From Tribonema minus (lineage: Eukaryota; Sar; Xanthophyceae; Tribonematales; Tribonemataceae): 64,000 nucleotides of DNA. The notes below the pieces were generated by a model that was not told the origin of the DNA, made no database searches, and was given only the letters and a program-made list of their open reading frames with translations. Position 1 is the first letter of the stretch; each line of letters starts with the position of its first letter. Below are positions 1 to 64,000 of this stretch, one piece after another. The stretch spans positions 62,001-126,000 of the forward strand of contig JAFCMP010000101.1 of NCBI GenBank assembly GCA_017506865.1, given 5' to 3'. The position numbers and the translations under genes are program-made.

Positions 1-1447
1 GCTGCTGTGGCCCACCGGCACCCCCAGCAACACAGCTCCACGGTTCTGATTTTCATCCGTATCCCCCACTAGCTGAACGCCCAGCTGCTGCAGCAGTTGC
101 CGCTCGTGGTCTGTCACCACATGCCCTCTGCCAGGCAGCGCGCGTGACTTGGTGAGGTTTAGCTCCAGTCCCACCTCCGCAAAGTGTTGTTTGAGCTGCG
201 CCACCGCCTGTATGTCATCCTGAGTCAGCGTGCAAGCGCCTGTTCGGACGTTGGCATCGTCCATGTAGGCGCCCATCCGCCTCCGCGCGCGCTGCGCGGC
301 CGCCGCCTCATTGAACCGTTTCAAGCACTGAGCAATGGCGCCGCAGAAGAGCATCGGTGCCGCGGGGTCCCCCTGCTTAAACCCGCGCTGAGACATGATG
401 ATGCGCGTGGAGCCGTCGACGTGCTGGAACAGCAGGCGTGGCCGAGTGCGAACGTATGTGCCGATGAAGTAGTCGAGGAAGTCCGGCAGCTGTGCTGCTA
501 CCCATTCCGCTGCCGCCAGGACGAACACCATGTTGAAGGCATTCTTGAGGTCCAGCATGAACTGCCAGTGACCGAGCTCATACGCGAGTTTGCAGGCCAT
601 GGCCGCTTTCTCCGCTCCTGCTGAGACGGCTACCCCATACTGCCCGTCTGGCTCAAGGAGCTCCGCCAGGAAGTCTTTGCGGTCTGCCACGTACACCGAA
701 GTGCATAGTCGATGCAGCACCTCGCCGCAAATGATGGGCCGCTGCTTCAAGTAAGTTAGCTGTACCATCTTCCTGTTGTTCTGCAAGTGGCGTCAGGCGC
801 CCCGCGCCATGCAACTGCCAGAAGGCATCCGGCAGCCGCGCAGCCTCCCACATAACGGTCTGAAGCCACCGTGTGAGGACAGCAGCAAACTCATGCCGTC
901 CCCAGCTTGTGCGTAGCGCATCCTGCAGGTGGCTGTAGCGCAGCCCCGATGGGCCTGCTCCACTGTAAGGGCTTGCTCGCTGGATGAGCTTGGCAACCGT
1001 CTCTGGCTCAATTCCCTCCCCCTGTAACAGGCTGAGTTCTGCTGGCATGTCGGCTGCTTTCGCCACAAGCTGATCAACCATGCCGGATAGCTCATGGAGT
1101 TGTTCCCCTGGCGCAGCGGGGGGGTGTTTGGACTGCATGGCGGCAAAGTAGTCATCATCAGGTATCGCCACCGTTTTGGGCTGAAGGAAACGCGCTGCCT
1201 GCTGTAGCCCCCCCCGTGTGCCCATGCACTGTAGGACGTACGCGTTGATCGCTGCCTCCGTTTGCTGGCGCGCGCGCCAGCGCCGGTGCGCACGCGCGTG
1301 TGCGTGATGTACATGCACGTGCAGTCCGTGTGGTGTACAAATATGCATATACATCAGGAGCAGTGCGCGCTGCATCCCCAATGCAATGAACTGTGGCTTG
1401 TGCCATGCGCCCCTTGGCGGTGAACGTAGTACGCAGGGCCAGCACAC
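1..1447 (-). pseudogene. Non-LTR retrotransposon reverse transcriptase, frameshifted and cut by window edge
   Basis: Reading right to left, an open frame runs from about 1300 to 780 and carries a pre-RT helix with GPSGLRYSHLQ, then WQLHGAGRLTPL. The frame then shifts by one near 765-780. The next frame gives LKQRPIICGEVLHRL and stays open to position 1. In it sit RT motif A (LDLKNAFNMV), motif B (GFKQGDPAAPMLF) and motif C (YMDD), followed by the thumb-like VPVGHSS region. This is the order found in non-LTR (LINE-like) reverse transcriptases. The C-terminal part lies outside the window, so the endonuclease type is unknown. The single frameshift suggests a dead copy or an assembly error. Its motif B differs from that of the element at 52.6-53.6 kb, so it is a different family. 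Confidence 0.8.
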
Positions 1448-1449
1448 CT

Positions 1450-3110
1450 CAGCGTCTTTGGCACATGCGACTTTGACTCATCACTCACTAGCTGTCCCTG
1501 CCGTTTGCCGGCTGACTCATCCTCTCACCATCCCCTACGATGTGATCCCCCCCATGATTGGTGTGACATAACACAACGCGTACATGAAGTTTGCAGCCCG
1601 CATGCCGTTCCTGTCCGAACCAATCAGGAACCGCCCCGCTTGCCAGATACGACATGGTAGGCGGCTGCCACGAAAGCAGGACCTGTGTTGCCATAAACAG
1701 CCACACAGCCGCAATGAGCAAGTGTCCACTTTCTGCCTGCAGCTGCCAGCACTGATTTATTTATGAATCGGTGTCCTGGGTTTTCGCTCATTATTGCCTC
1801 ACCATGACAGACCCAGCACAGCAGAACGTTCACAAACTTCAATTGGTACAATGCAGGCAAGTTTAACTGGCCTGCAGCAAGTCGCCATGTCTGCCAACGG
1901 AATACCACTTCGTGTACCCGGTGTCTTGCCCTGCAGATGTGTTCAACGACAGAAAGCATTGGAAGCCAGCTGGAATGCTGGCTATCCACATTTTTACTCG
2001 TACATTTTCAACTTTGAGCGCAAACACGATCATCCTATGCGGACTGCTGGGACGCCAGGGAGAGCAGCGCACATTTGACGACATGCTGCCCCTCTGCAGG
2101 ATTGGCAAAAGCACAGACACAGAATAAAGAGAGTTGTGGCAAGTTCAAAGTGTGCTCTTGACAGCGCAAGCACAGTGCCTCATATTGTGGTCAGGGCACT
2201 ACTTGGCACCGGTGCGGTCAAGCATGCCTGGCATAACAGAGCGCCCTTTGTCGGGCCAAACTACTGCAGCGCTCCACAGCTCCGCCGTTGCTGCAAACTA
2301 CGCGCCATGTGCTGAGCTAGTTACCAGCGCCTCTTTTGGGCGGTTGGTGGTCCTTTCCATGGCATTGTGCCACCATGCATGCCCACGGGCATGCATCATG
2401 GCTCAACCATTGGCGCAAGAACCTTGCGCGGCGTTCATCCGCAGCGTCGCGTGCGACATGTTGCAGAGGCGCGCTTGGCGAGCACTGGTACTACCCCCTC
2501 ATCCTCACTTGACCGCTTTAAAGGCCACCCGACTGCAGCAGCCATGCAGACAACAATCCTAACCCCAACCTTAAGGTGCTTGACGCTACACGCCCGCTGC
2601 TGCTGCTGCTGCTGGCGCGGCGGTTTACTTTGCGCATGTGTCCAGCATAGTGGCTCTTGGCATCTACCGCTGCAGCTGGTCTTGCGCTCGCAAGAGTGAC
2701 AGGATGCCATCTCATGCGCGCTCCTTGTTGGGTTGGCAGCGGCCACCAAAAACGCGCAGTCGCTGGCGTGCGCCAAAGGTCAGCAGCGGTTGCGATATGG
2801 TGCATTTCACCAACAGCCACACACCGGCGCTGCAGCAAAGGGCCATTCATGGAGCTCCTGCGGGCCCCCCCCCCACTGAACCTTGCCAAATGTTCTGTGA
2901 TGCTTACCGCTGCAGTAGTACTGCACTGCTGCCGGTGCTGTGTGGATTCTTTCTGGCAGCACACGCGCGCGCGCCCAATCCCCTCAGAGCAGCAGAAGCT
3001 GCTGGGCGTCACTGTCGCGAGCTGCCGCTTGTGCACAAAGCACGCGCCATGCGCACCGGCGTCGTGCATTCGCGGGCAAGATATTTGCGCCAGCACACGC
3101 ACAGTCTCTG
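1450..3110. other. Intergenic stretch without recognised gene
   Basis: Short overlapping frames are present on both strands, but none has a recognisable domain or a convincing splice structure. The right part (about 2900-3110) is low-complexity, rich in GCAGC and GCGC, and may be decayed sequence downstream of the pseudouridine synthase gene. Confidence 0.4.
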
Positions 3111-3119
3111 AGCGGCGGC

Positions 3120-3375
3120 AGCGCTCCGCACGCGAGCGCGTGGTCAAAGTCGGCGGGACACGAGATGCCGTACTGACTGGAGCATTGCCGCAATCAGAGC
3201 CGAAGCAGCAGCAAGCAGCCGTCTTTACTGACGGCGACTGGCAGCGCGCAGAACAATGAACGCGCCTACCGCCGGAGCACTGCGTCCGTTGCGGCGGCAG
3301 CAGCAGAAGCTGTGGCAGTAGCCGCTGCGGGCCGCGCTCCCCACGCGAGCACGTGGTCAAAGTCGACATCACGCA
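3120..3375 (-). repeat. Two degenerate copies of the pseudouridine synthase terminal-exon coding end
   Basis: The segment of the last exon encoding CPADFDHALA (about 3455-3505) recurs at about 3120-3190 and 3338-3375, downstream of the stop codon on the minus strand. The farther copy can still be read as ISCPADFDHALACGALPPL. This shows that the duplication also affects the 3' coding end of a terminal exon. Confidence 0.7.
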
Positions 3376-3397
3376 TAGCAAGGGCCGCCTGGAAGAG

Positions 3398-6300
3398 CTA
3401 TGTGCCTGCCGCTGCCGCTGCCGCTGCTGCTGCGGGCGGCAGCAGCGGCTGCACTGCGCCCGCGAGCGCGTGGTCAAAGTCAGCGGGGCACGAGATGTCA
3501 TACGTGACGGACGGCAGCGGCAGCGTCAGGCGCGCGGCGTGCAGGAACATGCGGTACGCGATGGCGTCGTCGGCGTATGTCGCGTCGCCGACCTGAAAAA
3601 AAAAAGTGAAAAACAAGCAAAAGGAAAGAAAAAAAAGTGAAAACTGGGTGGGCAGATATAAAAAGTGAAAACGGGCAGCACAGATAACGGGGGCGCAGCA
3701 CACGCGCAGGGGATCGGTGCGCTCGGCGATGGGAAATGCTGAACTTTAACGCTGAATCTCAGTGCCATCCAGGCTGCGGATAGGATACTATGCTGATGCC
3801 GTGCCTCCAATGCATGTCAGATTTGCTGGCTCTAAAGTGCAACACAACTGTTGAAGCACACCAGCTACTGTAGCTCACTTCATATCTTGTGCATCCTCAC
3901 ATTAGGGTACCACACTTTGTGTGGTCATCTCAGCAGTCCGCAGCACGGACGCAGCAGCACACTCGCTACCAGCCACTGATGTTAACAGCACCATCATGCG
4001 ATCCTCTCACTTCAAGGTCACCGTGGCAACACTCCTGTGCTCATCAAGCTAATGAAACCGCCATTCACGCAAACACAGATCTGACCCGCTTTGTTTAATG
4101 CGCAGAAACGGTGAGACTCACGATGGGGAACAGGCGCGCAGAGTGTCAACTTTGTTCAATGTGTTTGGAGTACAGAGGCAGTAGCGACAGCTCTCTGCAG
4201 TAGACACGCAGCTGGTGCCTGCTGCCGTGCATCATCGTCAATGACAGCGGCCAGACGCCCTCTTTGGTGAAGTTCAAAAAAGAATTGCAATACAGTGAAG
4301 CTCTCATGCACGGACGCGCAGACAGACCTCCAAGTTCGGTGCGGTGCGCCCAGACGCTGCAACTCACAATAGAGTACTGTAGCGGCTTGCTTCGGAAGCG
4401 CACTGGAGCCGCTGGCCGCTCACCGGCCATAACAGCTAGGATGTCCCAGCTTGCAGTGGACGCGCAGCTGGCGCCGCCGCCCATTCAGTAGCCGCAGCAG
4501 CAGCAACAAATCAGCATGGTAAGCCTCTCAATATGTGCCCAGCAACAACTTCAACTCACAAACTTCAACCATCAGCAACACTTCAACTCACGATAGGGTG
4601 GCCCAGCAGCTTGCAGTGGACGCGCAGCTGGTGCCGCCGGCCGCTGGACGGCCGCAGTAGCAGCGAAGGCGACAGAGCAGCAACGAGAAGCCTTTAACTT
4701 CAACTCACAACCTTTCACCAAAGAAAACTTGCAACTCACGATGGGGTGCCCCAGCAGCTTGCAGTGGACGCGCAGCTGGTGCTGCCGCCCGCTGGACGGC
4801 TGCAGCAGCAGCGAAGGCGACAGAGCAGCAACGAGAAGCCTTTAACTTCAACTCACAAACTTCAACCATCAGCAACACTTGAGCTCACGATGGGGTGCCC
4901 CAGCAGCTTGCAGTGGACGCGCAGCTGGTGGCGCCGCCCGCTGGACGGCCGCAGCAGCAGCAGCGCCGCGCGCTCCCCCTTCCGCGGGTGCCCCTGGAGA
5001 GCGAGCGTCCCCCTGCGCAGCACGGTGACGGCGGTCGCTGACGCTTTCCCCTGGCCATCCTCCCCCACCGCCATGCTGTGAAGTGAAAGGGGAAGCCATG
5101 AATGTTTGAGAGCTGTCTAGACTTGTCTGTGCTCAATGGAAAGAGGGATGCGCGGTGACGGCAGTCGCTGACGCTTTCCCCTGGCCATGCTTCCGTACCG
5201 CCATGCTGTGAAGTGGGAGGGGGAGAGCATGAGTGTCGGTTCGTGCTGGGTGTAAAGAGGGGGACAAGAGGAGCGCTGCCTGCCGAATTGTGATGCAGCG
5301 CAGAATTGTGATGCAGGAGGATTGAAAAAAGCAAATGTCCGCACTGGTCTGTGCTATGTTCTAGCGGATGATGAGGACAACGGCGGCTGTCGATTACCGT
5401 TGAGCAACACACACATGAGATACCATGGCATGTTGCTTTGCGTGTTGCCATGCCCCCCAAATGCCGGGGGGGGGGGGGGGGGGGGGTTGAAGGGGAAACA
5501 GCGCTGGTGCATGAACACATTGTTGCTATTGCAGCGGCACACTCAGCTGTTTCGGACCGCCTTGTGTCAGCATGAAAGGGGAGGAAAGTGCACGAGTTGA
5601 AGTTGGGAGGTAATGTGCAGCTTGCGATCAGCACAAAAGGAAACAAATCTGTTGTGAAGGGTGGCGAGCTAAGCTTTCTTCAGGAAAATTCAGGGCAGAG
5701 GACGCCAATAGTCCTCTATTAGGGTTAGGGTTAGCAATACCCTGTGGACAGTAATGACACGAATACCATATACTTCTAGAAGGGAATGGATTGGATTGCT
5801 GCTGCGTTACGTAACGGCCCCTACCCATACACACTGTGTGACATTATCGAACACTTTCAAGTACAACAACTGATGGTCGGCCTGCCGCTTCGGAGTGTTT
5901 GTGCATGAAGCACTTGTCAGCAGGCGTGCTTCAAAATGACATAACTCACAGAACTTCAACTCATCATTGAAGTAGCATGTACCTGAAGCCTTCCTCTCAT
6001 CAACTTCAACTCAATATTGAAGATGGTATGCACCTGAAGCCTTCCGTTGCGTCGATCGCCGCGTCAACTTCAACATTGTCCCACTCCGGCCACCCATACA
6101 CCACCGCCATGTACTGCTTTTTCGCCAGGCGGTCACGGAACAGGCGTGCGCAGGCGCCCGCCGCCTCGCGCGTTTTGCCAACGACCAATATGCCGCTGGT
6201 GGCGAAATCTAACTGGTGGCAGAACCTGTGAACCTGAGCAGAGGCGATTGACAAAGTCAGGTGCTTGAGATCGCAAGAAGTTGCAACAAGACAAATGTTC

Positions 6301-9300
6301 TTTTGATTGTGGTGTGCTTCAGCGTGTGACAGTATTGCCGGGGCCCGCCACCTCACGCGTTTTGCCAATGACTCATGTGCCGCTGGTGGCAAAATCCAAC
6401 TGATGGCAGAATCTGTGCACCTGAGCACAGGAGGCGAATATCAAGCACTCTGTGCTCAAACGCGCAACAAGACAAGAGCATCTATGGAACCCCGCTGTGG
6501 TTGCACGCTTCAGCACGTGACAGTATTGGCCCTAACCCTAACCCTAACCCTAGCGCCCGTTGGTTGTCTTGCAAGCGAGGTTCGCCAATCATGAATGAGC
6601 CGCTCATGGCAATATCCAGCTTGTGGCGGGACCTGTGCGGCGAGCATACGCATCAAACATCAAGCAAATCGTACTTTTACCCAACATATGCAGTACAGTA
6701 CCCGCACAATGCATCATACCAACGTACCCACCTGCATTTCAGGCCTGTGCTCCATGATCATCGCCAGTTGTCGTATGCTGTTGTGGTGAGCCGTGTCGTG
6801 CGGCACATGCACGCTCGTTTGAAATCGATACACAACATACTATACTAGACATATGTACAACCGCATCATACATTCGTACCCACCTGCATTTCAGGCCTGT
6901 GCTCCATGAGCCAGCTCAGGCAGCATCGCTCTGAAGGCGCGCGAATGCGCACAAACGGCAGTGGCACACAGAAGCAGTCGTCCAATCAGACATTGATGTA
7001 GTGGCACAGCGGCACTGGAAGAAGGCGTGCAGGTTTGACTTCACAACACGAATTTGCCTCGTTGATCACGTCACTGTACTACTTCAACTTCAGCAGTACT
7101 TCCAATCAGTTTTGTGGGTTCAAGACGCACAACGGCTGTTGGAGGCAGCGAGAATGGTAGAATCGGCGGGCTCGTACATTCGTTCATGAATACATTCATG
7201 CATTCATTCATGACGCCAGCGGCACCCAAACAGCTATTGGTGAAATCATGAAAGCGGACACGTACTTCAAAGTACACACCTACATATACATAAGCGCATC
7301 TGTAGAGCGCACGTGGTCTTGATGTAGCTTCAACTCCCCACTCAGTAGACTCCACCTTTGACTCACTAAGTTCAACGAGCTGGGGTGACGCACAGATCCC
7401 ACGAGCACCACTAGGCCAGAGCGTGCGCACACATTACTACCGCCATAGCAAGAACAACTGATTCTGATCGCACACGCAGTCCACCTTGAAGTTCATGCAA
7501 CCGGCACGCACCTCCCGCGAACCCGGGGGTGCTTTTCTTGACGAAGTTGAGCTTTGTGTCGAACGGCTTGTTGAAGATCAAGTAACTGTCATCCTCCAGC
7601 ACCACGCCGAATTGCTGCTCCAGGAAGCGCGGCTGATACACGAGCAGATCGCGCGCTTCTTGAGGTTTGCACGCGCCCACCAACTTCAAGAACCCCACGT
7701 ACGCCAGTCGGCACGCGAGCGCCTGCGCAGTGACATGACGTGATATGGTTCAGGTGATGGAGTTCGTTGCGATCGCACGTGTAATGTTGTCGCAGTTTGC
7801 CAAAATGACTTGTAAAAATAGTCATGTGGTTTGCTGCGCCCACCAACTTCAAGAACCCCAGACGGAATACGCCAGTCGGCACGCGAGCGCCTGCGACGGC
7901 CCCACACAGGATGAGCATCATCGATGCCGATGAGCATCATTGGCCACGGGACCACGGCAAAACACGCTGCGGTGTTGTTTGAACGTGTTCGGGCGATGGA
8001 GTGTGCTGTCATCGTACTGTGCACTTTGAAGTAACGTTAGCTATAGATAGTCTGCCACAATGAACTCTGAAGTCGTCACGTGGTTTGCACGCGCCCGACA
8101 CCTTTGATGACCCCAGGTAAGCCAACAAGCACGCGAGCACCTGCGCAAGACTACGCTTTGAGCATCATCGACACCATCATGACTGTCAGCACTGCTCAGG
8201 CGACCTGAGCACTTATAGGAACACCCACTAGGTATGGTTCAGCACAGCAGTTAGACGATAGACGATGTGGGTAGTAGTTGTGGTAAGATGAGAAGTTGTT
8301 TTACATTGCCGTGTGCCTAATTCAAGCCATCGTGCGATTTGCATGCGCCATCAACCTCAACTGAGTCAGTCATTGGCGAGCAGCAGTCGTGGACAAACCA
8401 TCTGAATTGCAGGAGGCTAATGCAGCCCCCCAACTACGCTTTGTATCCCAGAGATGGGGCAGCCAGGGTGTGAAGGCAGGGACAGAGCCAGTGACTGTGA
8501 TCACCGCGCAGCTGTGAATTTGGCGTTGTCATGTTGCCGTGTGCATCGTCAAGTACCTTGCTACCGTCTGAACCTTGGGTTCCCAACTCTGACTTCCGCA
8601 AGCAGATACCAAATGCCGACCGCATATGCGGTGGTGCAACAGCTCCTACAAACAGAAAACCACAAGTGTTGTGCTGCCATCTGAGCCTTCGGTCCGGCAC
8701 TCGACTTCAGCACGCAGTCATGTAGGGTTAGGGTTAGGGTTAGGTGCAAATGCCTGCCTGTACGCGCAGTACTGAAACAGGTCCTGCACACACATTATAC
8801 TTTACAATTGAATGATGATACGCGTGCAAGTCATGGCCAGCAAGGCTGGACATAGGCTGTGCTGCTTGTGCGAGCATTGTGTGACTTTGGTAGTGCGCAC
8901 TGGTGGTCGAATCGTCACAGCAGGCATGAAGTCAACTGCCAGTCACGTACTGTTCACAAATGTATACCTACATGACAGGAATGTATGCGCATAGACCTTG
9001 CACAATAATTGAGCCAAAAAGCAAGTCTGAACCTGAAGCCATCAGTGAGCGTTTTTTTTTGTTGCCATCACTTTATTACCACCCAATGCATAATTATTGA
9101 AATTGCGTGGGGATGATGCGGCTAATCGGGATCGAAACATGAAACACTTTGCGCGTGCATGCACCGCGCATGGATGGACCTGCAAGCGGCCTGGTTGGAG
9201 TCGCAAGCGATCTGCTTGAAGTTGAATGCGCCATGCGCACCCACTGTGGGCTGCAGGGCGTGCTAGACGCTGCGCAGTCAGCGCTCGATGCCAACACGCA

Positions 9301-10075
9301 GAAGAACTGCATCGTCAGCACTCCACCTTCGCTTCCTTTACGGACAATGAGTCCGATGCGATCCACTTGCGGCTTTATAGCGCCGTCAGCTGGTATTGTC
9401 AGTCATGAACAAGTACTTTTTTATTTCATGGATGTACATGTCTCAACATGCCTTTTCATCCTTGAAGCTGGGTGAGTTCGCCGTCGCATCTTATGTGTGA
9501 TCGGCTCTAAGAAGCGTGGTGCGAACTCAGGCAACAACCACAACAGTCGTTGGACGAACTACACACATTCTTCAGGTGCAGAATGGCTTCAGCACAATAA
9601 AAATGCCAGGTATTGTGCCTTCCGTTTGTTCTGCGTGTATGAGAGCAGCGAATGGCGTGGTCCCAGCAGGACCAGCGATTTGCGCACGTATTTGTGATTG
9701 ATGCGTCGGTCCTGACAACAGCACTAACTTGGGCGCACGCGAGCCAGGTGCATTGGTGCAGATTCTTGCTTCTTGAAGTTCTATGGAGACTTCAACTCGA
9801 CCAGCAGCTTTATGGCACTCGTTTGATCAACAGCGTACTGCAATTTCACCGCCACGCACCTCTGACTGCAGCTCCAAGCCTGCTGCCACGATAGTGTCCA
9901 CGTCCTGCTCGCTCAGGTCTGGCTGCTCCCGCAGCATGCGCCTCGCATCCTCCGGCGCCAGGGCTTCATCGCAGCTGTGGCCGGCGCCTTCAGCTGCAAT
10001 CATGTTGTTGCTGCTTGTTGCTGCCGGAGCCAAGATGCTTGTGAGTGGCGTGGCGCCTTCGGATGGCGATGCCAT
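3398..10075 (-). CDS. RluA/RPUSD1-like RNA pseudouridine synthase, six exons
   Basis: Exons (right to left): 10075-9860, 7722-7512, 6930-6884, 6233-6034, 5075-4889, 3592-3398. All junctions join in phase and give 351 residues ending in TAG. Residues 1-115 are helical (PEDARRMLREQP, EARDLLVYQPRFLEQ) and resemble mTERF-like repeats. The synthase domain follows: VVLEDDSYLIFNKPFD, then the catalytic loop HQLDFATSG with the conserved Asp, K..YMAVVYG, SSGRRHQLRVHC and GDATYADD...RMFLHAARL. The HQLDFATSG loop (Gln where RluA has Arg) is the form I recall from RPUSD1-type enzymes. The family isomerises uridine to pseudouridine in RNA. The RNA target and compartment are not visible. The start is the first ATG of the 5'-most exon; an upstream acceptor-like CAG leaves a longer N-terminus possible. 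Introns contain many copies of the exon edges (separate entries). Confidence 0.85.
4185..4835 (-). repeat. Exon-end/donor echoes of pseudouridine synthase exon 5
   Basis: The true exon 5 end is at 4889, after codons for GRRHQLRVHCKLLGHPI, followed by GTGAGC. The same exon end plus GTGAG-type donor recurs ending at 4740 and 4592, and without a donor near 4440. A decayed piece sits near 4185-4240. Spacing is 149, 148 and about 152 bp. The copies include about 90 bp of coding sequence and the CTTCAACTCACAA-type intron flank. Confidence 0.85.
5150..5210 (-). repeat. Acceptor/exon-start echo of pseudouridine synthase exon 5
   Basis: The sequence around the acceptor CACAG and the first ~60 bp of exon 5 (begins 5075) is repeated 130 bp upstream in gene direction. 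That copy begins at 5205, with a few substitutions and the same TTCACAG acceptor. Confidence 0.8.
5461..5487 (+). repeat. Poly-G tract
   Basis: A run of about two dozen G residues lies in an intron of the pseudouridine synthase gene. Its exact length is prone to sequencing error. Confidence 0.9.
5716..5735 (+). repeat. Interstitial TTAGGG-like tract
   Basis: Two to three TTAGGG units are embedded in intron DNA. It is one of many such tracts in the window. Confidence 0.85.
5975..5998 (-). repeat. Exon-end/donor echo of pseudouridine synthase exon 4
   Basis: The end of exon 4 (true end 6034, GGCTTCAG then GTGCAT) recurs 51 bp downstream in gene direction as GGCTTCAG then GTACAT, with the coding end at 5983. 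Confidence 0.7.
6345..6640 (-). repeat. Two acceptor/exon-start echoes of pseudouridine synthase exon 4
   Basis: Exon 4 truly begins at 6233 (CTCAG, then codons for VHRFCHQLDFATSG). Copies of acceptor plus exon start begin at 6420 (187 bp upstream in gene direction) and near 6632 (a further 212 bp). The nearer copy still encodes VHRFCHQLDFATSG but then meets a stop. The farther one is more decayed. Confidence 0.85.
6527..6553 (+). repeat. Interstitial CCCTAA-like tract
   Basis: About four CCCTAA units lie inside an intron of the pseudouridine synthase gene. Confidence 0.9.
6726..6770 (-). repeat. Exon-end/donor echo of pseudouridine synthase exon 3
   Basis: The true exon 3 ends at 6884 with codons for MEHRPEMQ, then GTGGGTACG. 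The same coding end and donor recur 152 bp downstream in gene direction, ending at 6732. Confidence 0.85.
7840..8150 (-). repeat. Two acceptor/exon-start echoes of pseudouridine synthase exon 2
   Basis: The true exon 2 starts at 7722 (GCGCAG, then codons for ALACRLAYVGFLKLVG). Copies begin at 7890 and 8140, each preceded by a CGCAG acceptor. They carry the exon start and the adjacent GTGGGCGC...CAAACC segment with increasing divergence. Confidence 0.8.
8724..8745 (+). repeat. Interstitial TTAGGG-like tract
   Basis: About three and a half TTAGGG units lie in the first intron of the pseudouridine synthase gene. Confidence 0.9.
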
Positions 10076-10553
10076 CGCCTGCTGCAAGATCACTCACGTT
10101 TGCAGCTATCAATCTATCAATACAACTTTGTGCTCGCGCGATGGTCAAGCCTTGCCATGTAAAGCTCACTGCTGGAGTGAGGTCGAGGCTAGACCTAGTC
10201 ACAAACACCTCCTAGGCACTGGCGTGCTGTCTGTCGGCCAACACTTTCGCGCTGTGTGGCTGGTTTTGAATCCAAAATTGATCCTCGGCTGGGATCGCTC
10301 GCGGGCAAAACTGGCAACTGTCACTTTTTTTTGCTGTGCTTTTGCTTGCGTGCAAAGCTCACACACCTTGCAAACCAGGCACACACACTCTCGAGCCACC
10401 AAAGCAAGCAGGAAGGGTCGCCGTCAGCCTACTTCGCCTACTCTCCTGCCCGGCCACCGCTGCACAGCGCCTATCGGTCCCCCGTGCTTGCAGCAGCCTA
10501 CACAACCAAGCACTCAGCTCAGCTGACAGTTAGTCGCCCTCCCGTGGTCAAAG
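10076..10553. promoter_or_regulatory. Divergent intergenic region (candidate bidirectional promoter)
   Basis: This 478 bp gap separates the start codons of the minus-strand pseudouridine synthase and the plus-strand KEN-box protein. No specific promoter motif could be identified; the call rests on head-to-head gene orientation only. Confidence 0.35.
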
Positions 10554-10823
10554 ATGTTCGCCTCTACCATCTACGAAGGCCCCAACAAGGAGAACGTCTG
10601 CCCACTTACAGGCGCGGTAGCCGGTTCGCCACCGAGCAAGCAAGGCAAGGGCAAGAAGCCCTCCACGCAGCGCCAGGGACTGGCCCTCTGTGACCACAAC
10701 ACGCAGCGACCAACGGCGCTACGGCAAAGCAACGGCCAGAACACCACGCAGCAGCAGGTGCTCAAGGCAAGAGGCCCAATGCAGTCGCAGTCATCGCAGT
10801 CTTTCTCGATCTTCTCGCGATGA
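10554..10823 (+). CDS. Small basic KEN-box protein, possible APC/C substrate
   Basis: An intronless 89-residue frame starts at ATG (AAAGATGTTC context) and ends in TGA. It has KEN at residues 12-14 (PNKENVCP) and RQGL at residues 40-43 followed by ALCDHN, close to a destruction-box (RxxL...N) spacing. A Ser/Gln-rich tail (SQSSQSFSIFSR) ends the protein. KEN and RxxL motifs are known recognition signals for the anaphase-promoting complex in cell-cycle regulators such as securins. The combination in a short disordered basic protein suggests a regulated cell-cycle factor, but no family could be assigned. A GCAGCAG|GTGC sequence inside the frame could be a splice donor, so the C-terminus is uncertain. 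Confidence 0.45.
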   Translation: MFASTIYEGPNKENVCPLTGAVAGSPPSKQGKGKKPSTQRQGLALCDHNTQRPTALRQSNGQNTTQQQVLKARGPMQSQSSQSFSIFSR

Positions 10824-11004
10824 CAGTCAGCCATTCGTGTTCGGCAGTTGGCCTTCTCGCACGCTGCTTGCAGGGCACGCCCTGCTGTACACCTACGCAA
10901 ACACGATGCGCACATCATTACAAACCTTTTTATGAATAGAATACTGATTGTACCACATCAATAGCCTGCAGTTTTGCTTCTGCTCGCTGGTGACTCAAAC
11001 TGCC

Positions 11005-11571
11005 ATGTCGCAGCATGACTCGCATTGTCCGTGGTGCTGCTCTGCTGACCAGCAATTGAAGATTATGCATGTTGAAGGCCTTGATGCTTGCTTGAGCATG
11101 CATTCATTTGTAAAGCTTGCAATGTCTGGCAGCGGCTCCGCTTGTTGTGCAAACCAACTGTCAACTGCCATTCACACGCTCAAACACTGCGAGCGCAAAG
11201 GGCTTATTGGCGTACATGAGGCGGGAGCAGCGATGAATGGAGAGGTGCCTGCTTTGCAGCAGTGCGATCGAGGTGAGCTTAAGCTTTCTAAAGCTAAACA
11301 TAGAAGTCTCACCAGCGTGCGTATGCAGAATGACATCACACGGCTGAATGCAATCAGTCGCTGCTGCATTCACCGCCATCCTGCACTCAGCAAGTATGCG
11401 CGTCTGGTCCGCAACCGTACGCTTCTAGCGAGCATACATGGCGTCATTGCAGTCTTCGGGTGTCCATGCCTTCGTGTGATGGGCATTGCAACGTTGACAG
11501 AAATGCTGCGTTGCTTTGAGCACCACACTGTGCAAATAGGCAATGAAGATGAGGCGCCACCGAGTGTGTAG
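11005..11571 (+). CDS. Unrecognised Cys/His-rich open reading frame
   Basis: A 188-residue frame runs from ATG at 11005 to TAG at 11571. Cys and His are frequent near the N-terminus (CPWCC, CCANQ), but no known zinc-binding pattern or conserved domain was recognised. It could equally be a chance frame or part of a decayed transposon. Confidence 0.2.
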   Translation: MSQHDSHCPWCCSADQQLKIMHVEGLDACLSMHSFVKLAMSGSGSACCANQLSTAIHTLKHCERKGLIGVHEAGAAMNGEVPALQQCDRGELKLSKAKHRSLTSVRMQNDITRLNAISRCCIHRHPALSKYARLVRNRTLLASIHGVIAVFGCPCLRVMGIATLTEMLRCFEHHTVQIGNEDEAPPSV

Positions 11572-11579
11572 TCGCCTTG

Positions 11580-13480
11580 CGGTTCACGCGAGCACGCGTA
11601 GAAAGCACGTCTCGCAGTTTTGAGGGTGCCTTTCAAATTACGCTTCATAGACACAGCGCTCTAGCAAAGTGTAGACGGCGAGGACGTTGGTGCGCATTGG
11701 GAACAGCGCTAAAGTTAGGGTTTAGGGTTTGCTTGGTGACCACGAGGTCCCCATGAGCGCGGTGGCTGTCACACAGTCGCGTACCACGTGCGCGTGTCCA
11801 TCGTGATGTGTGAGGCGCATTACATTTACCTTGTGAATACGTTTCAACAGAAGGTATAGTCTACGCGAACAACATATGCTCGTGGAAGCCCGAAAGCTGC
11901 AGGCGCCGATGCGGTTGAAATCCACGTCGTGTCAAGTGCTTGAAGTCATGGATGCACACATTGAAGCGAACGTTCAAAAGCGCCATGATGACATTGAAGT
12001 TTCTACGTTCAGATGCGTCACGACGCAACGTTCAGAAGCGCCATGATGCATGTCAATGCGCTCGCGGCACTCTGACTGCTTTGAGGGGATCATTTCACGC
12101 ATCGACTGAACTTGTATGGATGGCCTGGTCACTTCACACAATGCAAGGCTCACACATTGGTCCGCTCATCAGAGCTGCGCGTGCGCATTAACCACTGCAC
12201 TGATCGGCAGGCCTCCCAACTGCGGCCCCTTGCTTATTCGTCAAGCCTTCCAGCCCCCCCTTGATTATTCGTCAAGCCCTCCAGAGGCTTCCCCTTGTTT
12301 GGTCGTCAAGCCTTCCAACTGCCCCCCCCCCCGTGCTCACCGGGGGCGCTTTCAGAGGTTTCTTACAGTAGGACCTCAGAGCCGACAACACTCATGGCAT
12401 CTGTGCAGGCTTGCACACGAGGAGCACGCAGCACATCGCAAACGCCATCTGTGATATGGTGTCCATGCAAGCTCGAACACGAGAGGCATGCAATGCACCG
12501 CAGGCGCGGCTCAGGTATGCATGTATGTGCCCCCCGGCCGAGGAGTGTGAACGCCTATAGGATTAGGGTTAGGGTTAGAGTTAGGGCTAGGGTTAGCATT
12601 TTGAGTACCTTGGCAGTGTGCGGGGACGTGCAGCGTTCACTGAAAGTGCCTGCAGTCTAGAAGATCACTTAAGGAGGCCGTAGGCGCGCATGAGGGGGGG
12701 TGGGGGGGTCCCTTGCATGTACTTTCTGTTTCACTTCTCACTTAGGGCATGAAAGACATGTTCCTCACATTCCCATGTCCGCAGCACCTATTCATGCGCC
12801 CGTTGGTGCCCCGCCTTGCCTGCTCAGGGATCAAGCTACCAGCGCTGCTGCTGCCGTCGCCGCTGCCGATGCGCACATTTTACAAGGACCGGTCTACAGA
12901 AGCTTGCAGATATATACTTCCAAGGCATTGGCCATGTTGGGCAGCACGAATTCATGAAAACATCAGCAGGTGCAGGCTGAGAGTCGCGGGGGGGGGGGGT
13001 CACAACATACAGATTCGGCGCCTGCAAAATGCACAACCCAGTGCCTGGTGATTCAATGATTTTCTAAAGAAAACCACTCCATTTTTCTGGTGCGAAACTC
13101 TGTTCAGATACAGCTTGAAGTTTCAACTGTGAATGGTGCTTGTACTTGCCAATGCTGATGGGAGTCAGTATCGCCAAGATTGCCGGCCTACTACCAGTAG
13201 GAAACAGCTGCAGACAGTGGAATGTGCCCAACCCTCATCCAACTTCCCCTAAAAACTCCATGCTTTGAACAAACTTACTGACCAGAAGAGAAACATGAAA
13301 GATGCTTTGTGGAGACCTTCAGTTGCTGCTTGCACAAGCAAGACGGTAGATGGGACAATTGACAGCCACGTGTACACTCACAAATGAAATAACGTTGCAT
13401 AGCAAAAAGTCATGCAGCAAAAAGCATGCATCCGACCAAAACTGACCGCACCTCTGCTGAATAGGCTTTTGCACCGTCGT
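11580..13480. other. Gene-poor stretch
   Basis: No convincing coding exon was found. The stretch contains a TTAGGG-like array (12561-12597), homopolymer C and G runs, and short repeated TTCGTCAAGCC sequences around 12237-12310. Confidence 0.4.
12561..12597 (+). repeat. Degenerate interstitial TTAGGG array
   Basis: About six TTAGGG or near-match units (including TTAGAG and CTAGGG) in intergenic DNA. Confidence 0.9.
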
Positions 13481-14294
13481 GTACCATTTCATGCTCGGCC
13501 TGGTTGACTGCCACCATTTGGCCCGCAAATGCACGTTTCAATGGGCTGCTGAAGACTGCATTGCAGAATCATCAGCATCTTCATACAGGCAAAGTAACAC
13601 ACTGAAGACGGGCAGAATTGATCAATGCAGCTGTTCGTACATTTTATCGCAGCAGCGAGTCACCGGGCACGTTGCGACAGCGCTCTCAGTATGCACTGAT
13701 TTAGCCACGGAAAAACAACAGGCACAACATCTGCCCGCTGTAACTGTCGGCAGTTACACCTTCACATGTCGAGCGCTGCCCCGTGCGCACCGCACTGGCA
13801 CACACGTGCATACAGCAGCGCCGTTCTTAGACGTCAGTGCGCCGCTGCAGCGTCGCCGTGCGCGGCTGCAGCGTCGCCGTGCGCGGCGGCGGCGGCAGCG
13901 TACACGAGGCACTCCAGTGCCCTTGTTCCGCATGGCCTGCTACTGCAGGCGCCATTGTCGGCTATAGAGAAGCTGGAATTGCGATTCCGCCTCCACTGGA
14001 TGTCCTCGCATCGCTGAGCACTGCCCGCTCGTGCTGCTGCGGCCGAGCGCGCGCACGCGTCCACAGCCACGGTGCGCTGCGCTGCTGCTGCCGCGCGCTG
14101 CTGCTGCAGCGCTGCTGCTGAGCACTGCGCTCGAGCCTCCGCGCCGTGCACCACCAGCGCTTATTGCGCGATGGCTGCCTCGGCTGCCTCGCCGCGACCG
14201 CCTACGCTTCACGGCGGCCCCCACGACATCAACAGCCCCCCCGCTGCTCCAGCCTGCAACTTCAACTCTGACCTGAACTCTCTGTCGTCTCCTC

Positions 14295-14445
14295 CGCGGC
14301 AGCGCTCACAGGGGCAGGATGCCCCCCACGACATCGACCCCCCCGCTGCTCTGAAGGCCCATTCTCAACTCCAACCTGAACTAGGGCATAGCCTCCGCGG
14401 CAGCGCTCGCGGGGGCAGGAAGCGGCATCCCAGCAGCTCCTGGCC
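14295..14445 (-). repeat. Two copies of the PSMD9 coding end downstream of its stop
   Basis: The PSMD9 3' end (GGCTGCCACATCCTGCCCCT then TGAGCGCTG, about 14505-14545) is echoed at about 14302-14325 and 14400-14440 on the minus strand. The copies keep the GCGCTCACAGGGGCAGGA-like signature seen on the plus strand. The units alternate with CAACTTCAACTC-type filler. This is a second case of a terminal coding end being copied downstream. Confidence 0.65.
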
Positions 14446-14514
14446 CCTGCTGCTCCAAAGCTCCAACTTCAACTCCAACCTCAACAAGGCCGCAGCCCTC
14501 CGCGGCAGCAGCGC

Positions 14515-17512
14515 TCACAGGGGCAGGATGTGGCAGCCGAGCAGCCCCTGGCCCGCCCACGCGCGCGGCGTGAGGCGCAGCGCCAGGAGCTGAGCGCTGC
14601 CATCGCGCTGCACCCACAGCGTCAGCGGCGCGTTCACCGAGTCGCGCACGGCGCTCACGAGCGCCGACAGGCCGTTGTGGTTGGACGCGGTGACGCGCCC
14701 GAAGGCGACGAGGCGGTCGCCGGGGAGCAGCCCGCTGAGCGCTGCTGGCGACTCTGGGGCGACCTGGTGATTAACAGACCATTGTGGACATGGGTTAGGT
14801 CACTTGCTGTGGATGGCACGCTGCAAGTAACCGAGAGCAAGTAACTGAGAGATGCATAGGGTGTGTGCAGCGAGTAGAGGTGACGCGGCCGAAGGCGACG
14901 AGGCGGTCGCCAGGGAGCAGTCCGCTGAGCGCTGCTGGCGACTCTGGCGCTACCTGGCAGTTGAGATTGGTGTGAACATGGCAAGGGGTGAGCTAGGGAC
15001 TGTGGGCAGCGTGCTGCAGGTGTCTGAGGCAAGTACAAAACGCAGGGGTTGGCATTGCGAAGCGGCTGGAGGCGACGAGGCGATCGCCGGGGAGCAGTCT
15101 GCTGAGCGCTGCTGGAGACTCTGGTGCCACCTCCTGTCGGTTTGAGTAAAGGTGCAGATTGTAGGTAGCATGGGAGGGACGTTGAGTGGATGAATGCAAG
15201 CAAACGACTGAGCAAAAAGAAATGAGGTGTGATGTGGTTGGTGGCGGTGACGCGCCCAAAGGCGACGAGGCGGTCGCCGGGGCGCAGTCCGCTGAACGCT
15301 GCTGGGGACTCTGGCGCAACCTGTCAGTGGCACCGTGAATGGTATCGGATAGGGCGAGTTAGGGGTTGGGGGCAGCGTGCTGCAGGTACGCGAGGAGACA
15401 AGAAGTAACTGTTGGAGTTGGCGATCGCGAAGCAAGTGAAGGCGACGAGGCGGTCGCCGGGGCGAAGTCCGCTGAGCGCTGCTGGTGATTCTGAGGCGAC
15501 CTGTCAGTGGTCGGCATGGCAACGGGTGATCTAGAGATTGTACGCAGCGTGCTGCTGGCAACGGGTGATCTAGAGATTGTACGCAGCGTGCTGCAGGCAG
15601 TTGAGAGACAAGAACTTGGGGTTGGCAATCGCAAAGCGGCTGAAGGCGACAAGGGGTTCACCGGGGAGCAGTCCGCTGCAGTCCGCTGAGCGCTGCTGGT
15701 GACTCTGGGGCGACCTGTCGGTGGAACCGTGAGTGGTACTGGAGAGGGTGAGTTCGAGGTTGTGGGCAGCGTGCTGCAAGAAAAGGATATGCGTCATTGT
15801 TGCCCCGGGGAGCGGTCTGCTGCGCGCTGCTGGGGACTCTGGGGTATTCTGGCAGCAGATACCGTTGTGCGCATGGAGAAGCGGTTGGGCCACGTGATGG
15901 TGTACACAATATGAGAAAGACCTCCCTGGCAGTCCACGTGCGCGTACGGTAGCGAGCGGCACCGCAATGACCACCTTCCCCGCTGACTGTGGTGCACACT
16001 GAAACAAGTAACGCAAAGGAGAGTCAACTTCAACATCTGAAACACGTGGCAGCGCTCACCGTATTGACCCTGGCGAACGGCGCCGTCGTCGGCGCCAGCT
16101 GCTGAGCATCCGCCTCCCTGCCGCTCGCTGCCACAGGCGGCACCGCCGCTGCCGCCGCCGCCGCCGCAGCAGCAGCAGGTGCAGCAGCAGCAGCAGCAGC
16201 AGCGGCAGCAGCGCTCCGCTGGTCTGCAGTGCTCAGCACCGAGCGCGCATCAGCCGGCGCGGGGCCCGGCTCCGGGGCGACGCTCGCCTTGGAGAGCTCT
16301 ATCGCGTGCAGCGAGTGCAGCGCAGCCTCCAGCTGAGCCATGAGGGCCTTGTGATCAGTCTGTATGCACGCGAGCCGGTGGCGCTGGTGCCTGCGGTCGA
16401 GTCAGTAGAGTGAGTGAGTGAGTGAGTGAGTGAAGGGTGACTCCAGCTGAGCCATGATGGCCTTGTGATCGATCTGTGTGCACGCGAGCCTGCGGCATTG
16501 GTCGGGCGAGTCGAACGGGGTGAACGCGCGTTGGCACGGTAATGTTGGAACCGTGGCAAAGCGATACATACTGTCGTCGACCTCTTTGACGAAAGTCTTC
16601 CAAACCACATTGTTACACGTCATTCATGCATCTCTATGGGTCAGTGATGGGAACTTCAGCATTAGAGCAAGGCTCACCATGCGCAGTAAAAACAGTTGGG
16701 TTTGAACCATGGCAGTCACAGACTGCCGACATGGGAACAAGCATCAGCCACCACCACCCAGTATCTCCAATGTCAACCATGGAGGCTTGACAATCAGTAC
16801 GCCCTCATGTGTTGCTCCAGCGGAGAAGGCTCTTCTGCCTGCTCCCCTACATAGACAAAAGCATCAGTGCCATCCAGACCGAACAAGCAGGTCTAACGTT
16901 GATACCGATTTAACACGGTGTGAGAAGCTGCTTTTAGATCGTTGAGTTGAACGTAGGCATCCAAAATTAAAACACAAGCGCGAAAGAAGAATTCTTTGAC
17001 CATCAAACGGCATGGTAGTGAACCAGCCTTCCCTTGGGGCTCCCATCAACATCTGGTTGAACTCAAGAAGTCTCTGCTTGCGTCTGACAGCTGCGGTGTC
17101 AAGTCAAAACATGTGCTGTCCTCTCAAGGCCATCAATGATAGTGCGGCTAGCATAGAAGTACCTGCTAGAAGTGGGAAGGGAAGCCGACCACGGTCGGTA
17201 CGGCAACATGATTTCGAAATCCACAGAAGATCAGATCCACATTTTGCAAAACTGGACAAAACAAGGTACCAGCTTCAAGGCTTGCCTGATGGTAAATATA
17301 TCATAGCCCGCCAGAGGAAACCCTTCCCTGTCGACAAGAGCTCCTTTGATGCCTAATGCCGGCTCGCCATTAGGACCAGGAGCATTTAGTTGTGAAGTGA
17401 TCACTTCGGCTTCCAGCTCCAGCGCCTCGCGCTGTGTCTGCAGCCGCAGTACCGCGTCCTTGGCTGCAGTGAAGGCATCGCTGCCACCGTCTGTTGCGAC
17501 GTATGCCGACAT
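14515..17512 (-). CDS. PSMD9: 26S proteasome assembly chaperone PSMD9/Nas2, three exons
   Basis: Exons 17512-17286, 16390-16060 and 14763-14515 join in phase to 268 residues ending in TGA. The N-terminal helical domain has LQTQREALELEAEVITSQL, then GALVDREGFP and YDIFTIRHQRHRLACIQTDH, followed by KALMAQLEAALHSLHA, all typical of PSMD9. A long Ala/Pro linker in exon 2 precedes APFARVNT. The PDZ domain comes next (VAPESPAALSGLLPGDRLV), ending in WAGQGLLGCHILPL, the family's hallmark C-terminus. PSMD9/Nas2 binds base ATPase subunits during proteasome assembly. Intron 1 has a GC donor (ATCAG|GCAAG). Intron 2 contains six extra copies of the exon 3 start. The length exceeds the human protein (about 223) because of the Ala-rich linker. 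The gene is divergent from the SDR gene. Confidence 0.92.
14880..15870 (-). repeat. Six tandem acceptor/exon-start echoes of PSMD9 exon 3
   Basis: The working exon 3 begins at 14763. Copies of acceptor plus about 70 bp of exon start begin at 14953, ~15133, 15320, 15500, 15714 and 15848. Spacings are about 190, 180, 187, 180, 214 and 134 bp. Each includes a variant of SPAALSGLLPGDRLVAFG; several keep an open frame (for example SPAAFSGLRPGDRLVAFG). Most are preceded by a CAG acceptor. Intron filler between copies is also related, including AGTTGAGATTG/GGTGATCTAGAGATTG and GTGGGCAGCGTGCTGCAGG-type sequence. Position 15500-15600 also has a local 36-bp direct duplication. Confidence 0.92.
16395..16505 (-). 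repeat. Acceptor/exon-start echo of PSMD9 exon 2 with GAGT microsatellite
   Basis: The exon 2 start (true 16390) is copied about 99 bp upstream in gene direction, beginning near 16489 after GCCGCAG. It encodes LACTQIDHKAIMAQLE, very close to the true LACIQTDHKALMAQLE. A GAGT/ACTC microsatellite (about 16410-16432) separates the two. Confidence 0.85.
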
Positions 17513-17779
17513 GCTCCGCACTCTGTCGCAATCCGGTCAAGTTGAAGTGCAGCCAGCCAGTCGCTCGTTGAAGTGCGGAACGAAAATGACGGCATTCCGT
17601 ATGTGAGCCTGGCTGGCGATGCTTCGGCCTTCACCTCGTCCACATCGTGAATGCCATTGGCCCTTTCTTCAAAGCAAGGTTAGTACGAGCGCAAGGCTTG
17701 AGCACCTTGCGACCCTCTGTGCCCTTGAGGTCCCAAGGCCCTCGTTCACCTTTTGCTGGCGCTCTCTTGAACCGCAGGA
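17513..17779. promoter_or_regulatory. Short divergent region with possible 5' exon of the SDR gene
   Basis: PSMD9 and the first SDR gene start head to head, 267 bp apart. Inside it, ATG at 17651 opens MPLALSSKQ. It is followed by a GTTAGT donor near 17689 and an acceptor CAG ending at 17777, which would join in phase to the SDR start. This could be a short first coding exon or a 5'-UTR intron. No core promoter motif was identified. Confidence 0.35.
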
Positions 17780-18862
17780 ATGTCCTCTACATCTGAGTCA
17801 GCACCTGATGCCGCGAGCCTCGGGACCAGTCCTGCGCCTGTTCAGCCGCCAGCGACCGTGGCGGTCGCTGGCGCGACAGGGTGGCTCGGCGGGCACGTTG
17901 TGGCCGAGCTGCTGTCCCGCGGCTATTCGGTGCTCGTGCTAGCCCGTGCCTCTGCGGACGTCAGCAGCCTCATCGGCCCCCACGTAAGCGTGGCTCGTTG
18001 CGACGTCACAGACCCTGACTCTCTGACTACTGCGCTTGGCGGCAGTGGCGCCGCAGCAGTCATTTCGTGCGTCGGCATGCGCAGCCTGGCGGTACCAGAC
18101 GCGGACATCTTCCGCCTGCTGCGCAACGGCACAGCGAACCTCTACAAGGCTGCCTCCGACTGCGGCGCAGCGCGCTTCATCACCATTGCGGAGGGCATTC
18201 ACCGCACCGCCGACGGCACGGTGAACACGGAGTTCGTGCTCAATGCCGCGCGCGAAGCAGGGCTTGCGGATGCGCGCACACTGGCCGCTGAGCACGCCAC
18301 AGCAGCAGCCCCTGCCATAGTGGCCCTCGACATCTCTTTCTTCTTCAAGGACGCCGAGAAAATCTTCAACACGCTCGCCGCATCCCGTGACCCCAGGAAA
18401 ACCGTTGAGGCATCGCTCACCCTTATCTCCGGCGCCTGGGACGTCCGCATCAACCCAATCTCCGGCCGCGACATTGCCACGCGCTTCGCAGACTGCCTCA
18501 TCGACCCCATCCCAACCAGCGGCCGCGCTACGGTCGGCGGGCCTCAGACGTACACGTTTGCAGAGTTTGTCGATCTAGCGGGGGCAGCGCTCGGCATCAG
18601 CGTCCGTCACCGCTCGCTGCCGCGCCCCCTGGCCCGAGCGCTGCTACTGGTGGCGCGGCTCGGCGGCGCGCTCGGCTGGCGCAAGGCGCTGGCGGCGCAC
18701 AACATGCTGGCGTTTCTGCTGGTCCTCGCGATGGACCGATCGCCGGGGAGTCTGGTGGGGACTCCTGGGGGGCAGGACAAGGTGTCGGAGCTGTTCGCGA
18801 GGCTGGCTACTGAGCGCTGCCATGGCGACGGCGCCCCGGGCAGCAATGGCAGTGGCCGTTGA
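17780..18862 (+). CDS. Atypical SDR (NmrA-like) NAD(P)-binding oxidoreductase, copy 1
   Basis: The 360-residue frame starts at ATG right after an acceptor-like CAG and ends in TGA. Residues 27-37 read VAVAGATGWLG, the GxxGxxG dinucleotide-binding motif of extended or atypical short-chain dehydrogenases. It is followed by VLARAS (cofactor-specifying basic residue), an acidic DV pair and VISCVGM at strand 4. INPISGRDIATRFADCLID and the C-terminal hydrophobic helices (LARALLLVARLGGALG, MLAFLLVLAM) fit NmrA/DVR-like proteins that have lost the YxxxK catalytic pair. The substrate is unknown. The C-terminal helices could tether it to a membrane. The gene has a duplicate at 24082 that shares its 5' acceptor region and 3' flank. 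Confidence 0.85.
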   Translation: MSSTSESAPDAASLGTSPAPVQPPATVAVAGATGWLGGHVVAELLSRGYSVLVLARASADVSSLIGPHVSVARCDVTDPDSLTTALGGSGAAAVISCVGMRSLAVPDADIFRLLRNGTANLYKAASDCGAARFITIAEGIHRTADGTVNTEFVLNAAREAGLADARTLAAEHATAAAPAIVALDISFFFKDAEKIFNTLAASRDPRKTVEASLTLISGAWDVRINPISGRDIATRFADCLIDPIPTSGRATVGGPQTYTFAEFVDLAGAALGISVRHRSLPRPLARALLLVARLGGALGWRKALAAHNMLAFLLVLAMDRSPGSLVGTPGGQDKVSELFARLATERCHGDGAPGSNGSGR

Positions 18863-18869
18863 GTGAAGT

Positions 18870-20405
18870 GCTCACAGTGACGATAGGTTATGGGACAGGA
18901 TGTAAGGCGGTTATCAGTGTGGCGGCTAGTGTGTATGAGTTGCGATCGTGTTGCGTTCATGTATGATGCCCGTAGTGATTCAGGGCAGCGACGGCGGCGG
19001 CTGTCTGAAAGCGCTGCAGCCGCCAATGTGACAGCGCTCGCACATGAGGTATACGACACCATGTACAGCAACACAGGAAATGTACTACATATATGTATAG
19101 TATGGTGCCTTTGGGTCGGTAGTGCCGTGAGCATGAACTCGTGCACGTGCTATGTTGGACAGGTCAGGACCTGTTGTCATCTTGTAGTACCAGTACTACT
19201 GGTAGTAGCCGTAGGTCTTTTTCTGCCCGCTGGTGTCGCCTCCAGCGACCCAGAGATGAAGTGCTGAGTCACAGTGTTGAAGTGCCGAGTGATGATGTCC
19301 ATGTGCCAAATCACGTGTCGAAAGTCGCAAGACATCTCCCCTCCCCCCCAACACACGCCCGCCCCTTCATGCTGACTGCACCCAAGGACATGAAGGTTGC
19401 TCAGAGGCCATTGCAACGGCCGTCGTCATCACCGCAACAGCTGCATTACAGCGACAGTGCCTCGCAGTACAACACTTGTAAACAAAACAATTCTTCTGGC
19501 AGCTTGTGAGTGTCGCGTTTTGCTCTCATGTTTTGGCAACGACATGCTGCTTTGCGACACCACTATGACAGTGACGTGATGGTGCGCCTTGAACAACAGT
19601 TAAAGCACAAGTGCAAGACCATTCAGCTTGATGGCATTGATCCAGTGTCTGTTTTATGGCATCAAAGCCACATCAACTGCCAGCGGTGCTCTACTGCATC
19701 CCTGTAGCATGCTGGCGCATAGAGGCAACCATTGATTGTGAAAGCCCGAATTATCATGTGTGTACGCCGGGCTGATGTTGCTTGCACAAACTTGATTGAA
19801 CAATGCTTACTTGCAGGCAGCTCACATAACGTCTTAATGGTAGTAGACTAAATGCTGATATCGGCCATGTCCCCTGAGCTGTTGCCAAGTCAGATGTTAA
19901 TAATGACAGCTCACCATTTGCAAGGCTCTGAATTGGCGGAGTGTTTCAGTGTGAGCAGCTGCTCAGCTCTTCACTTTGCAGTTGGCAGCAACCGAGTATG
20001 GGACTTGTTGCATTACAAGTTTGTCATAAGCATGTACCAGGTATGATACACTTCTGTGCATGAATTACGGGGGTCAGGTCTTGGGTCAAGCTGCCCCACA
20101 GATCAGAGAACCACTGGCAGTTCTGCGTGCAATGCAGGAACTCTGACACAGACATTGCAATCACAATGAAGAACTTGACTTTGCAACACAGCCGTGCAAC
20201 ACAGCCAGAAAGGTCCAACACCCATTAAACATAATATTCACGGGAAGCAGCACGGAACAGCTGAACAGTTGTCTCGGTAACAAATCTGGTCGTCAGTGCG
20301 CCATCGAGCAACCAATTTCAACTTCACTTCAAGTTGCTGCCGATGGAACCAAGCAATGACATCGCATGCAAATGCAAATGTAACGCAGATCATGTGCTCC
20401 TTGAA
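18870..20405. other. Gene-poor stretch between SDR copy 1 and the TIR element
   Basis: The first ~120 bp are homologous to sequence downstream of SDR copy 2 (shared GTGGCGGCTAG...TGTGAGTTGC and GCCCGTAGTGAT), marking the end of the segmental duplication. The rest has no recognisable coding exon. Confidence 0.5.
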
Positions 20406-20425
20406 TCAAGGAGCACATTGCGTAT
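20399..20425. repeat. Palindrome at the left end of TIR element copy 1
   Basis: TGTGCTCCTTGA and TCAAGGAGCACA form a perfect 12-bp inverted repeat around one base (20394-20418). It replaces the expected AGGGTTGGCAC terminus of the element, so this end has been rearranged or has healed as a fold-back. Confidence 0.85.
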
Positions 20426-21133
20426 ATTTGGATTTTGCATACCCGCATATATACGTATTTTTGGCGTACAATACGTATATACTGCGTATATTAGCGTATC
20501 TGACAAAGCCAAATCTCGCTACGACGACTTGTCGTCTTTAGATTTCTCTGAAACCAGGTGCATTCGAACGGGCTCAGGGTGCTGATTACAGACATGCAGA
20601 CACTAGAAATAATTGCCTTCATAAAGTGTCATCAGAGCAACACTTGAAGTGTGGGATTTTCTTGAAGTTGGCCGAAATGCCAAAAGAAGCTTGGTTACGG
20701 CCTGAGTGCGCCGACCGCATGGTGCCGCTGAAAAGCTGCGCCTCGTCAGAGGGCAGCGTGTCTGTCAGCATGTGCAGCGACTCCCTTCCCATCGTCCTCT
20801 TCCACATCACCGACAGAACAAGCCGTGAAGGCTCATGCAGGCTCTGCTGGCCAGGTGCGAAGCTGCCTGAGCCACTGAATTGCCAAGTTCAGGCTGTGCA
20901 GGCGCCTTCTGTGGCTTGAGACCACCGCTCAGCCCTGCCTTTCCGCTTCTGGCCCCCAGATAGCCCTAGCCACCTTACCCTTGGCATGCGCTGGGCCACG
21001 GGCAGCGCTCGTGAGCACCACAGCGGTGCAAAAGCGTATACGCGAATATACGCCCCGTTTCGGCGTCTACGCGTACATATACGCGTATGTACCAATATAC
21101 CGTATATATACTATCTACGCACGTGCCAACCCT
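20412..21133 (+). mobile_element. Terminal-inverted-repeat element, copy 1 (left end altered)
   Basis: The segment is nearly identical to the reverse complement of 25739-26466. The right end is intact (GTGCCAACCCT followed by A); the left end has lost the outer AGGGTTG. Both subterminal regions are rich in CGTATA/TATACG words. The middle carries a 97-codon frame (20626-20919) with no recognised domain; no transposase is visible. The size and structure fit a non-autonomous DNA transposon (MITE-like). A TGA at 20917 shortens the frame relative to copy 2. Confidence 0.8.
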
Positions 21134-21134
21134 A

Positions 21135-22255
21135 TCCTTGATGAAGCAACTCGGCGGTGTGATTGCCGCCAACAGTGCATACACAGATCAGTAGAGATGA
21201 CGCTCCAGTGATAGTGTTGCGCGAAGGCCAGTTGAGGCGATGGTTGGTTGCACCTATGTGAATGCTGAAGAATCAGGAAGCTGCATGTCTCAAATAATGA
21301 CCCACCAATGATGCTGGCTGCTTAACGCCATTTGGTCTTGCACAGTGCTGCGTACTACATGCCACTCACCTGCAATACAGCAAGTAAGACTGTTGGTGCG
21401 CCCGGTATGACAATGCGATGATTGATGAAGTTTGTGGATGCTGCTAATACGTGCACAAATAAGCAAACTGCAATAGCAGAATGTGTAGCAGCATGCTGCA
21501 CCACATTATGAGGCATGCGAGAAGCATTGTTAGGCATATGCGAGAAGTGTGCGCAGGCAACATTACAAGGCAGACTCCGAACGGGAACACTGAAGTGTCA
21601 TCGTATGTTTCATCATGTAGGAATGTGTCTATTATTGTCCTAAAACACTGTCGCAACCTACGCCGTGAATATGACTTTTGCAAGTGCCTGCGACAGTCTG
21701 TCGTGCGCTCCACCGGGTCACATGCACGGCTAGCGCTTCCTCTTGATGATCCACTTCAATACCTTAACTGACCACCAGGCTGAAGCCAAGAAGCCGTGCA
21801 CGATTATACTCCAGTAACCTTACTCAAGTCTTACAGAAGTGACCACGGTGGAAGTACTGTACATTGCGTGCGTGCACCCGCACCAACACTGGAATCATTC
21901 AGTCAAGGATGCATGGCCAGAAACAGGGGAGATTCTGAGGCTGCCAGTCCTCCAGGCTCCGTCACCCCGCATTCTTCTGCTCCAGGAGTTTCAGTGACAT
22001 GTTTGCTATGCAGGCGTGCCAGGTGTGTTCTCTGATGTGCAAGGAGCGCGAACGTGCTGGGTTGCCTGTCTTGGCCATGCTTGGGTCTGGTGAACTGTTG
22101 AAGTAGGATCTTACGGATACAGTGGCGGACTGGTTCCCCATGAGGATGAAACTAACCTGTCTTCTCGGAGTCTGTCTGGAGATTTGGACTATTACACACT
22201 GACTTGAAGCTACGCTGATCTTACGAGACTCCGGTTCTGTTTACACAATTGTTTC
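21135..22255. other. Gene-poor stretch
   Basis: No supported exon on either strand; composition is mixed with no array or element recognised. Confidence 0.4.
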
Positions 22256-22259
22256 AACG

Positions 22260-23625
22260 TCAGTCCTCCTTGAGCGGCGGCGCCACACCAGCTGCGGCGA
22301 GCACTGCCTTGCTTACACTGCAGCAGCAGAGGGGGGCGTCATTGGTGCCCGCCTGCTGCAAGCTCCAGTTGTACATCCACGGCATCAGCGCGCACGTCAC
22401 CGCAGAGTTGAAGGTCCAGAAGCAGAGCTCCCACAGCAGCACCGGGGCCTGCAAAGCAGCGTGTCGCCGTCGGTTGGAGCAGAGGTTTTTATTTGCGTGC
22501 ATGGACGTACGTTGTGCAGAGTGACAATAGAAAGGCGTGCTGCTGATGCAAGGCGGACCAGCGATCAGCTGATCGTGCAGCGCGGAGCATTGTCATCGGC
22601 GGCAGAGGATAGTACTACGGTAGTCGTTGCATGGAATGTGGTGGAAGATGGTGATGAAAGGACGTGTATGCACCTGCGCTTGGGCCCACCTACCTACAAG
22701 CAGTAAATGTGCTGAACTACACCGTGCGCTGAGACACTTTGTCACAAGGTTCATGCAGATTCCGGTAGCAAGCTTTGATGACATCAATCATCTGGGCTTC
22801 TTCAAGAAGTTCGCGCCCTAAGCGAAGATCAAAACAAACTTCAAGCACACCTGCCAGCGCGCGGCCACGCCACGCGGGTCGCCGCTGCCCCCAAGTATCT
22901 CCAGCAGCCACAGCGAGCGCACAATCTGCCACAGATGATGGGTCGCGAATGCCACGGGGACGACCGGGTGCACGATGCTTCGGTGCATCGGCAGCTCGAG
23001 CACACACTGCACAGCAAACACAGCCATGTAGGGGGCAAAGATGGCGAGTCCACTCCAGCGGAGGGCAGGATCCGCGAGGCTTGCCGTGAGTGCCAGCAAG
23101 GGGGTGCTGATTGCGGCCACACCGGCACATATGTGGTAGCAGACGAAGCCGAGCGGCCAGGCCCTCGGGGGATCCGCGTTGGGGGTCTTGCGAGTGTTAC
23201 TGAGCAGGAATGAGCCGCGATAGGGTTCAAAGCCCTTGGGGTGGCGCTGATGGCCATTGGAGAGGGCCAGACGCAGGGACAGCAGCGTGCACGCCACGAA
23301 GATGGCGTCGCAGCCCCAGATTACTGGCAGCAGCGGTACATCAACCTTAGGAGCCCGAGGACAGCAGTGAGTTCGGTATTTTGACAAACAGAGGTGCTGA
23401 CTGACCTGTATGGCTGCTACAGGAGCGACAATACTGAGCACTTGTGAGACTCAAGCCATGCCACATGCCAGCGGCAAGCACGCATTCAAGCTCGCTCCAA
23501 AATCCGCACTGATCTGCGTGACGGCTCACCTGTTTCAAGAGAATCTCAGCCGTCAACAATGCACCAGGGATTGAACCTATCAGTCCGGCTCCTGCCGATG
23601 CCAACCTCAGCCAATCGCCAGCCAT
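22260..23625 (-). CDS. Polytopic membrane protein of unknown function, three exons
   Basis: Exons 23625-23530, 23345-22851 and 22448-22260 join in phase to 259 residues ending in TGA. Hydrophobic segments include LASAGAGLIGSIPGALL (residues 8-24), LLPVIWGCDAIFVACTLLSL, FVCYHICAGVAAISTPLLAL, LAIFAPYMAVFAVQCVLEL, a segment around HPVVPVAFATHHLWQIVRSL, and LLWELCFWTFNSAVTCALM. About five to six spans are expected. The exon 2 acceptor is a CTAAG type, weaker than its neighbours. Pattern VPVAFATHHLWQIVR within a membrane protein recalls plant/algal proteins of unknown function, but I could not name a family. The gene lies head to head with SDR copy 2, 456 bp away. Confidence 0.65.
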
Positions 23626-24081
23626 ATTGTTGGTAATGCAATGGTGTGTGCCACCACCGCGGCAAAAAAAACACACACCCCCACCTTCAGTTGACGTTGA
23701 AGTTAAAGGTTTTGGAAACACTCGAGTTCCCGACGCCGACGGTGCGACGAAGCCAGCTTTAGAGGTGCGTAGGCAGGCCTGATTGCTGAATCTGCTAGAT
23801 CTCAGCGTTAAGTGCTGTGCTTTATCAGCATGAGTGACGAGCTAACAGAAGTACGCGTGAGGCCGCAAACGGGTTTGAAACTAGGGACATAGTTTGTGCC
23901 GCGCTTTTGGGCTGGCGATGCTGGCCTCTCCCTACTTCTGCATCATGATATATCAGTCGTCGTCGTGACACGAACCTTCAGCCTAGTACGTGCGCTGGAC
24001 ACCTGGACGCAGCTTGCGCATGGGTAGAAATGATCGCTCACATCCCACTCACCTTTGCTGGCGCTCTCTTGCACTGCAGGG

Positions 24082-25149
24082 ATGTCCGCTGCCACCAAGC
24101 CAGCACCTGATGCCGCGAAGCTCGAGGCCATTCTTGCGCCTGTTCAGCCACCAGCAACCGTGGCCGTCGCTGGCGCGACAGGGTGGCTTGGCGGGCACGT
24201 TGTGGCCGAGCTGCTCTCCCGCGGCTATTCGGTGCTCGTGCTGGCCCGTGCCTCTGCGGACGTTAGCAGCCTTGCCGGCCCACACGTTAGCGTAGCTCGC
24301 TGCGACGTGACTAACGACGAATCTTTGGCCACCGCACTTGATGGCAGTGGCGCCGCAGCAGTCATCTCGTGTGTGGGCATGCGCGACTTGGCGGTACCAG
24401 ATGCGGAAATCTTCCGCGTACTACGCAACGGCACGGCACACCTCTACAAAGCTGCCCTTGCCTGCGGAGCAAGGCGTTTCATAATCGTCGCAGGGGGCAT
24501 TCACCGCAATCCTGACGGCACGATCAACACAGAAATGGTGCACAATGCGGCACGTGAGGCAGGGCTAAGCCTTGCGGACGCGCGCACACTGCAGGCTGCC
24601 AAGCACGCCACGCCATCGGTCCCTGCCATAGTTGCTGTGGACCCCTCCGTCTTTTTCAAGGACGCCGAGACAATGTTCAACATGATCGCTGCTTCCCGTA
24701 CCCCCAACGAACCAGGTGAGGCATCGCTCACCCTCGTCTCCGGCTCATGGGACGTCCGCATCAACCCCATTTCGGGCCGAGACCTCGCCGCACGCCTCGC
24801 AGACTGTCTAGTCAACCCCATCCCAGCCAGTGGCCGTATCACAGCCGGCGGGTTCGAGACCTACACATTCGCAGAGTTTGTGGACCTTGCAGGGAAGGCA
24901 GTTGGTGTGAGGGTCAATCACCGCTCGCTGCCGCGCCCCTTGGCCTGAGCGCTGCTGCTGATGGCACGGCTCGGCGGCGCGCTGGGGTGGCGCAAGGCAC
25001 TCGTGGCGCAGCGCCTGCTGTCGTTTCTCTGGGTAGTAGGGACCCCTGGGGGACAGGACAGGGTATCGGAACTGTTCGCGAGGCTGGCCGCAGAGAAACG
25101 CCAGCCTGAGGGCGCTGCCGTTTTCGGCAGTGACAGGGGCGACCGCTGA
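24082..25149 (+). pseudogene. SDR (NmrA-like) oxidoreductase, copy 2, interrupted by TGA
   Basis: This frame is homologous to 17780-18862 over its length. ATG at 24082 follows the same CTGCAGGGATGTCC context. The GATGWLG motif, VLARAS and INPISGRDLAARLADCLV are conserved. At 24946-24948 the codon CGA of copy 1 (LARALLL) is TGA, giving 288 residues. The same frame then reopens (MARLGGALGWRKALVA) to a stop at 25149, aligned with the copy 1 C-terminus apart from an about 10-residue gap. The nucleotide-binding part is intact, so a truncated enzyme lacking the C-terminal hydrophobic helices could still be made. Alternatively the gene is decaying or the base is a sequencing error. Confidence 0.75.
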
Positions 25150-25738
25150 GTGAAGTGCGCTTGGCAATCTGTTGAACAAAAGGCAGTGGGGTAGGGTGTA
25201 TGGAGGCTGTAAGTATGGCGGCTAGCATGTGTGAGTTGCAATCATGCTACGTGCATGTAAGACGCCCGTAGTGATGCGGCGTCACGAGCATGGTCACGCA
25301 CAATACTGTAGCAGTATATATCAGGGCACACTTGGGCCTGTTGCGGTCTTGCGGCACCTGTATTGGGATGTTGAATCAGCAATCAGCATTGCAGCTGCTT
25401 AGGCCACATGTCGGATGCACTTGTAAGCACCTGTGTCAGGATCATGAATCAGCAATCATTATGCAGGCCACACACGCTACGGCATAAGACGCACTAGATG
25501 TGGTGATGATTGATGCAATCAACACAGTCATACCTTGCATTATCTGATTTATCAACCTCAAGCATGCGGCAAGCGCAGTCGTTCTCCTCAGCCCAGTAAA
25601 TGCAAAGCCTACATAAAATGGTGGCGGTTGTCCGATGTAGTCAGGGAGCGACATCTTCAAGTTGGGCGACTGAAGGACGGTTTTCAGCCACACTCATAGA
25701 AACGCACTTACGGCAGGTCTGCAGGCACATGTACACAT

Positions 25739-26466
25739 AGGGTTGGCACGTGCGTAGATAGTATATATACGGTATATTGGTACATACGCGTATATATACG
25801 CGTAGACGCCGAAACGGGGCGTATATTCGCGTATACGCTTTTGCACCGCTGTGGTGCTCACGAGCGCTGCCCGTGGCCCAGCGCATGCCAAGGGTAAGGT
25901 GGCTAGGGCTATCTGGGGGCCAGAAGCGGAAAGGCAGGGCTGAGCGGTGGTCATAAGCCACAGAAGGCGCCTGCACAGCCTGAACTTGGCAATTCAGTGG
26001 CTCAGGCAGCTTCGCACCTGGCCAGCAGAGCCTGCATGAGCCTTCACGGCTTGTTCTGTCGGTGATGTGGAAGAGGACGATGGGAAGGGAGTCGCTGCAC
26101 ATGCTGACAGACACGCTGCCCTCTGACGAGGCGCAGCTTTTCAGCGGCACCATGCGGTCGGCGCACTCAGGCCGTAACCAAGCTTCTTTTGGCATTTCGG
26201 CCAACTTCAAGAAAATCCCACACTTCAAGTGTTGCTCTGATGACACTTTATGAAGGCAATTATTTCTAGTGTCTGCATGTCTGTAATCAGCACCCTGAGC
26301 CCGTTCGAATGCACCTGGTTTCAGAGAAATCTAAAGACGACAAGTCGTCGTAGCGAGATTTGGCTTTGTCAGATACGCTAATATACGCAGTATATACGTA
26401 TTGTACGCCAAAAATACGTATATATGCGGGTATGCAAAATCCAAATATACGCAATGTGCCAACCCT
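25739..26466 (-). mobile_element. Terminal-inverted-repeat element, copy 2 (intact ends)
   Basis: The 728 bp element is bounded by perfect inverted repeats AGGGTTGGCAC and GTGCCAACCCT. Flanking bases allow a TA or AT dinucleotide target duplication, as in Tc1/mariner-type elements. Subterminal blocks are dense in TATACG/CGTATA. It is in opposite orientation to copy 1 and about 98% identical by eye. The 201-codon frame on the minus strand (26246-25641) runs through the element into flanking DNA and shows no transposase motif. Confidence 0.85.
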
Positions 26467-26469
26467 ATA

Positions 26470-27750
26470 ACAGTACACACTATATCATAACCAGCACACA
26501 CATGCACAACAGCGTCTTCTCGAATGCATGCGACCATGTGCAGAAGCTCTTGCGCACAACAAGTGTTTGTGCCTGGAAGTTGCTCCGTACTTGTTGTCAG
26601 CTCTTGCTTAGGGGCGCGAAAAAGCCCAGACGATTGATGTGAAGTGTACCGCCAGCAGCAACATGTGTCTTGTGGCAGCGTGTGAGTGTTTCAGTGCGCA
26701 TTGATGATCACTTCACTTTGTACATGTCAGACTGCATTGGGTCAGATTGGTTTGTGGCTGAGTTTATTGTTAACAGAACGGCAGCACGTACTGCATGCTG
26801 ACTTTGTTGTGCCCTGAAGGCGGCGGCATCTACTTGATGTGCAATGCTCTTCTGCATGGCGTGCAATTGATTACCGGTATGCTGGTCATCTTGAACCATA
26901 TGTCTGAGCGTTTTGCTTTGGTCACCAAAATCTTCAGCGATAAGATTGTTGCATGTGGCAATATATGAGAGCTTGAGAATGATGTTGTCATCACGACATG
27001 GCTATGGGCTCCCTGGTGGCCAATTCAAGCGCCACCATCGACAGTTGCTGAAATCATTGGGCGTGCTATACAGGTACAGTATCCAGGCACATACTCTGAA
27101 GGATTGGGCGCGTTAAGTGCAGTGCCTTCATTCTGCAGCAGATGTGATTGACTCACGTGATCTAATGTTGCCGGTGAACATCACGGTGCTCAGAACGCCA
27201 CTGCATTCTTGCCGCAATAATGCGAAATGAGCACGAATCACGCAAAGAACGGTCTTGTCAAGCAAGTGTGCACCTCAAAGAGTTTAAATGTGGCCACACA
27301 TAAGCAGAAACTCCCATTTGTGCGTGCTTCTGAGTCCCAAAGCGTGGGGTGCGCCACCAAAACCATGCCTTGTGCCACCACCCATACCTCACGACATGTG
27401 CCATGAAAAGGACTGCAGGAGACTTCCGTAGACACAGCAATACAGCTGTATAGAGATGACAGAATCGCATTGCTGATGTCCGTGTGTGCTTTATGCGCCA
27501 CGCGCCTGCAATGCAGTTGCAAGTACATTATGCCCCCTTCTCCTGTGGAACGTGCAGCCTTCGCTGCACTACTGCCGCCAGGCGTTTTTTTCAGCCTCAA
27601 ACTTCAAAGTTGTAGTTTAGCTTTGAGCGCCGAGCCAGGGTACACCGAGGCGAGCAGTGCAAGAGGGCTTTGGACGCAGGCATGAAAGCTAACAGTGCGG
27701 TCGAATCGATTTCATGCGCTTCCACGACCATGTCCTCACTCGATGACAGA
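26470..27750. other. Gene-poor stretch upstream of the RhoGEF gene
   Basis: No supported exon. An upstream non-coding exon or promoter of the RhoGEF gene may lie here, but nothing specific was recognised. Confidence 0.35.
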
Positions 27751-27759
27751 TAACGTGCA

Positions 27760-30700
27760 ATGGTCACGACAACGGGTCGGTTGGTGTTCGGGGGCTCTGG
27801 CCCGGCTGAGCAGCAAGACGATGATGATAAGCTGCAGCAGCTGGCGAAAGAGGAAGGAAACAGGAGCAAAGCCGTGGCGGAGCTGCTCAGCACGGAGAAA
27901 ACATTCGTGTCTGAGATGACGGTGAGGGTCTTCGCCAGACACGCAACTGACAAAAGTTCACCATGGAGCAGTGTATCGTGCTCAAGCTAGTGTGTGCAGT
28001 GCCCTGCTTTACAGCAAGTAACGTCACCGCAATGCGTTCCTCACTTGTGCTTTTCAAAATGCTGTACAGAAGGAAAGGACACTCGATTCTTCACAACTTC
28101 TCTGGTACTGCGTGTAACTTTCGTTTCGCTGCCCTCTTCAGTAGAAAACGAAATCTGTATTGAATTCAGAAGTGCAGCCAAATCGTTCAAGCGATGACGC
28201 GATCTGTTATGGACATTGCTAGGCGCTCCAGCGCACCACTTGTGCAGCGTACCACAAGTGGAATCAGTTGCACGCAGCGCATGATTGTCAAATGTCGCCT
28301 CTGCTGGAAGAGAACCACTGATTGAAGTTTCCGTATAATATGGCGAGATACACATACGCAAATGCCGTGCTTCGCTGTTGTGCATGAAACGGGCACAACA
28401 AATTTGGCCGCGCCTGCGAACAGAGTTGCTCCATGCCTGACAGCTCCAGTTTCGTATCAGACGTTCGTGTCGAAGCCACCATGATGCTGTCGTTGGCCGC
28501 CATGACACGCAACGAAGCCCTCGCAAGTTCCGTTCACACAAAACATTATGCTGGCATGACACGCAATGAAGATGTTTCCAGCTCCGTTCTCAGTACGCTG
28601 ACATGACGCGCAATACATACCTCAAAAGTTCTATACGCAGGAAACGGTGAAACTGACGCTCGGTAACGGCCAATCTACACCCTTCAGTAGCCGGAGCTGC
28701 AAATGCCTGTTCCACATAGCTGCTGCGAGGTTGCGTTCTCGCTGTTGCACTGCCGTTTCAGCTTGCTCCGCCAGGCTTGCGTGTAGATCTTGAGTTATAC
28801 CCCCCTATGGTCGTCGATTGAGGTCTGAGCCGTGTTATATGTGGAGGTTGTTGTCCCGGTGTGTGTGGGGGGGGGGGAGGGGGGGTAATCACCACGCTGG
28901 TCGTATCTCATGCGCTTGACGCAGCTTGCTGGGGTCAAACGCGTTGCACCATGGGCGAGCCAGAGGATGCTGCCGACTGCTGTCTCACATTAGAGCTGCA
29001 ACATTGCACTAGCACGCCAGAAGCAGACAGTTCCAAGTCACTGCAGCTGCCGCTCCAGCGCGCCGGATGACCATTTTGGTGCTGCTGCAGATCGGCCTCC
29101 TGCCGCATCACCTGATAGTACTCGCAAGGAACCTGCGCGCCCCACCTGAAGCTTGATGCCGGTACTTGAACTTCGCAAGCTTCAACAAGGCTGGTTACGG
29201 CCCCCATGTCACGCTGCAGACGCGGCTTGCACCTCTCATCTGCTGCTGCAGGGCCTTCTGCTGCTGCAGGGCCTTCTGCTGCTGCGCGCAGCCGATTCTA
29301 TGTGCAGAGGCACACAACCACCGCTGCTGCTCGCCATGTCTCTCACAGAAGCGCGCGCATGAGTGAGGGCATGTATGCATCCAGTTCACGTGACAGTGCT
29401 CAACATCGCGCACACGTCTCTGTCTCGCAGCTGCTGGTGGAGGTCTTTCTGGAGCCGCTAAGGCGCTATGGCGCGGAGCTCGCTGCGGAGGCGGAGGCTG
29501 CAGCGGAAGACAGGGCTGATGCCGGCAAGGCGCGCTTGGCCGTTACGCCAGAGGACCTGACTGTTATATTCAGCAATGTGGAGCAGCTGCTGGGCTTCAA
29601 CAGGTGCGGGGGACTTGACCATCATGTATATTCAGCAACCTGGATCAGGTGCTGGGTTTCAAGAGGTGCGTGAGGCGTTCACCATTATATTCAGCAATGT
29701 GGAACAGCTTCTGGGCTTCAACAGAAGCGCAAGGACTTGACCAATTTGAATATTCAGCAATGGGGAGCAGCTGCTGGGCTTCAACAGGTGCACGCGCGCG
29801 CGCGTGCGCGTATGATGATATGAGTTGAAGTACATCTTGAAGTATGCAGCATGTGGAGCTGCTGGACTTTGACAGGTCGACGCGTGTAGTGCTGCCATCG
29901 CCTGGCACCTCAGCCTGGTGCTGGGTTTAGGCAGGTATTCGTGTGCAGCTTCAACAAGCCGTGGAGCATCACCATGGCAGCAGCGGCACGCTGCGGTCAG
30001 TCAGCTGTGCGGTGATAGGGTTAGGGTTAGCGTGTGAGGTAGGTTCAACAGGCGGTCAGTGCCCGCACATCAGCGCCTCAGCTGAGTGTGCTTGCCCATA
30101 TGTAGATGGGCGGGGTCGGGGGGGTAGATGTCACGGGGGTGCGGCAGGTTCAACCAGGCATGCGCGAGCGCGCGCGCGGCGGTCAGTGCCCGCACATCAG
30201 TGCTCAGACCAGCGCCTTAGCCGGGTGTGCTTGCGCATGTGTGACATGGTTACGTTGCGTGCAACTTGCAGAAGAGCGGAGCGTCAGCGGCACAGCTGCG
30301 GAGGTTCATTGTGCTGTGCGGCGATTGTGCACGTGTTGGAGTCTAAAGCGCCCATGTTAGTGAAGTGCACGTAGCAACAGGGGCCAGGTTAGTGTTGCGG
30401 TAGCAACAGGCTAGGGTTATGTCAGGTTACAGTTCAGCTTTAGTAAATGATAAGGCATGCGCGTCACTGGAGCCGTCGCGCCTTAACGCTTCCAACTGTG
30501 GTTGGTGCGGCAGGCAATGCGCACCAAGCTGAGCACTGGTGCAGCTGTTGCAGTGGCTTCAATGCAACAAAATTGCAACTCGATCACGTCTATCAGATGT
30601 ATTGGACATATGCAATGACACTGCAGGGTCGCTTGCCAACATTGGTAGCCGGCGTGACCTTTGGGTTAGGGTTAGGGTTAGGGTTACGGTCAGGGTTAGG

Positions 30701-33700
30701 GTTAGTACCCCTATGGCTGATGCACGGCCGCTTCCTGACTTCAGCAGGCGGTGCTGAAGATCAGTGTATGACTTCTATATAATTGGGCAGCTCAACATAC
30801 CTGAAGTATCAGCAGTCAGGCCCAGGTGTAGGGACTGTTGTGGAGGCACAGAGAAGGGGGTGGTGTGTCCTTGCTGCAAGCAGGAAACAGAGGTGCATAC
30901 ATGCGAAGGCTGCCTGAGCATACCAAGTATGATCACCCGACGCTGACATGGTGTAGTATCTGCTCCTACTATGAAACACCAGGTCCAAGGAGTAAATTTG
31001 CGCGCCTGTGCGCCTTCAGCCGTCTCATTTGTTGCACCATTTGGTGATGGCACAGGTCATTTCTGGCGCATTGCACTTGTATGCTGACGGCACAGGTCAT
31101 TTCTGAGTACATATGCGGGCTTGAACGCCTTCAGCAACCTCATGTATTGCACTGCTATGCTGACGGCGCAGGTCGTTTCTGGCGGATCTGGAGGCTGCCA
31201 TGGCGGCGGGGGGCCAGGGGGCGGTGGTTGAAGTTTTCCTCAAGGCCGCGCCGTTCATGCGCATGTTCAGCGTCTACGTCAACAACTTCGACAGAGCCAG
31301 GTGAGCCATTCACGATGATGAATCATCATGACGAATGATGCGTTTACTGCGGATGTCACAATGCATGAGATGTTTTGGGAAAATAAAAACAAGGAACACG
31401 GTGAAGAACACGATGAAATCCGCAGTACTTGATTCGACGCTTGGCCTGGGGCCATGGGGATAGGTTAGGGGAGGGTAGGGAAACGAAGGGGGGGGGGGGG
31501 GGGGACAAAGCGCGTGTGTTTGGTCATGTCCTTCGTACGCATCGCCAGGATGCTTTGTCGTCAATGCGCGTCACAAGGGAAAGATTGCACTGCCTCTGTT
31601 GTGCGTTTTGCACTTTGGAGAAGCAGCGAGGGGCAACGCTCATGCAGGCGCTCGATCGCCAACACGACACGACAAAGCACGAGTAGTCAGCAGGGGCGTG
31701 CGGCTGGCAGCGACGCTCCGCGCGCCGTCATACTGATACCTGCCTAGCATGCCTGAGCGACGCTGACCCTAAGCCCGCTGCGCACTTCACCTTACTACTA
31801 CAGCTTCAAACATCTGACTGCGTAGAGGAGGGTGCTGTGGCAGCGCTCCGCACACAGCTGCTCGCGCTCATCGCTCACTCACACCTGACGCTTCATGTCT
31901 GTGTAGAAGTTCAGAAGAAGGTTCAAAAGCTCAGCTCCCCGCCCCCCATCCCCCCCCCCCAGTCCACCCCGCATACGCCTCCGCAGCGACCTACAGTACC
32001 TCCGTTCTACCCGCAGCCGAAGGGACATTGTGTACTGCCATTACAATACCCGCTGTGTAGGCACCCCCATCTGCTGCCATCCTGGTCTCAGGCGCACTAT
32101 TTGGCATTAAAAAGGTCAAATGTGACTCTGCCCCTTCCTCTAACCCTAACCCTAGACTCAACGCACCATGCACAGGGAAGCGCTGGCAGCGCTCCAAGCC
32201 TTGGCGTTCAAAGTTCAACCATGATGCTGGCCCTATTCCAACCCCTAACCCTGACCTTACAGCCTCGGCATTCAATGTTCAAATGTGACGCTGGCCCTAA
32301 TTCAACCCTAACCCCAACTCTACCATGTGCAGGGAAGCGCTGGCAGCGCTACGCACGCGGCCACTGACTTTGTTTCTCCCTGGTGTGCAACTGCCACTGC
32401 AAAAGCCGCCCAGCCTGCCATCCCGGTGCCAGGCGCAGACCTGGCGTTGAAACTGCAATTGATTCTGACCTTGATCGGAACTTCAATCTACCATGTGCAG
32501 GGAAGCGCTGGCAGCGCTCAGGACGCGGCCACAGGCGCACGCGTTCCGCATGCAAAGTTCACCTGTGACGCTGGCCTTACTTCAACCCTAACCCTGCTTT
32601 GCGCAGGGAAGCGCTGGCAGCGCTCAGAACGCGGCCACAGGCGCACGCGTTCTTACGCGCTTGCGAGGGACAGCGCGCATGCCGAGGGCACACCCTACCG
32701 GACTTTCTCATACAGCCGGTGCAGCGCATACCGCGGTACAGGTGCGGTTCACTTGCAGTACAGCTGCAGTTCATGCGTGTGGTACATTTGCAGTTCACGC
32801 CATGGGCTCACCCTCCCCCACTTCATTATTCAGCCAGTGCAGCGCATACCGCGGTACAGGTGCGGTTCACATGAAGTGCAGCTGCGGTTCATGCGTGGTA
32901 CATTTGAAGTTCATGACGCAGGCAGACCCTGCTGCTTTTCGCGGTACAGGTGCGGTCCACACAGAGTACAGCTCCAGTCCATGCATGACACTATGTGTAG
33001 CTCACAGCACCATGGCATTTGTGTAATCCGTGGACCTGAAATGGCAGTGGCGATGCCAGTGTGCAGCGCCTACTGCGGCACAGTTGAGGTCTACGTGCAG
33101 TACAGCTGCAGCTAATGTATAGTACATTTGCAGTTCATGTCGATATACGTACACATGTACTTTTTGCCGCGGACCCCCTGCCAGACATCCCCATCCAGCT
33201 CAAATTAACCTAACCTCACTCATCGCAGGCTCCTCTTGGAGACGATATTGAAGTACACGCCAGCCGAAGACGCGCTGCAACCACAGGGTCCATCTCCTAA
33301 CTTCGATTTACCCTGATTCTGACTGCAGGCTTCTCTCAGATACAGCGTGCAACGACGCTTCAGCTGAGCGTTGCAACCGCTGAGTGAACTTTGTCTCACT
33401 CCAATGAACCGCGACCGTGATCCTCAAACGCAGGCTCCTCTTGGAGACGATATTGAAGTACACGCCGGCCGAAGATGCGCTGCAACCGCGGTTGAAGGAG
33501 GCCCTGGTGGAGGTGTCACAGGTGGCCACAAAGATCAACAAGGACGTGCACACGCGCGAGGCTCAGGACAAGATGCTGCAGCTGCAGGTGCAGTGCTCAA
33601 CTCATGTACTTCTACTTTGAAGTACACGATGAGCAATTATTAAGCATGTGAAGTATCACTCAGCTTTTGGGTGAGAAGCGTGCGCAGTATCCCCCTGCAA

Positions 33701-36700
33701 GATGCTGCAGCTGCAGGCACAGTGCTCAACTCATGCACTCCGAAGTACACAATAAGCACGTGGAAGTTTCATTCAGCTTGTGCAAGCATTTGAAGTGTTA
33801 TCCAGCTTGTGGATGAGAAGTGTGTGCAGTATCCCCCTGCGAGATGCTGCAGCTGCAGGTGCGGTGCTCAACTCATATGGAAACGAAACGAAAGTTCGTG
33901 AAGCTCTAGGTGACAAGGTGTGGTTGGCCGTCAAGTTGAATGGCTTCCACCAATAATCACGTGCTTCGGCGCACTCGAGAAGCATGTGAAGTACCAGCAG
34001 GAGCGTCAACTGAAACTTGAAGTTGACCAACTGAGCGAGACCTCGTCGCTTGTTTCATGGCGCAGCATGCTTGGCTCAAGCTGCAAACTGCAGCCTTCCG
34101 TTTTGCCTGATGCCCAGATGCTCTATGTTGGTTGGGGAACGCATCAATTTATGAAATCACATGCACACTTGTTGGCGGCAATCATCGGCTTGTTCAATCC
34201 GTCAAGCGTGTTGTCATGACAGCGGTTGTAGTAACGATGGTAATGGCAATAGGAGACCATGTTCAGCGCCTCAGGGTTAAAGCCAGTGAATAACTCTGGG
34301 CTCAGGGGCAGGGGTAGGGTTAGGGTCAGCGAATTCATGTTCAGCTCCAGACTGCAGCTACCGCACCAATTCGCAAGAGCGGTCTTGTTGATGACTGCTG
34401 ATCGCTTGCATTGCTGCCACCGTTGCTACCATCCATGCTCATGTCTCTCTGCTGCCACATGCGTGCTACTACTCATCACCATGTCAGGCGGAGTTTGGTG
34501 CGCAAGACTTCCTGGAGCCCGGCCGGCAGTTTGTGCTGGAGGGCGACCTTATTAAGGTGAGTCAGGCACCACTTAAGGTTAGGGTTAGGATTAGGGTTGG
34601 GTTAAAAGAACATGCCTTTGGTGCTGCAAAAAAGTGTGTGTGTGTGGCGGGGACATTTCGGCCACCTCAGGGTTACGCTTAGAATTAGGGTTAGAGGGTC
34701 TTCCACCAGGCCGTGTTCCTGCCAGGCCGGTGTGTGCGTGTGTGTGTGGGTGAACGGGGGCAAGAACGATGCCAGTCGACAGAATGAGGGGTCTTCCTTC
34801 TGCTTGTATGGGGTATGTATGCTTGTATGGGATACTCAAGGTCGTTCCAAAACTCAAGGTCGTTCCAAAACGGTCATTGCTCTGGTCCATATACCGCTAG
34901 ACCTAGCAGTAGACGTAGGCGGTAGACCTAGAAGTACACGCTGCAGTGTGGGTGCACGGGCGTCTGCAGTGGTGCGCTTTGTGACATGCACGTGCAGACA
35001 GTGCCGTGACGCAAACGCTAGCCCTAGCCCTGCGTCTTGCGCACACCTGCCCATTTGACTCCAGCCGCGTGCGCAGACGCTAGCCCTAACCCTAGGTATG
35101 ATGCATACCTACCCGTTACGCAGATCACGCGCGGCAGCCGCAAAGAGCACAACTTTGTCCGCGTTATCATGAATCTTCCTACTGGGAACTGGCATCGTAC
35201 AACATGCAACGGCATTCACGCATCGGCATTTACACATTAATGGCTGAGACACCCAGCAGGCATGTGCAGTAAGCGCCGTCCCCCCCCCCCCCAATCCCTC
35301 ACTTCAACCCTCATCCTAGGTCCTGAGCGGTGACGCAAGCCCTACAGTACCTCAAACCTAACCCTACCTCCTGAGCCGTGACACAAAAGCGAGCCCCAAC
35401 CCTAGGTCTGATGCAAACTTACCCACCTACCCTCCAACCAATGCACGCGCAGATCACGCGCAGCGGCCGCAAGGAGCGCATGTTTGTGCTCTTCAGCGAC
35501 GAAGCTGGTGTACAGCGAAGCGAAAGGGCTACCCTAACCCTAACCCTAGGTCTGATTTGTACGTACCTACATACCCCCCAATCTTGCATGCAGATCACAC
35601 GCGGCGGCCGCAAAGAGCACAAGTTCGTGCTCTTCAATGACAAGCTCGTCTATGGCGAAGAGAAAGGCCTACTCATGCGCCGCACGGGCATGTTTGCCAA
35701 CGTCGTCAGCGGCAACACCAAGCGCCAGTACCGCAAGGCCTACGACTTCCCCCTGAGCAGGGGGCTGTACGTGGTCAACGACGTGGGGGGTGCGTATGCC
35801 AGCGCGCGTAGCGGGGGAGGGGGCGGGGGGGCAGCGGAGGGGGTTTTGGGGGACACGGGCTTCATGTTCATCACGCCGGATAAGAGTTTTGTCGTGCACG
35901 CTGCGTCGCCTGCGGAGAAGGACGCGTGGGTGCAGGTGCGTCATGGCGGCAATTATGCAGTTGGCAGTTATGTGGCAGTTACCACGTGGCGTCGCCCATG
36001 CAGTTGCGTGGGTGCAGGTGCAGTTCGCATCCGGCAGTTACATGGCAGTTGCACAATTTGTTTTCGATACTTCTATTAGAATGCGGGGCAAGCTTTGTCG
36101 CGCACGCGGCGTCACACGCGGAAAATTATGCGTGGGCAGTTACATGGCAGTTACACATTACGACGCCGGACAAGAGCTTTGTCTTGCATGCTGCGTCACC
36201 TGCTGAAAAGGATGCGCGGGTTCAGGCGCGTACCAACGGCTGTTACGCAAACAGCAGTTACATGGCAGTTGCACAGAATTCATGATCCACGGCAGGAGCT
36301 GCGTGGTGCATGTGGCGTCGCCTGACCGGCGCGTGCGCGGGCGGCGTCAGTCGCGCCGTTGGCCGTCACAGAGCAGTTGCGCAGTCTGCATGGTCAGGAG
36401 AGGTTTCGTGGTTCACGTGCTGTCGCTAGCGGAGAAGCTGAGAGGCACGAATGGCAGCTACACAAACGGCAGTTACGCAGTTTGCCACACTGCTCAGCAT
36501 CAGAAGGGTCTCTGTGCAACGCGGCTCGAAAACCCCTAGGGTTAGGCTTAGGGTTAGGGTTAGGATTAGGGTTAGGGTTAAGGTTAACCCTAACCCCAAG
36601 ACATCCATCACTGTACTCGCAACTTCCAGTTCCATGGAGGATGAAGAGGCTCACAAGCACGGCGCAAGTGAACAGTGAACATGCTGCTGTTGTTCAGCAT

Positions 36701-39700
36701 GCAGCGCGCATTGCAGTTCTGCCTTGCTGCGCTCTTGAGGCTAAAGTAAGGGCTAACCTAACCCTAACACTAATGGAAACGAATCAAACGATCGTAGAGC
36801 CGTAGGAGTTAAGGAGTGGTTAGCCGCAAGTGCCTTCCACCAATGATCCTAACCCTAACCCTATCCCTCTTCTCAATGTGTGCAGGCATTACGACGCGTG
36901 ATGGCTGACCTGACGGCCAAGGGTGACTCGCGCGCGCTCAAGGTCGACATGGATCTGTCAGACAAGGTGCGCTTATTAGCAGGTCATCATTGCTGGTGTG
37001 CCGTGCGCATCATCGATTCTGATTCAGGTGGCTATTAGTCTGTTTCTGAAATAGCCATTGATATATGCACAGGGTAGAGTCAGACACGGGCCATGAGTCG
37101 CTGAGATCAGCCACTGCGGCGCGTGCAATACAAACACTTTTCGACAACTCACAATCTTTGATTCGAAGAAACATTGATCTATCGGACAGCGTGGGACCGT
37201 TGCCATGCATGCAAAATCTGACCGGGCTGGCATTCAGGCTCCGCATTGACATTGACATCGCATTCGCGTTATGCTCACGTCAGCAGCTGGTGTGTCACAC
37301 CACCCGCGCCTCTTGCTCAAGTGATGGCTGGGCATGAGAAATCTGGGCACAATACCCTGCAAGTGCGCTCTTCCGGCGCGTAAACTCCCAAATAATTGAC
37401 ACCTGAACCCCCTCCCCCCCCTTCAACTCAGGTCAAGCCCACCAAAAGCGGCAAGTCCATATTGCGCGGTTTCAACCCCCCCCTCCCCCCCCCTCCCCCC
37501 CTCCCCTTCCCTTCTCTTTTCATCTCAGGTCAAGCCCGCCAAAAGCGGCAAATCCACATTGCGCGCCCTCACCAACTTGCAATGAATTGACCCCCCCCTC
37601 CCCTCCCCTTTTCTTCTCTTTTCAACTCAGGTCAAGCCCGCCAAAAGCGGCAAATCCATAAGCTGCGACATCTTCGTCTGGGTGATTCGCGACGGGAAGA
37701 CCATGCGCCAGGGGTTCTCCCTCCCCCCGTCCGCCCTGTCCGCCCCCTTTGGCGTCCTCTCGTACAGCGAGCTGGTCCAGAGGGGGGCGCAAGTGGACCC
37801 CTCCCCCACCCGCGCTGGCCTTCCTGATGACGATCTAGGGTTCGGTCTGGAGTGGGATGCGCCCCCCGCACTTCAACTTGAGGTGAGCGGTGCCATGTCA
37901 GGGTTAGGGTTAGTTTTTTTTTAGTGTGCGCACTTGCACGTACGTGTCGGGGTTAGAGTTAGGGTCAGGCCAAGCGCTCCGTTGCTTTGAACGGCAACGC
38001 ATTACAGCAGTTATTGTTTGGTGTGTTGTTGTTGTGTGGCGTCGCAGCATGGTAAACAGAGTGCGCCACACGCTGCTGGCACCTTGCGCTGTTGCTGATT
38101 TGCATGCTCACCTGCACTCCGAGCGATGCCACAAGGTGAGCTTGACATGCTCGTAGCATCAATTTGATGTTGACCACTGTAGCCATGCATTTCTTTCTTC
38201 ATCAATCCTGTTTCTTGGTTTTTGTTGCCTCTGCATCAGGTGCTACCGGACCCCTTCGACGATGACTACGATGACCCCCTCGGGGGGTCACGACTTCAAG
38301 TTGAAGTTTCCCTTCAACCGGGCGACCGGCTGGGACTGCGCCTGCGGGATATACAGGGGGGCGGCGTGCTGGTGATGGGGTTCATCACCAGGGGGTGCGC
38401 TGCGCAGGTGCGTCAGCTTTGAAGTTTACAGTTGCTTATGTACTCGAAGTACATGCTTTGAGGCTATACGGATGCAAATGCGATGTGATGTACTTACTCA
38501 TGGTGCGCATACAGTATGTGAGGCATGTGCCATCATTGTATGTTGTACACGTTTTTACATCCCTCGGCAGTAGCCCATTATCAATGTGGGGTGTGCTGCG
38601 CAGGTGCATACTCGTCAGCGGTCTGTCAGCGGCACAAGTCTTCTTCAGCACGGTTTAGTTTTGACACTTTTCTGATCTTGCTGCATCCGTTCAACTGGTT
38701 CCAGCCCATGGAGCCACTGCATTTTTGAAAGGGATCTGCCTATTGAGACGAGTACCTCACACCAGGGCAGTTTGACGCGACGCTTGCAACAGCCCTTTGA
38801 GTCGACTAAAGGCTGTTCTCAGCTCAGTGCTGTAGCAATAACAATTTTTCATTGTTGTATAAAAATGCCCGTACCAGTCACTTCATGCCCGAATGTGTGC
38901 GCTCAGCACAGCAACACATCACTCCTGCTCATTGCAACATCAACTTCAACTTATTTTTGCACATCGCTGGCTGTTGCCACAGCGACCTGGTCACTTCTGC
39001 CTCATGCGCATACATACGGCTGGACCAAGCACAGCACACGCTCACTTCACCAGTGACTTCAACTCCTTCGTGCGCAGGTTGCTGGCGTCTGCCAAGGCGA
39101 CCGAGTCACCCATATCGACGGCACTGGACCGCTATTATCAGCAGCAGAGGCGGCGGCCGCAGCAGCAGCAGCGCTCGACCGCTGCGGCGGTGGGGGAGTA
39201 TTGAAGTTGACGCTCCGCAGGGGGTTCGCGCTGCTCTCTGCGGGGGGCGCTGCGCCGCTGGCGCTGACGGGCGGCATGAGCTCTGTGGGCTCGCATGCTG
39301 CCACGCCTCCACGTGAGTAATGCACTCATGCTTTGTAATTGATTCATGCTGCGCAATTAATGCGGTGGAAGTCATTACGAAGCTTCCTCAGGCCTGGTGC
39401 TTCAGGTGCGTGAAGGGCTGAGCACAGGTCGCTAGCAAATGTCTGCTGCAACTGCTGTGATCGCTGATGTGCGTGTGCGCACATCAGATATCGGAGATAA
39501 GCACAGGAGCGCACCACAAGTGTAGTGCAGCGCATGAGTTCATGCTTTGCAGTTCATACATTAGAGCATGGTCTCTGGAAACAATGAGGCTTTGTCAGGC
39601 CTGGTACTTCACGTCAGCATCAGCAGTTGGCAGACAGCAAACCTTTGTACAAGCAAACGAGCATACCACATGCGTACTGCAGCGCGCTCTCGCAAGTACT

Positions 39701-41879
39701 CGTGTGTACCGCTGATGTACCGCATGTGTACTGTCCCTGTCCCGTGTCCCCGCCGTCCTCAGCAACCCCGCACAGCCCCAGCCACACCGCATCGCGCGCC
39801 GGCAGCACCGGCTGTTACAGCAGCAACGGCACCACAGGCAGCCCCAGTGGCCTCGGCACAAGCGGATTTGGCGCAAGAGCGCCGCCGCCGCTGCCGCCGC
39901 CGCTGTCGCCGCGGCCAGCAGCAGCAGCGCCGCCGCCGCCGCCGCCAGTCATGGTGTCGCGCACACAGCTGCCGGCGCCGCCGAGTCCTCCTTCGGTGGG
40001 TGTTTGTGGGTGGCATATGTGCGGTTTGCTTGTGGAAGTGGTGCGCTGTGTGTGCACAATGTGCTTGTTGTAACGTGCTTTGTAACCGCCAGCCACGAGC
40101 TGTCTCTGGCTGAGCAGAGCTGTCCCGATCCTGCTGTAACAGACAGTTGCAGCAGGTCACGCACCCCAGTGGCACCGCAGTTGAGTAATCGCGCCACATG
40201 CTCGCATGCACGCGTCGTGCTGCATGCACGCCGCTGCTGTGCCGCCTTTGGACAACAGCTCACGGAGACGCAAAGACGAGCTGCCCGCATGAGCCACTTG
40301 CCGCTGAGTTGAAAAGTACACAACGTCGTGACTGTTGATGCCACCGCAGCATAGGGCACAGCAGCAACGGGAGAACCTCCGCAGTTATCTGCTCTACTGC
40401 CACCTTTCTGCCACAATTCTGCCCCATCACTGGCATCAAATCACTTTATGTGCTGTCTGCTGTTGCCATTCCGCCACGTTTCGCCGCAATTCCGCAACGG
40501 CAGGTGCGGGAGCTTAGCGCCATGTTCCAGCAGGTTTCGCCGCCGCCGCTGCCGCCGCTGCCAATGCACCGCAGCGCCAGTTCGACGGTCACGCCAATGC
40601 AGCCGCCGCCAATACCGCCGCGCGTGCGGCCCATGAGCGTAAACTATGCGGAGGGTATAGCAGCACTGCAGGTTAGCATACCCTACGTACCCATACCACC
40701 AGTAACACCAAACCGTTACTATGTTGTTACCCTGCATGCCCTCGCCACTGCAATACCGGATCGTTGGCATATCGTTGCGCTTGCGGTTTGACACGGCCGC
40801 TGTGGTCGCGTGTGTGACTTCTGATGGTGATCGGGCGCAAAAGCGCTGCAGTGCACTGCGCCCATTGTGTGCCCACAGCGCAGCAGCGGCAGGGGTGCAT
40901 GATGGCGAGATCAGTCAATCCCTCGGTGTGCGCCCAGGTGTCGTCGATGCAACGCATCTACAGAGTTGCTTGTATTGACAAAATGCGTTGTATTGACAGC
41001 ACCTGGGCGCATAACCCTATGTAGCAGTTTCAGAATGTCTTCCATCATGTCAGATATAATCCCAAGGGGGTTTGCACTGGTTTTAGGAAGAAGTTGTACA
41101 TGCTTGCTGAAATTTGAAACAAATCCATGTCTTGGTGTCTTTGTTACTTTGCGCCTAGAGCAAGCTCACTGTCGGGAATATGTGCATCATCGTTCCATCG
41201 CGCCATCTTGTTGCACGCTCAGCAGCAAGTCTGATAAGCACTGCTGCTCTTGCTGTGCAAATGCAGAGCAAGGTGTAGCCCAGCACACTGCACACACGAA
41301 GGGACTTTCTCAAGACATGAGAGAGAGGAAAGCGGCACAACGAGGAAGCAGCCATTGCAGCGTTGGCAGGAGCAGCAGCTGCAGCAGCAGCCTGAGCGAC
41401 ACCAGCTGCAGCAGCTGCGGCGGCGGCACCAGCAGCAGCGGCTGCGGCGGCACCGGCAGCAGCAGCTGCGGCGGCACCGTCAGCAGCAGCAGCAACAGCA
41501 GCAGCTGAGAAGCACTGCAAATGTTGTTTGCAGCAGGGCGGGCCTGCAGGCCGCCCGCAGCAGCTGCAGTGCTCAACAGCAGCGACACAGCGCGCAGGTA
41601 GCACAGTCACTCTGCACCTCCCATGTCACAGCGCTCCACAAGCAGCGCCGGTGCGCGTGCGCAAGCTCCACCGCAACTAGCACCTGGCTAGCACACGAAG
41701 CCTTAAACGAGTGGCACTCATGCACGCACACCCGCGTTGGCCAAGGAGCTTGGGCCCACTCAAAGTGTCAGACATGGCAGGCTTGCGCCGATTGCGCAGG
41801 CAACGCACGCACGCGCGCCATTGTCATGGAGCGCACTGGTCCCATGCTGCTGCGGCGCGATAGCGCAGCAATGAAGTAG
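27760..41879 (+). CDS. RhoGEF with DH, PH and PDZ domains, fourteen exons
   Basis: Exons: 27760-27921, 29431-29603, 31172-31300, 32607-32741, 33434-33587, 34488-34556, 35594-35935, 36886-36966, 37631-37882, 38240-38407, 39078-39312, 39763-39995, 40504-40671, 41361-41879. Phases agree throughout, giving 939 residues. The DH domain (about 35-250) has KAVAELLSTEKTFVSEM, IFSNVEQLLGFNRSFLADLE, LPDFLIQPVQRIPRYRLLLE and VATKINKDVHTREAQDKMLQ, the strongest family signature. The PH domain (about 260-415) has GRQFVLEGDLIK, HKFVLFNDKLVY and EKDAWVQ. A PDZ domain (about 510-610) has GDRLGLRLRD, VAGVCQGDRVTHIDG and GGVLKLTLRR. A Pro-rich and then Gln-rich tail follows. DH-PH proteins load GTP onto Rho-family GTPases at membranes. 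ATG 27760 follows an in-frame TAA. The last exon is the least certain. Confidence 0.88.
29625..29880 (+). repeat. Four exon-end/donor echoes of RhoGEF exon 2
   Basis: Exon 2 ends at 29603 with codons for IFSNVEQLLGFN and CAG|GTGCG. Copies end at 29665, 29724, 29787 and 29875 (steps about 62, 59, 63 and 88 bp). Three keep an AG|GT junction. The sequence decays with distance. Confidence 0.9.
30660..30706 (+). repeat. Interstitial TTAGGG array
   Basis: About seven TTAGGG-like units in RhoGEF intron 2. Further short tracts occur at about 30015, 32145, 32245, 32310, 34315, 34580, 35085, 35530, 36757, 36850, 37903 and 56810-56880. Confidence 0.9.
31040..31110 (+). repeat. Two acceptor/exon-start echoes of RhoGEF exon 3
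   Basis: The true start at 31172 (GGCGCAG, then GTCGTTTCTGGCG) is preceded by copies of GGCACAGGTCATTTCTG at about 31050 and 31090, each with the neighbouring TGATGGCACAG or TGACGGCACAG acceptor context. They diverge after 10-15 exon bases. Confidence 0.75.
32160..32560 (+). repeat. Three acceptor/exon-start echoes of RhoGEF exon 4
   Basis: Exon 4 starts at 32607 (GCGCAG, then GGAAGCGCTGGCAGCGCTC). Copies begin at 32501, 32333 and 32176. The nearest extends about 45 bp (through CGGCCACAGGCGCACGCGTT) before diverging. A weak fourth copy may lie near 31832. CCCTAA tracts sit between units. Confidence 0.9.
32825..33085 (+). repeat. Exon-end/donor echoes of RhoGEF exon 4
   Basis: The exon 4 end (QPVQRIPRYR, CGGTACAG|GTGCGG, ends 32741) is copied ending at 32859 (118 bp away) and 32949 (90 bp further), with a decayed form around 33060-33080. 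The copies retain the donor and the following GTGCGGTTCAC intron sequence. Confidence 0.9.
33221..33375 (+). repeat. Acceptor/exon-start echoes of RhoGEF exon 5
   Basis: A copy of the exon 5 start with CGCAG acceptor begins at 33229. It matches the true exon (33434) for about 58 bp, encoding LLLETILKYTPAEDALQP, then diverges. A second decayed copy starts near 33329 (TGCAGGCTTCTCTCAG). The first is long enough to be a cryptic exon. Confidence 0.9.
33690..33880 (+). repeat. Two exon-end/donor echoes of RhoGEF exon 5
   Basis: The exon 5 end (AAGATGCTGCAGCTGCAG|GTGC, ends 33587) is repeated ending at 33715 and 33858. It carries the same downstream GTGCTCAACTCAT intron sequence and intervening AGCTT...GAGAAG...GTATCCCCCTGC units. 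The middle copy has GC in place of the donor GT. Confidence 0.9.
35115..35525 (+). repeat. Two acceptor/exon-start echoes of RhoGEF exon 7 (PH domain)
   Basis: The true start is 35594 (GCAG, then codons for ITRGGRKEHKFVLFNDKLVY). Copies start at 35124 and 35453. The second covers about 65 bp and still encodes ITRSGRKERMFVLFSDE before going out of frame. It could act as an alternative PH exon start. Confidence 0.88.
36075..36450 (+). repeat. Exon-end echoes of RhoGEF exon 7
   Basis: The exon 7 end encoding TPDKSFVVHAASPAEKDAWVQ-like sequence (ends 35935) is copied around 36158-36225 (TPDKSFVLHAASPAEKDARVQ-like). More decayed copies lie near 36084-36120, 36285-36330 and 36400-36445. GGCAGTTACATGGCAGTT filler recurs between units. 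Confidence 0.85.
36536..36600 (+). repeat. Interstitial TTAGGG array with flanking CCCTAA
   Basis: About eight TTAGGG-like units are followed by CCTAACCCCAA in inverted orientation, inside a RhoGEF intron. Confidence 0.9.
37170..37196 (+). repeat. Probable exon-end echo of RhoGEF exon 8
   Basis: GATCTATCGGACAGCGTGGG resembles the exon 8 end GATCTGTCAGACAAG|GTGCG (ends 36966), about 215 bp downstream. Confidence 0.5.
37420..37575 (+). repeat. Two acceptor/exon-start echoes of RhoGEF exon 9
   Basis: Exon 9 starts at 37631 (CTCAG, then GTCAAGCCCGCCAAAAGCGG). Copies with the same pyrimidine tract and acceptor start at 37529 and 37432 (steps 102 and 97 bp). Each matches for about 40 bp, then diverges at ATTGCGCG. 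Confidence 0.92.
38588..38612 (+). repeat. Exon-end/donor echo of RhoGEF exon 10
   Basis: GGGTGTGCTGCGCAG|GTGCAT repeats the exon 10 end GGGTGCGCTGCGCAG|GTGCGT (ends 38407), about 195 bp downstream. Confidence 0.7.
40929..41011. repeat. Short hairpin element, copy A
   Basis: TGCGCCCAGGTG and CACCTGGGCGCA form a perfect 12-bp inverted repeat. The left arm and the adjoining TGTCGTCGA match the element at 60627, so this is a dispersed MITE-like hairpin. Confidence 0.7.
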
Positions 41880-43195
41880 GCGTGGGAGCAGCGCCACTGT
41901 GTTGTTTTGTGCTTCACGAGTATCGCATGATGTTGCAGGTTGCTACTCAGCGTTCCATCCATGTTTTCAGGTCACTCGTCGCTCTCCTCAACGTCAATAT
42001 ATGTTGTCTTCCCGGTACCTGAGCGGTGGTTCCCAAAGCGCAGTGCCCTGTTGTGTGATGCTCAGAGGCTCCCGAGGCCTCGTGCATATTGTTTCACAGT
42101 GATGAGCGATGCGTCAGTGCAAGTGGCGTTGCTTGACTCGTGTCCTGGCAGGTTTAATGAAGCAGATTTTGGCGACGCCGTTTGGAAGTGATCGTCATAG
42201 AGACACTTTCAGATTGTCACATGACACGTAGATTCTGTACTATGTACTTCGAAGCACAAGCTTTGACATCAATCATCTGGCTTTGTCGCGCCCTGAGCAA
42301 AAAGTCATGAAAGCAGATCCAGCGCATGCAGCGTCACCGTGTAGGCCTCAACCAGTCTGAGACCCTGGTGGACGTATATGCTGTGCCGAGCCGCGACGCA
42401 GATGCGCCACTTGCCTGGCTGATGCTTCGGCGAGCAGACCGCTTGTGTGACGGAGCTGCTGCTGCGCGCGCACAGCTCAACGCAGGCTGTCACACACTGC
42501 CGAATTTGAAGCGCACCGCAGTGTCACACAAGCAGCCGCTCGAGCAGATCTGGAGGAATGATCACAAGAGTTGTGACAAACGCGTGCCTTCAAGACCAGC
42601 GCGACTCGGATGCAGATGTCAACGCGCGCAGAGGCTGCGCAGGCCATGTTGATGGTGCCGTCACGTGGGCGCGGCTGGCACCTTCAGCCATACTGCAGCA
42701 GACTGCGCCTTCAGCAGCACCGCTGACACCGCAGCAGCATGCTGCAGCTGGGGGGGGGGGGCAGCTGTCAGTGAGCAAGTATTAACGTGGTGAGGAACAG
42801 ATTCACCAGGGAGAGCAACAAGCTCTATCGCGATGCAAGTATTAACGTGGTGAGGAACAGATTCACCAGGGAGAGCAACAAGCTCTATCGCGATGGAGTA
42901 TACATGTACGATAGCACTACTTTTAAGTTAACTTAAAAAGTATACTAGTACTTAAGCAATTGCACTCACTGGCAGAGAGGAGGATGTGGATGCACGTTCA
43001 ACGCCTTGATTATTTATAATAGCAATTGTGCCTGATGCAGTACATCAATACTCAATCTGGTAGTGCCTCAGCAACCCGACTGCAGTGTCATGACTCAGAT
43101 CGAGCAGCGCGGCTTTGGCGATATTGCGGGCATGTCGGCCGGCCCGGGTGGCGATTAATGCGCATGGCATGTCAACGTTTAAGCAGCCTGAGCAC
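41880..43195. other. Gene-poor, repeat-bearing stretch
   Basis: No supported exon. Segments at about 42190-42235 and 42460-42530 are homologous to 49120-49170 and 48880-48950, the other side of the LTR element, but in swapped order. This indicates a dispersed repeat. The 60-bp tandem duplication is listed separately. Confidence 0.5.
42778..42897 (+). repeat. Exact 60-bp tandem duplication
   Basis: Two head-to-tail units of 60 bp (AGTATTAACGTGGTGAGGAA...) are identical apart from their last few bases. The lack of divergence implies a very recent duplication or an assembly artefact. Confidence 0.95.
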
Positions 43196-43400
43196 CGTGG
43201 TGACACTGGGTGTGTCACCTAAGTTCAACTGTCAGTTGCAGTTGGTTGGCGGTTACAACAGTTGTGTTTTGGTTGGTTGTCCTCTGCTCACAACAGAGAG
43301 ACAGCCTGATAACACACACACACACTTGCTTGAGTGCTGTTGTGCAGTGTCAGTGCCCTCATCTCTGTCTTTCATTGGTCAGTGTTAGTGCAAACCCCTC
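43196..43400 (+). repeat. 5' LTR
   Basis: About 205 bp, matching the 3' LTR at 48068-48304. It is preceded by AGCAC, the 5-bp target duplication also found after the 3' LTR. A partial second copy (about 43424-43546) follows in tandem, repeating the promoter-distal half plus AATTGGTT. Confidence 0.8.
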
Positions 43401-43610
43401 AATTGGTTCCGGTACGGGGGACGGTTGTCCTCTGCTCACAACAGAGAGACAGCCTGATAACACACACACACTTGCTTGAGTGCTGTTGTGCAGTGTCAGT
43501 GCCCTCGTTTCTGTCTGTCATTGGTCAGTGTTAGTGCAAACCCCTCAATTGGTTTTCAGTACAAAACGCGGCCTACTATTAGACCCGTGCTGCTGCAGCA
43601 GTTACACGAA

Positions 43611-45518
43611 ATGCCGATTGGCTGGGAGCGCCAGCATGGAACGCGTACGTCTGCTGCCGAAGGAGATTCGCCCCTCATAGGCAGCCTTTTCGCCAAGAAG
43701 GCGATGACCACTGCGCGTGGACCAGACGATTGTAAGGCCGGGCACCGCCTTTCCGTCGTCCATGCTGTGGCGGAGGTTCCGCTGCAGCCAGTAAGTCGTG
43801 GACATTGGATGTCAGCCACAGCTGTGCCGCCTGTTGTGCTCCGGCAGGACGCCCCTGATGGCTCGGCTCCCTTCTTTCGCGCACCCGTCGGTGCAACGGC
43901 AGACGATCGCCAACTGTCTGTGTCTAGCTCATCGGCGAGAAGCTCCATTGCCAGTGGTGGTTTCGGCTTGGCCGCTGAGACGCCCGGTAGCATGGAGCAT
44001 ACATCTGTCCACGGCGTGGCCGTGGGCACCGGCAACGACACTAGGCCCACCTATGGCTACCATGACGCCATACCACCCTCACGTTCCAACAGCTACTCTG
44101 CCTGGGAAAGGGGGGGTGAGATGCAGCAGCTTACTGCAGAGCTCCGGCGACAATTGCACGCCGACGTCAGCCACATTATCGGCTTCGAGGTGCACGGGCA
44201 CATGCATACCATCAACACCCGACTCCAAGCGGCAGAGGACCGTGCTGAGGCCCTCGCGACAAGGCTGGAGCGCCGCTACAACGACATGTACGCCATGCTG
44301 GTCAGTATACACAGAGATATGCGCGCAGCATCGGTGTTGCTGACTGCCTCAGCGCCGCGCAGCGCGCCCGCCGCGCCAGTTGCAGCATCATCATCGACGC
44401 GCACCGTCACCGGCGATGCATGCACGCCGCCGCGTGCAGGGCTGTGCATACAGCATGCAGCGTTGCAGCGCGGCGACCCGCTGGACATGCTTAAACCGGA
44501 CGCTCGCGCTCCGCTCGACGGCGCAGCTCGTCAGGCACGCCATCCAGCCACCTACATGCTCCTGCAGCAGAGTCCGACGCAGATTCGCCTAGCGGAGCAG
44601 CGGCAATCGGAGGCGCTAACGGAGGCAGCACGGCGTCAGCGTGCTCATCAGAGACAGGAGGAGCTCAGCCAGCTGCTGCAGCAGGAGCAGCTGAACGCGC
44701 GGGCGGTGCTGCAGCAGCGCGAGATGAACGCGCAGCAACGTGCACTGGACGCGCAGCAGGCAGCGCTGCTTGCCGAGCAGGCCTGCTTACGCGCGGAGTG
44801 GCGCGCGCTGGAGCACGCGCGCGCGCGCAGCCGTGCTGGCCGCGACGTCGACAGTGGCGCCGCTCCCAGTCAAGGGGGTGCGCGCTGCGGCGGCGGCGGC
44901 TCTGGCGGCGGCGGCAGCGGCAGCAGCTCTGGCGGCGGCGGCGGCTCTGGCGGCGGCGGCAGCAGCGGTGGCGACGGCGATGGCGGTGGTGGCTCAATCA
45001 GCGACGCCACGGTCAGTCACTACGGTGATGACAACAGCGCGTGCCGCGCCTCCGTGACGGCAGCACCTCCGGCAGCAGAGGTGGACCTGGCAGGCTTCGA
45101 CGCATCAGGGTACGCGATCATGCGCTTTGCCGTAACCCTGGATGAGAAGCAGTTTCCTCAGACCAAGGTCGACCAGGGCAATGTCTCTGCCCTCACCTCC
45201 CTGCAGAAGCAGCTTCCGGGCAAGTTTCGGTCGGCAGCGCTCGCCCTTCGTCAGAAACAGCAGCCACTATGGCCCGCCCTACGCAATGCTGATGACTTTG
45301 GCTGCGAGTGGTTCAACACTGTGGTATACAGCATTGTGAGCTGCATGAGCCAACGGCGGCGGCGACCATCCTCGGCTCGGCATGCTGGCACGTCAGGCGT
45401 CTTCCTGGGAGACGCAGGGCGGCGAGCAAGGCCTGCGCGACGGCGCGCTGCTCTCCTGGCTCTTCACCAAAATCGGCAAGTTCTTGGAGATTGCGGAGCC
45501 TACCTCAGTCGCCGCTAA
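43611..45518 (+). pseudogene. Gag-like coiled-coil/Gly-rich reading frame of the LTR element, frameshifted at its end
   Basis: From ATG 43611 the frame encodes an acidic/Ser-rich N-terminus and a helical stretch (LTAELRRQLHADVSHIIGFE). A long Gln/Arg/Ala coiled coil (about 44580-44840) and a Gly/Ser linker (about 44885-45000) follow. Next comes a compact domain (GYAIMRFAVTLDEKQFPQTK, LQKQLPGKFRSAALALRQKQ, GCEWFNTVVYSIVSCM). After MSQ at about 45350, protein-like sequence continues in frame 2 and then frame 1 (DGALLSWLFTKIGKFLEIAE), indicating two frameshifts. I infer a Gag-type structural protein from its position between LTRs; no Gag domain was recognised directly. Confidence 0.55.
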
Positions 45519-47499
45519 CCTGATGAACTAGTCACTGCGTCAGGGGCTGGCGCTCAAGCTTTTCATCATCGAGTTTTCAGATGCTGCCCACACCGCCACA
45601 TTGCTCGACAACTCCCTTGATCACATCGTGGTCACCGCGCTGCTACGGATTGTGCGCCACCACTACCCGAACATCTCAGGCGCCTACAAGCATGCCATCT
45701 GCGAGCCTACCATGTATCGTTCAGAGCAGCTGCTTGCTATTCTGGCAGACGAGGCTCAGATCGCCGACCACTACGCTACCGCACCTAGAGAGGACTGCCC
45801 CATCTTCCCTACAGACCTGGCTTCATATGGGGAGGGGCTTGGTGGCAGCAGTGATGGAGGCAGCGGCGACGACTATTACAGTGGCAGTGACGCTGAAGGC
45901 GATGAGATCCACCACCTCGGCTACAGTGACCACGACAGCGAGGCGCCGGCCTCTCCAGTGTCTACCGCAGGCAGTGGCATCACTGGTGGCGGCAGCGTGC
46001 CGCCAGGCTTCAACTTGCCAGCACCTAGCGATGGATCGGATAGCGCCTCAGGATAGGGGTGCGACCCTGCGCCAGCCCTGGGCGTGGGGGGAGCATTCGG
46101 GGGTTCAATTTCAACTAGTGTCACGGGGGGTGGGATCGACGCCCTGCCCCCGACATCAGTCAGCGCGCACGGCGCGCCCGCGGTTGCAGCAGCTGCTCAA
46201 CAGCAGCAGCAGCAGCAGCCGCTTGTGGTTGCAGCGGCTGTGTCACAGCGGCGGCAGCAACCACATGAAATTCCAGCTGCAGCGGCGCCAGCAAGCGCCA
46301 CACCTATTTCGGCTGCGCAACAGAGCGCTGCAATGGCAGCGGTGCCCGCGGGCACTGCGCCCGTTGTGGCGCACGCTGCTGCTGCTGCGGCGGCGCCGTC
46401 GAGCGCCGCGCATGCAGCAGCACCAGCACCACGGAGCACTGCCACAGGAGCAGCGCCCGCGGTGTCTTCCTCTTCGCGCGCAAGTAGCGACTTGCGGCCA
46501 ACCGCCTCACCCATCATACCGGCACCTCCACCAGCGGCGCACGGGACAGCTGCGCCTCGGCGCGGCATGCCGGCGCACGCAGCGCGGCGCGCATGGCATG
46601 CCGGCGCAGGAGGCATGCGCGATCATGGGGGGGTGGGGACTGCCCTAGCTTCTGCAGCAGCGACAACATCAGCAGCGGCGGCTCCCACAACGGCGTGCGC
46701 TGCAACTTCAACATTGACGGTGGCGCCCGTGATGGCACGTGCTACACTCACGCCAGCTTCAACGCACGGCGCGCGCGCCGCGGCCTCGGCGGCCGCGGTG
46801 GCGCCGGTGACACCAGCATCAACTGCGCGCAGCACTTATGCGCGCAGCACTTATACGGGAATCGCAGCAGCAGTTGCGCATGTTCCGTCATTGCCTACTT
46901 TAAGTTGAACACGCGCTGCGGTGGCGGAGCCTGCCGCAGCAGCGACACATGGCGCTTCATCGGGGGGGGGTGAAGGTGTTGGCGATGCGCTCAGCGGCAT
47001 CTTTTCGCTGACAAGCGACGGACCGTTCCGTGATGCCGCCTGCACCAGTGCCCCTTCCTGCGACGCGCGCCAGCGGTGCGCAAGGCGAGGCAGCACTGGC
47101 AGCAGCAGCTGGCGACGCGCGCCGGCGGTGCGCGAGGCGCGGCAGCAGCAGCAGCTGGCGCCGGCGGTGCGCGAGGCGCAGCAGCAGCAGCAGCTGGCGC
47201 CGGCGGTGCGCGAGCCTGAGGCGCAGCAGCAGCAGCAGCTGGTGTGTGCGGTGCAGACCTTTTCATGGCGGCGCCTGCGCCAGCGCTCCTTTCTGCGCGT
47301 GCACGCACGCCGCAACCTGCACCCTTGCCTGCCTGCGCCGGCGTTCCTCCCTGCGCGTAGAGTGCGCGCCATGGCTTGCACCATCATGGCGGCGCCCGTG
47401 CCGGCACCTTCTTCCAGGCACAGCTGCGCGCTGCGTGCAGCAGCCCGTGCCATGGCGACGCGCCTTCTTCATCAGCGACAGCGCCCTCAGCGGTGTTAA
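45361..47499 (+). pseudogene. Downstream frame of the LTR element with three in-frame stops
   Basis: Frame 1 is open across about 2.1 kb except for TAG at 45529, TAG at 46054 and TGA at 46906. The first part has globular character (LKLFIIEFSDAAHTATLLDN, RIVRHHYPNISGAYKHAI). Acidic Gly/Ser-rich sequence follows, then Ala/Gln/Pro-rich low complexity with QQQQLAPAVRE repeats (about 47110-47240). It is most simply the decayed continuation of the Gag-like protein. Confidence 0.5.
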
Positions 47500-48067
47500 T
47501 GCTTTCGGCTTCGACCTATGCTGCTGTTACAACAGTGGCGACGACTCAGGACAGGCAGCGCGCACTCAGCTTATGCGCTCCGCCCGTGGCTGCCAGGCGT
47601 CAGCTTGGCTTTCCGCTTTCCGTCGCGGGGCCAGGCGTCTGCTTGGCTTTCCGCTTTTCGTCGCGGTGCCACCGCATCCAAGCAATCTTAATAGCTATCA
47701 GCTCGTGGGTGTCATGTGCCCTGATCAAGCACATGCTCCGCGGCGTACTGGAGTGAAGCAGCTGGAGTTAGTGGGCTAGGCTACTAGTAGCGTGTATAGT
47801 GGGGGCTTTGCAGAGCAATAGGCAGCAAGGTGGGGGCGGAATAGTGAAAGCGCAGCGCTGGTCACACTGTAGCTGTCTGCTGCGCGGCAGTAGTATAGCG
47901 TCGCGAGCGTTTTTTGTGCATAGCGTATGTGCGCTGGGTAAGAGACAGTTAGCATATGTGCTATTGTGCAAGTCTTGCATTGTAGTGTGTTATGATCGCA
48001 CGTAGTGAAGTCATGGTTGCTTCCCTGTTATCAGGCTTTAAGTTAGCTTAGCCCTAGGGGGGGTGAC

Positions 48068-48304
48068 TGTGGTGCCACTGGGTGTGTCACCTAAGTTCAA
48101 CTGTCAGTTGCAGTTGGTTGGCGGTTACAACAGTTGCGTTTTGGTTGGTTGTCCTCTGCTCACAACAGAGAGACAGCCTGATAACACACACACACTCGCT
48201 TGAGTGCTGTTGTGCAGTCACATGGTGTCAGTGCCCTCGTCTCTGTCCGACTGTCATTGGTCAGTCACTGTCACAGTGTTAGTGCAACTTGTTTGAAACC
48301 CCTC
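48068..48304 (+). repeat. 3' LTR
   Basis: 237 bp, aligned with 43196-43400. It has small insertions (CACATG near 48220, CTGTCACAG near 48265) and ends in AACCCCTC, followed by the AGCAC target duplication. Confidence 0.8.
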
Positions 48305-48309
48305 AGCAC

Positions 48310-49500
48310 TCGCCATTAACCATACGAAGACTCATGCGGTTGGCAGCACGGGTTTCGGAATTGGACCTCGCACTCAAGCAGGCTGCGAAGCACGCACCGC
48401 CAGCTTGAGGGCAGAATTTTGTGTTGGGCAACTCAGATTTTGAGGAGGGCAACCCGGTATTATGCCCGTCGTGCACGAGGCCCCGGGCCGTAATCACGAG
48501 GCCCGTAATCCCTAGGAAGCAGTTCGGGGGTCACCCAGTTGCCAGTACTTCAGTGGTGAAACTTCAACCGGTGATACCTGTACTTCAAATTTAACTTCAA
48601 GTACAACATGAAGTTGAAGCAGCTACTTGGCACAACGCCAGGCAGCTGCGTTTTGTACACTGTCAGTATCGAGCCTGAGGTGTCACAACGGTTTGGTACA
48701 ACTTGAACTTCGAATAATATGCAGTGCTGTGTGCTCAGCGCTGAAGGCGTTTTGCATAGCATTGCAATTCGGAAGCTGCAGGAGGAATCTGCTGAATTTT
48801 CTTCTCCATACCAACATATATCCATCATACAGTATGCAACAGGACCCCTGGAGGTGTGACACTTGTGTGACGAAGCTGCTGCGTGCACAGCTCAAAGCAG
48901 GCTGTCACACTCAGTCTGCCGAATCTGAAGCGCATGCATTGCAGTGTCAAAATAAGTAACTGCAGCCTGCTGCCAGTGTATACATCTTTTCCGAGCTTGC
49001 ACAGTGTCTAATTTAGGCGGGACAATCCTTTTTTGTGTGCCTCACAGCTGGGCAAGTTGAGTCACTTGAAATTGAACCCTCAGTAGCCTAAGGGGTTTGG
49101 TTGTGGGGCCACTGGGGTGTTTGAGTGTGGTTGTCATTGAGACATTTTCAGACTGTCAAACGACATGTAGATTCCATACAGCAAGCTTTTTGAAAAAGAA
49201 AAATACCTGTCAGAGAGCGAAGAATTAATTTTATTTTTTTTAGAGTACAAAAGTATATATATACATATAGAGCCTGAAGTATTTTGGTATATTATGCAGT
49301 GCATGTGTGCTCAGCGCTGAAGGCGTTTTGATAGCATTGCAATCCAGATGTTGCAGAAGGTGCAGGATATTTTCTTACAACATCCTCAACATATATCCAG
49401 GACCCAGGTGAGTTCTCACGGGGTACTCAACGGACATGTTTTCAGCGAGGAATTTTCAGCGACGTTGAACTTTGAGCTGAACTGAGGCACACGCTGTGCA
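48310..49500. other. Non-coding stretch with a local duplication, upstream of the decarboxylase gene
   Basis: Segments at about 48720-48830 and 49297-49400 are homologous (both contain GTGTGCTCAGCGCTGAAGGC followed by GTTTTG and AGCATTGCAAT). No exon was recognised. The promoter of the decarboxylase gene presumably lies in the right part. Confidence 0.5.
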
Positions 49501-49554
49501 GTGGCACTCAGAGACTCGCAGTGGTGGCATCTCTGTGGTCCTTACGACACAGCC

Positions 49555-52500
49555 ATGACGGCCGAACCCCTGTGCTCCACGCAGCAAGGAGGGTGGATGC
49601 CCTCCGACCTTCAGGTGCTCGAGGCCTTTCTCCTTCGCCATGCCGTTCGTACCACAGCAAAGCGGGCCGCAAACGCGGCGCTGAACGATGCGGTTCAAGC
49701 GTTGGCTGACCATTGCAGAGACAACGGCACTTCCCGCATGCTGCTACACAGGGCCTTGGACCAGTCGCCTCGCGACCTTGTTGAGCACCACCCCCTCTAC
49801 ACCATCGAAGACCTGCTCTGGGCCATCAACGCTGTGCTTGACACCGCGCCAGAGTACAGTAAAGACGGCCTGGTGGGCTTCCCAATCAACGCCATCCTGG
49901 CGCTTACCATGGGCACGCCCGCAGGCTTCGAGGCCTACCGCAACCCGCACATCAATGCCTGCCTGCGCTCGATCCTCAACGCTTGGAGCGAGTTCCTGAA
50001 CTCTCCCGAGTCAACATACGTTCTCGAACGTTGGCTCGCAGTCCAAGACGATGACGATCACATGGAAGACTTCGAATGGGACCGGAACTCACCCAACGGC
50101 GGCTTTTCGAGCTGGAACGAATTCTTCATTCGACCGCTACGCGGCGGCAACAAGGGCGATAAGCCTCCTCGCCCCATTGCAGGGCCCAACGACCCGAGGG
50201 TGATTACCAGCGCGTGCGACTCGCGCGTTGTCAAGATCTCGCGCGGCGTCAGCCGTGTCAGCAAGTTCTGGATAAAGTCGCAGCCCTACTCGCTGAGCGA
50301 CATCCTGGGACCGGAGCTGGGCCAGGTGCAGCTGCCAGTGCCAGAAGGCCAGCCTGATCGCTATCCGGACATCTTTGCGGGCGGCGACATCATGCAGGTG
50401 GATACATTGACAATTGATGTTTTTCTAAAATGTATATATTTGTCAAATTGGATTTGTCATGGTGATTGCAGTGCATATTTAATAAGACATAGTCTTAGAC
50501 TTGCCAATGGATACTATTAGTTACTGTATTCATTGACAAGTTACTATTACTGTAACAGTAGTTGATTCAAAATTAGATGTTGCAGTACTTACCAAGTACT
50601 ACTAGTAGTACGTATGGACTTGTATTTACAAAGGCCCAAGGGAGGCCGGGTTGCCTATGCAATCGAAAAGCTTGCGTCAACGCAGCAGCCTAGTCTGCGC
50701 TGTGCCCTAGGAGTTTGGATACCGGCGCCGCAACACAGCCCAGCATTCGCGCTCCACGTGTGTATGCCATGACGCGCTCCGCCAACTCCCGCGTCAGCGA
50801 TATGCTCAGCTCAATGTGGATCTGACGCTTAGCTAACCCGGCCTTGCGTAACACATCTGCCTTCCCCCCCCCTGAGCACAGTGCTGAGTGCATTGCCAAC
50901 TCCTTAACAAAAAGGCTTGTCTGCTTGCCCAGCCGTCCGTACGACTCCTGCACGAATGGCACAAAAGCCCAAGATGACGTCAAGGTGCCGGTGTGGTGCT
51001 TGACCTTCGCGTCCTCCCCCACCCCAGCAGCATAGCCGTCCGTGTTCGAGGCATTTGTTCTGCCTGTCAGGTACGAGCTCGCTGTGGGCGCGCGCACACT
51101 TGTGTCTAGCACTATTCCCTTGTTTTGGTATGCACTGCTAAAGAGACACCCTGGGTCAATTGACTGTGTCCGCCCGATACCCCGGTACCTTGAAGACGCT
51201 AGCGTCCTCATTGCGGACAATAGAGACATGGTGCTGTCTCAAGATGCGCTGTAGGCACCGCTTTTGGGCAGTGTGTGTCGCGTTGTGCCCCCGTATGTGC
51301 TGGCTGGGGCAGCTGATCGCATGCGTGGAGGTGGGGCTCACGTCACTGCACCGCCATGGGCACACCTCGCCCTGTATGCCCCACCCGTCTATACAGATCG
51401 CAACCATAATCATCGTGGCTGCTGCCATACTGGACATGGGCGCCGCACCCGGGCGGTCATTGGCAGCGGGTGGCACGCTCATCCACGCCATTGCCCCGGA
51501 CGCACGCTGGCTGCGCAGCTGCGCCAGGACCCGCGCGCTAGCCTGTTGGCGGCGGTGGCTGGTGTCACGCGAGTCACCAATAAGTGTAGCCTGCGTCGGC
51601 TTGCCCACGGCACCCGCCGAGGCAGCCTCTAGGTCCTCCACCAGGCAGTCCTCGTATTCACGTCGAAGAACATTTGAAAGGCCGGCTTGTAGTCCGTGCG
51701 TGAAGTGACCGCGCCGGCGGCGGGGCACTACCTTCCTGCAGATCTCGTCAGCATAGGCCTCCCAGTCGTCGTCGTCGTCCTCCTGCCCGCCGCTGCAGCT
51801 GCTTTCTTCCGCGCTAGTTTGTGTTTTAGCGGGCGTGGAAGAGGCAGCCGCGGCAGCGGCTTGAGGGCCAGGTACGGTCGCCGCCGCAGCGGCCGCCTCG
51901 GCGCCAGGCACAATGCCATGGGTGTGTGGGGCTGGCTCAGTGGTCCCCGTCTCCGTGACGGCAGTTGCGGCGTAGATCGCTTGCACCGCAGTGGGGAGCG
52001 TCGACGCTGCGGCCGTCGTATCTGCTGCCCACCGTAGCAACGATGCTGGGAGCTGCTCGGCCACAGCTGTGCGTGATTTTTCGCCGCCATCAGCTGTCAG
52101 CGCTCGCGTAGAGCGTCGCACGGCCTCGATGATTGGCGGCAGTCCCTGGTCCTCGCGTATTGCGCATGAGTGCTGCGCGAACCAGGTGACTGCGCCGTGT
52201 TCGTCAGTGCCGAGCCTCAGGGCCCCTGCTGCCACAGTGGCATGAATTATTGCAGGCCGCAGTGTTGTGCATGCCTGGGCCGTGTATGCGGCTGGTGCCA
52301 GTAGCCCCAAAAGCGGCATGCCCAGACCGCCTCGTCGCTCCGGCAACCGTGACGCCGCAGTGGCACTGCGATGTCCGTGAGTTCTGGCGGGCCCAAGCGC
52401 GGCAATACCAGCACGCTGCCACTGCTGGCTACCTCATTGTCACCAGCAGTGCAGGCGGCCAGCAGGTGTGACTTCATGACTGCCGCGGTAGCGCAGCCGT

Positions 52501-55500
52501 GCAGGTGCAGCATGCGTTCAAGCGTCCATGCACAGAACCCGTCAAATGCGTGCAGCCATGTCTCACTCAAAGCCGTGTCAACGACCCGAGCTAAGAAGCC
52601 CATGCGCTTCGTCAGTGACCTGCGCAGAATGAACTGTGCTGCCTGTAGGTGATTGCCGCGCCATTCCAGCTAGCTGCCACGACAATCGCCATGTCCCTGC
52701 GTCAACAAGATGCTTGCTCATGGCAGCATGCACATAGGCTGGGTGCCCTACCGGTACCCCAACCGACGTAAAGCCCTGACTGGATTCTGGCATGGTGGCG
52801 TCCACAAACGGTATGTCAAGGGCGCGCAGGCGTGCTCTGGCCGCTTCATCAAACACTGTGCCGCGCATGGCGATGGCCAGCGACTTGTCTGGTCGAACGC
52901 GTAGGCCCCCTGCCGCAAGCCGACGGATCACCTCTGCCACCCCAGCGGCCGCTGCATCGTCGAAGTAGGCAGCTTGCAGCACGTTAAGGTCATCCAGGAA
53001 AGCGCAGTGCGGGGCTGGCGGTTCCGCTGTGCTGTGGCCGTAGGCCGGCATACTGCCGGGCGTCGCATTCACTCCATCAGGGTAGAAGAGTAGGAAGGCC
53101 GCTGCCACTGCAAAGTACAGCGGCCCTAGAGGGTCCCCTTGCTGGCACCCTAGGTGGGAGCAGATAATGCGAGCTTCACCGTTCACCTCCACTCGCATCT
53201 CTGGGGCAGTGTCACCACAGTATACGGACTCAAAGTGCGGGAGCAGCTCCGGACAGAAGAGCATAAGTCCCCGCACAATGGCGGCGCGATCCACACTGTT
53301 AAATGCGTTCTCACAGTCCAGCTGGATTGTGGTGCCATACAGTTCGTGCCACACGCGCGCGCGCGCTGCCACATGCTCGACGCCAGACCGGTATCCTACG
53401 CCAAACTGCGACATGGAGGCCAGCAGCCCCGATATTTTGCCGTTGACACTCCGTGCCGCTGTGGACCCGAGGAGTCTGCGCCAGACACTGGAGCAGGCGA
53501 TCGGACGCCGCTTCTGTCCTATGCCTGAGAGGGCCGCGGCCCGGAGAAGCCGTTGCGATTGCTCCGGCAGCAGTTCGGGCTCAACAAGCAGCGTCGTGAA
53601 CACTAGTAGTACAGTAACTACATAATATATAGCAATATTAATTACATCAGTAATAGTCTACTAGTACCGTCTTATCTGATATTGTATAATGGACACTGTC
53701 CGACATTTGTGACGCTCTAACTGCGTGACCGAAATTGCAGGTCACGCTGCAACTGGCGAATCCTAAATGTCACAACGGTTGGTCAGCGGCCCCCGGGTCA
53801 GTGTAGAGCCACCACGCTCCGTGGCCATCGCTTGCATCGCGCGCGATACCGCAAGCTTCAGGTTTGGCAGCAGTAGCGGCTGAAACGATGAATCAAAACC
53901 GAGAAGGGTCTGTCTGAGAGCAATTGCCACCTACTAGTAGTACTGGTGGTTGTACGATAGTATGTATTACATGTTCTGGCACATAGCCAGCCTCTCAATG
54001 ACATACTAGTAGGCTGTTTTTTTGTTTTTGATTGAGGTTCAAAAGTTGGCAAGCGCTATAATCCTACAACACACACCAGGTCCTATGCCCAGAGGCCGCT
54101 TGTGAAAGCGTTCCATAACTGTCGGTCGCCCTGCAACTGGCTGTGCCAAACGCGCGGTCGCCCCCCCCTTAAAGTTTTCACTGCCGTGCCGCAAATGCTG
54201 GACAGTGTCCATTATTATATCGGATAGGACGGTACATCATGTTGCAGTACTGTATACTGTTATACACTGTCAGTAAGACACTCTGTCATAGTATTACTCA
54301 GTGACACTCAGTCTGGCACTGGCACTGGCACTGGCAACATGATACAGTCACGATAACGGTCTGACTCACTATTCACTGACACTGTGACAGTGTGACTGTC
54401 CCTGACAGGCTGCCTGCAGCAAATTGGATGCCGAAGTCAGTCACTCACCCCCCGGTCCGCCCCGTCATGCAATAACTATTTGACAAATTTCTGAGTAGTA
54501 CCGTACTTAGTGTACTGTTACAGTAGTGCTGCGATTTAATTATAATATCATGTGAATTGTTCATCTTGACAATGTGCAACAGTTACTGCTGCACTACAAA
54601 ATCTCAATAAATTGGAAATGGCATGATAATTACTGTGACATCGACTGTCACATGGTGTCATTGACACCGAGCCGGGCCACTGGTAGGTGACGGTCACTGT
54701 CGCTCACTGCCAGCTTGTCAATGACTCTCACTGACAGGCTGAGAGTCACTGGCAGACCCTCACTGACAGGCTCCATGGGCAACTCCGACCGGTCCGGGAG
54801 TCTTTGAGACTTCAGAATCTATGCTGTAACAATTAGAGTTGTCAGCCGAATCGGATGCAGTGCCTGTTGTCCACTTTTTGCCAATGGGGTTCCAATCGGC
54901 TCGGCTACACCGGCTAGCTGATGCTTGCCAATTGCATAATATTATGAGTCAGCCTTCCACTGGCTAAAAAAATAGTCTGCTGGACCGGCTGAGGATCGGT
55001 GTCGAACGCCGTGTCAGCAGGCAGCGGTTGGTTGTCCTTCCCTCCGAGAGTCTCCTCGGTTCCTCATGTCATTGAGCCTCAATTTAAACTATTAGTAATA
55101 GAATTTAATTTGGTAATCTCAGACTGGCACTCACCTACCACTGCAAAGTTTACGCTGGTTCAGTACTGGGTGTTACTCTGAGTCACTGACAGACAGCCAA
55201 CCGTGACCATTATGATAGCATACTGAGCGCGCAGGCACCGTCCCTCGCAGCTCAGTTCAATTCTGAGTTGAAGTTGGTCGCGGGCACTTTTTCGTACGCC
55301 TTTGACAAATTGAATGCGTAAACTTTGAACCTTGAAGTTCCAGTACTCCCAATGGCATGCTCAGCAGGCTGGCACTGCGTCAACAGCATCTGATTCAGCT
55401 CTGCGCATCTCTGGTCCGACTGTTTGGCGTGAGTCGGAACTTCAAGCTCGTAACTTGGCGTTTGACTGACTGTCAGTGAGCCTGAGGCAGTATCCGTAGT

Positions 55501-58500
55501 GAGGCTCAGGCTGCATGGTCCGTTGACAGCTGACAGTGTAAGGCATCTGTCAGAACCACCTCCTGCAAGTTCAGCTTGGGTACTAATTTAAAAGACACTC
55601 CAGCAGCTGCTCCTGCACCAGCTTGCTCGTTGGCATTTTTCAAAAAGCCGACAAAAAGCCGGGGCATCGATCAGTTCTGCTAACCGGCTAGCCGAAGCCG
55701 ATTGCCAATGGCTTACTACTAGCCGATGGTCGGCTGACAACTCTCAGACTGCCAGTGGTAGCAGTAACTCGTATATGACTACTAGTAGTATTTGCATTGA
55801 ACAATGTTCACTGACTGCCACTGGCAGGTCCAAGTTGCTCAATGAGTTCAAAAACTTTTGATAACTAAGTCTTCTTGAATCGAAATAAACATTAATTTCA
55901 AATATCAATTATCAATACCGTTTAAAATAAGCATAAAATACTACATATAAGGAATCATAAATTAAATATCATGATTCAGGAATGATGATATCAAAGCCAG
56001 ACTCTGACAGGCACAGTGCCACAGCGAATGCTGCAGCAGGATCTTGAGACCATCAATATAATAATAGCATGTTGAACTTGGACTTGAACATGCATATCAG
56101 TTGTGAACTTTAGCCAACTACGGAAATTCAATTCCACACTCAGTCTGAAGTTTGAAGAGTGCTCAGTGCTCATCATGAAATTCCAACTAAAGTTGTGATG
56201 TTATCATGATGGGCATCAAATTACCAACTTGAATGAGTCTCTCAGACTGGTCGACAGCCATCTTCAAGTTGAACTCGCAACGAGCTCCCCACGCCGGGGC
56301 TGCCCATGACCGTGCGCGCTAAGCCCCACCCACGGCGGCAACAACAGCTGCCAATGTTACCAAAAAAAACCTTCTTCAACGCTTAAGGGTCTTTTTATCC
56401 CATGCTGAAGTGGGACTTGAACATGGACTTCGATTGGGAATGTTGCCAAGTAGGGACTTCAAGGTTCAATTATTCCTAAATTGAAGTTTGAAAGGGCTTG
56501 GTGCATTGACGGCATCTCACAGGGACGGCTCCGATATAAGAGCGCTCGATATAAGAGCGGTCACGCTATAAGAGCGGTGTGACGGCTGAACACGGATCTG
56601 GTGGATATAAGAGCGGTTTGGTGCTGATCGGGGCTGACCGCTCTTATATCGTGTCCACCTACCACTAGCCGCCTCACGAACGATGCCTGAAAAGCGGTTT
56701 TTGCGTGATATCCAACAAAGCTCGAGCGCGTATCGATCAGTCACAGCGTATAGCGCACGGTGCTATTGCTACGGCTTAATTCGAAGCCAGGTTCAACTGT
56801 TGGCACACTAACCCTAGTTACATACTTCAAACCCTAGGTCTAGGGTTGAATTAGCCTAGGGTTAGCCCTAACCCTACTTAAGCCCCAGCACGATATAAAA
56901 GCGGTCACAGTATAAGAGCGGTGAGGCTGGCGGGACGGACCTGCTCTTATATCGTGACCCCCCCTGTACGTATGGACTTGTATTTATAAAGGCCCAAGGG
57001 AGGCCGGGTTGCCTATGCAATCGAAAAGCTTGCGTCAACGCAGCAGCCTAGTCTGCGCTGTGCCCTAGGAGTTTGGATACCGGCGCCGCAACACAGCCCA
57101 GCATTCGCGCTCCACGTGTGTATGCCATGACGCGCTCCGCCAACTCCCGCGCCAGCGATATGCTCAGCTCAATGTGGATCTGACGCTTAGCTAACCCGGC
57201 CTTGCGTAACACATCTGCCTTCCCCCCCCCTGAGCACAGTGCTGAGTGCATTGCCAACTCCTTAACAAAAAGGCTTGTCTGCTTGCCCAGCCGTCCGTAC
57301 GACTCCTGCACGAATGGCACAACAGCCCAAGATGACGTCAAGGTGCCGGTGTGGTGCTTGACCTTCGCGTCCTCCCCCACCCCAGCAGCATAGCCGTCCG
57401 TGTTCGAGGCATTTGTTTTGCCTGTCAGGTACGAGCTCGACCCCCCCTGTACTTAGTAACCAACGTCAAGACTGGGCTTTTCACCTATCAGTAATAAGCT
57501 CATCATGTAAGAATGTTGGCAGGGTTCAGCCAGACTTGCCCATTGGCAATTTGAATGCGTTTTGATGCAGCCTGCCAGTGGGTCTATTTTCCCAATTCAT
57601 GTATTTATTAATTCAAATCGAACTCAGGTCCCGTGCAATGTTTGCAATGCAAATCTTGATGTCACAGTTCCTGCCAGACTGAGTGGCCGGGCCTACACAC
57701 GGTTACTACTAGTGCCCCGGCGCAAACACTCAAGGCTTCAAGTTGTGACGGCAGTAACTTAACTTGCGATGCTGCGCCCACCATGTCATGGCGCAGGCCT
57801 TCCTGAACGCCAAGAAGTACCACCGCTGGCACAGTCCTGTGAGCGGCCACGTAGTCCGCACAGTCAATGTCAAGGGCACCTACTACTCCGGCCTTCAGGG
57901 CGCGCCTGTGGACCCCACGCCCCCCGATGGTTCCCAGGTGAGCATGACCAACCTGAATGAGTGTGAGACTGAGCGTTCAGGACCGACGGTCATCATGCAA
58001 CCTCCTTTGGACTCTCAGTACAGTAACTGTTACAGTAGGTACTGCTGCGACTCAGCATCATAAGAGACCCTGACCCCAATGCCAGCGTTTTTTAGGCTTG
58101 CCCTAGTCGGTTTTTCCCTGGCGCAAACCCTTGCTTGCACGGATTGCTGGCGTGCGCTGTACTCCACAGCAGGTGACAGCGAGACGCGTGCCAGTCGCCT
58201 GATATACAGTCGTGCTTGCCTACCGAGCGCTCCACCGCAACATGGGCGCTAGCGGTTAAGAAACCATTTTTCGTATTGGGACCTCTCGGGTTTGACAGCA
58301 GCGTTGATGCACACCACGCCTGCTAGAGGCGGTGCGCTGCATTGCTACCACTATGGTGCCGACAATATACATTCATGCTAGCTACTGCCTGGCCCCGCGT
58401 CGTCGCTGTGTCTTACGGCGCGCGCCTTGATCATTTATTCAGAAAACTAAAAACAGTTGCGCACGCTGAAAACCTATCAACTCCGCCGCAACACTATGGT

Positions 58501-60177
58501 TTGCGGTGCTGATGGGCGTGATGGATAGCCCCTGCTGCACTTAATGGAAGTATGCACGGGTTCAGCCTACAGCCACCGCTATCGTGGGGCTGCAATAGGA
58601 AGAACTGATTTCTGTTTTCTGTTTTTAACCCGTTCATGAGGTGGTGAGCTCTTCAGCCCGAATTAATGCATACTTTTGTAGCCCTGGGTGCATACATGAG
58701 TTCCTGTTAAGAAACCTATAGCTAACTCGGCAGTGTGATGAGTTGATTCCTTTGGCGCAATTCAATATCATTTGTTTCAAACGAAACTCGCGCGCGCTTG
58801 CGGGACCAAAGAAAAAAGTTTGAACGCCGGATTTAGGGCTAGGGTCTCATAAGTATGTTGTACAGGGCTTGTCACCAGCAACTTGAAGCCTTGAAGCTTA
58901 ACGCATTCTGTACAGCCACATCCAAGTGTGAATTGTGAACCGCATTCTCAGACTGTACATCGCTCTGATTTCACATGCATAGCTCACGCAATAGACCAAC
59001 GCAGGTACTGCAAAAGGCCTTCATCGTACCGCACGTGCCACTGCCGGTGGCGATGGCGCAGCGGCTCGTCATCTTAGACTAGTAGTCATGGCATTGCACA
59101 GCCACTCTTTCCATGACAAGTCGGCGTGCTGAGCGATCCTGCCAGTGGGTTCAACTTGCTTCTTACAACTTGAAGCTCGGCGCGATCTGATTGGCTGCAC
59201 CATGTGCCACCAGACTGAGTGGTTTCTGCAGTGAATCAATCTGAGACTCGTTCTCTTAATTGTTCCTCTGAGCCACAGCCCTCCAATTTGAAAGCCTGAA
59301 CCCAGGCCCTCTAAGGCAGTGAGGGCGCAGTGAATCCATCTGGTCCGGGGGTATACATATATGCCACTGCCAGCCTGTCAGGGCCTGAGTGTACTTGCGT
59401 GTTTTCGCTAGATAAAAAAAAGCGGCTGTACACTGACAGTGTTGGAACGGGCCCTCTTGGACTCAGTCTACAGTGACTAGCCTGCAGCATCAGCCTGAGG
59501 CCTTCCAGGCTGGACCTCTCAGACTGGTCATCGTGCAACTGCCTGTTAGTAAATTACAGTATACTCGTACTATAGACTCAGTCTAATATATTATCCAGCA
59601 CTTGTTCGTCACGAGCTTTATGATGAAATTGCCGCGGCGTTGCATTGACGTTTTTTATATTTATATTATACTCCTTTAAGTTATAATTGAAAACATTAGA
59701 AATGTTACAGGTACTGTAACTGTTGGCAGGACATGTGCACCTGGCAGTGCCAGTGGCATGCGGTACTTGCAATACCATTCAGTGAATGCTCAAGCTACAG
59801 TACGAGTAGCTGTATATATTGACCCCTGCAACTCTTTGGCACGCGTGCTCTCCACCGCTTCTATCCAGGGCTACATCGCGCATGTGGCAGCGCGCGCAGT
59901 CATCATCATCCAGGCGGCAGAGCCCGTTGGCCTCATTGCCATTGTGCCGGTGGGGATGGCAGAGGTGTCGTCCTGCCGCATCGCCGAGAAGTTCGAAAAC
60001 GCCACTGAGGATGAGGGAATTCCCGTGGAGAAGGGCGAGGAGCTGGGCTACTTCCAGTACGGTGGCTCCACACACCTGGTCATTACCCGCCGCGGTGTTG
60101 TGCAGGATTTTGATGTGGAACCGGGTGGCAAAATCAAAATGGGCCAGCAGATCGCACTCTGTCAGCCTGAGGTGTAA
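49555..60177 (+). CDS. Phosphatidylserine decarboxylase-family enzyme (PSDC + PSD domains), three exons
   Basis: Exons 49555-50397, 57797-57937 and 59869-60177 join in phase to 430 residues ending in TAA. The N-terminal PSDC-type domain has YTIEDLLWAINAVLD and GLVGFPINAILALTMGTPAG, with ILNAWSEFLNSPES. The PSD domain has WNEFFIRPL, PRPIAG, ITSACDSRV, KYHRWHSPVSG (His290, His293), GYIAHVAARAVIIIQ, VGMAEVSSC, KGEELGYFQYGGST and a C-terminal GQQIALCQ. In this family the proenzyme cleaves itself in the (G/L)GS(S/T) motif (here Ser395) to form a pyruvoyl cofactor. The same two-domain layout and length occur in fungal enzymes including PsiD, a tryptophan decarboxylase, so the substrate may be phosphatidylserine or an aromatic amino acid. 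No targeting peptide is obvious. Intron 1 is 7.4 kb and holds retrotransposons. Confidence 0.9.
50690..51229 (-). pseudogene. C-terminal restriction-like endonuclease region of the R2-like element
   Basis: The frame continues the previous one after a frameshift near 51190. It contains an acidic SIDPGCLF...GIVLDTSVRAPTAS pattern, reminiscent of the PD-(D/E)xK-type core. GEDAKVKHH and FVPFVQESYGRLGKQTSLFV follow, the conserved tail of such elements. It stops at 50690. The endonuclease assignment rests on motif order, not on a complete active-site match. Confidence 0.65.
51156..52603 (-). pseudogene. Linker region of the R2-like element, in two frames
   Basis: 52603-52330 reads MGFLARVVDTALSETW...LTDIAVPLRRHGCR. 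The protein then moves to another frame with LPERRGGLGMPLLGLLAPAA (52346 onward) and continues through an Ala-rich, acidic segment (GGQEDDDDDWEAYADEI). It ends with CPWRC...H...C, a CCHC-like cluster, followed by RGHNATHTAQKRC. This CCHC then (K/R)HN-like order precedes the restriction-like endonuclease in R2-type elements. Confidence 0.75.
52578..53603 (-). pseudogene. Reverse transcriptase domain of the R2-like element
   Basis: The frame begins inside the RT fingers (RPIACSSVWRRLLGSTAAR). It continues with QFGVGYRSGVEHVAARARVW, motif A LDCENAFNSVDR, motif B LGCQQGDPLGPLYF, motif C FLDD and the thumb sequence SVGVPVGHPAYV. This matches non-LTR reverse transcriptases. After about 52660 the protein continues in another frame (GNHLQAAQFILRRSLTKRM), so there is a frameshift. 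The catalytic Asp residues of motifs A and C are intact. Confidence 0.88.
53613..56515. other. AT-richer intron sequence of the PSD gene
   Basis: There is no coding signal. The stretch is clearly richer in A/T than the rest and is dominated by degenerate CACTGACAG/CTGTCAGTG words (54300-54780) and recurring palindromic TACTAGTAGTA motifs (53655, 53932, 54005, 55777). It probably consists of old repeats. Confidence 0.5.
56525..56960. repeat. Inverted-repeat blocks built from CGATATAAGAGCGGT
   Basis: Block 1 (56529-56662) has four direct GATATAAGAGCGG-like units, ending in an inverted GACCGCTCTTATATCGTG. Block 2 (56890-56958) has CACGATATAAAAGCGGTC at one end and CCTGCTCTTATATCGTG at the other, about 68 bp in all. 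Between the blocks lie CCCTAA/TAGGG tracts. This looks like a small fold-back or MITE family. Confidence 0.7.
56970..57438 (-). mobile_element. Second, strongly 5'-truncated copy of the R2-like element
   Basis: 469 bp nearly identical to 50612-51080, flanked by a perfect 14-bp target duplication GACCCCCCCTGTAC (56956-56969 and 57439-57452). It contains only the C-terminal endonuclease-tail coding region and the 3' end. Truncation at the 5' end with target duplication is the classic product of target-primed reverse transcription. Confidence 0.93.
57938..59868. other. Second intron of the PSD gene
   Basis: 1.9 kb between exons 2 and 3 with a GTGAGC donor and a CTATCCAG acceptor. No element or coding sequence was recognised; the right third is A/T-rich. 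Confidence 0.6.
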
Positions 60178-61420
60178 TGCTCAGGCTGATGTGTGCCTCG
60201 AACAAAAGAGGGAGCGATGATGTTCATTGAAAGATTGCAACGTCGCCATCAAGTTGAACGTCCCATTAATGCTGAGGTGCGCGCGCGCATTCATGGTGCA
60301 GCAGCAGATTTCCAATCATGAGAACTACTGGTAATAGCAGGGGCCGGAACACGCAAGTTGAAGTTGAATGCCATGTTGGGAGACTCTCGGAGGGAGGCAT
60401 CAGAGAGTACACTCAGAGTGTCAGTCTCTGGCTGACTCTGGCAGAAGAGTCAGACTCTAGACCTCAGACTCAGTCTGAGTCAGACGCATTTCCCAAGATG
60501 ACCAATCGGTCGTGGTCAGCGTCGCACTGATTCGAATAATATGATATCTGTGTGCGTGATCACGCTAGAAGCGTTTTGCTGCCTGGCTGTTCCCAGTTTC
60601 AGCGTGGTCAAGTCAACAGTCACTGTGTGCGTCCAGGTGTTGTCGACATATTTGCCATGCACGTATCTCGGTACCTGGACGCACAACTGGGGATGCATAT
60701 GATATGGAAGTTGCAGTTAATATGCAGAAGAACTCAATCTTGATGTGATGGCTTTTTCTCTTCCTTCACAGCAGATTTGTGTCTTCTAGCAGGTTGGCAG
60801 ATGCACGCGCTATCCATGACATGATACTTGAGAGCACAGGATCGTGCAAATACTTTGGCGCGCAAATCTACGGTGGCAATCAGTTGTACGACACGATCTG
60901 CATTCAAAGTCATCTGCTGCAGCCAATGGCTAGCCGGCTCTCAAGTTGTGCGCCTGCCATGCCATGTGGCATAGCTGTGTGCGCACTGTGTCACCGACAG
61001 GGGCCTGATGAGCCGTCTGAGAGACAAGGCCACGTAGCGAGGGGGCTTCGCACTTGTGTCCTGTCCAAAACGATTCGTCTGATTCAGTGCCAACTTTGAA
61101 TGCTGCCAAGCCAATGGCTGACGTGCTTGAGATGCCAGGCAATACTTGACTGATCACATCAGCATCTCACACTGTTGGTGTGGATTACCTTTGAGGCACA
61201 TACCTTTGAGGCACATCGACGCCTTCAAAATTCAGTGCATCACCGACGCACATATCATGATAAAAATACTTTAATATATCTTCGACGAGAATGCGTGGGC
61301 GCACACCACACACCAAACCGCTATAATATCTGACGACGTTACTACAAGTAGGTCTGCCTTCAAGTTGAGGTTTCTTCCATCTGACAAACATCTTCGTCTG
61401 CAGTGCTTGCCTAGCCGCCC
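60178..61420. other. Intergenic stretch downstream of the PSD gene
   Basis: No supported exon. It includes dense CAGACTC/GAGTCTG-type words at 60375-60490 and hairpin copy B. Confidence 0.4.
60627..60684. repeat. Short hairpin element, copy B
   Basis: GTGCGTCCAGGT and ACCTGGACGCAC form a perfect 12-bp inverted repeat around about 34 bp. The left arm with TGTTGTCGA matches copy A at 40929. Confidence 0.7.
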
Positions 61421-61424
61421 GGAT

Positions 61425-61605
61425 ATACCATGAGTGACTCCTGGACGAATGGCACAAACTTACAAGGCCCAAAATGACGGCAAGGCGCCTGTGTGGTGCT
61501 TGACCTTTGCGTTACCCCACCCCGGCAGCATACCATTACTACTACAAACTACCATAGTAACGTCATCCATGATTGAGGCATTGAGCAATTCGGTACGCCT
61601 AGGCC
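61425..61605 (-). mobile_element. Diverged third fragment of the R2-like element
   Basis: The segment aligns with 50940-51080 (shared CACGAATGGCACAA / GACGAATGGCACAA, GGTGTGGTGCTTGACCTT-like and CCCACCCCAGCAGCATA-like stretches). It has many substitutions and small indels, so it is an older insertion than the copies in the PSD intron. Confidence 0.75.
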
Positions 61606-62411
61606 TCATCAAGTACGGTGCACCACCATGTTAGGAGGAGCCGCTGGCGGAGCGGCGGCGCGGAAGGCGAGGATGCACAGGGGACACTGAGGGCACAGCA
61701 GCACCGCACGCTCAACCTGTCAGCCTGGCTACAGCCCGAGGACTAGAGAGCGGATTTCGCTCCACCGCGGGCCTGTGGCGAACAAGGCCAGACACGCAGC
61801 GTGGGTCGCCGGTGACAGCAAGTAAGCCTCGCATTGATTTTGCTAAAGCTACCTACGCACACAGCGACATCGGCCGAAGCACAAGAAGGGCAAACTAAAC
61901 CAAAAAAAAAAAAAGAAAACATCAGACGATATCGCCGTCGACGGATCGGGAAGGGGGAACCTAGGGCACACTGGATCGCAGGACAGTAGATAGCAGTTCA
62001 CCAGATTAAGGTTTGAACGCTTGCTGACCAGCTTGATTTGCAGCCGCACAAGGGACCTCGCCTGGCAGAGACTGACTGCATTCAGCACACGCACAGACAC
62101 GACAGGATCACGACACTGCAGCGGCAAGGACACGAATTGCACAGCATTGCATTCAACCTAGCTGCCTTGTGTTGGTCAGAGGCAGAGAGCTTGAGCACAC
62201 CGACTCGTTCCACCACCGCTCGTTTCACGACGGCGGGAAAAGCACCTCACCAGATACACCAGAGCAGGGTGTGATCTTGAACTGGAAGTGGTATAGCTGT
62301 GCAAGGACGTGTTCGCGGTAGGCAGCCGCGCTTTCGAGATCGAGCCTGGGCTTTTTTTTTTTTTTTTTTTTTTTTTTTTTCTCTCGCCCCTCAAAGTCGC
62401 CTTTCAAAGCT
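61606..62411. other. Intergenic or 5' region before the Pro-rich frame
   Basis: No exon was recognised. It contains a short A run (about 61900) and a T tract of about 30 bases (62351-62380) just upstream of the ATG at 62412. Confidence 0.45.
62351..62380 (+). repeat. Poly-T tract
   Basis: About 30 consecutive T residues. It could be the reverse of a poly-A tail from an insertion on the minus strand, or a simple homopolymer. Confidence 0.9.
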
Positions 62412-64000
62412 ATGGCCCTCCACTGGCTTACCAGCCCTACCTCACATGGGGAGGGGTCACCTCTGAAACGCAAACGGGGACAGCGCAACCACGGGCTGAA
62501 TACTGGCTTGTGGTGGTGGCAGGTCAAAGCTGCACGCCAATCTGACACACGCCGCAGACGCCGCCATGGTGTTGGCCGTTGGGTACGCCTAGCGATACCG
62601 CCGCCGCCACCGATCCCGGGCCCGCCGCCAATCCCGGGCCCGCCGCCGATTCCAGGCCCGCCGCCGATACCGGGCCCGCCACCGATCCCGGGCCCGCCGC
62701 CGATACCGGGCCCGCCGCCGATCCCGGGTCCGCCACCGATTCCGGGCCCGCCGCCGATACCCGGCCCGCCACCACCTCAGCTGATGGCCCAGAGCTCTAG
62801 ACCGCGGCCGATGCCAGAGGTGCCAGTATGCAGTCAGGTTGCAGAGCTGTGCAGAAGCATGCGCAGACTACACTTGTCGTCAGCCGACTCGGACGAGCCT
62901 CAGGGCAGTGGCAGCCATGCGCACGTCAAGAAGCGCCGCCGCCATCTGACCAGCCCAGGTGCCAGTAATCACTGTAACAGGGGATGCTCACAGACGAAGC
63001 GCCCGCGGCATCAGCCTGCCAGTGACTCGGAGGCTCAAGCGGCGAGTTTACGGGAGGCACTGCCGCCAACAGCGATAATTGTACTGAGCTTGGTGGTACT
63101 ACCGCCACCAGCGGCAAGTACACGCCGTCGGGCGACACTGCCGCCGGATCCACCAGTAGCGACAACGCCAATGCCAAAACGACGATCGCGGCGGAAAACG
63201 CCTTTAGTGACGGCTGCCACTGCCGCACCAGCGGCGGGGCCCGCACCGGCCAACCAGGTGGTTGCACAGCCACGGACGACTGTCACAGCCGCCGCTGCAT
63301 GCGGTCGCAAGGTTACCTCCGACTTAACGGCGGCGGCAACGCCACGTGCGGCAGACATGGTGCCAAAACCACCGGCAGCCGCTGCCGCATCAGATGGCCA
63401 ACGCGGGGCAGCTGCATCCCGGCGGGGTCGGCGCCGCGGCGCCAATGCTGGGCCGCCCCTGGGCCGCCTCGGAAGCATTGGCAGCATCAACCGCCCAGAG
63501 TCGCCGTGTGGCAAACTGAGTGCGCTGGCAAAGGCGGTCACCATGACCGTGCCCGTACCGATGGAAGTTGGCGAACCTACCAGTGGGCCAGCGGGTCACC
63601 AGAGACGGATCACGTCGCGGCCTTCGCAGCCAGCTAGCAGCGGCGCCTCTCCCCAGTGGCATCCCGGTCCTCAGCCGATGGAGGTCACCGCAGCGGCAAC
63701 CCCATGTGCTGCAGACATGGTGACAACAGCACCAGCGGCCGCTGCTGCACCGGGCGGCGAACGTGGGGCGGCTGCACCCCGGCGGGGTCGGCGCCGCGCC
63801 AGCGCCCAAAGCACTGGCAGCGTCACCCGCCCAGAGCCACAGTCTGGCGGTGCGCTGGCAAAGCCGGTCACCGTGACCATGCCTGTACCGATGGAAGTTG
63901 GCGAACCTGGGCCGGCGGGTCACCAGAGACAAATCACGTCCCGGTTTTTGCAGCCAGCTGGCAGCGGCGCCTCTCTGTCAGGCGGCAGCGTCACCTCTGA
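62412..64000 (+). CDS. Long Pro/Ala/Arg-rich open frame with IPGPPP repeats, continues past window
   Basis: From ATG 62412 the frame is open for 529 codons to the last base. It starts MALHWLTSPTSHGEGSPLKR, with a basic KRKR cluster and RRRRRHGVGRW. About ten hexapeptide repeats IPGPPP follow, alternating ATA/ATC/ATT codons (62595-62780). Serine and basic clusters (KKRRRH) come next, then an imperfect internal duplication of about 115 residues: 63340-63650 and 63690-63980. Both units carry ADMV, RRGRRR, PVPMEVGEP and GHQR. Many differences between the two units are synonymous, which supports coding. No known domain was seen. It could be a nuclear or cell-wall-type protein or the N-terminal ORF of a retroelement. 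An intron acceptor at 62522 is an alternative start of the coding part. Confidence 0.55.
   Translation, partial: MALHWLTSPTSHGEGSPLKRKRGQRNHGLNTGLWWWQVKAARQSDTRRRRRHGVGRWVRLAIPPPPPIPGPPPIPGPPPIPGPPPIPGPPPIPGPPPIPGPPPIPGPPPIPGPPPIPGPPPPQLMAQSSRPRPMPEVPVCSQVAELCRSMRRLHLSSADSDEPQGSGSHAHVKKRRRHLTSPGASNHCNRGCSQTKRPRHQPASDSEAQAASLREALPPTAIIVLSLVVLPPPAASTRRRATLPPDPPVATTPMPKRRSRRKTPLVTAATAAPAAGPAPANQVVAQPRTTVTAAAACGRKVTSDLTAAATPRAADMVPKPPAAAAASDGQRGAAASRRGRRRGANAGPPLGRLGSIGSINRPESPCGKLSALAKAVTMTVPVPMEVGEPTSGPAGHQRRITSRPSQPASSGASPQWHPGPQPMEVTAAATPCAADMVTTAPAAAAAPGGERGAAAPRRGRRRASAQSTGSVTRPEPQSGGALAKPVTVTMPVPMEVGEPGPAGHQRQITSRFLQPAGSGASLSGGSVTS
62595..62780 (+). repeat. 18-bp tandem repeat encoding IPGPPP
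   Basis: About ten units of the form AT(A/C/T)CC(G/C)GGCCCGCC(G/A)CC(G/A). The third positions vary while the peptide is kept. Confidence 0.95.

Follow-up and report, generated by a model that had tools for sequence, protein, structure and literature searches.

Why introns become long is unsettled, and transposons are a frequent answer. The genome of Tribonema minus points to another source, a duplication that is anchored on a selected exon and datable copy by copy. The question is raised by a window (the whole stretch of DNA that was analysed, 64,000 nucleotides) in which exon ends reappear, together with their splice sites, inside the neighbouring introns; such a copy is here termed an echo. 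What produces the echoes, why do they lie at the edges of exons, and do they serve the genes that carry them?

Arrays of exon-edge copies in three genes

Self-BLAST of the window for direct repeats (E ≤ 1e-3, distance <1500 bp) returned 69 pairs, 60 of which start before 42 kb, and 59 of these 60 lie within or just downstream of three genes, for a pseudouridine synthase, PSMD9 and a RhoGEF. When seven pieces of the window were each shuffled once under a first-order Markov model, no pair was found. The first-pass annotation had described tandem copies of exon edges in these genes, each site with its own spacing, and both observations hold: self-BLAST finds echoes in all three, spaced at ~62 bp (29551-29791), 97-102 bp (37422-37660), 148-149 bp (4584-5017) and 177-204 bp (14676-15707). 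That the arrays are artefacts of assembly is scarcely credible, as nothing speaks for it except that tandem arrays are in general hard to assemble; the direct-repeat pairs of the three genes are 68-98% identical, too divergent for mis-joined reads, and one echo also occurs in a transcript protein from an independent assembly. Exon edges in the window were taken from homology and open frame.

The pseudouridine synthase gene (- strand) was assigned to its family through homologues that carry PF00849. No T. minus protein is among the 120 matches listed of 359, and splicing of the gene is predicted from open frame and homology rather than supported independently. The exon at 4889-5075, containing GRRHQLRVHCKLLGHPI, has donor echoes at 4354-4812, with a period of ~149 bp among the nearer copies, and an acceptor echo at 5150-5236 (86% to 5020-5105). 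The exon at 6034-6233, containing HRFCHQLDFATSG, has acceptor echoes at 6337-6431 and 6575-6637 (85% and 71%) and a donor echo at 5952-5994 (86% to 6002-6045). What is probably a small exon, read by eye and ending at 6884, has a donor echo at 6711-6757 (94% to 6863-6909), and the exon at 7512-7722 has acceptor echoes at 7822-7895 and 8082-8147 (88% and 79%). The last exon, an open frame at 3398-3592 with its acceptor at 3592 and a stop codon ending at 3398, is followed beyond the stop by two coding-end echoes, 3275-3364 and 3111-3173. The first of these aligns with 3395-3481, and a coding-end echo matches 3441-3503 at 86% over 63 bp; the exon that is echoed terminates in a stop, not a donor.

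PSMD9 (- strand) has a T. minus match that is 100% identical and covers 66% of the query. Its exons lie at 17286-17512 (exon 1, with a GC-type donor), 16060-16390 (exon 2) and 14515-14763 (exon 3, the end of the PDZ domain to the stop codon), and the join of exons 2 and 3 is seen in proteins P0001 and P0002. Five acceptor echoes of exon 3 and a shorter one (15805-15876) occupy 14866-15876 at the 177-204 bp spacing, spanning ~90 of the 249 exon bases. Exon 2 has one acceptor echo (16425-16502, 82%), and the stop-codon end is echoed in the 3' flank (14218-14446; spacing ~105 bp; 73% over 236 columns).

In the RhoGEF gene (+ strand) the exon at 29431-29603 has donor echoes at 29613-29791, spaced ~62 bp apart, and the exon that starts at 31172 has acceptor echoes at 30990-31105 (76% and 89%). 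Three exons are echoed at both ends: 32607-32741 (acceptor echoes 32139-32532, donor echoes 32837-33142), 33434-33587 (acceptor echo 33224-33282, 97% over 59 bp, its similarity ending ~5 bp outside the exon; donor echoes 33698-33876) and 35594-35935 (acceptor echoes 35059-35532, donor echoes 36091-36270). The exon with its start at 37631 is preceded by acceptor echoes at 37422-37556.

The rule that acceptor echoes lie upstream of their exon and donor echoes downstream is borne out in 21/21 and 50/52 cases across the window, locus L038 and the 36 loci described below, sampled or AAA-selected, and is partly built into the definition, as an echo has to lie outside its exon. The description of the arrays as a feature of splice junctions was right in tying them to exon edges and too narrow in its terms: stop-codon ends are echoed in two of the three genes, pseudouridine synthase and PSMD9, and the rule is therefore one of coding edges and is not confined to splice sites.

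Duplications at exon ends across the genome

A sample of the same genome was assembled from 17 sampled stretches and 19 loci picked solely by an AAA domain, with exons called by a codon model and their ends refined; a home-made spliced gene finder was dropped for predicting too many small exons. Most exon ends in the counts are thus codon-model predictions rather than mapped junctions, and there is doubt about some of the predicted exons; one at 14039-14359 (+) of the window, for instance, lies antisense to the PSMD9 flank. Locus L001, part of the window, was excluded from the counts. L038, chosen for its repeated hits, was excluded from the cluster-placement counts, the count of echoed ends and the two rate samples, and was included in the analyses of echo-lineage changes, side, dinucleotides and partner clustering (34/410 changes, 1/7 arrays). 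AAA loci L020 and L027 overlap by ~0.5 kb that holds no cluster.

The comparison with random placement that had been proposed for the genome gave an excess in both sets. Of the local-duplication clusters, 25/48 in the sampled stretches lie across a predicted exon end (random placement: mean 13.5, maximum 23, n=1000, p≤0.001), as do 32/43 in the AAA loci (mean 21.4, maximum 31, p≤0.001); in the window alone 14 clusters lie at exon ends (null maximum 16, p≤0.003). Clusters that touch an exon number 33/48 in the sampled loci (null 17.6, maximum 30, n=2000) and 35/43 in the AAA loci (null 27.6, reached in 18/2000). Under a strict junction test, with 12 bp copied on both sides, 6/31 acceptors and 10/41 donors are duplicated in the sampled loci, and 4/15 and 4/12 in the window. 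A circular-shift coverage test (36/178 ends, null mean 20.5, maximum 38; window 17/74, null 9.2, maximum 21) is weak, because long arrays make shifts of whole clusters conservative. Echo arrays are real, non-random, linked to exon edges and widespread in the genome sample. They are less pervasive than an echo at nearly every junction of some genes, as had been claimed: 9/15 listed RhoGEF junctions are echoed, and genome-wide about a quarter of exon ends (87/378), including 32/105 donor-like and 20/114 acceptor-like ends. Echoes accompany 3/20 stop-like ends, two of which seem themselves to be pieces of echo that were called as exons; these are too few to compare with donors.

Could a single rate of tandem duplication everywhere, with losses inside exons and easier notice at edges through the recognisable exon copy, give the same picture? 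The largely neutral look of the echoes (see below), their presence at stop-codon ends and the fewness of in-exon clusters would suit such survivorship, though the last are not below the null (2 vs 1.4 expected of 48, 0 vs 2.1 of 43) and so give no sign of purging inside exons. The event rate at exon ends, however, is 7.5 and 6.0 times that of other non-coding DNA in two rate samples, a figure that depends on the rate model, as whole-array placement nulls give a less than twofold excess in two of three sets. In simulations, conservation of the exon copy prolongs detection only 0.98-1.61-fold, and easier recognition would therefore account for at most ~1.6-fold of the 6-7.5-fold excess. Duplications cover 12.6% of intron interiors in the sampled loci, but 3.6% once exon-touching arrays are removed, and 2.8% of strand-switch or intergenic gaps, which again tells against survivorship; in the window, unlike the sampled loci, the latter two figures are 5.8% and 1.1%. 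A uniform process of this kind is regarded as unlikely.

Divergence of the echoes

Distant copies had been said to decay, and they do: changes on the echo lineage at codon positions 1 and 2 amount to 54/877 in the nearest echo, 72/882 in the second and 95/948 in the third and beyond. Judged from their substitutions, echoes look largely neutral. The 410 echo-lineage changes comprise 239 amino-acid-changing, 167 synonymous and 4 stop-making ones, where opportunities are 72%, 25% and 2.7%; donor GT is kept in 39/49 echoes, near the expectation for neutral copies; and unit lengths show no frame preference (25/28/18 modulo 3). Two observations weigh weakly against neutrality, namely acceptor AG kept in 18/19 echoes and an amino-acid-changing share of 58% that falls below the 72% opportunity.

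Mismatch between exon and echo is 0.115, 0.106 and 0.192 at codon positions 1, 2 and 3; in the intronic portion of 52 pairs, where neither copy is constrained, it is 0.201. Third-position changes on the echo lineage number 189 against 104 expected at base- and CpG-matched rates (33 arrays), and the excess is also present in the nearest echo (55/417), which together with the deficit of amino-acid changes means that a strict newest-is-nearest order fails. Coding constraint on the echoes was considered as the cause of this excess and is disfavoured by the base matching and by the alignment of L038, which favour the retention of old exon states; some echoes may nonetheless once have been under such constraint.

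Sites that are informative about partnership cluster by partner, with 42/70 adjacent pairs agreeing against 30.4 after shuffling (p=0.0005; 7 arrays with enough sites). In L038, whose echoes span ~80 of 151 exon bases, the exon agrees in state with echo 1 over one stretch and with echo 2 over another. The older synonymous exon states kept in echoes, together with the patches shared with the exon, suggest that exons have been repeatedly re-copied into their echoes or have converted them.

Edge clusters also differ from others: with the window, L038 and in-exon clusters left out, they are more often multi-pair (35/57 vs 9/32, p=0.004), and their divergence outside exons is higher (0.219 vs 0.179, p=0.03). 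Greater age and size are what longer survival predicts, and they argue against duplication directed to the boundary itself, in which exon ends would be hot spots (through R-loops, steps in base composition, splicing-coupled breaks or repair from cDNA). Many units, moreover, reach far into the intron. Such targeting would account for the excess at exon ends and for a small class of echoes: 10/52 exon-echo alignments extend ≤5 columns outside the exon, and three of these, 95-97% identical, end almost at its edge, as an exon-only template would give and as plain tandem duplication does not predict. Boundary-directed duplication is considered quite unlikely as the general explanation.

Splicing and possible function

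It had been expected that splicing joins the copy adjoining the exon body, and two NCBI gene models of T. minus, P0001 and P0018, and one EukProt transcript protein, P0002, agree with this; they support, at the level of predicted and translated sequence, use of the body-proximal copy. P0002 also indicates that echoes can reach RNA, as its residues 1-94 match 16498-16217 at 87% and run through the PSMD9 exon-2 echo.

This transcript, the intact acceptor AGs, the third-position excess and the deficit of amino-acid-changing and stop-making changes are what might be expected if selection kept echoes as reserve splice sites or alternative exons. Yet P0002 reads the echo in a frame other than the exon's, in which the window has two stops, most echo-lineage changes (239/410) still alter amino acids, and retention of donor GT is close to the neutral estimate. 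Functional echoes seem improbable. Among the roles first offered for the arrays, intron growth fits, whereas alternative exons and buffering of splice sites are so far unsupported, given the amino-acid-altering changes, the neutral-like GT and the lack of frame.

A proposed origin

The favoured reading, to which a probability of about 0.65 is given, is that tandem duplications across coding edges are hidden by splicing and kept because the exon is a protected template. Genes would gain small tandem duplications, mostly of 80-200 bp units, and any that crossed a coding-exon edge would be tolerated, as splicing, or termination at the stop codon, takes the copy attached to the exon body. The product would be unchanged, and the spare copy would turn into intron or 3' flank and drift largely freely. 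The exon copy, held constant by selection, would remain a template from which the edge is copied anew, whether by further duplication, by unequal exchange or by gene conversion; edge arrays would for this reason outlive and outgrow purely intronic duplications, and introns would lengthen outward from exons. Both the net growth of introns and the molecular route, be it slippage, unequal exchange or conversion, are inferred. A bolder form is put forward tentatively, at somewhat less than even odds: exons may be protected master templates that re-seed their own edges, in a concerted evolution of selected exon and unselected echoes, with introns that grow outward and record past synonymous states.

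Echoes look like harmless leftovers removed by splicing, an arrangement that would leave introns free to extend outward from their exons. They may preserve older synonymous states beside the living exon and would offer a natural test of how the spliceosome chooses among near-identical competing sites; the exon-like pieces that fill introns could also mislead gene prediction.

Relation to known systems

In the two arrays aligned, PSMD9 and L038, no complete exon with both splice sites is copied, as tandem duplication of cassette exons would give. Nor was dispersal of the introner type seen for the one array used as a genome query: that of PSMD9 matched its own locus only, in a search that skips very common words. 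Direct repeats near splice sites (PMC11782384) likewise lie at intron borders, but as described there they measure 4-30 bp and pair the two ends of an intron, whereas the Tribonema echoes are longer copies of one end. The 90-bp exon arrays of Tetrahymena (PMC6564038) resemble the echoes in that units of exon plus intron are arrayed by unequal exchange; those reported involve whole coding exons, mostly of one gene family, and the echoes are part-exons in unrelated genes. The dual-specific AGGT sites of polyubiquitin-type tandem-repeat genes (PMC10809524) also place splice signals on repeated units, but the repeat described is coding and its introns are unit multiples, while the Tribonema copies look non-coding.

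Rogers-type intron gain, in which duplicated AGGT segments make introns, with cases that include Drosophila (PMC2891723), had been named as the nearest precedent. The likeness holds insofar as splicing makes a tandem duplication invisible in mRNA; the gain described there starts inside exons and makes new introns, whereas Tribonema echoes straddle existing coding edges and apparently lengthen existing introns. That echoes are remnants of such births is very improbable: AG|GT is present in 7/9 donors used as seeds and the mechanism is recorded in other organisms, but the echoes mapped in the window combine intron sequence with a single existing edge, outside which they lie, and are contained in larger introns (e.g. 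9860-7722). No intron with a copy at either end was noticed among them.

Single cases of edge-crossing tandem duplication are already known, and a genome-wide habit of exon-edge copying was not found in the literature searched. The potato RdRp gene (PMC4974935) carries a tandem duplication across an intron-exon boundary, with a unit that joins intron end to exon start and brings its splicing signals; units spanning an existing boundary are likewise found here in the 25/48 and 32/43 clusters and in the PSMD9 and L038 alignments. The potato case, as reported, is one event in one gene that produced a new intron, whereas in Tribonema many genes carry multi-copy arrays and their introns have apparently been lengthened.

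Genes and local duplications of the window

Contig C101, of which the window represents bases 62001-126000, belongs to an assembly of 158 Mb in 554 contigs. Self-BLAST of the window for local direct repeats (E<=1e-3, distance under 1500 bp) returned 69 pairs, and one shuffle of each window piece returned 0. Sixty pairs start below 42 kb, and 59 of these are located inside the pseudouridine synthase, PSMD9 and RhoGEF genes or immediately beyond their downstream ends. The pairs sit at exon edges and show the spacings given in the first-pass annotation, which had placed tandem copies ("echoes") there with a spacing characteristic of each site. No pair starts in window 16311-29550, a stretch containing two plus-strand NmrA-like reductase genes (17771-18862 and 24034-24948, from family matches) that are intronless in appearance and without local duplication in the self-BLAST. 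Two places in the window, 42775-42895 and 43275-43554, also show tandem duplications of very recent appearance away from any predicted exon, with 100% identity at a 60-bp spacing and 96% at one of about 148 bp. Further along are a phosphatidylserine decarboxylase-like gene (49486-50520, plus strand; PF12588, PF02666) and a reverse transcriptase ORF (52578-53657, minus strand; PF00078).

The protein assembled from minus-strand PSMD9 exons 17512-17286, 16390-16060 and 14763-14515 is 100% identical over 66% of the query to the NCBI T. minus gene model P0001 (JKP88DRAFT_34996), and the RhoGEF protein of the window is 100% identical over 56% to the model P0018. By protein identity, T. minus is therefore very probably the source species. 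The PSMD9 protein match also suggests a GC donor (GCAAGC) at PSMD9 intron 1, window 17286. The copy beside the exon body had been proposed to be the one that is joined; this is so in both models, and at PSMD9 exon 3 also in P0002, a EukProt transcript protein. P0002 also runs through the echo of PSMD9 exon 2, using a frame different from the exon's, which shows that echoes are transcribed and that in at least one case an echo has stayed in an assembled transcript.

Enrichment at exon ends

A codon-usage model, whose training set was the window together with 17 sampled stretches (17 contigs, ~160 kb; coordinates picked by hand, content not known beforehand), served to predict exons; at the chosen threshold it called 127 segments in real sequence vs 2 in one shuffle. 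Eight predicted proteins were checked against Pfam: five of the seven from the stretches matched families (M1 aminopeptidase, sigma factor, SAP, lipase and SNF2), two had no family match, and the one from the window matched RhoGEF. A further 19 loci, ~62 kb in total, were returned by an AAA-domain search.

A cluster was scored as edge-type when one copy shared >=15 bp with an exon and the other copy shared less than half that length. Judged against predicted exons, over-representation of duplications at exon edges relative to random placement holds in both the sampled and the AAA loci. The sampled loci gave 25 edge clusters, 2 inside exons and 21 neither (n=48; null mean 13.5, maximum 23 of 1000 for edge clusters), and the AAA loci 32 edge and 11 neither (n=43; null mean 21.4, maximum 31). 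The window itself gave 14 edge, 1 inside an exon and 12 neither (n=27; null mean 6.9, maximum 16). When the rate of non-edge clusters per non-coding base is scaled to exon ends, 3.3 (sampled) and 5.4 (AAA) edge clusters are expected, an observed excess of 7.5 and 6.0 fold. Since a conserved exon copy alters detectability in simulation by only 0.98-1.61 fold, an edge excess of ~4-fold remains by our arithmetic.

Removal of duplications inside exons is an assumption, because in-exon clusters are no rarer than the null. With arrays touching exons set aside, duplications cover 3.6% of intron interiors vs 2.8% of strand-switch/intergenic gaps in the sampled loci, and 5.8% vs 1.1% in the window, so this comparison is not uniform.

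Among predicted exon ends, window included and the added locus L038 left out, 87/378 carry an outer-side echo: 32/105 donor-like, 20/114 acceptor-like, 15/64 other right, 17/75 other left and 3/20 stop-like. A stricter test requiring the junction itself within the copy gives 16/72 in the sampled loci and 8/27 in the window; RhoGEF has an echo at 9/15 junctions.

Neutrality and upkeep of the echoes

Exon-echo mismatch at codon positions 1, 2 and 3 is 0.115, 0.106 and 0.192, roughly as expected when one lineage is constrained and the other is not; in the intron part, with neither copy under constraint, the difference is 0.201 (52 pairs, a set overlapping the exon-echo pairs). Unit lengths keep no frame (25/28/18 modulo 3). 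The donor GT is kept in 39/49 echoes and the acceptor AG in 18/19, and other intronic dinucleotides, with both copies free, are intact at 0.59. Our own estimate for one lineage evolving freely is ~0.77-0.79, by which the donors appear neutral and the acceptors are retained slightly more than expected. The 410 echo-lineage changes (239 amino-acid-changing, 167 synonymous, 4 stop-making), set beside opportunities of 72%, 25% and 2.7%, count against full neutrality.

Distant copies do decay as had been described, changes at codon positions 1+2 rising with distance (54/877, 72/882, 95/948). In 33 arrays, third-position changes in echo lineages number 189, where rates matched for base and CpG predict 104 (95% interval of the ratio 1.49-2.23). 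The nearest echoes share this excess (55/417), so a strict age-by-distance order does not fit, and room is left for past coding constraint on echoes. At L038 (contig C157), a helicase exon with donor echoes, several third-position states common to the older echoes are missing from the exon, which is closest to echo 1 in one part and to echo 2 in another. Informative sites group by partner (42/70 adjacent pairs vs 30.4, p=0.0005; 7 arrays with enough sites). This is most simply read as copying of echoes from the exon on separate occasions, or as partial overwriting of echoes by the exon.

Edge clusters more often contain several pairs than other clusters do (35/57 vs 9/32), and their divergence outside exons is slightly higher (0.219 vs 0.179); both would be expected of arrays that survive longer thanks to a protected template. 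Ten of 52 alignments have <=5 columns outside the exon, and three of these are 95-97% identical (e.g., window 33224-33282). Such exon-limited alignments would follow from conversion confined to the still-alike part or from the copying of a template that consists of exon alone, but not from a single tandem duplication.

Other features of the genome

Scattered telomere-type units (CCCTAA 50, TTAGGG 58) were counted over a total of 120 introns, taken as same-strand gaps between predicted exons in the window and sampled loci. The final 60 bp ahead of the next exon hold CCCTAA 5 times and TTAGGG 0 times, and CTAAC might for this reason be a candidate branch point. Family matches that correspond in score and ORF length recur on G000 contigs C90/C179, C144/C223/C278, C112, C21 and C359, with ORFs of 1560-1572 aa for helicases and 631 aa for kinases. 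Judging from the match tables, possible explanations are endogenous giant-virus regions, recent duplications or haplotigs.

Comparison with known cases

Our literature searches among open-licence PubMed Central papers turned up none devoted to the T. minus genome and no report of a genome with exon edges echoed in this manner. Related papers record a potato gene in which a tandem duplication spans the junction of an intron and an exon (PMC4974935), introns born by duplication in Drosophila (PMC2891723), and AGGT sites within human tandem-repeat genes (PMC10809524).
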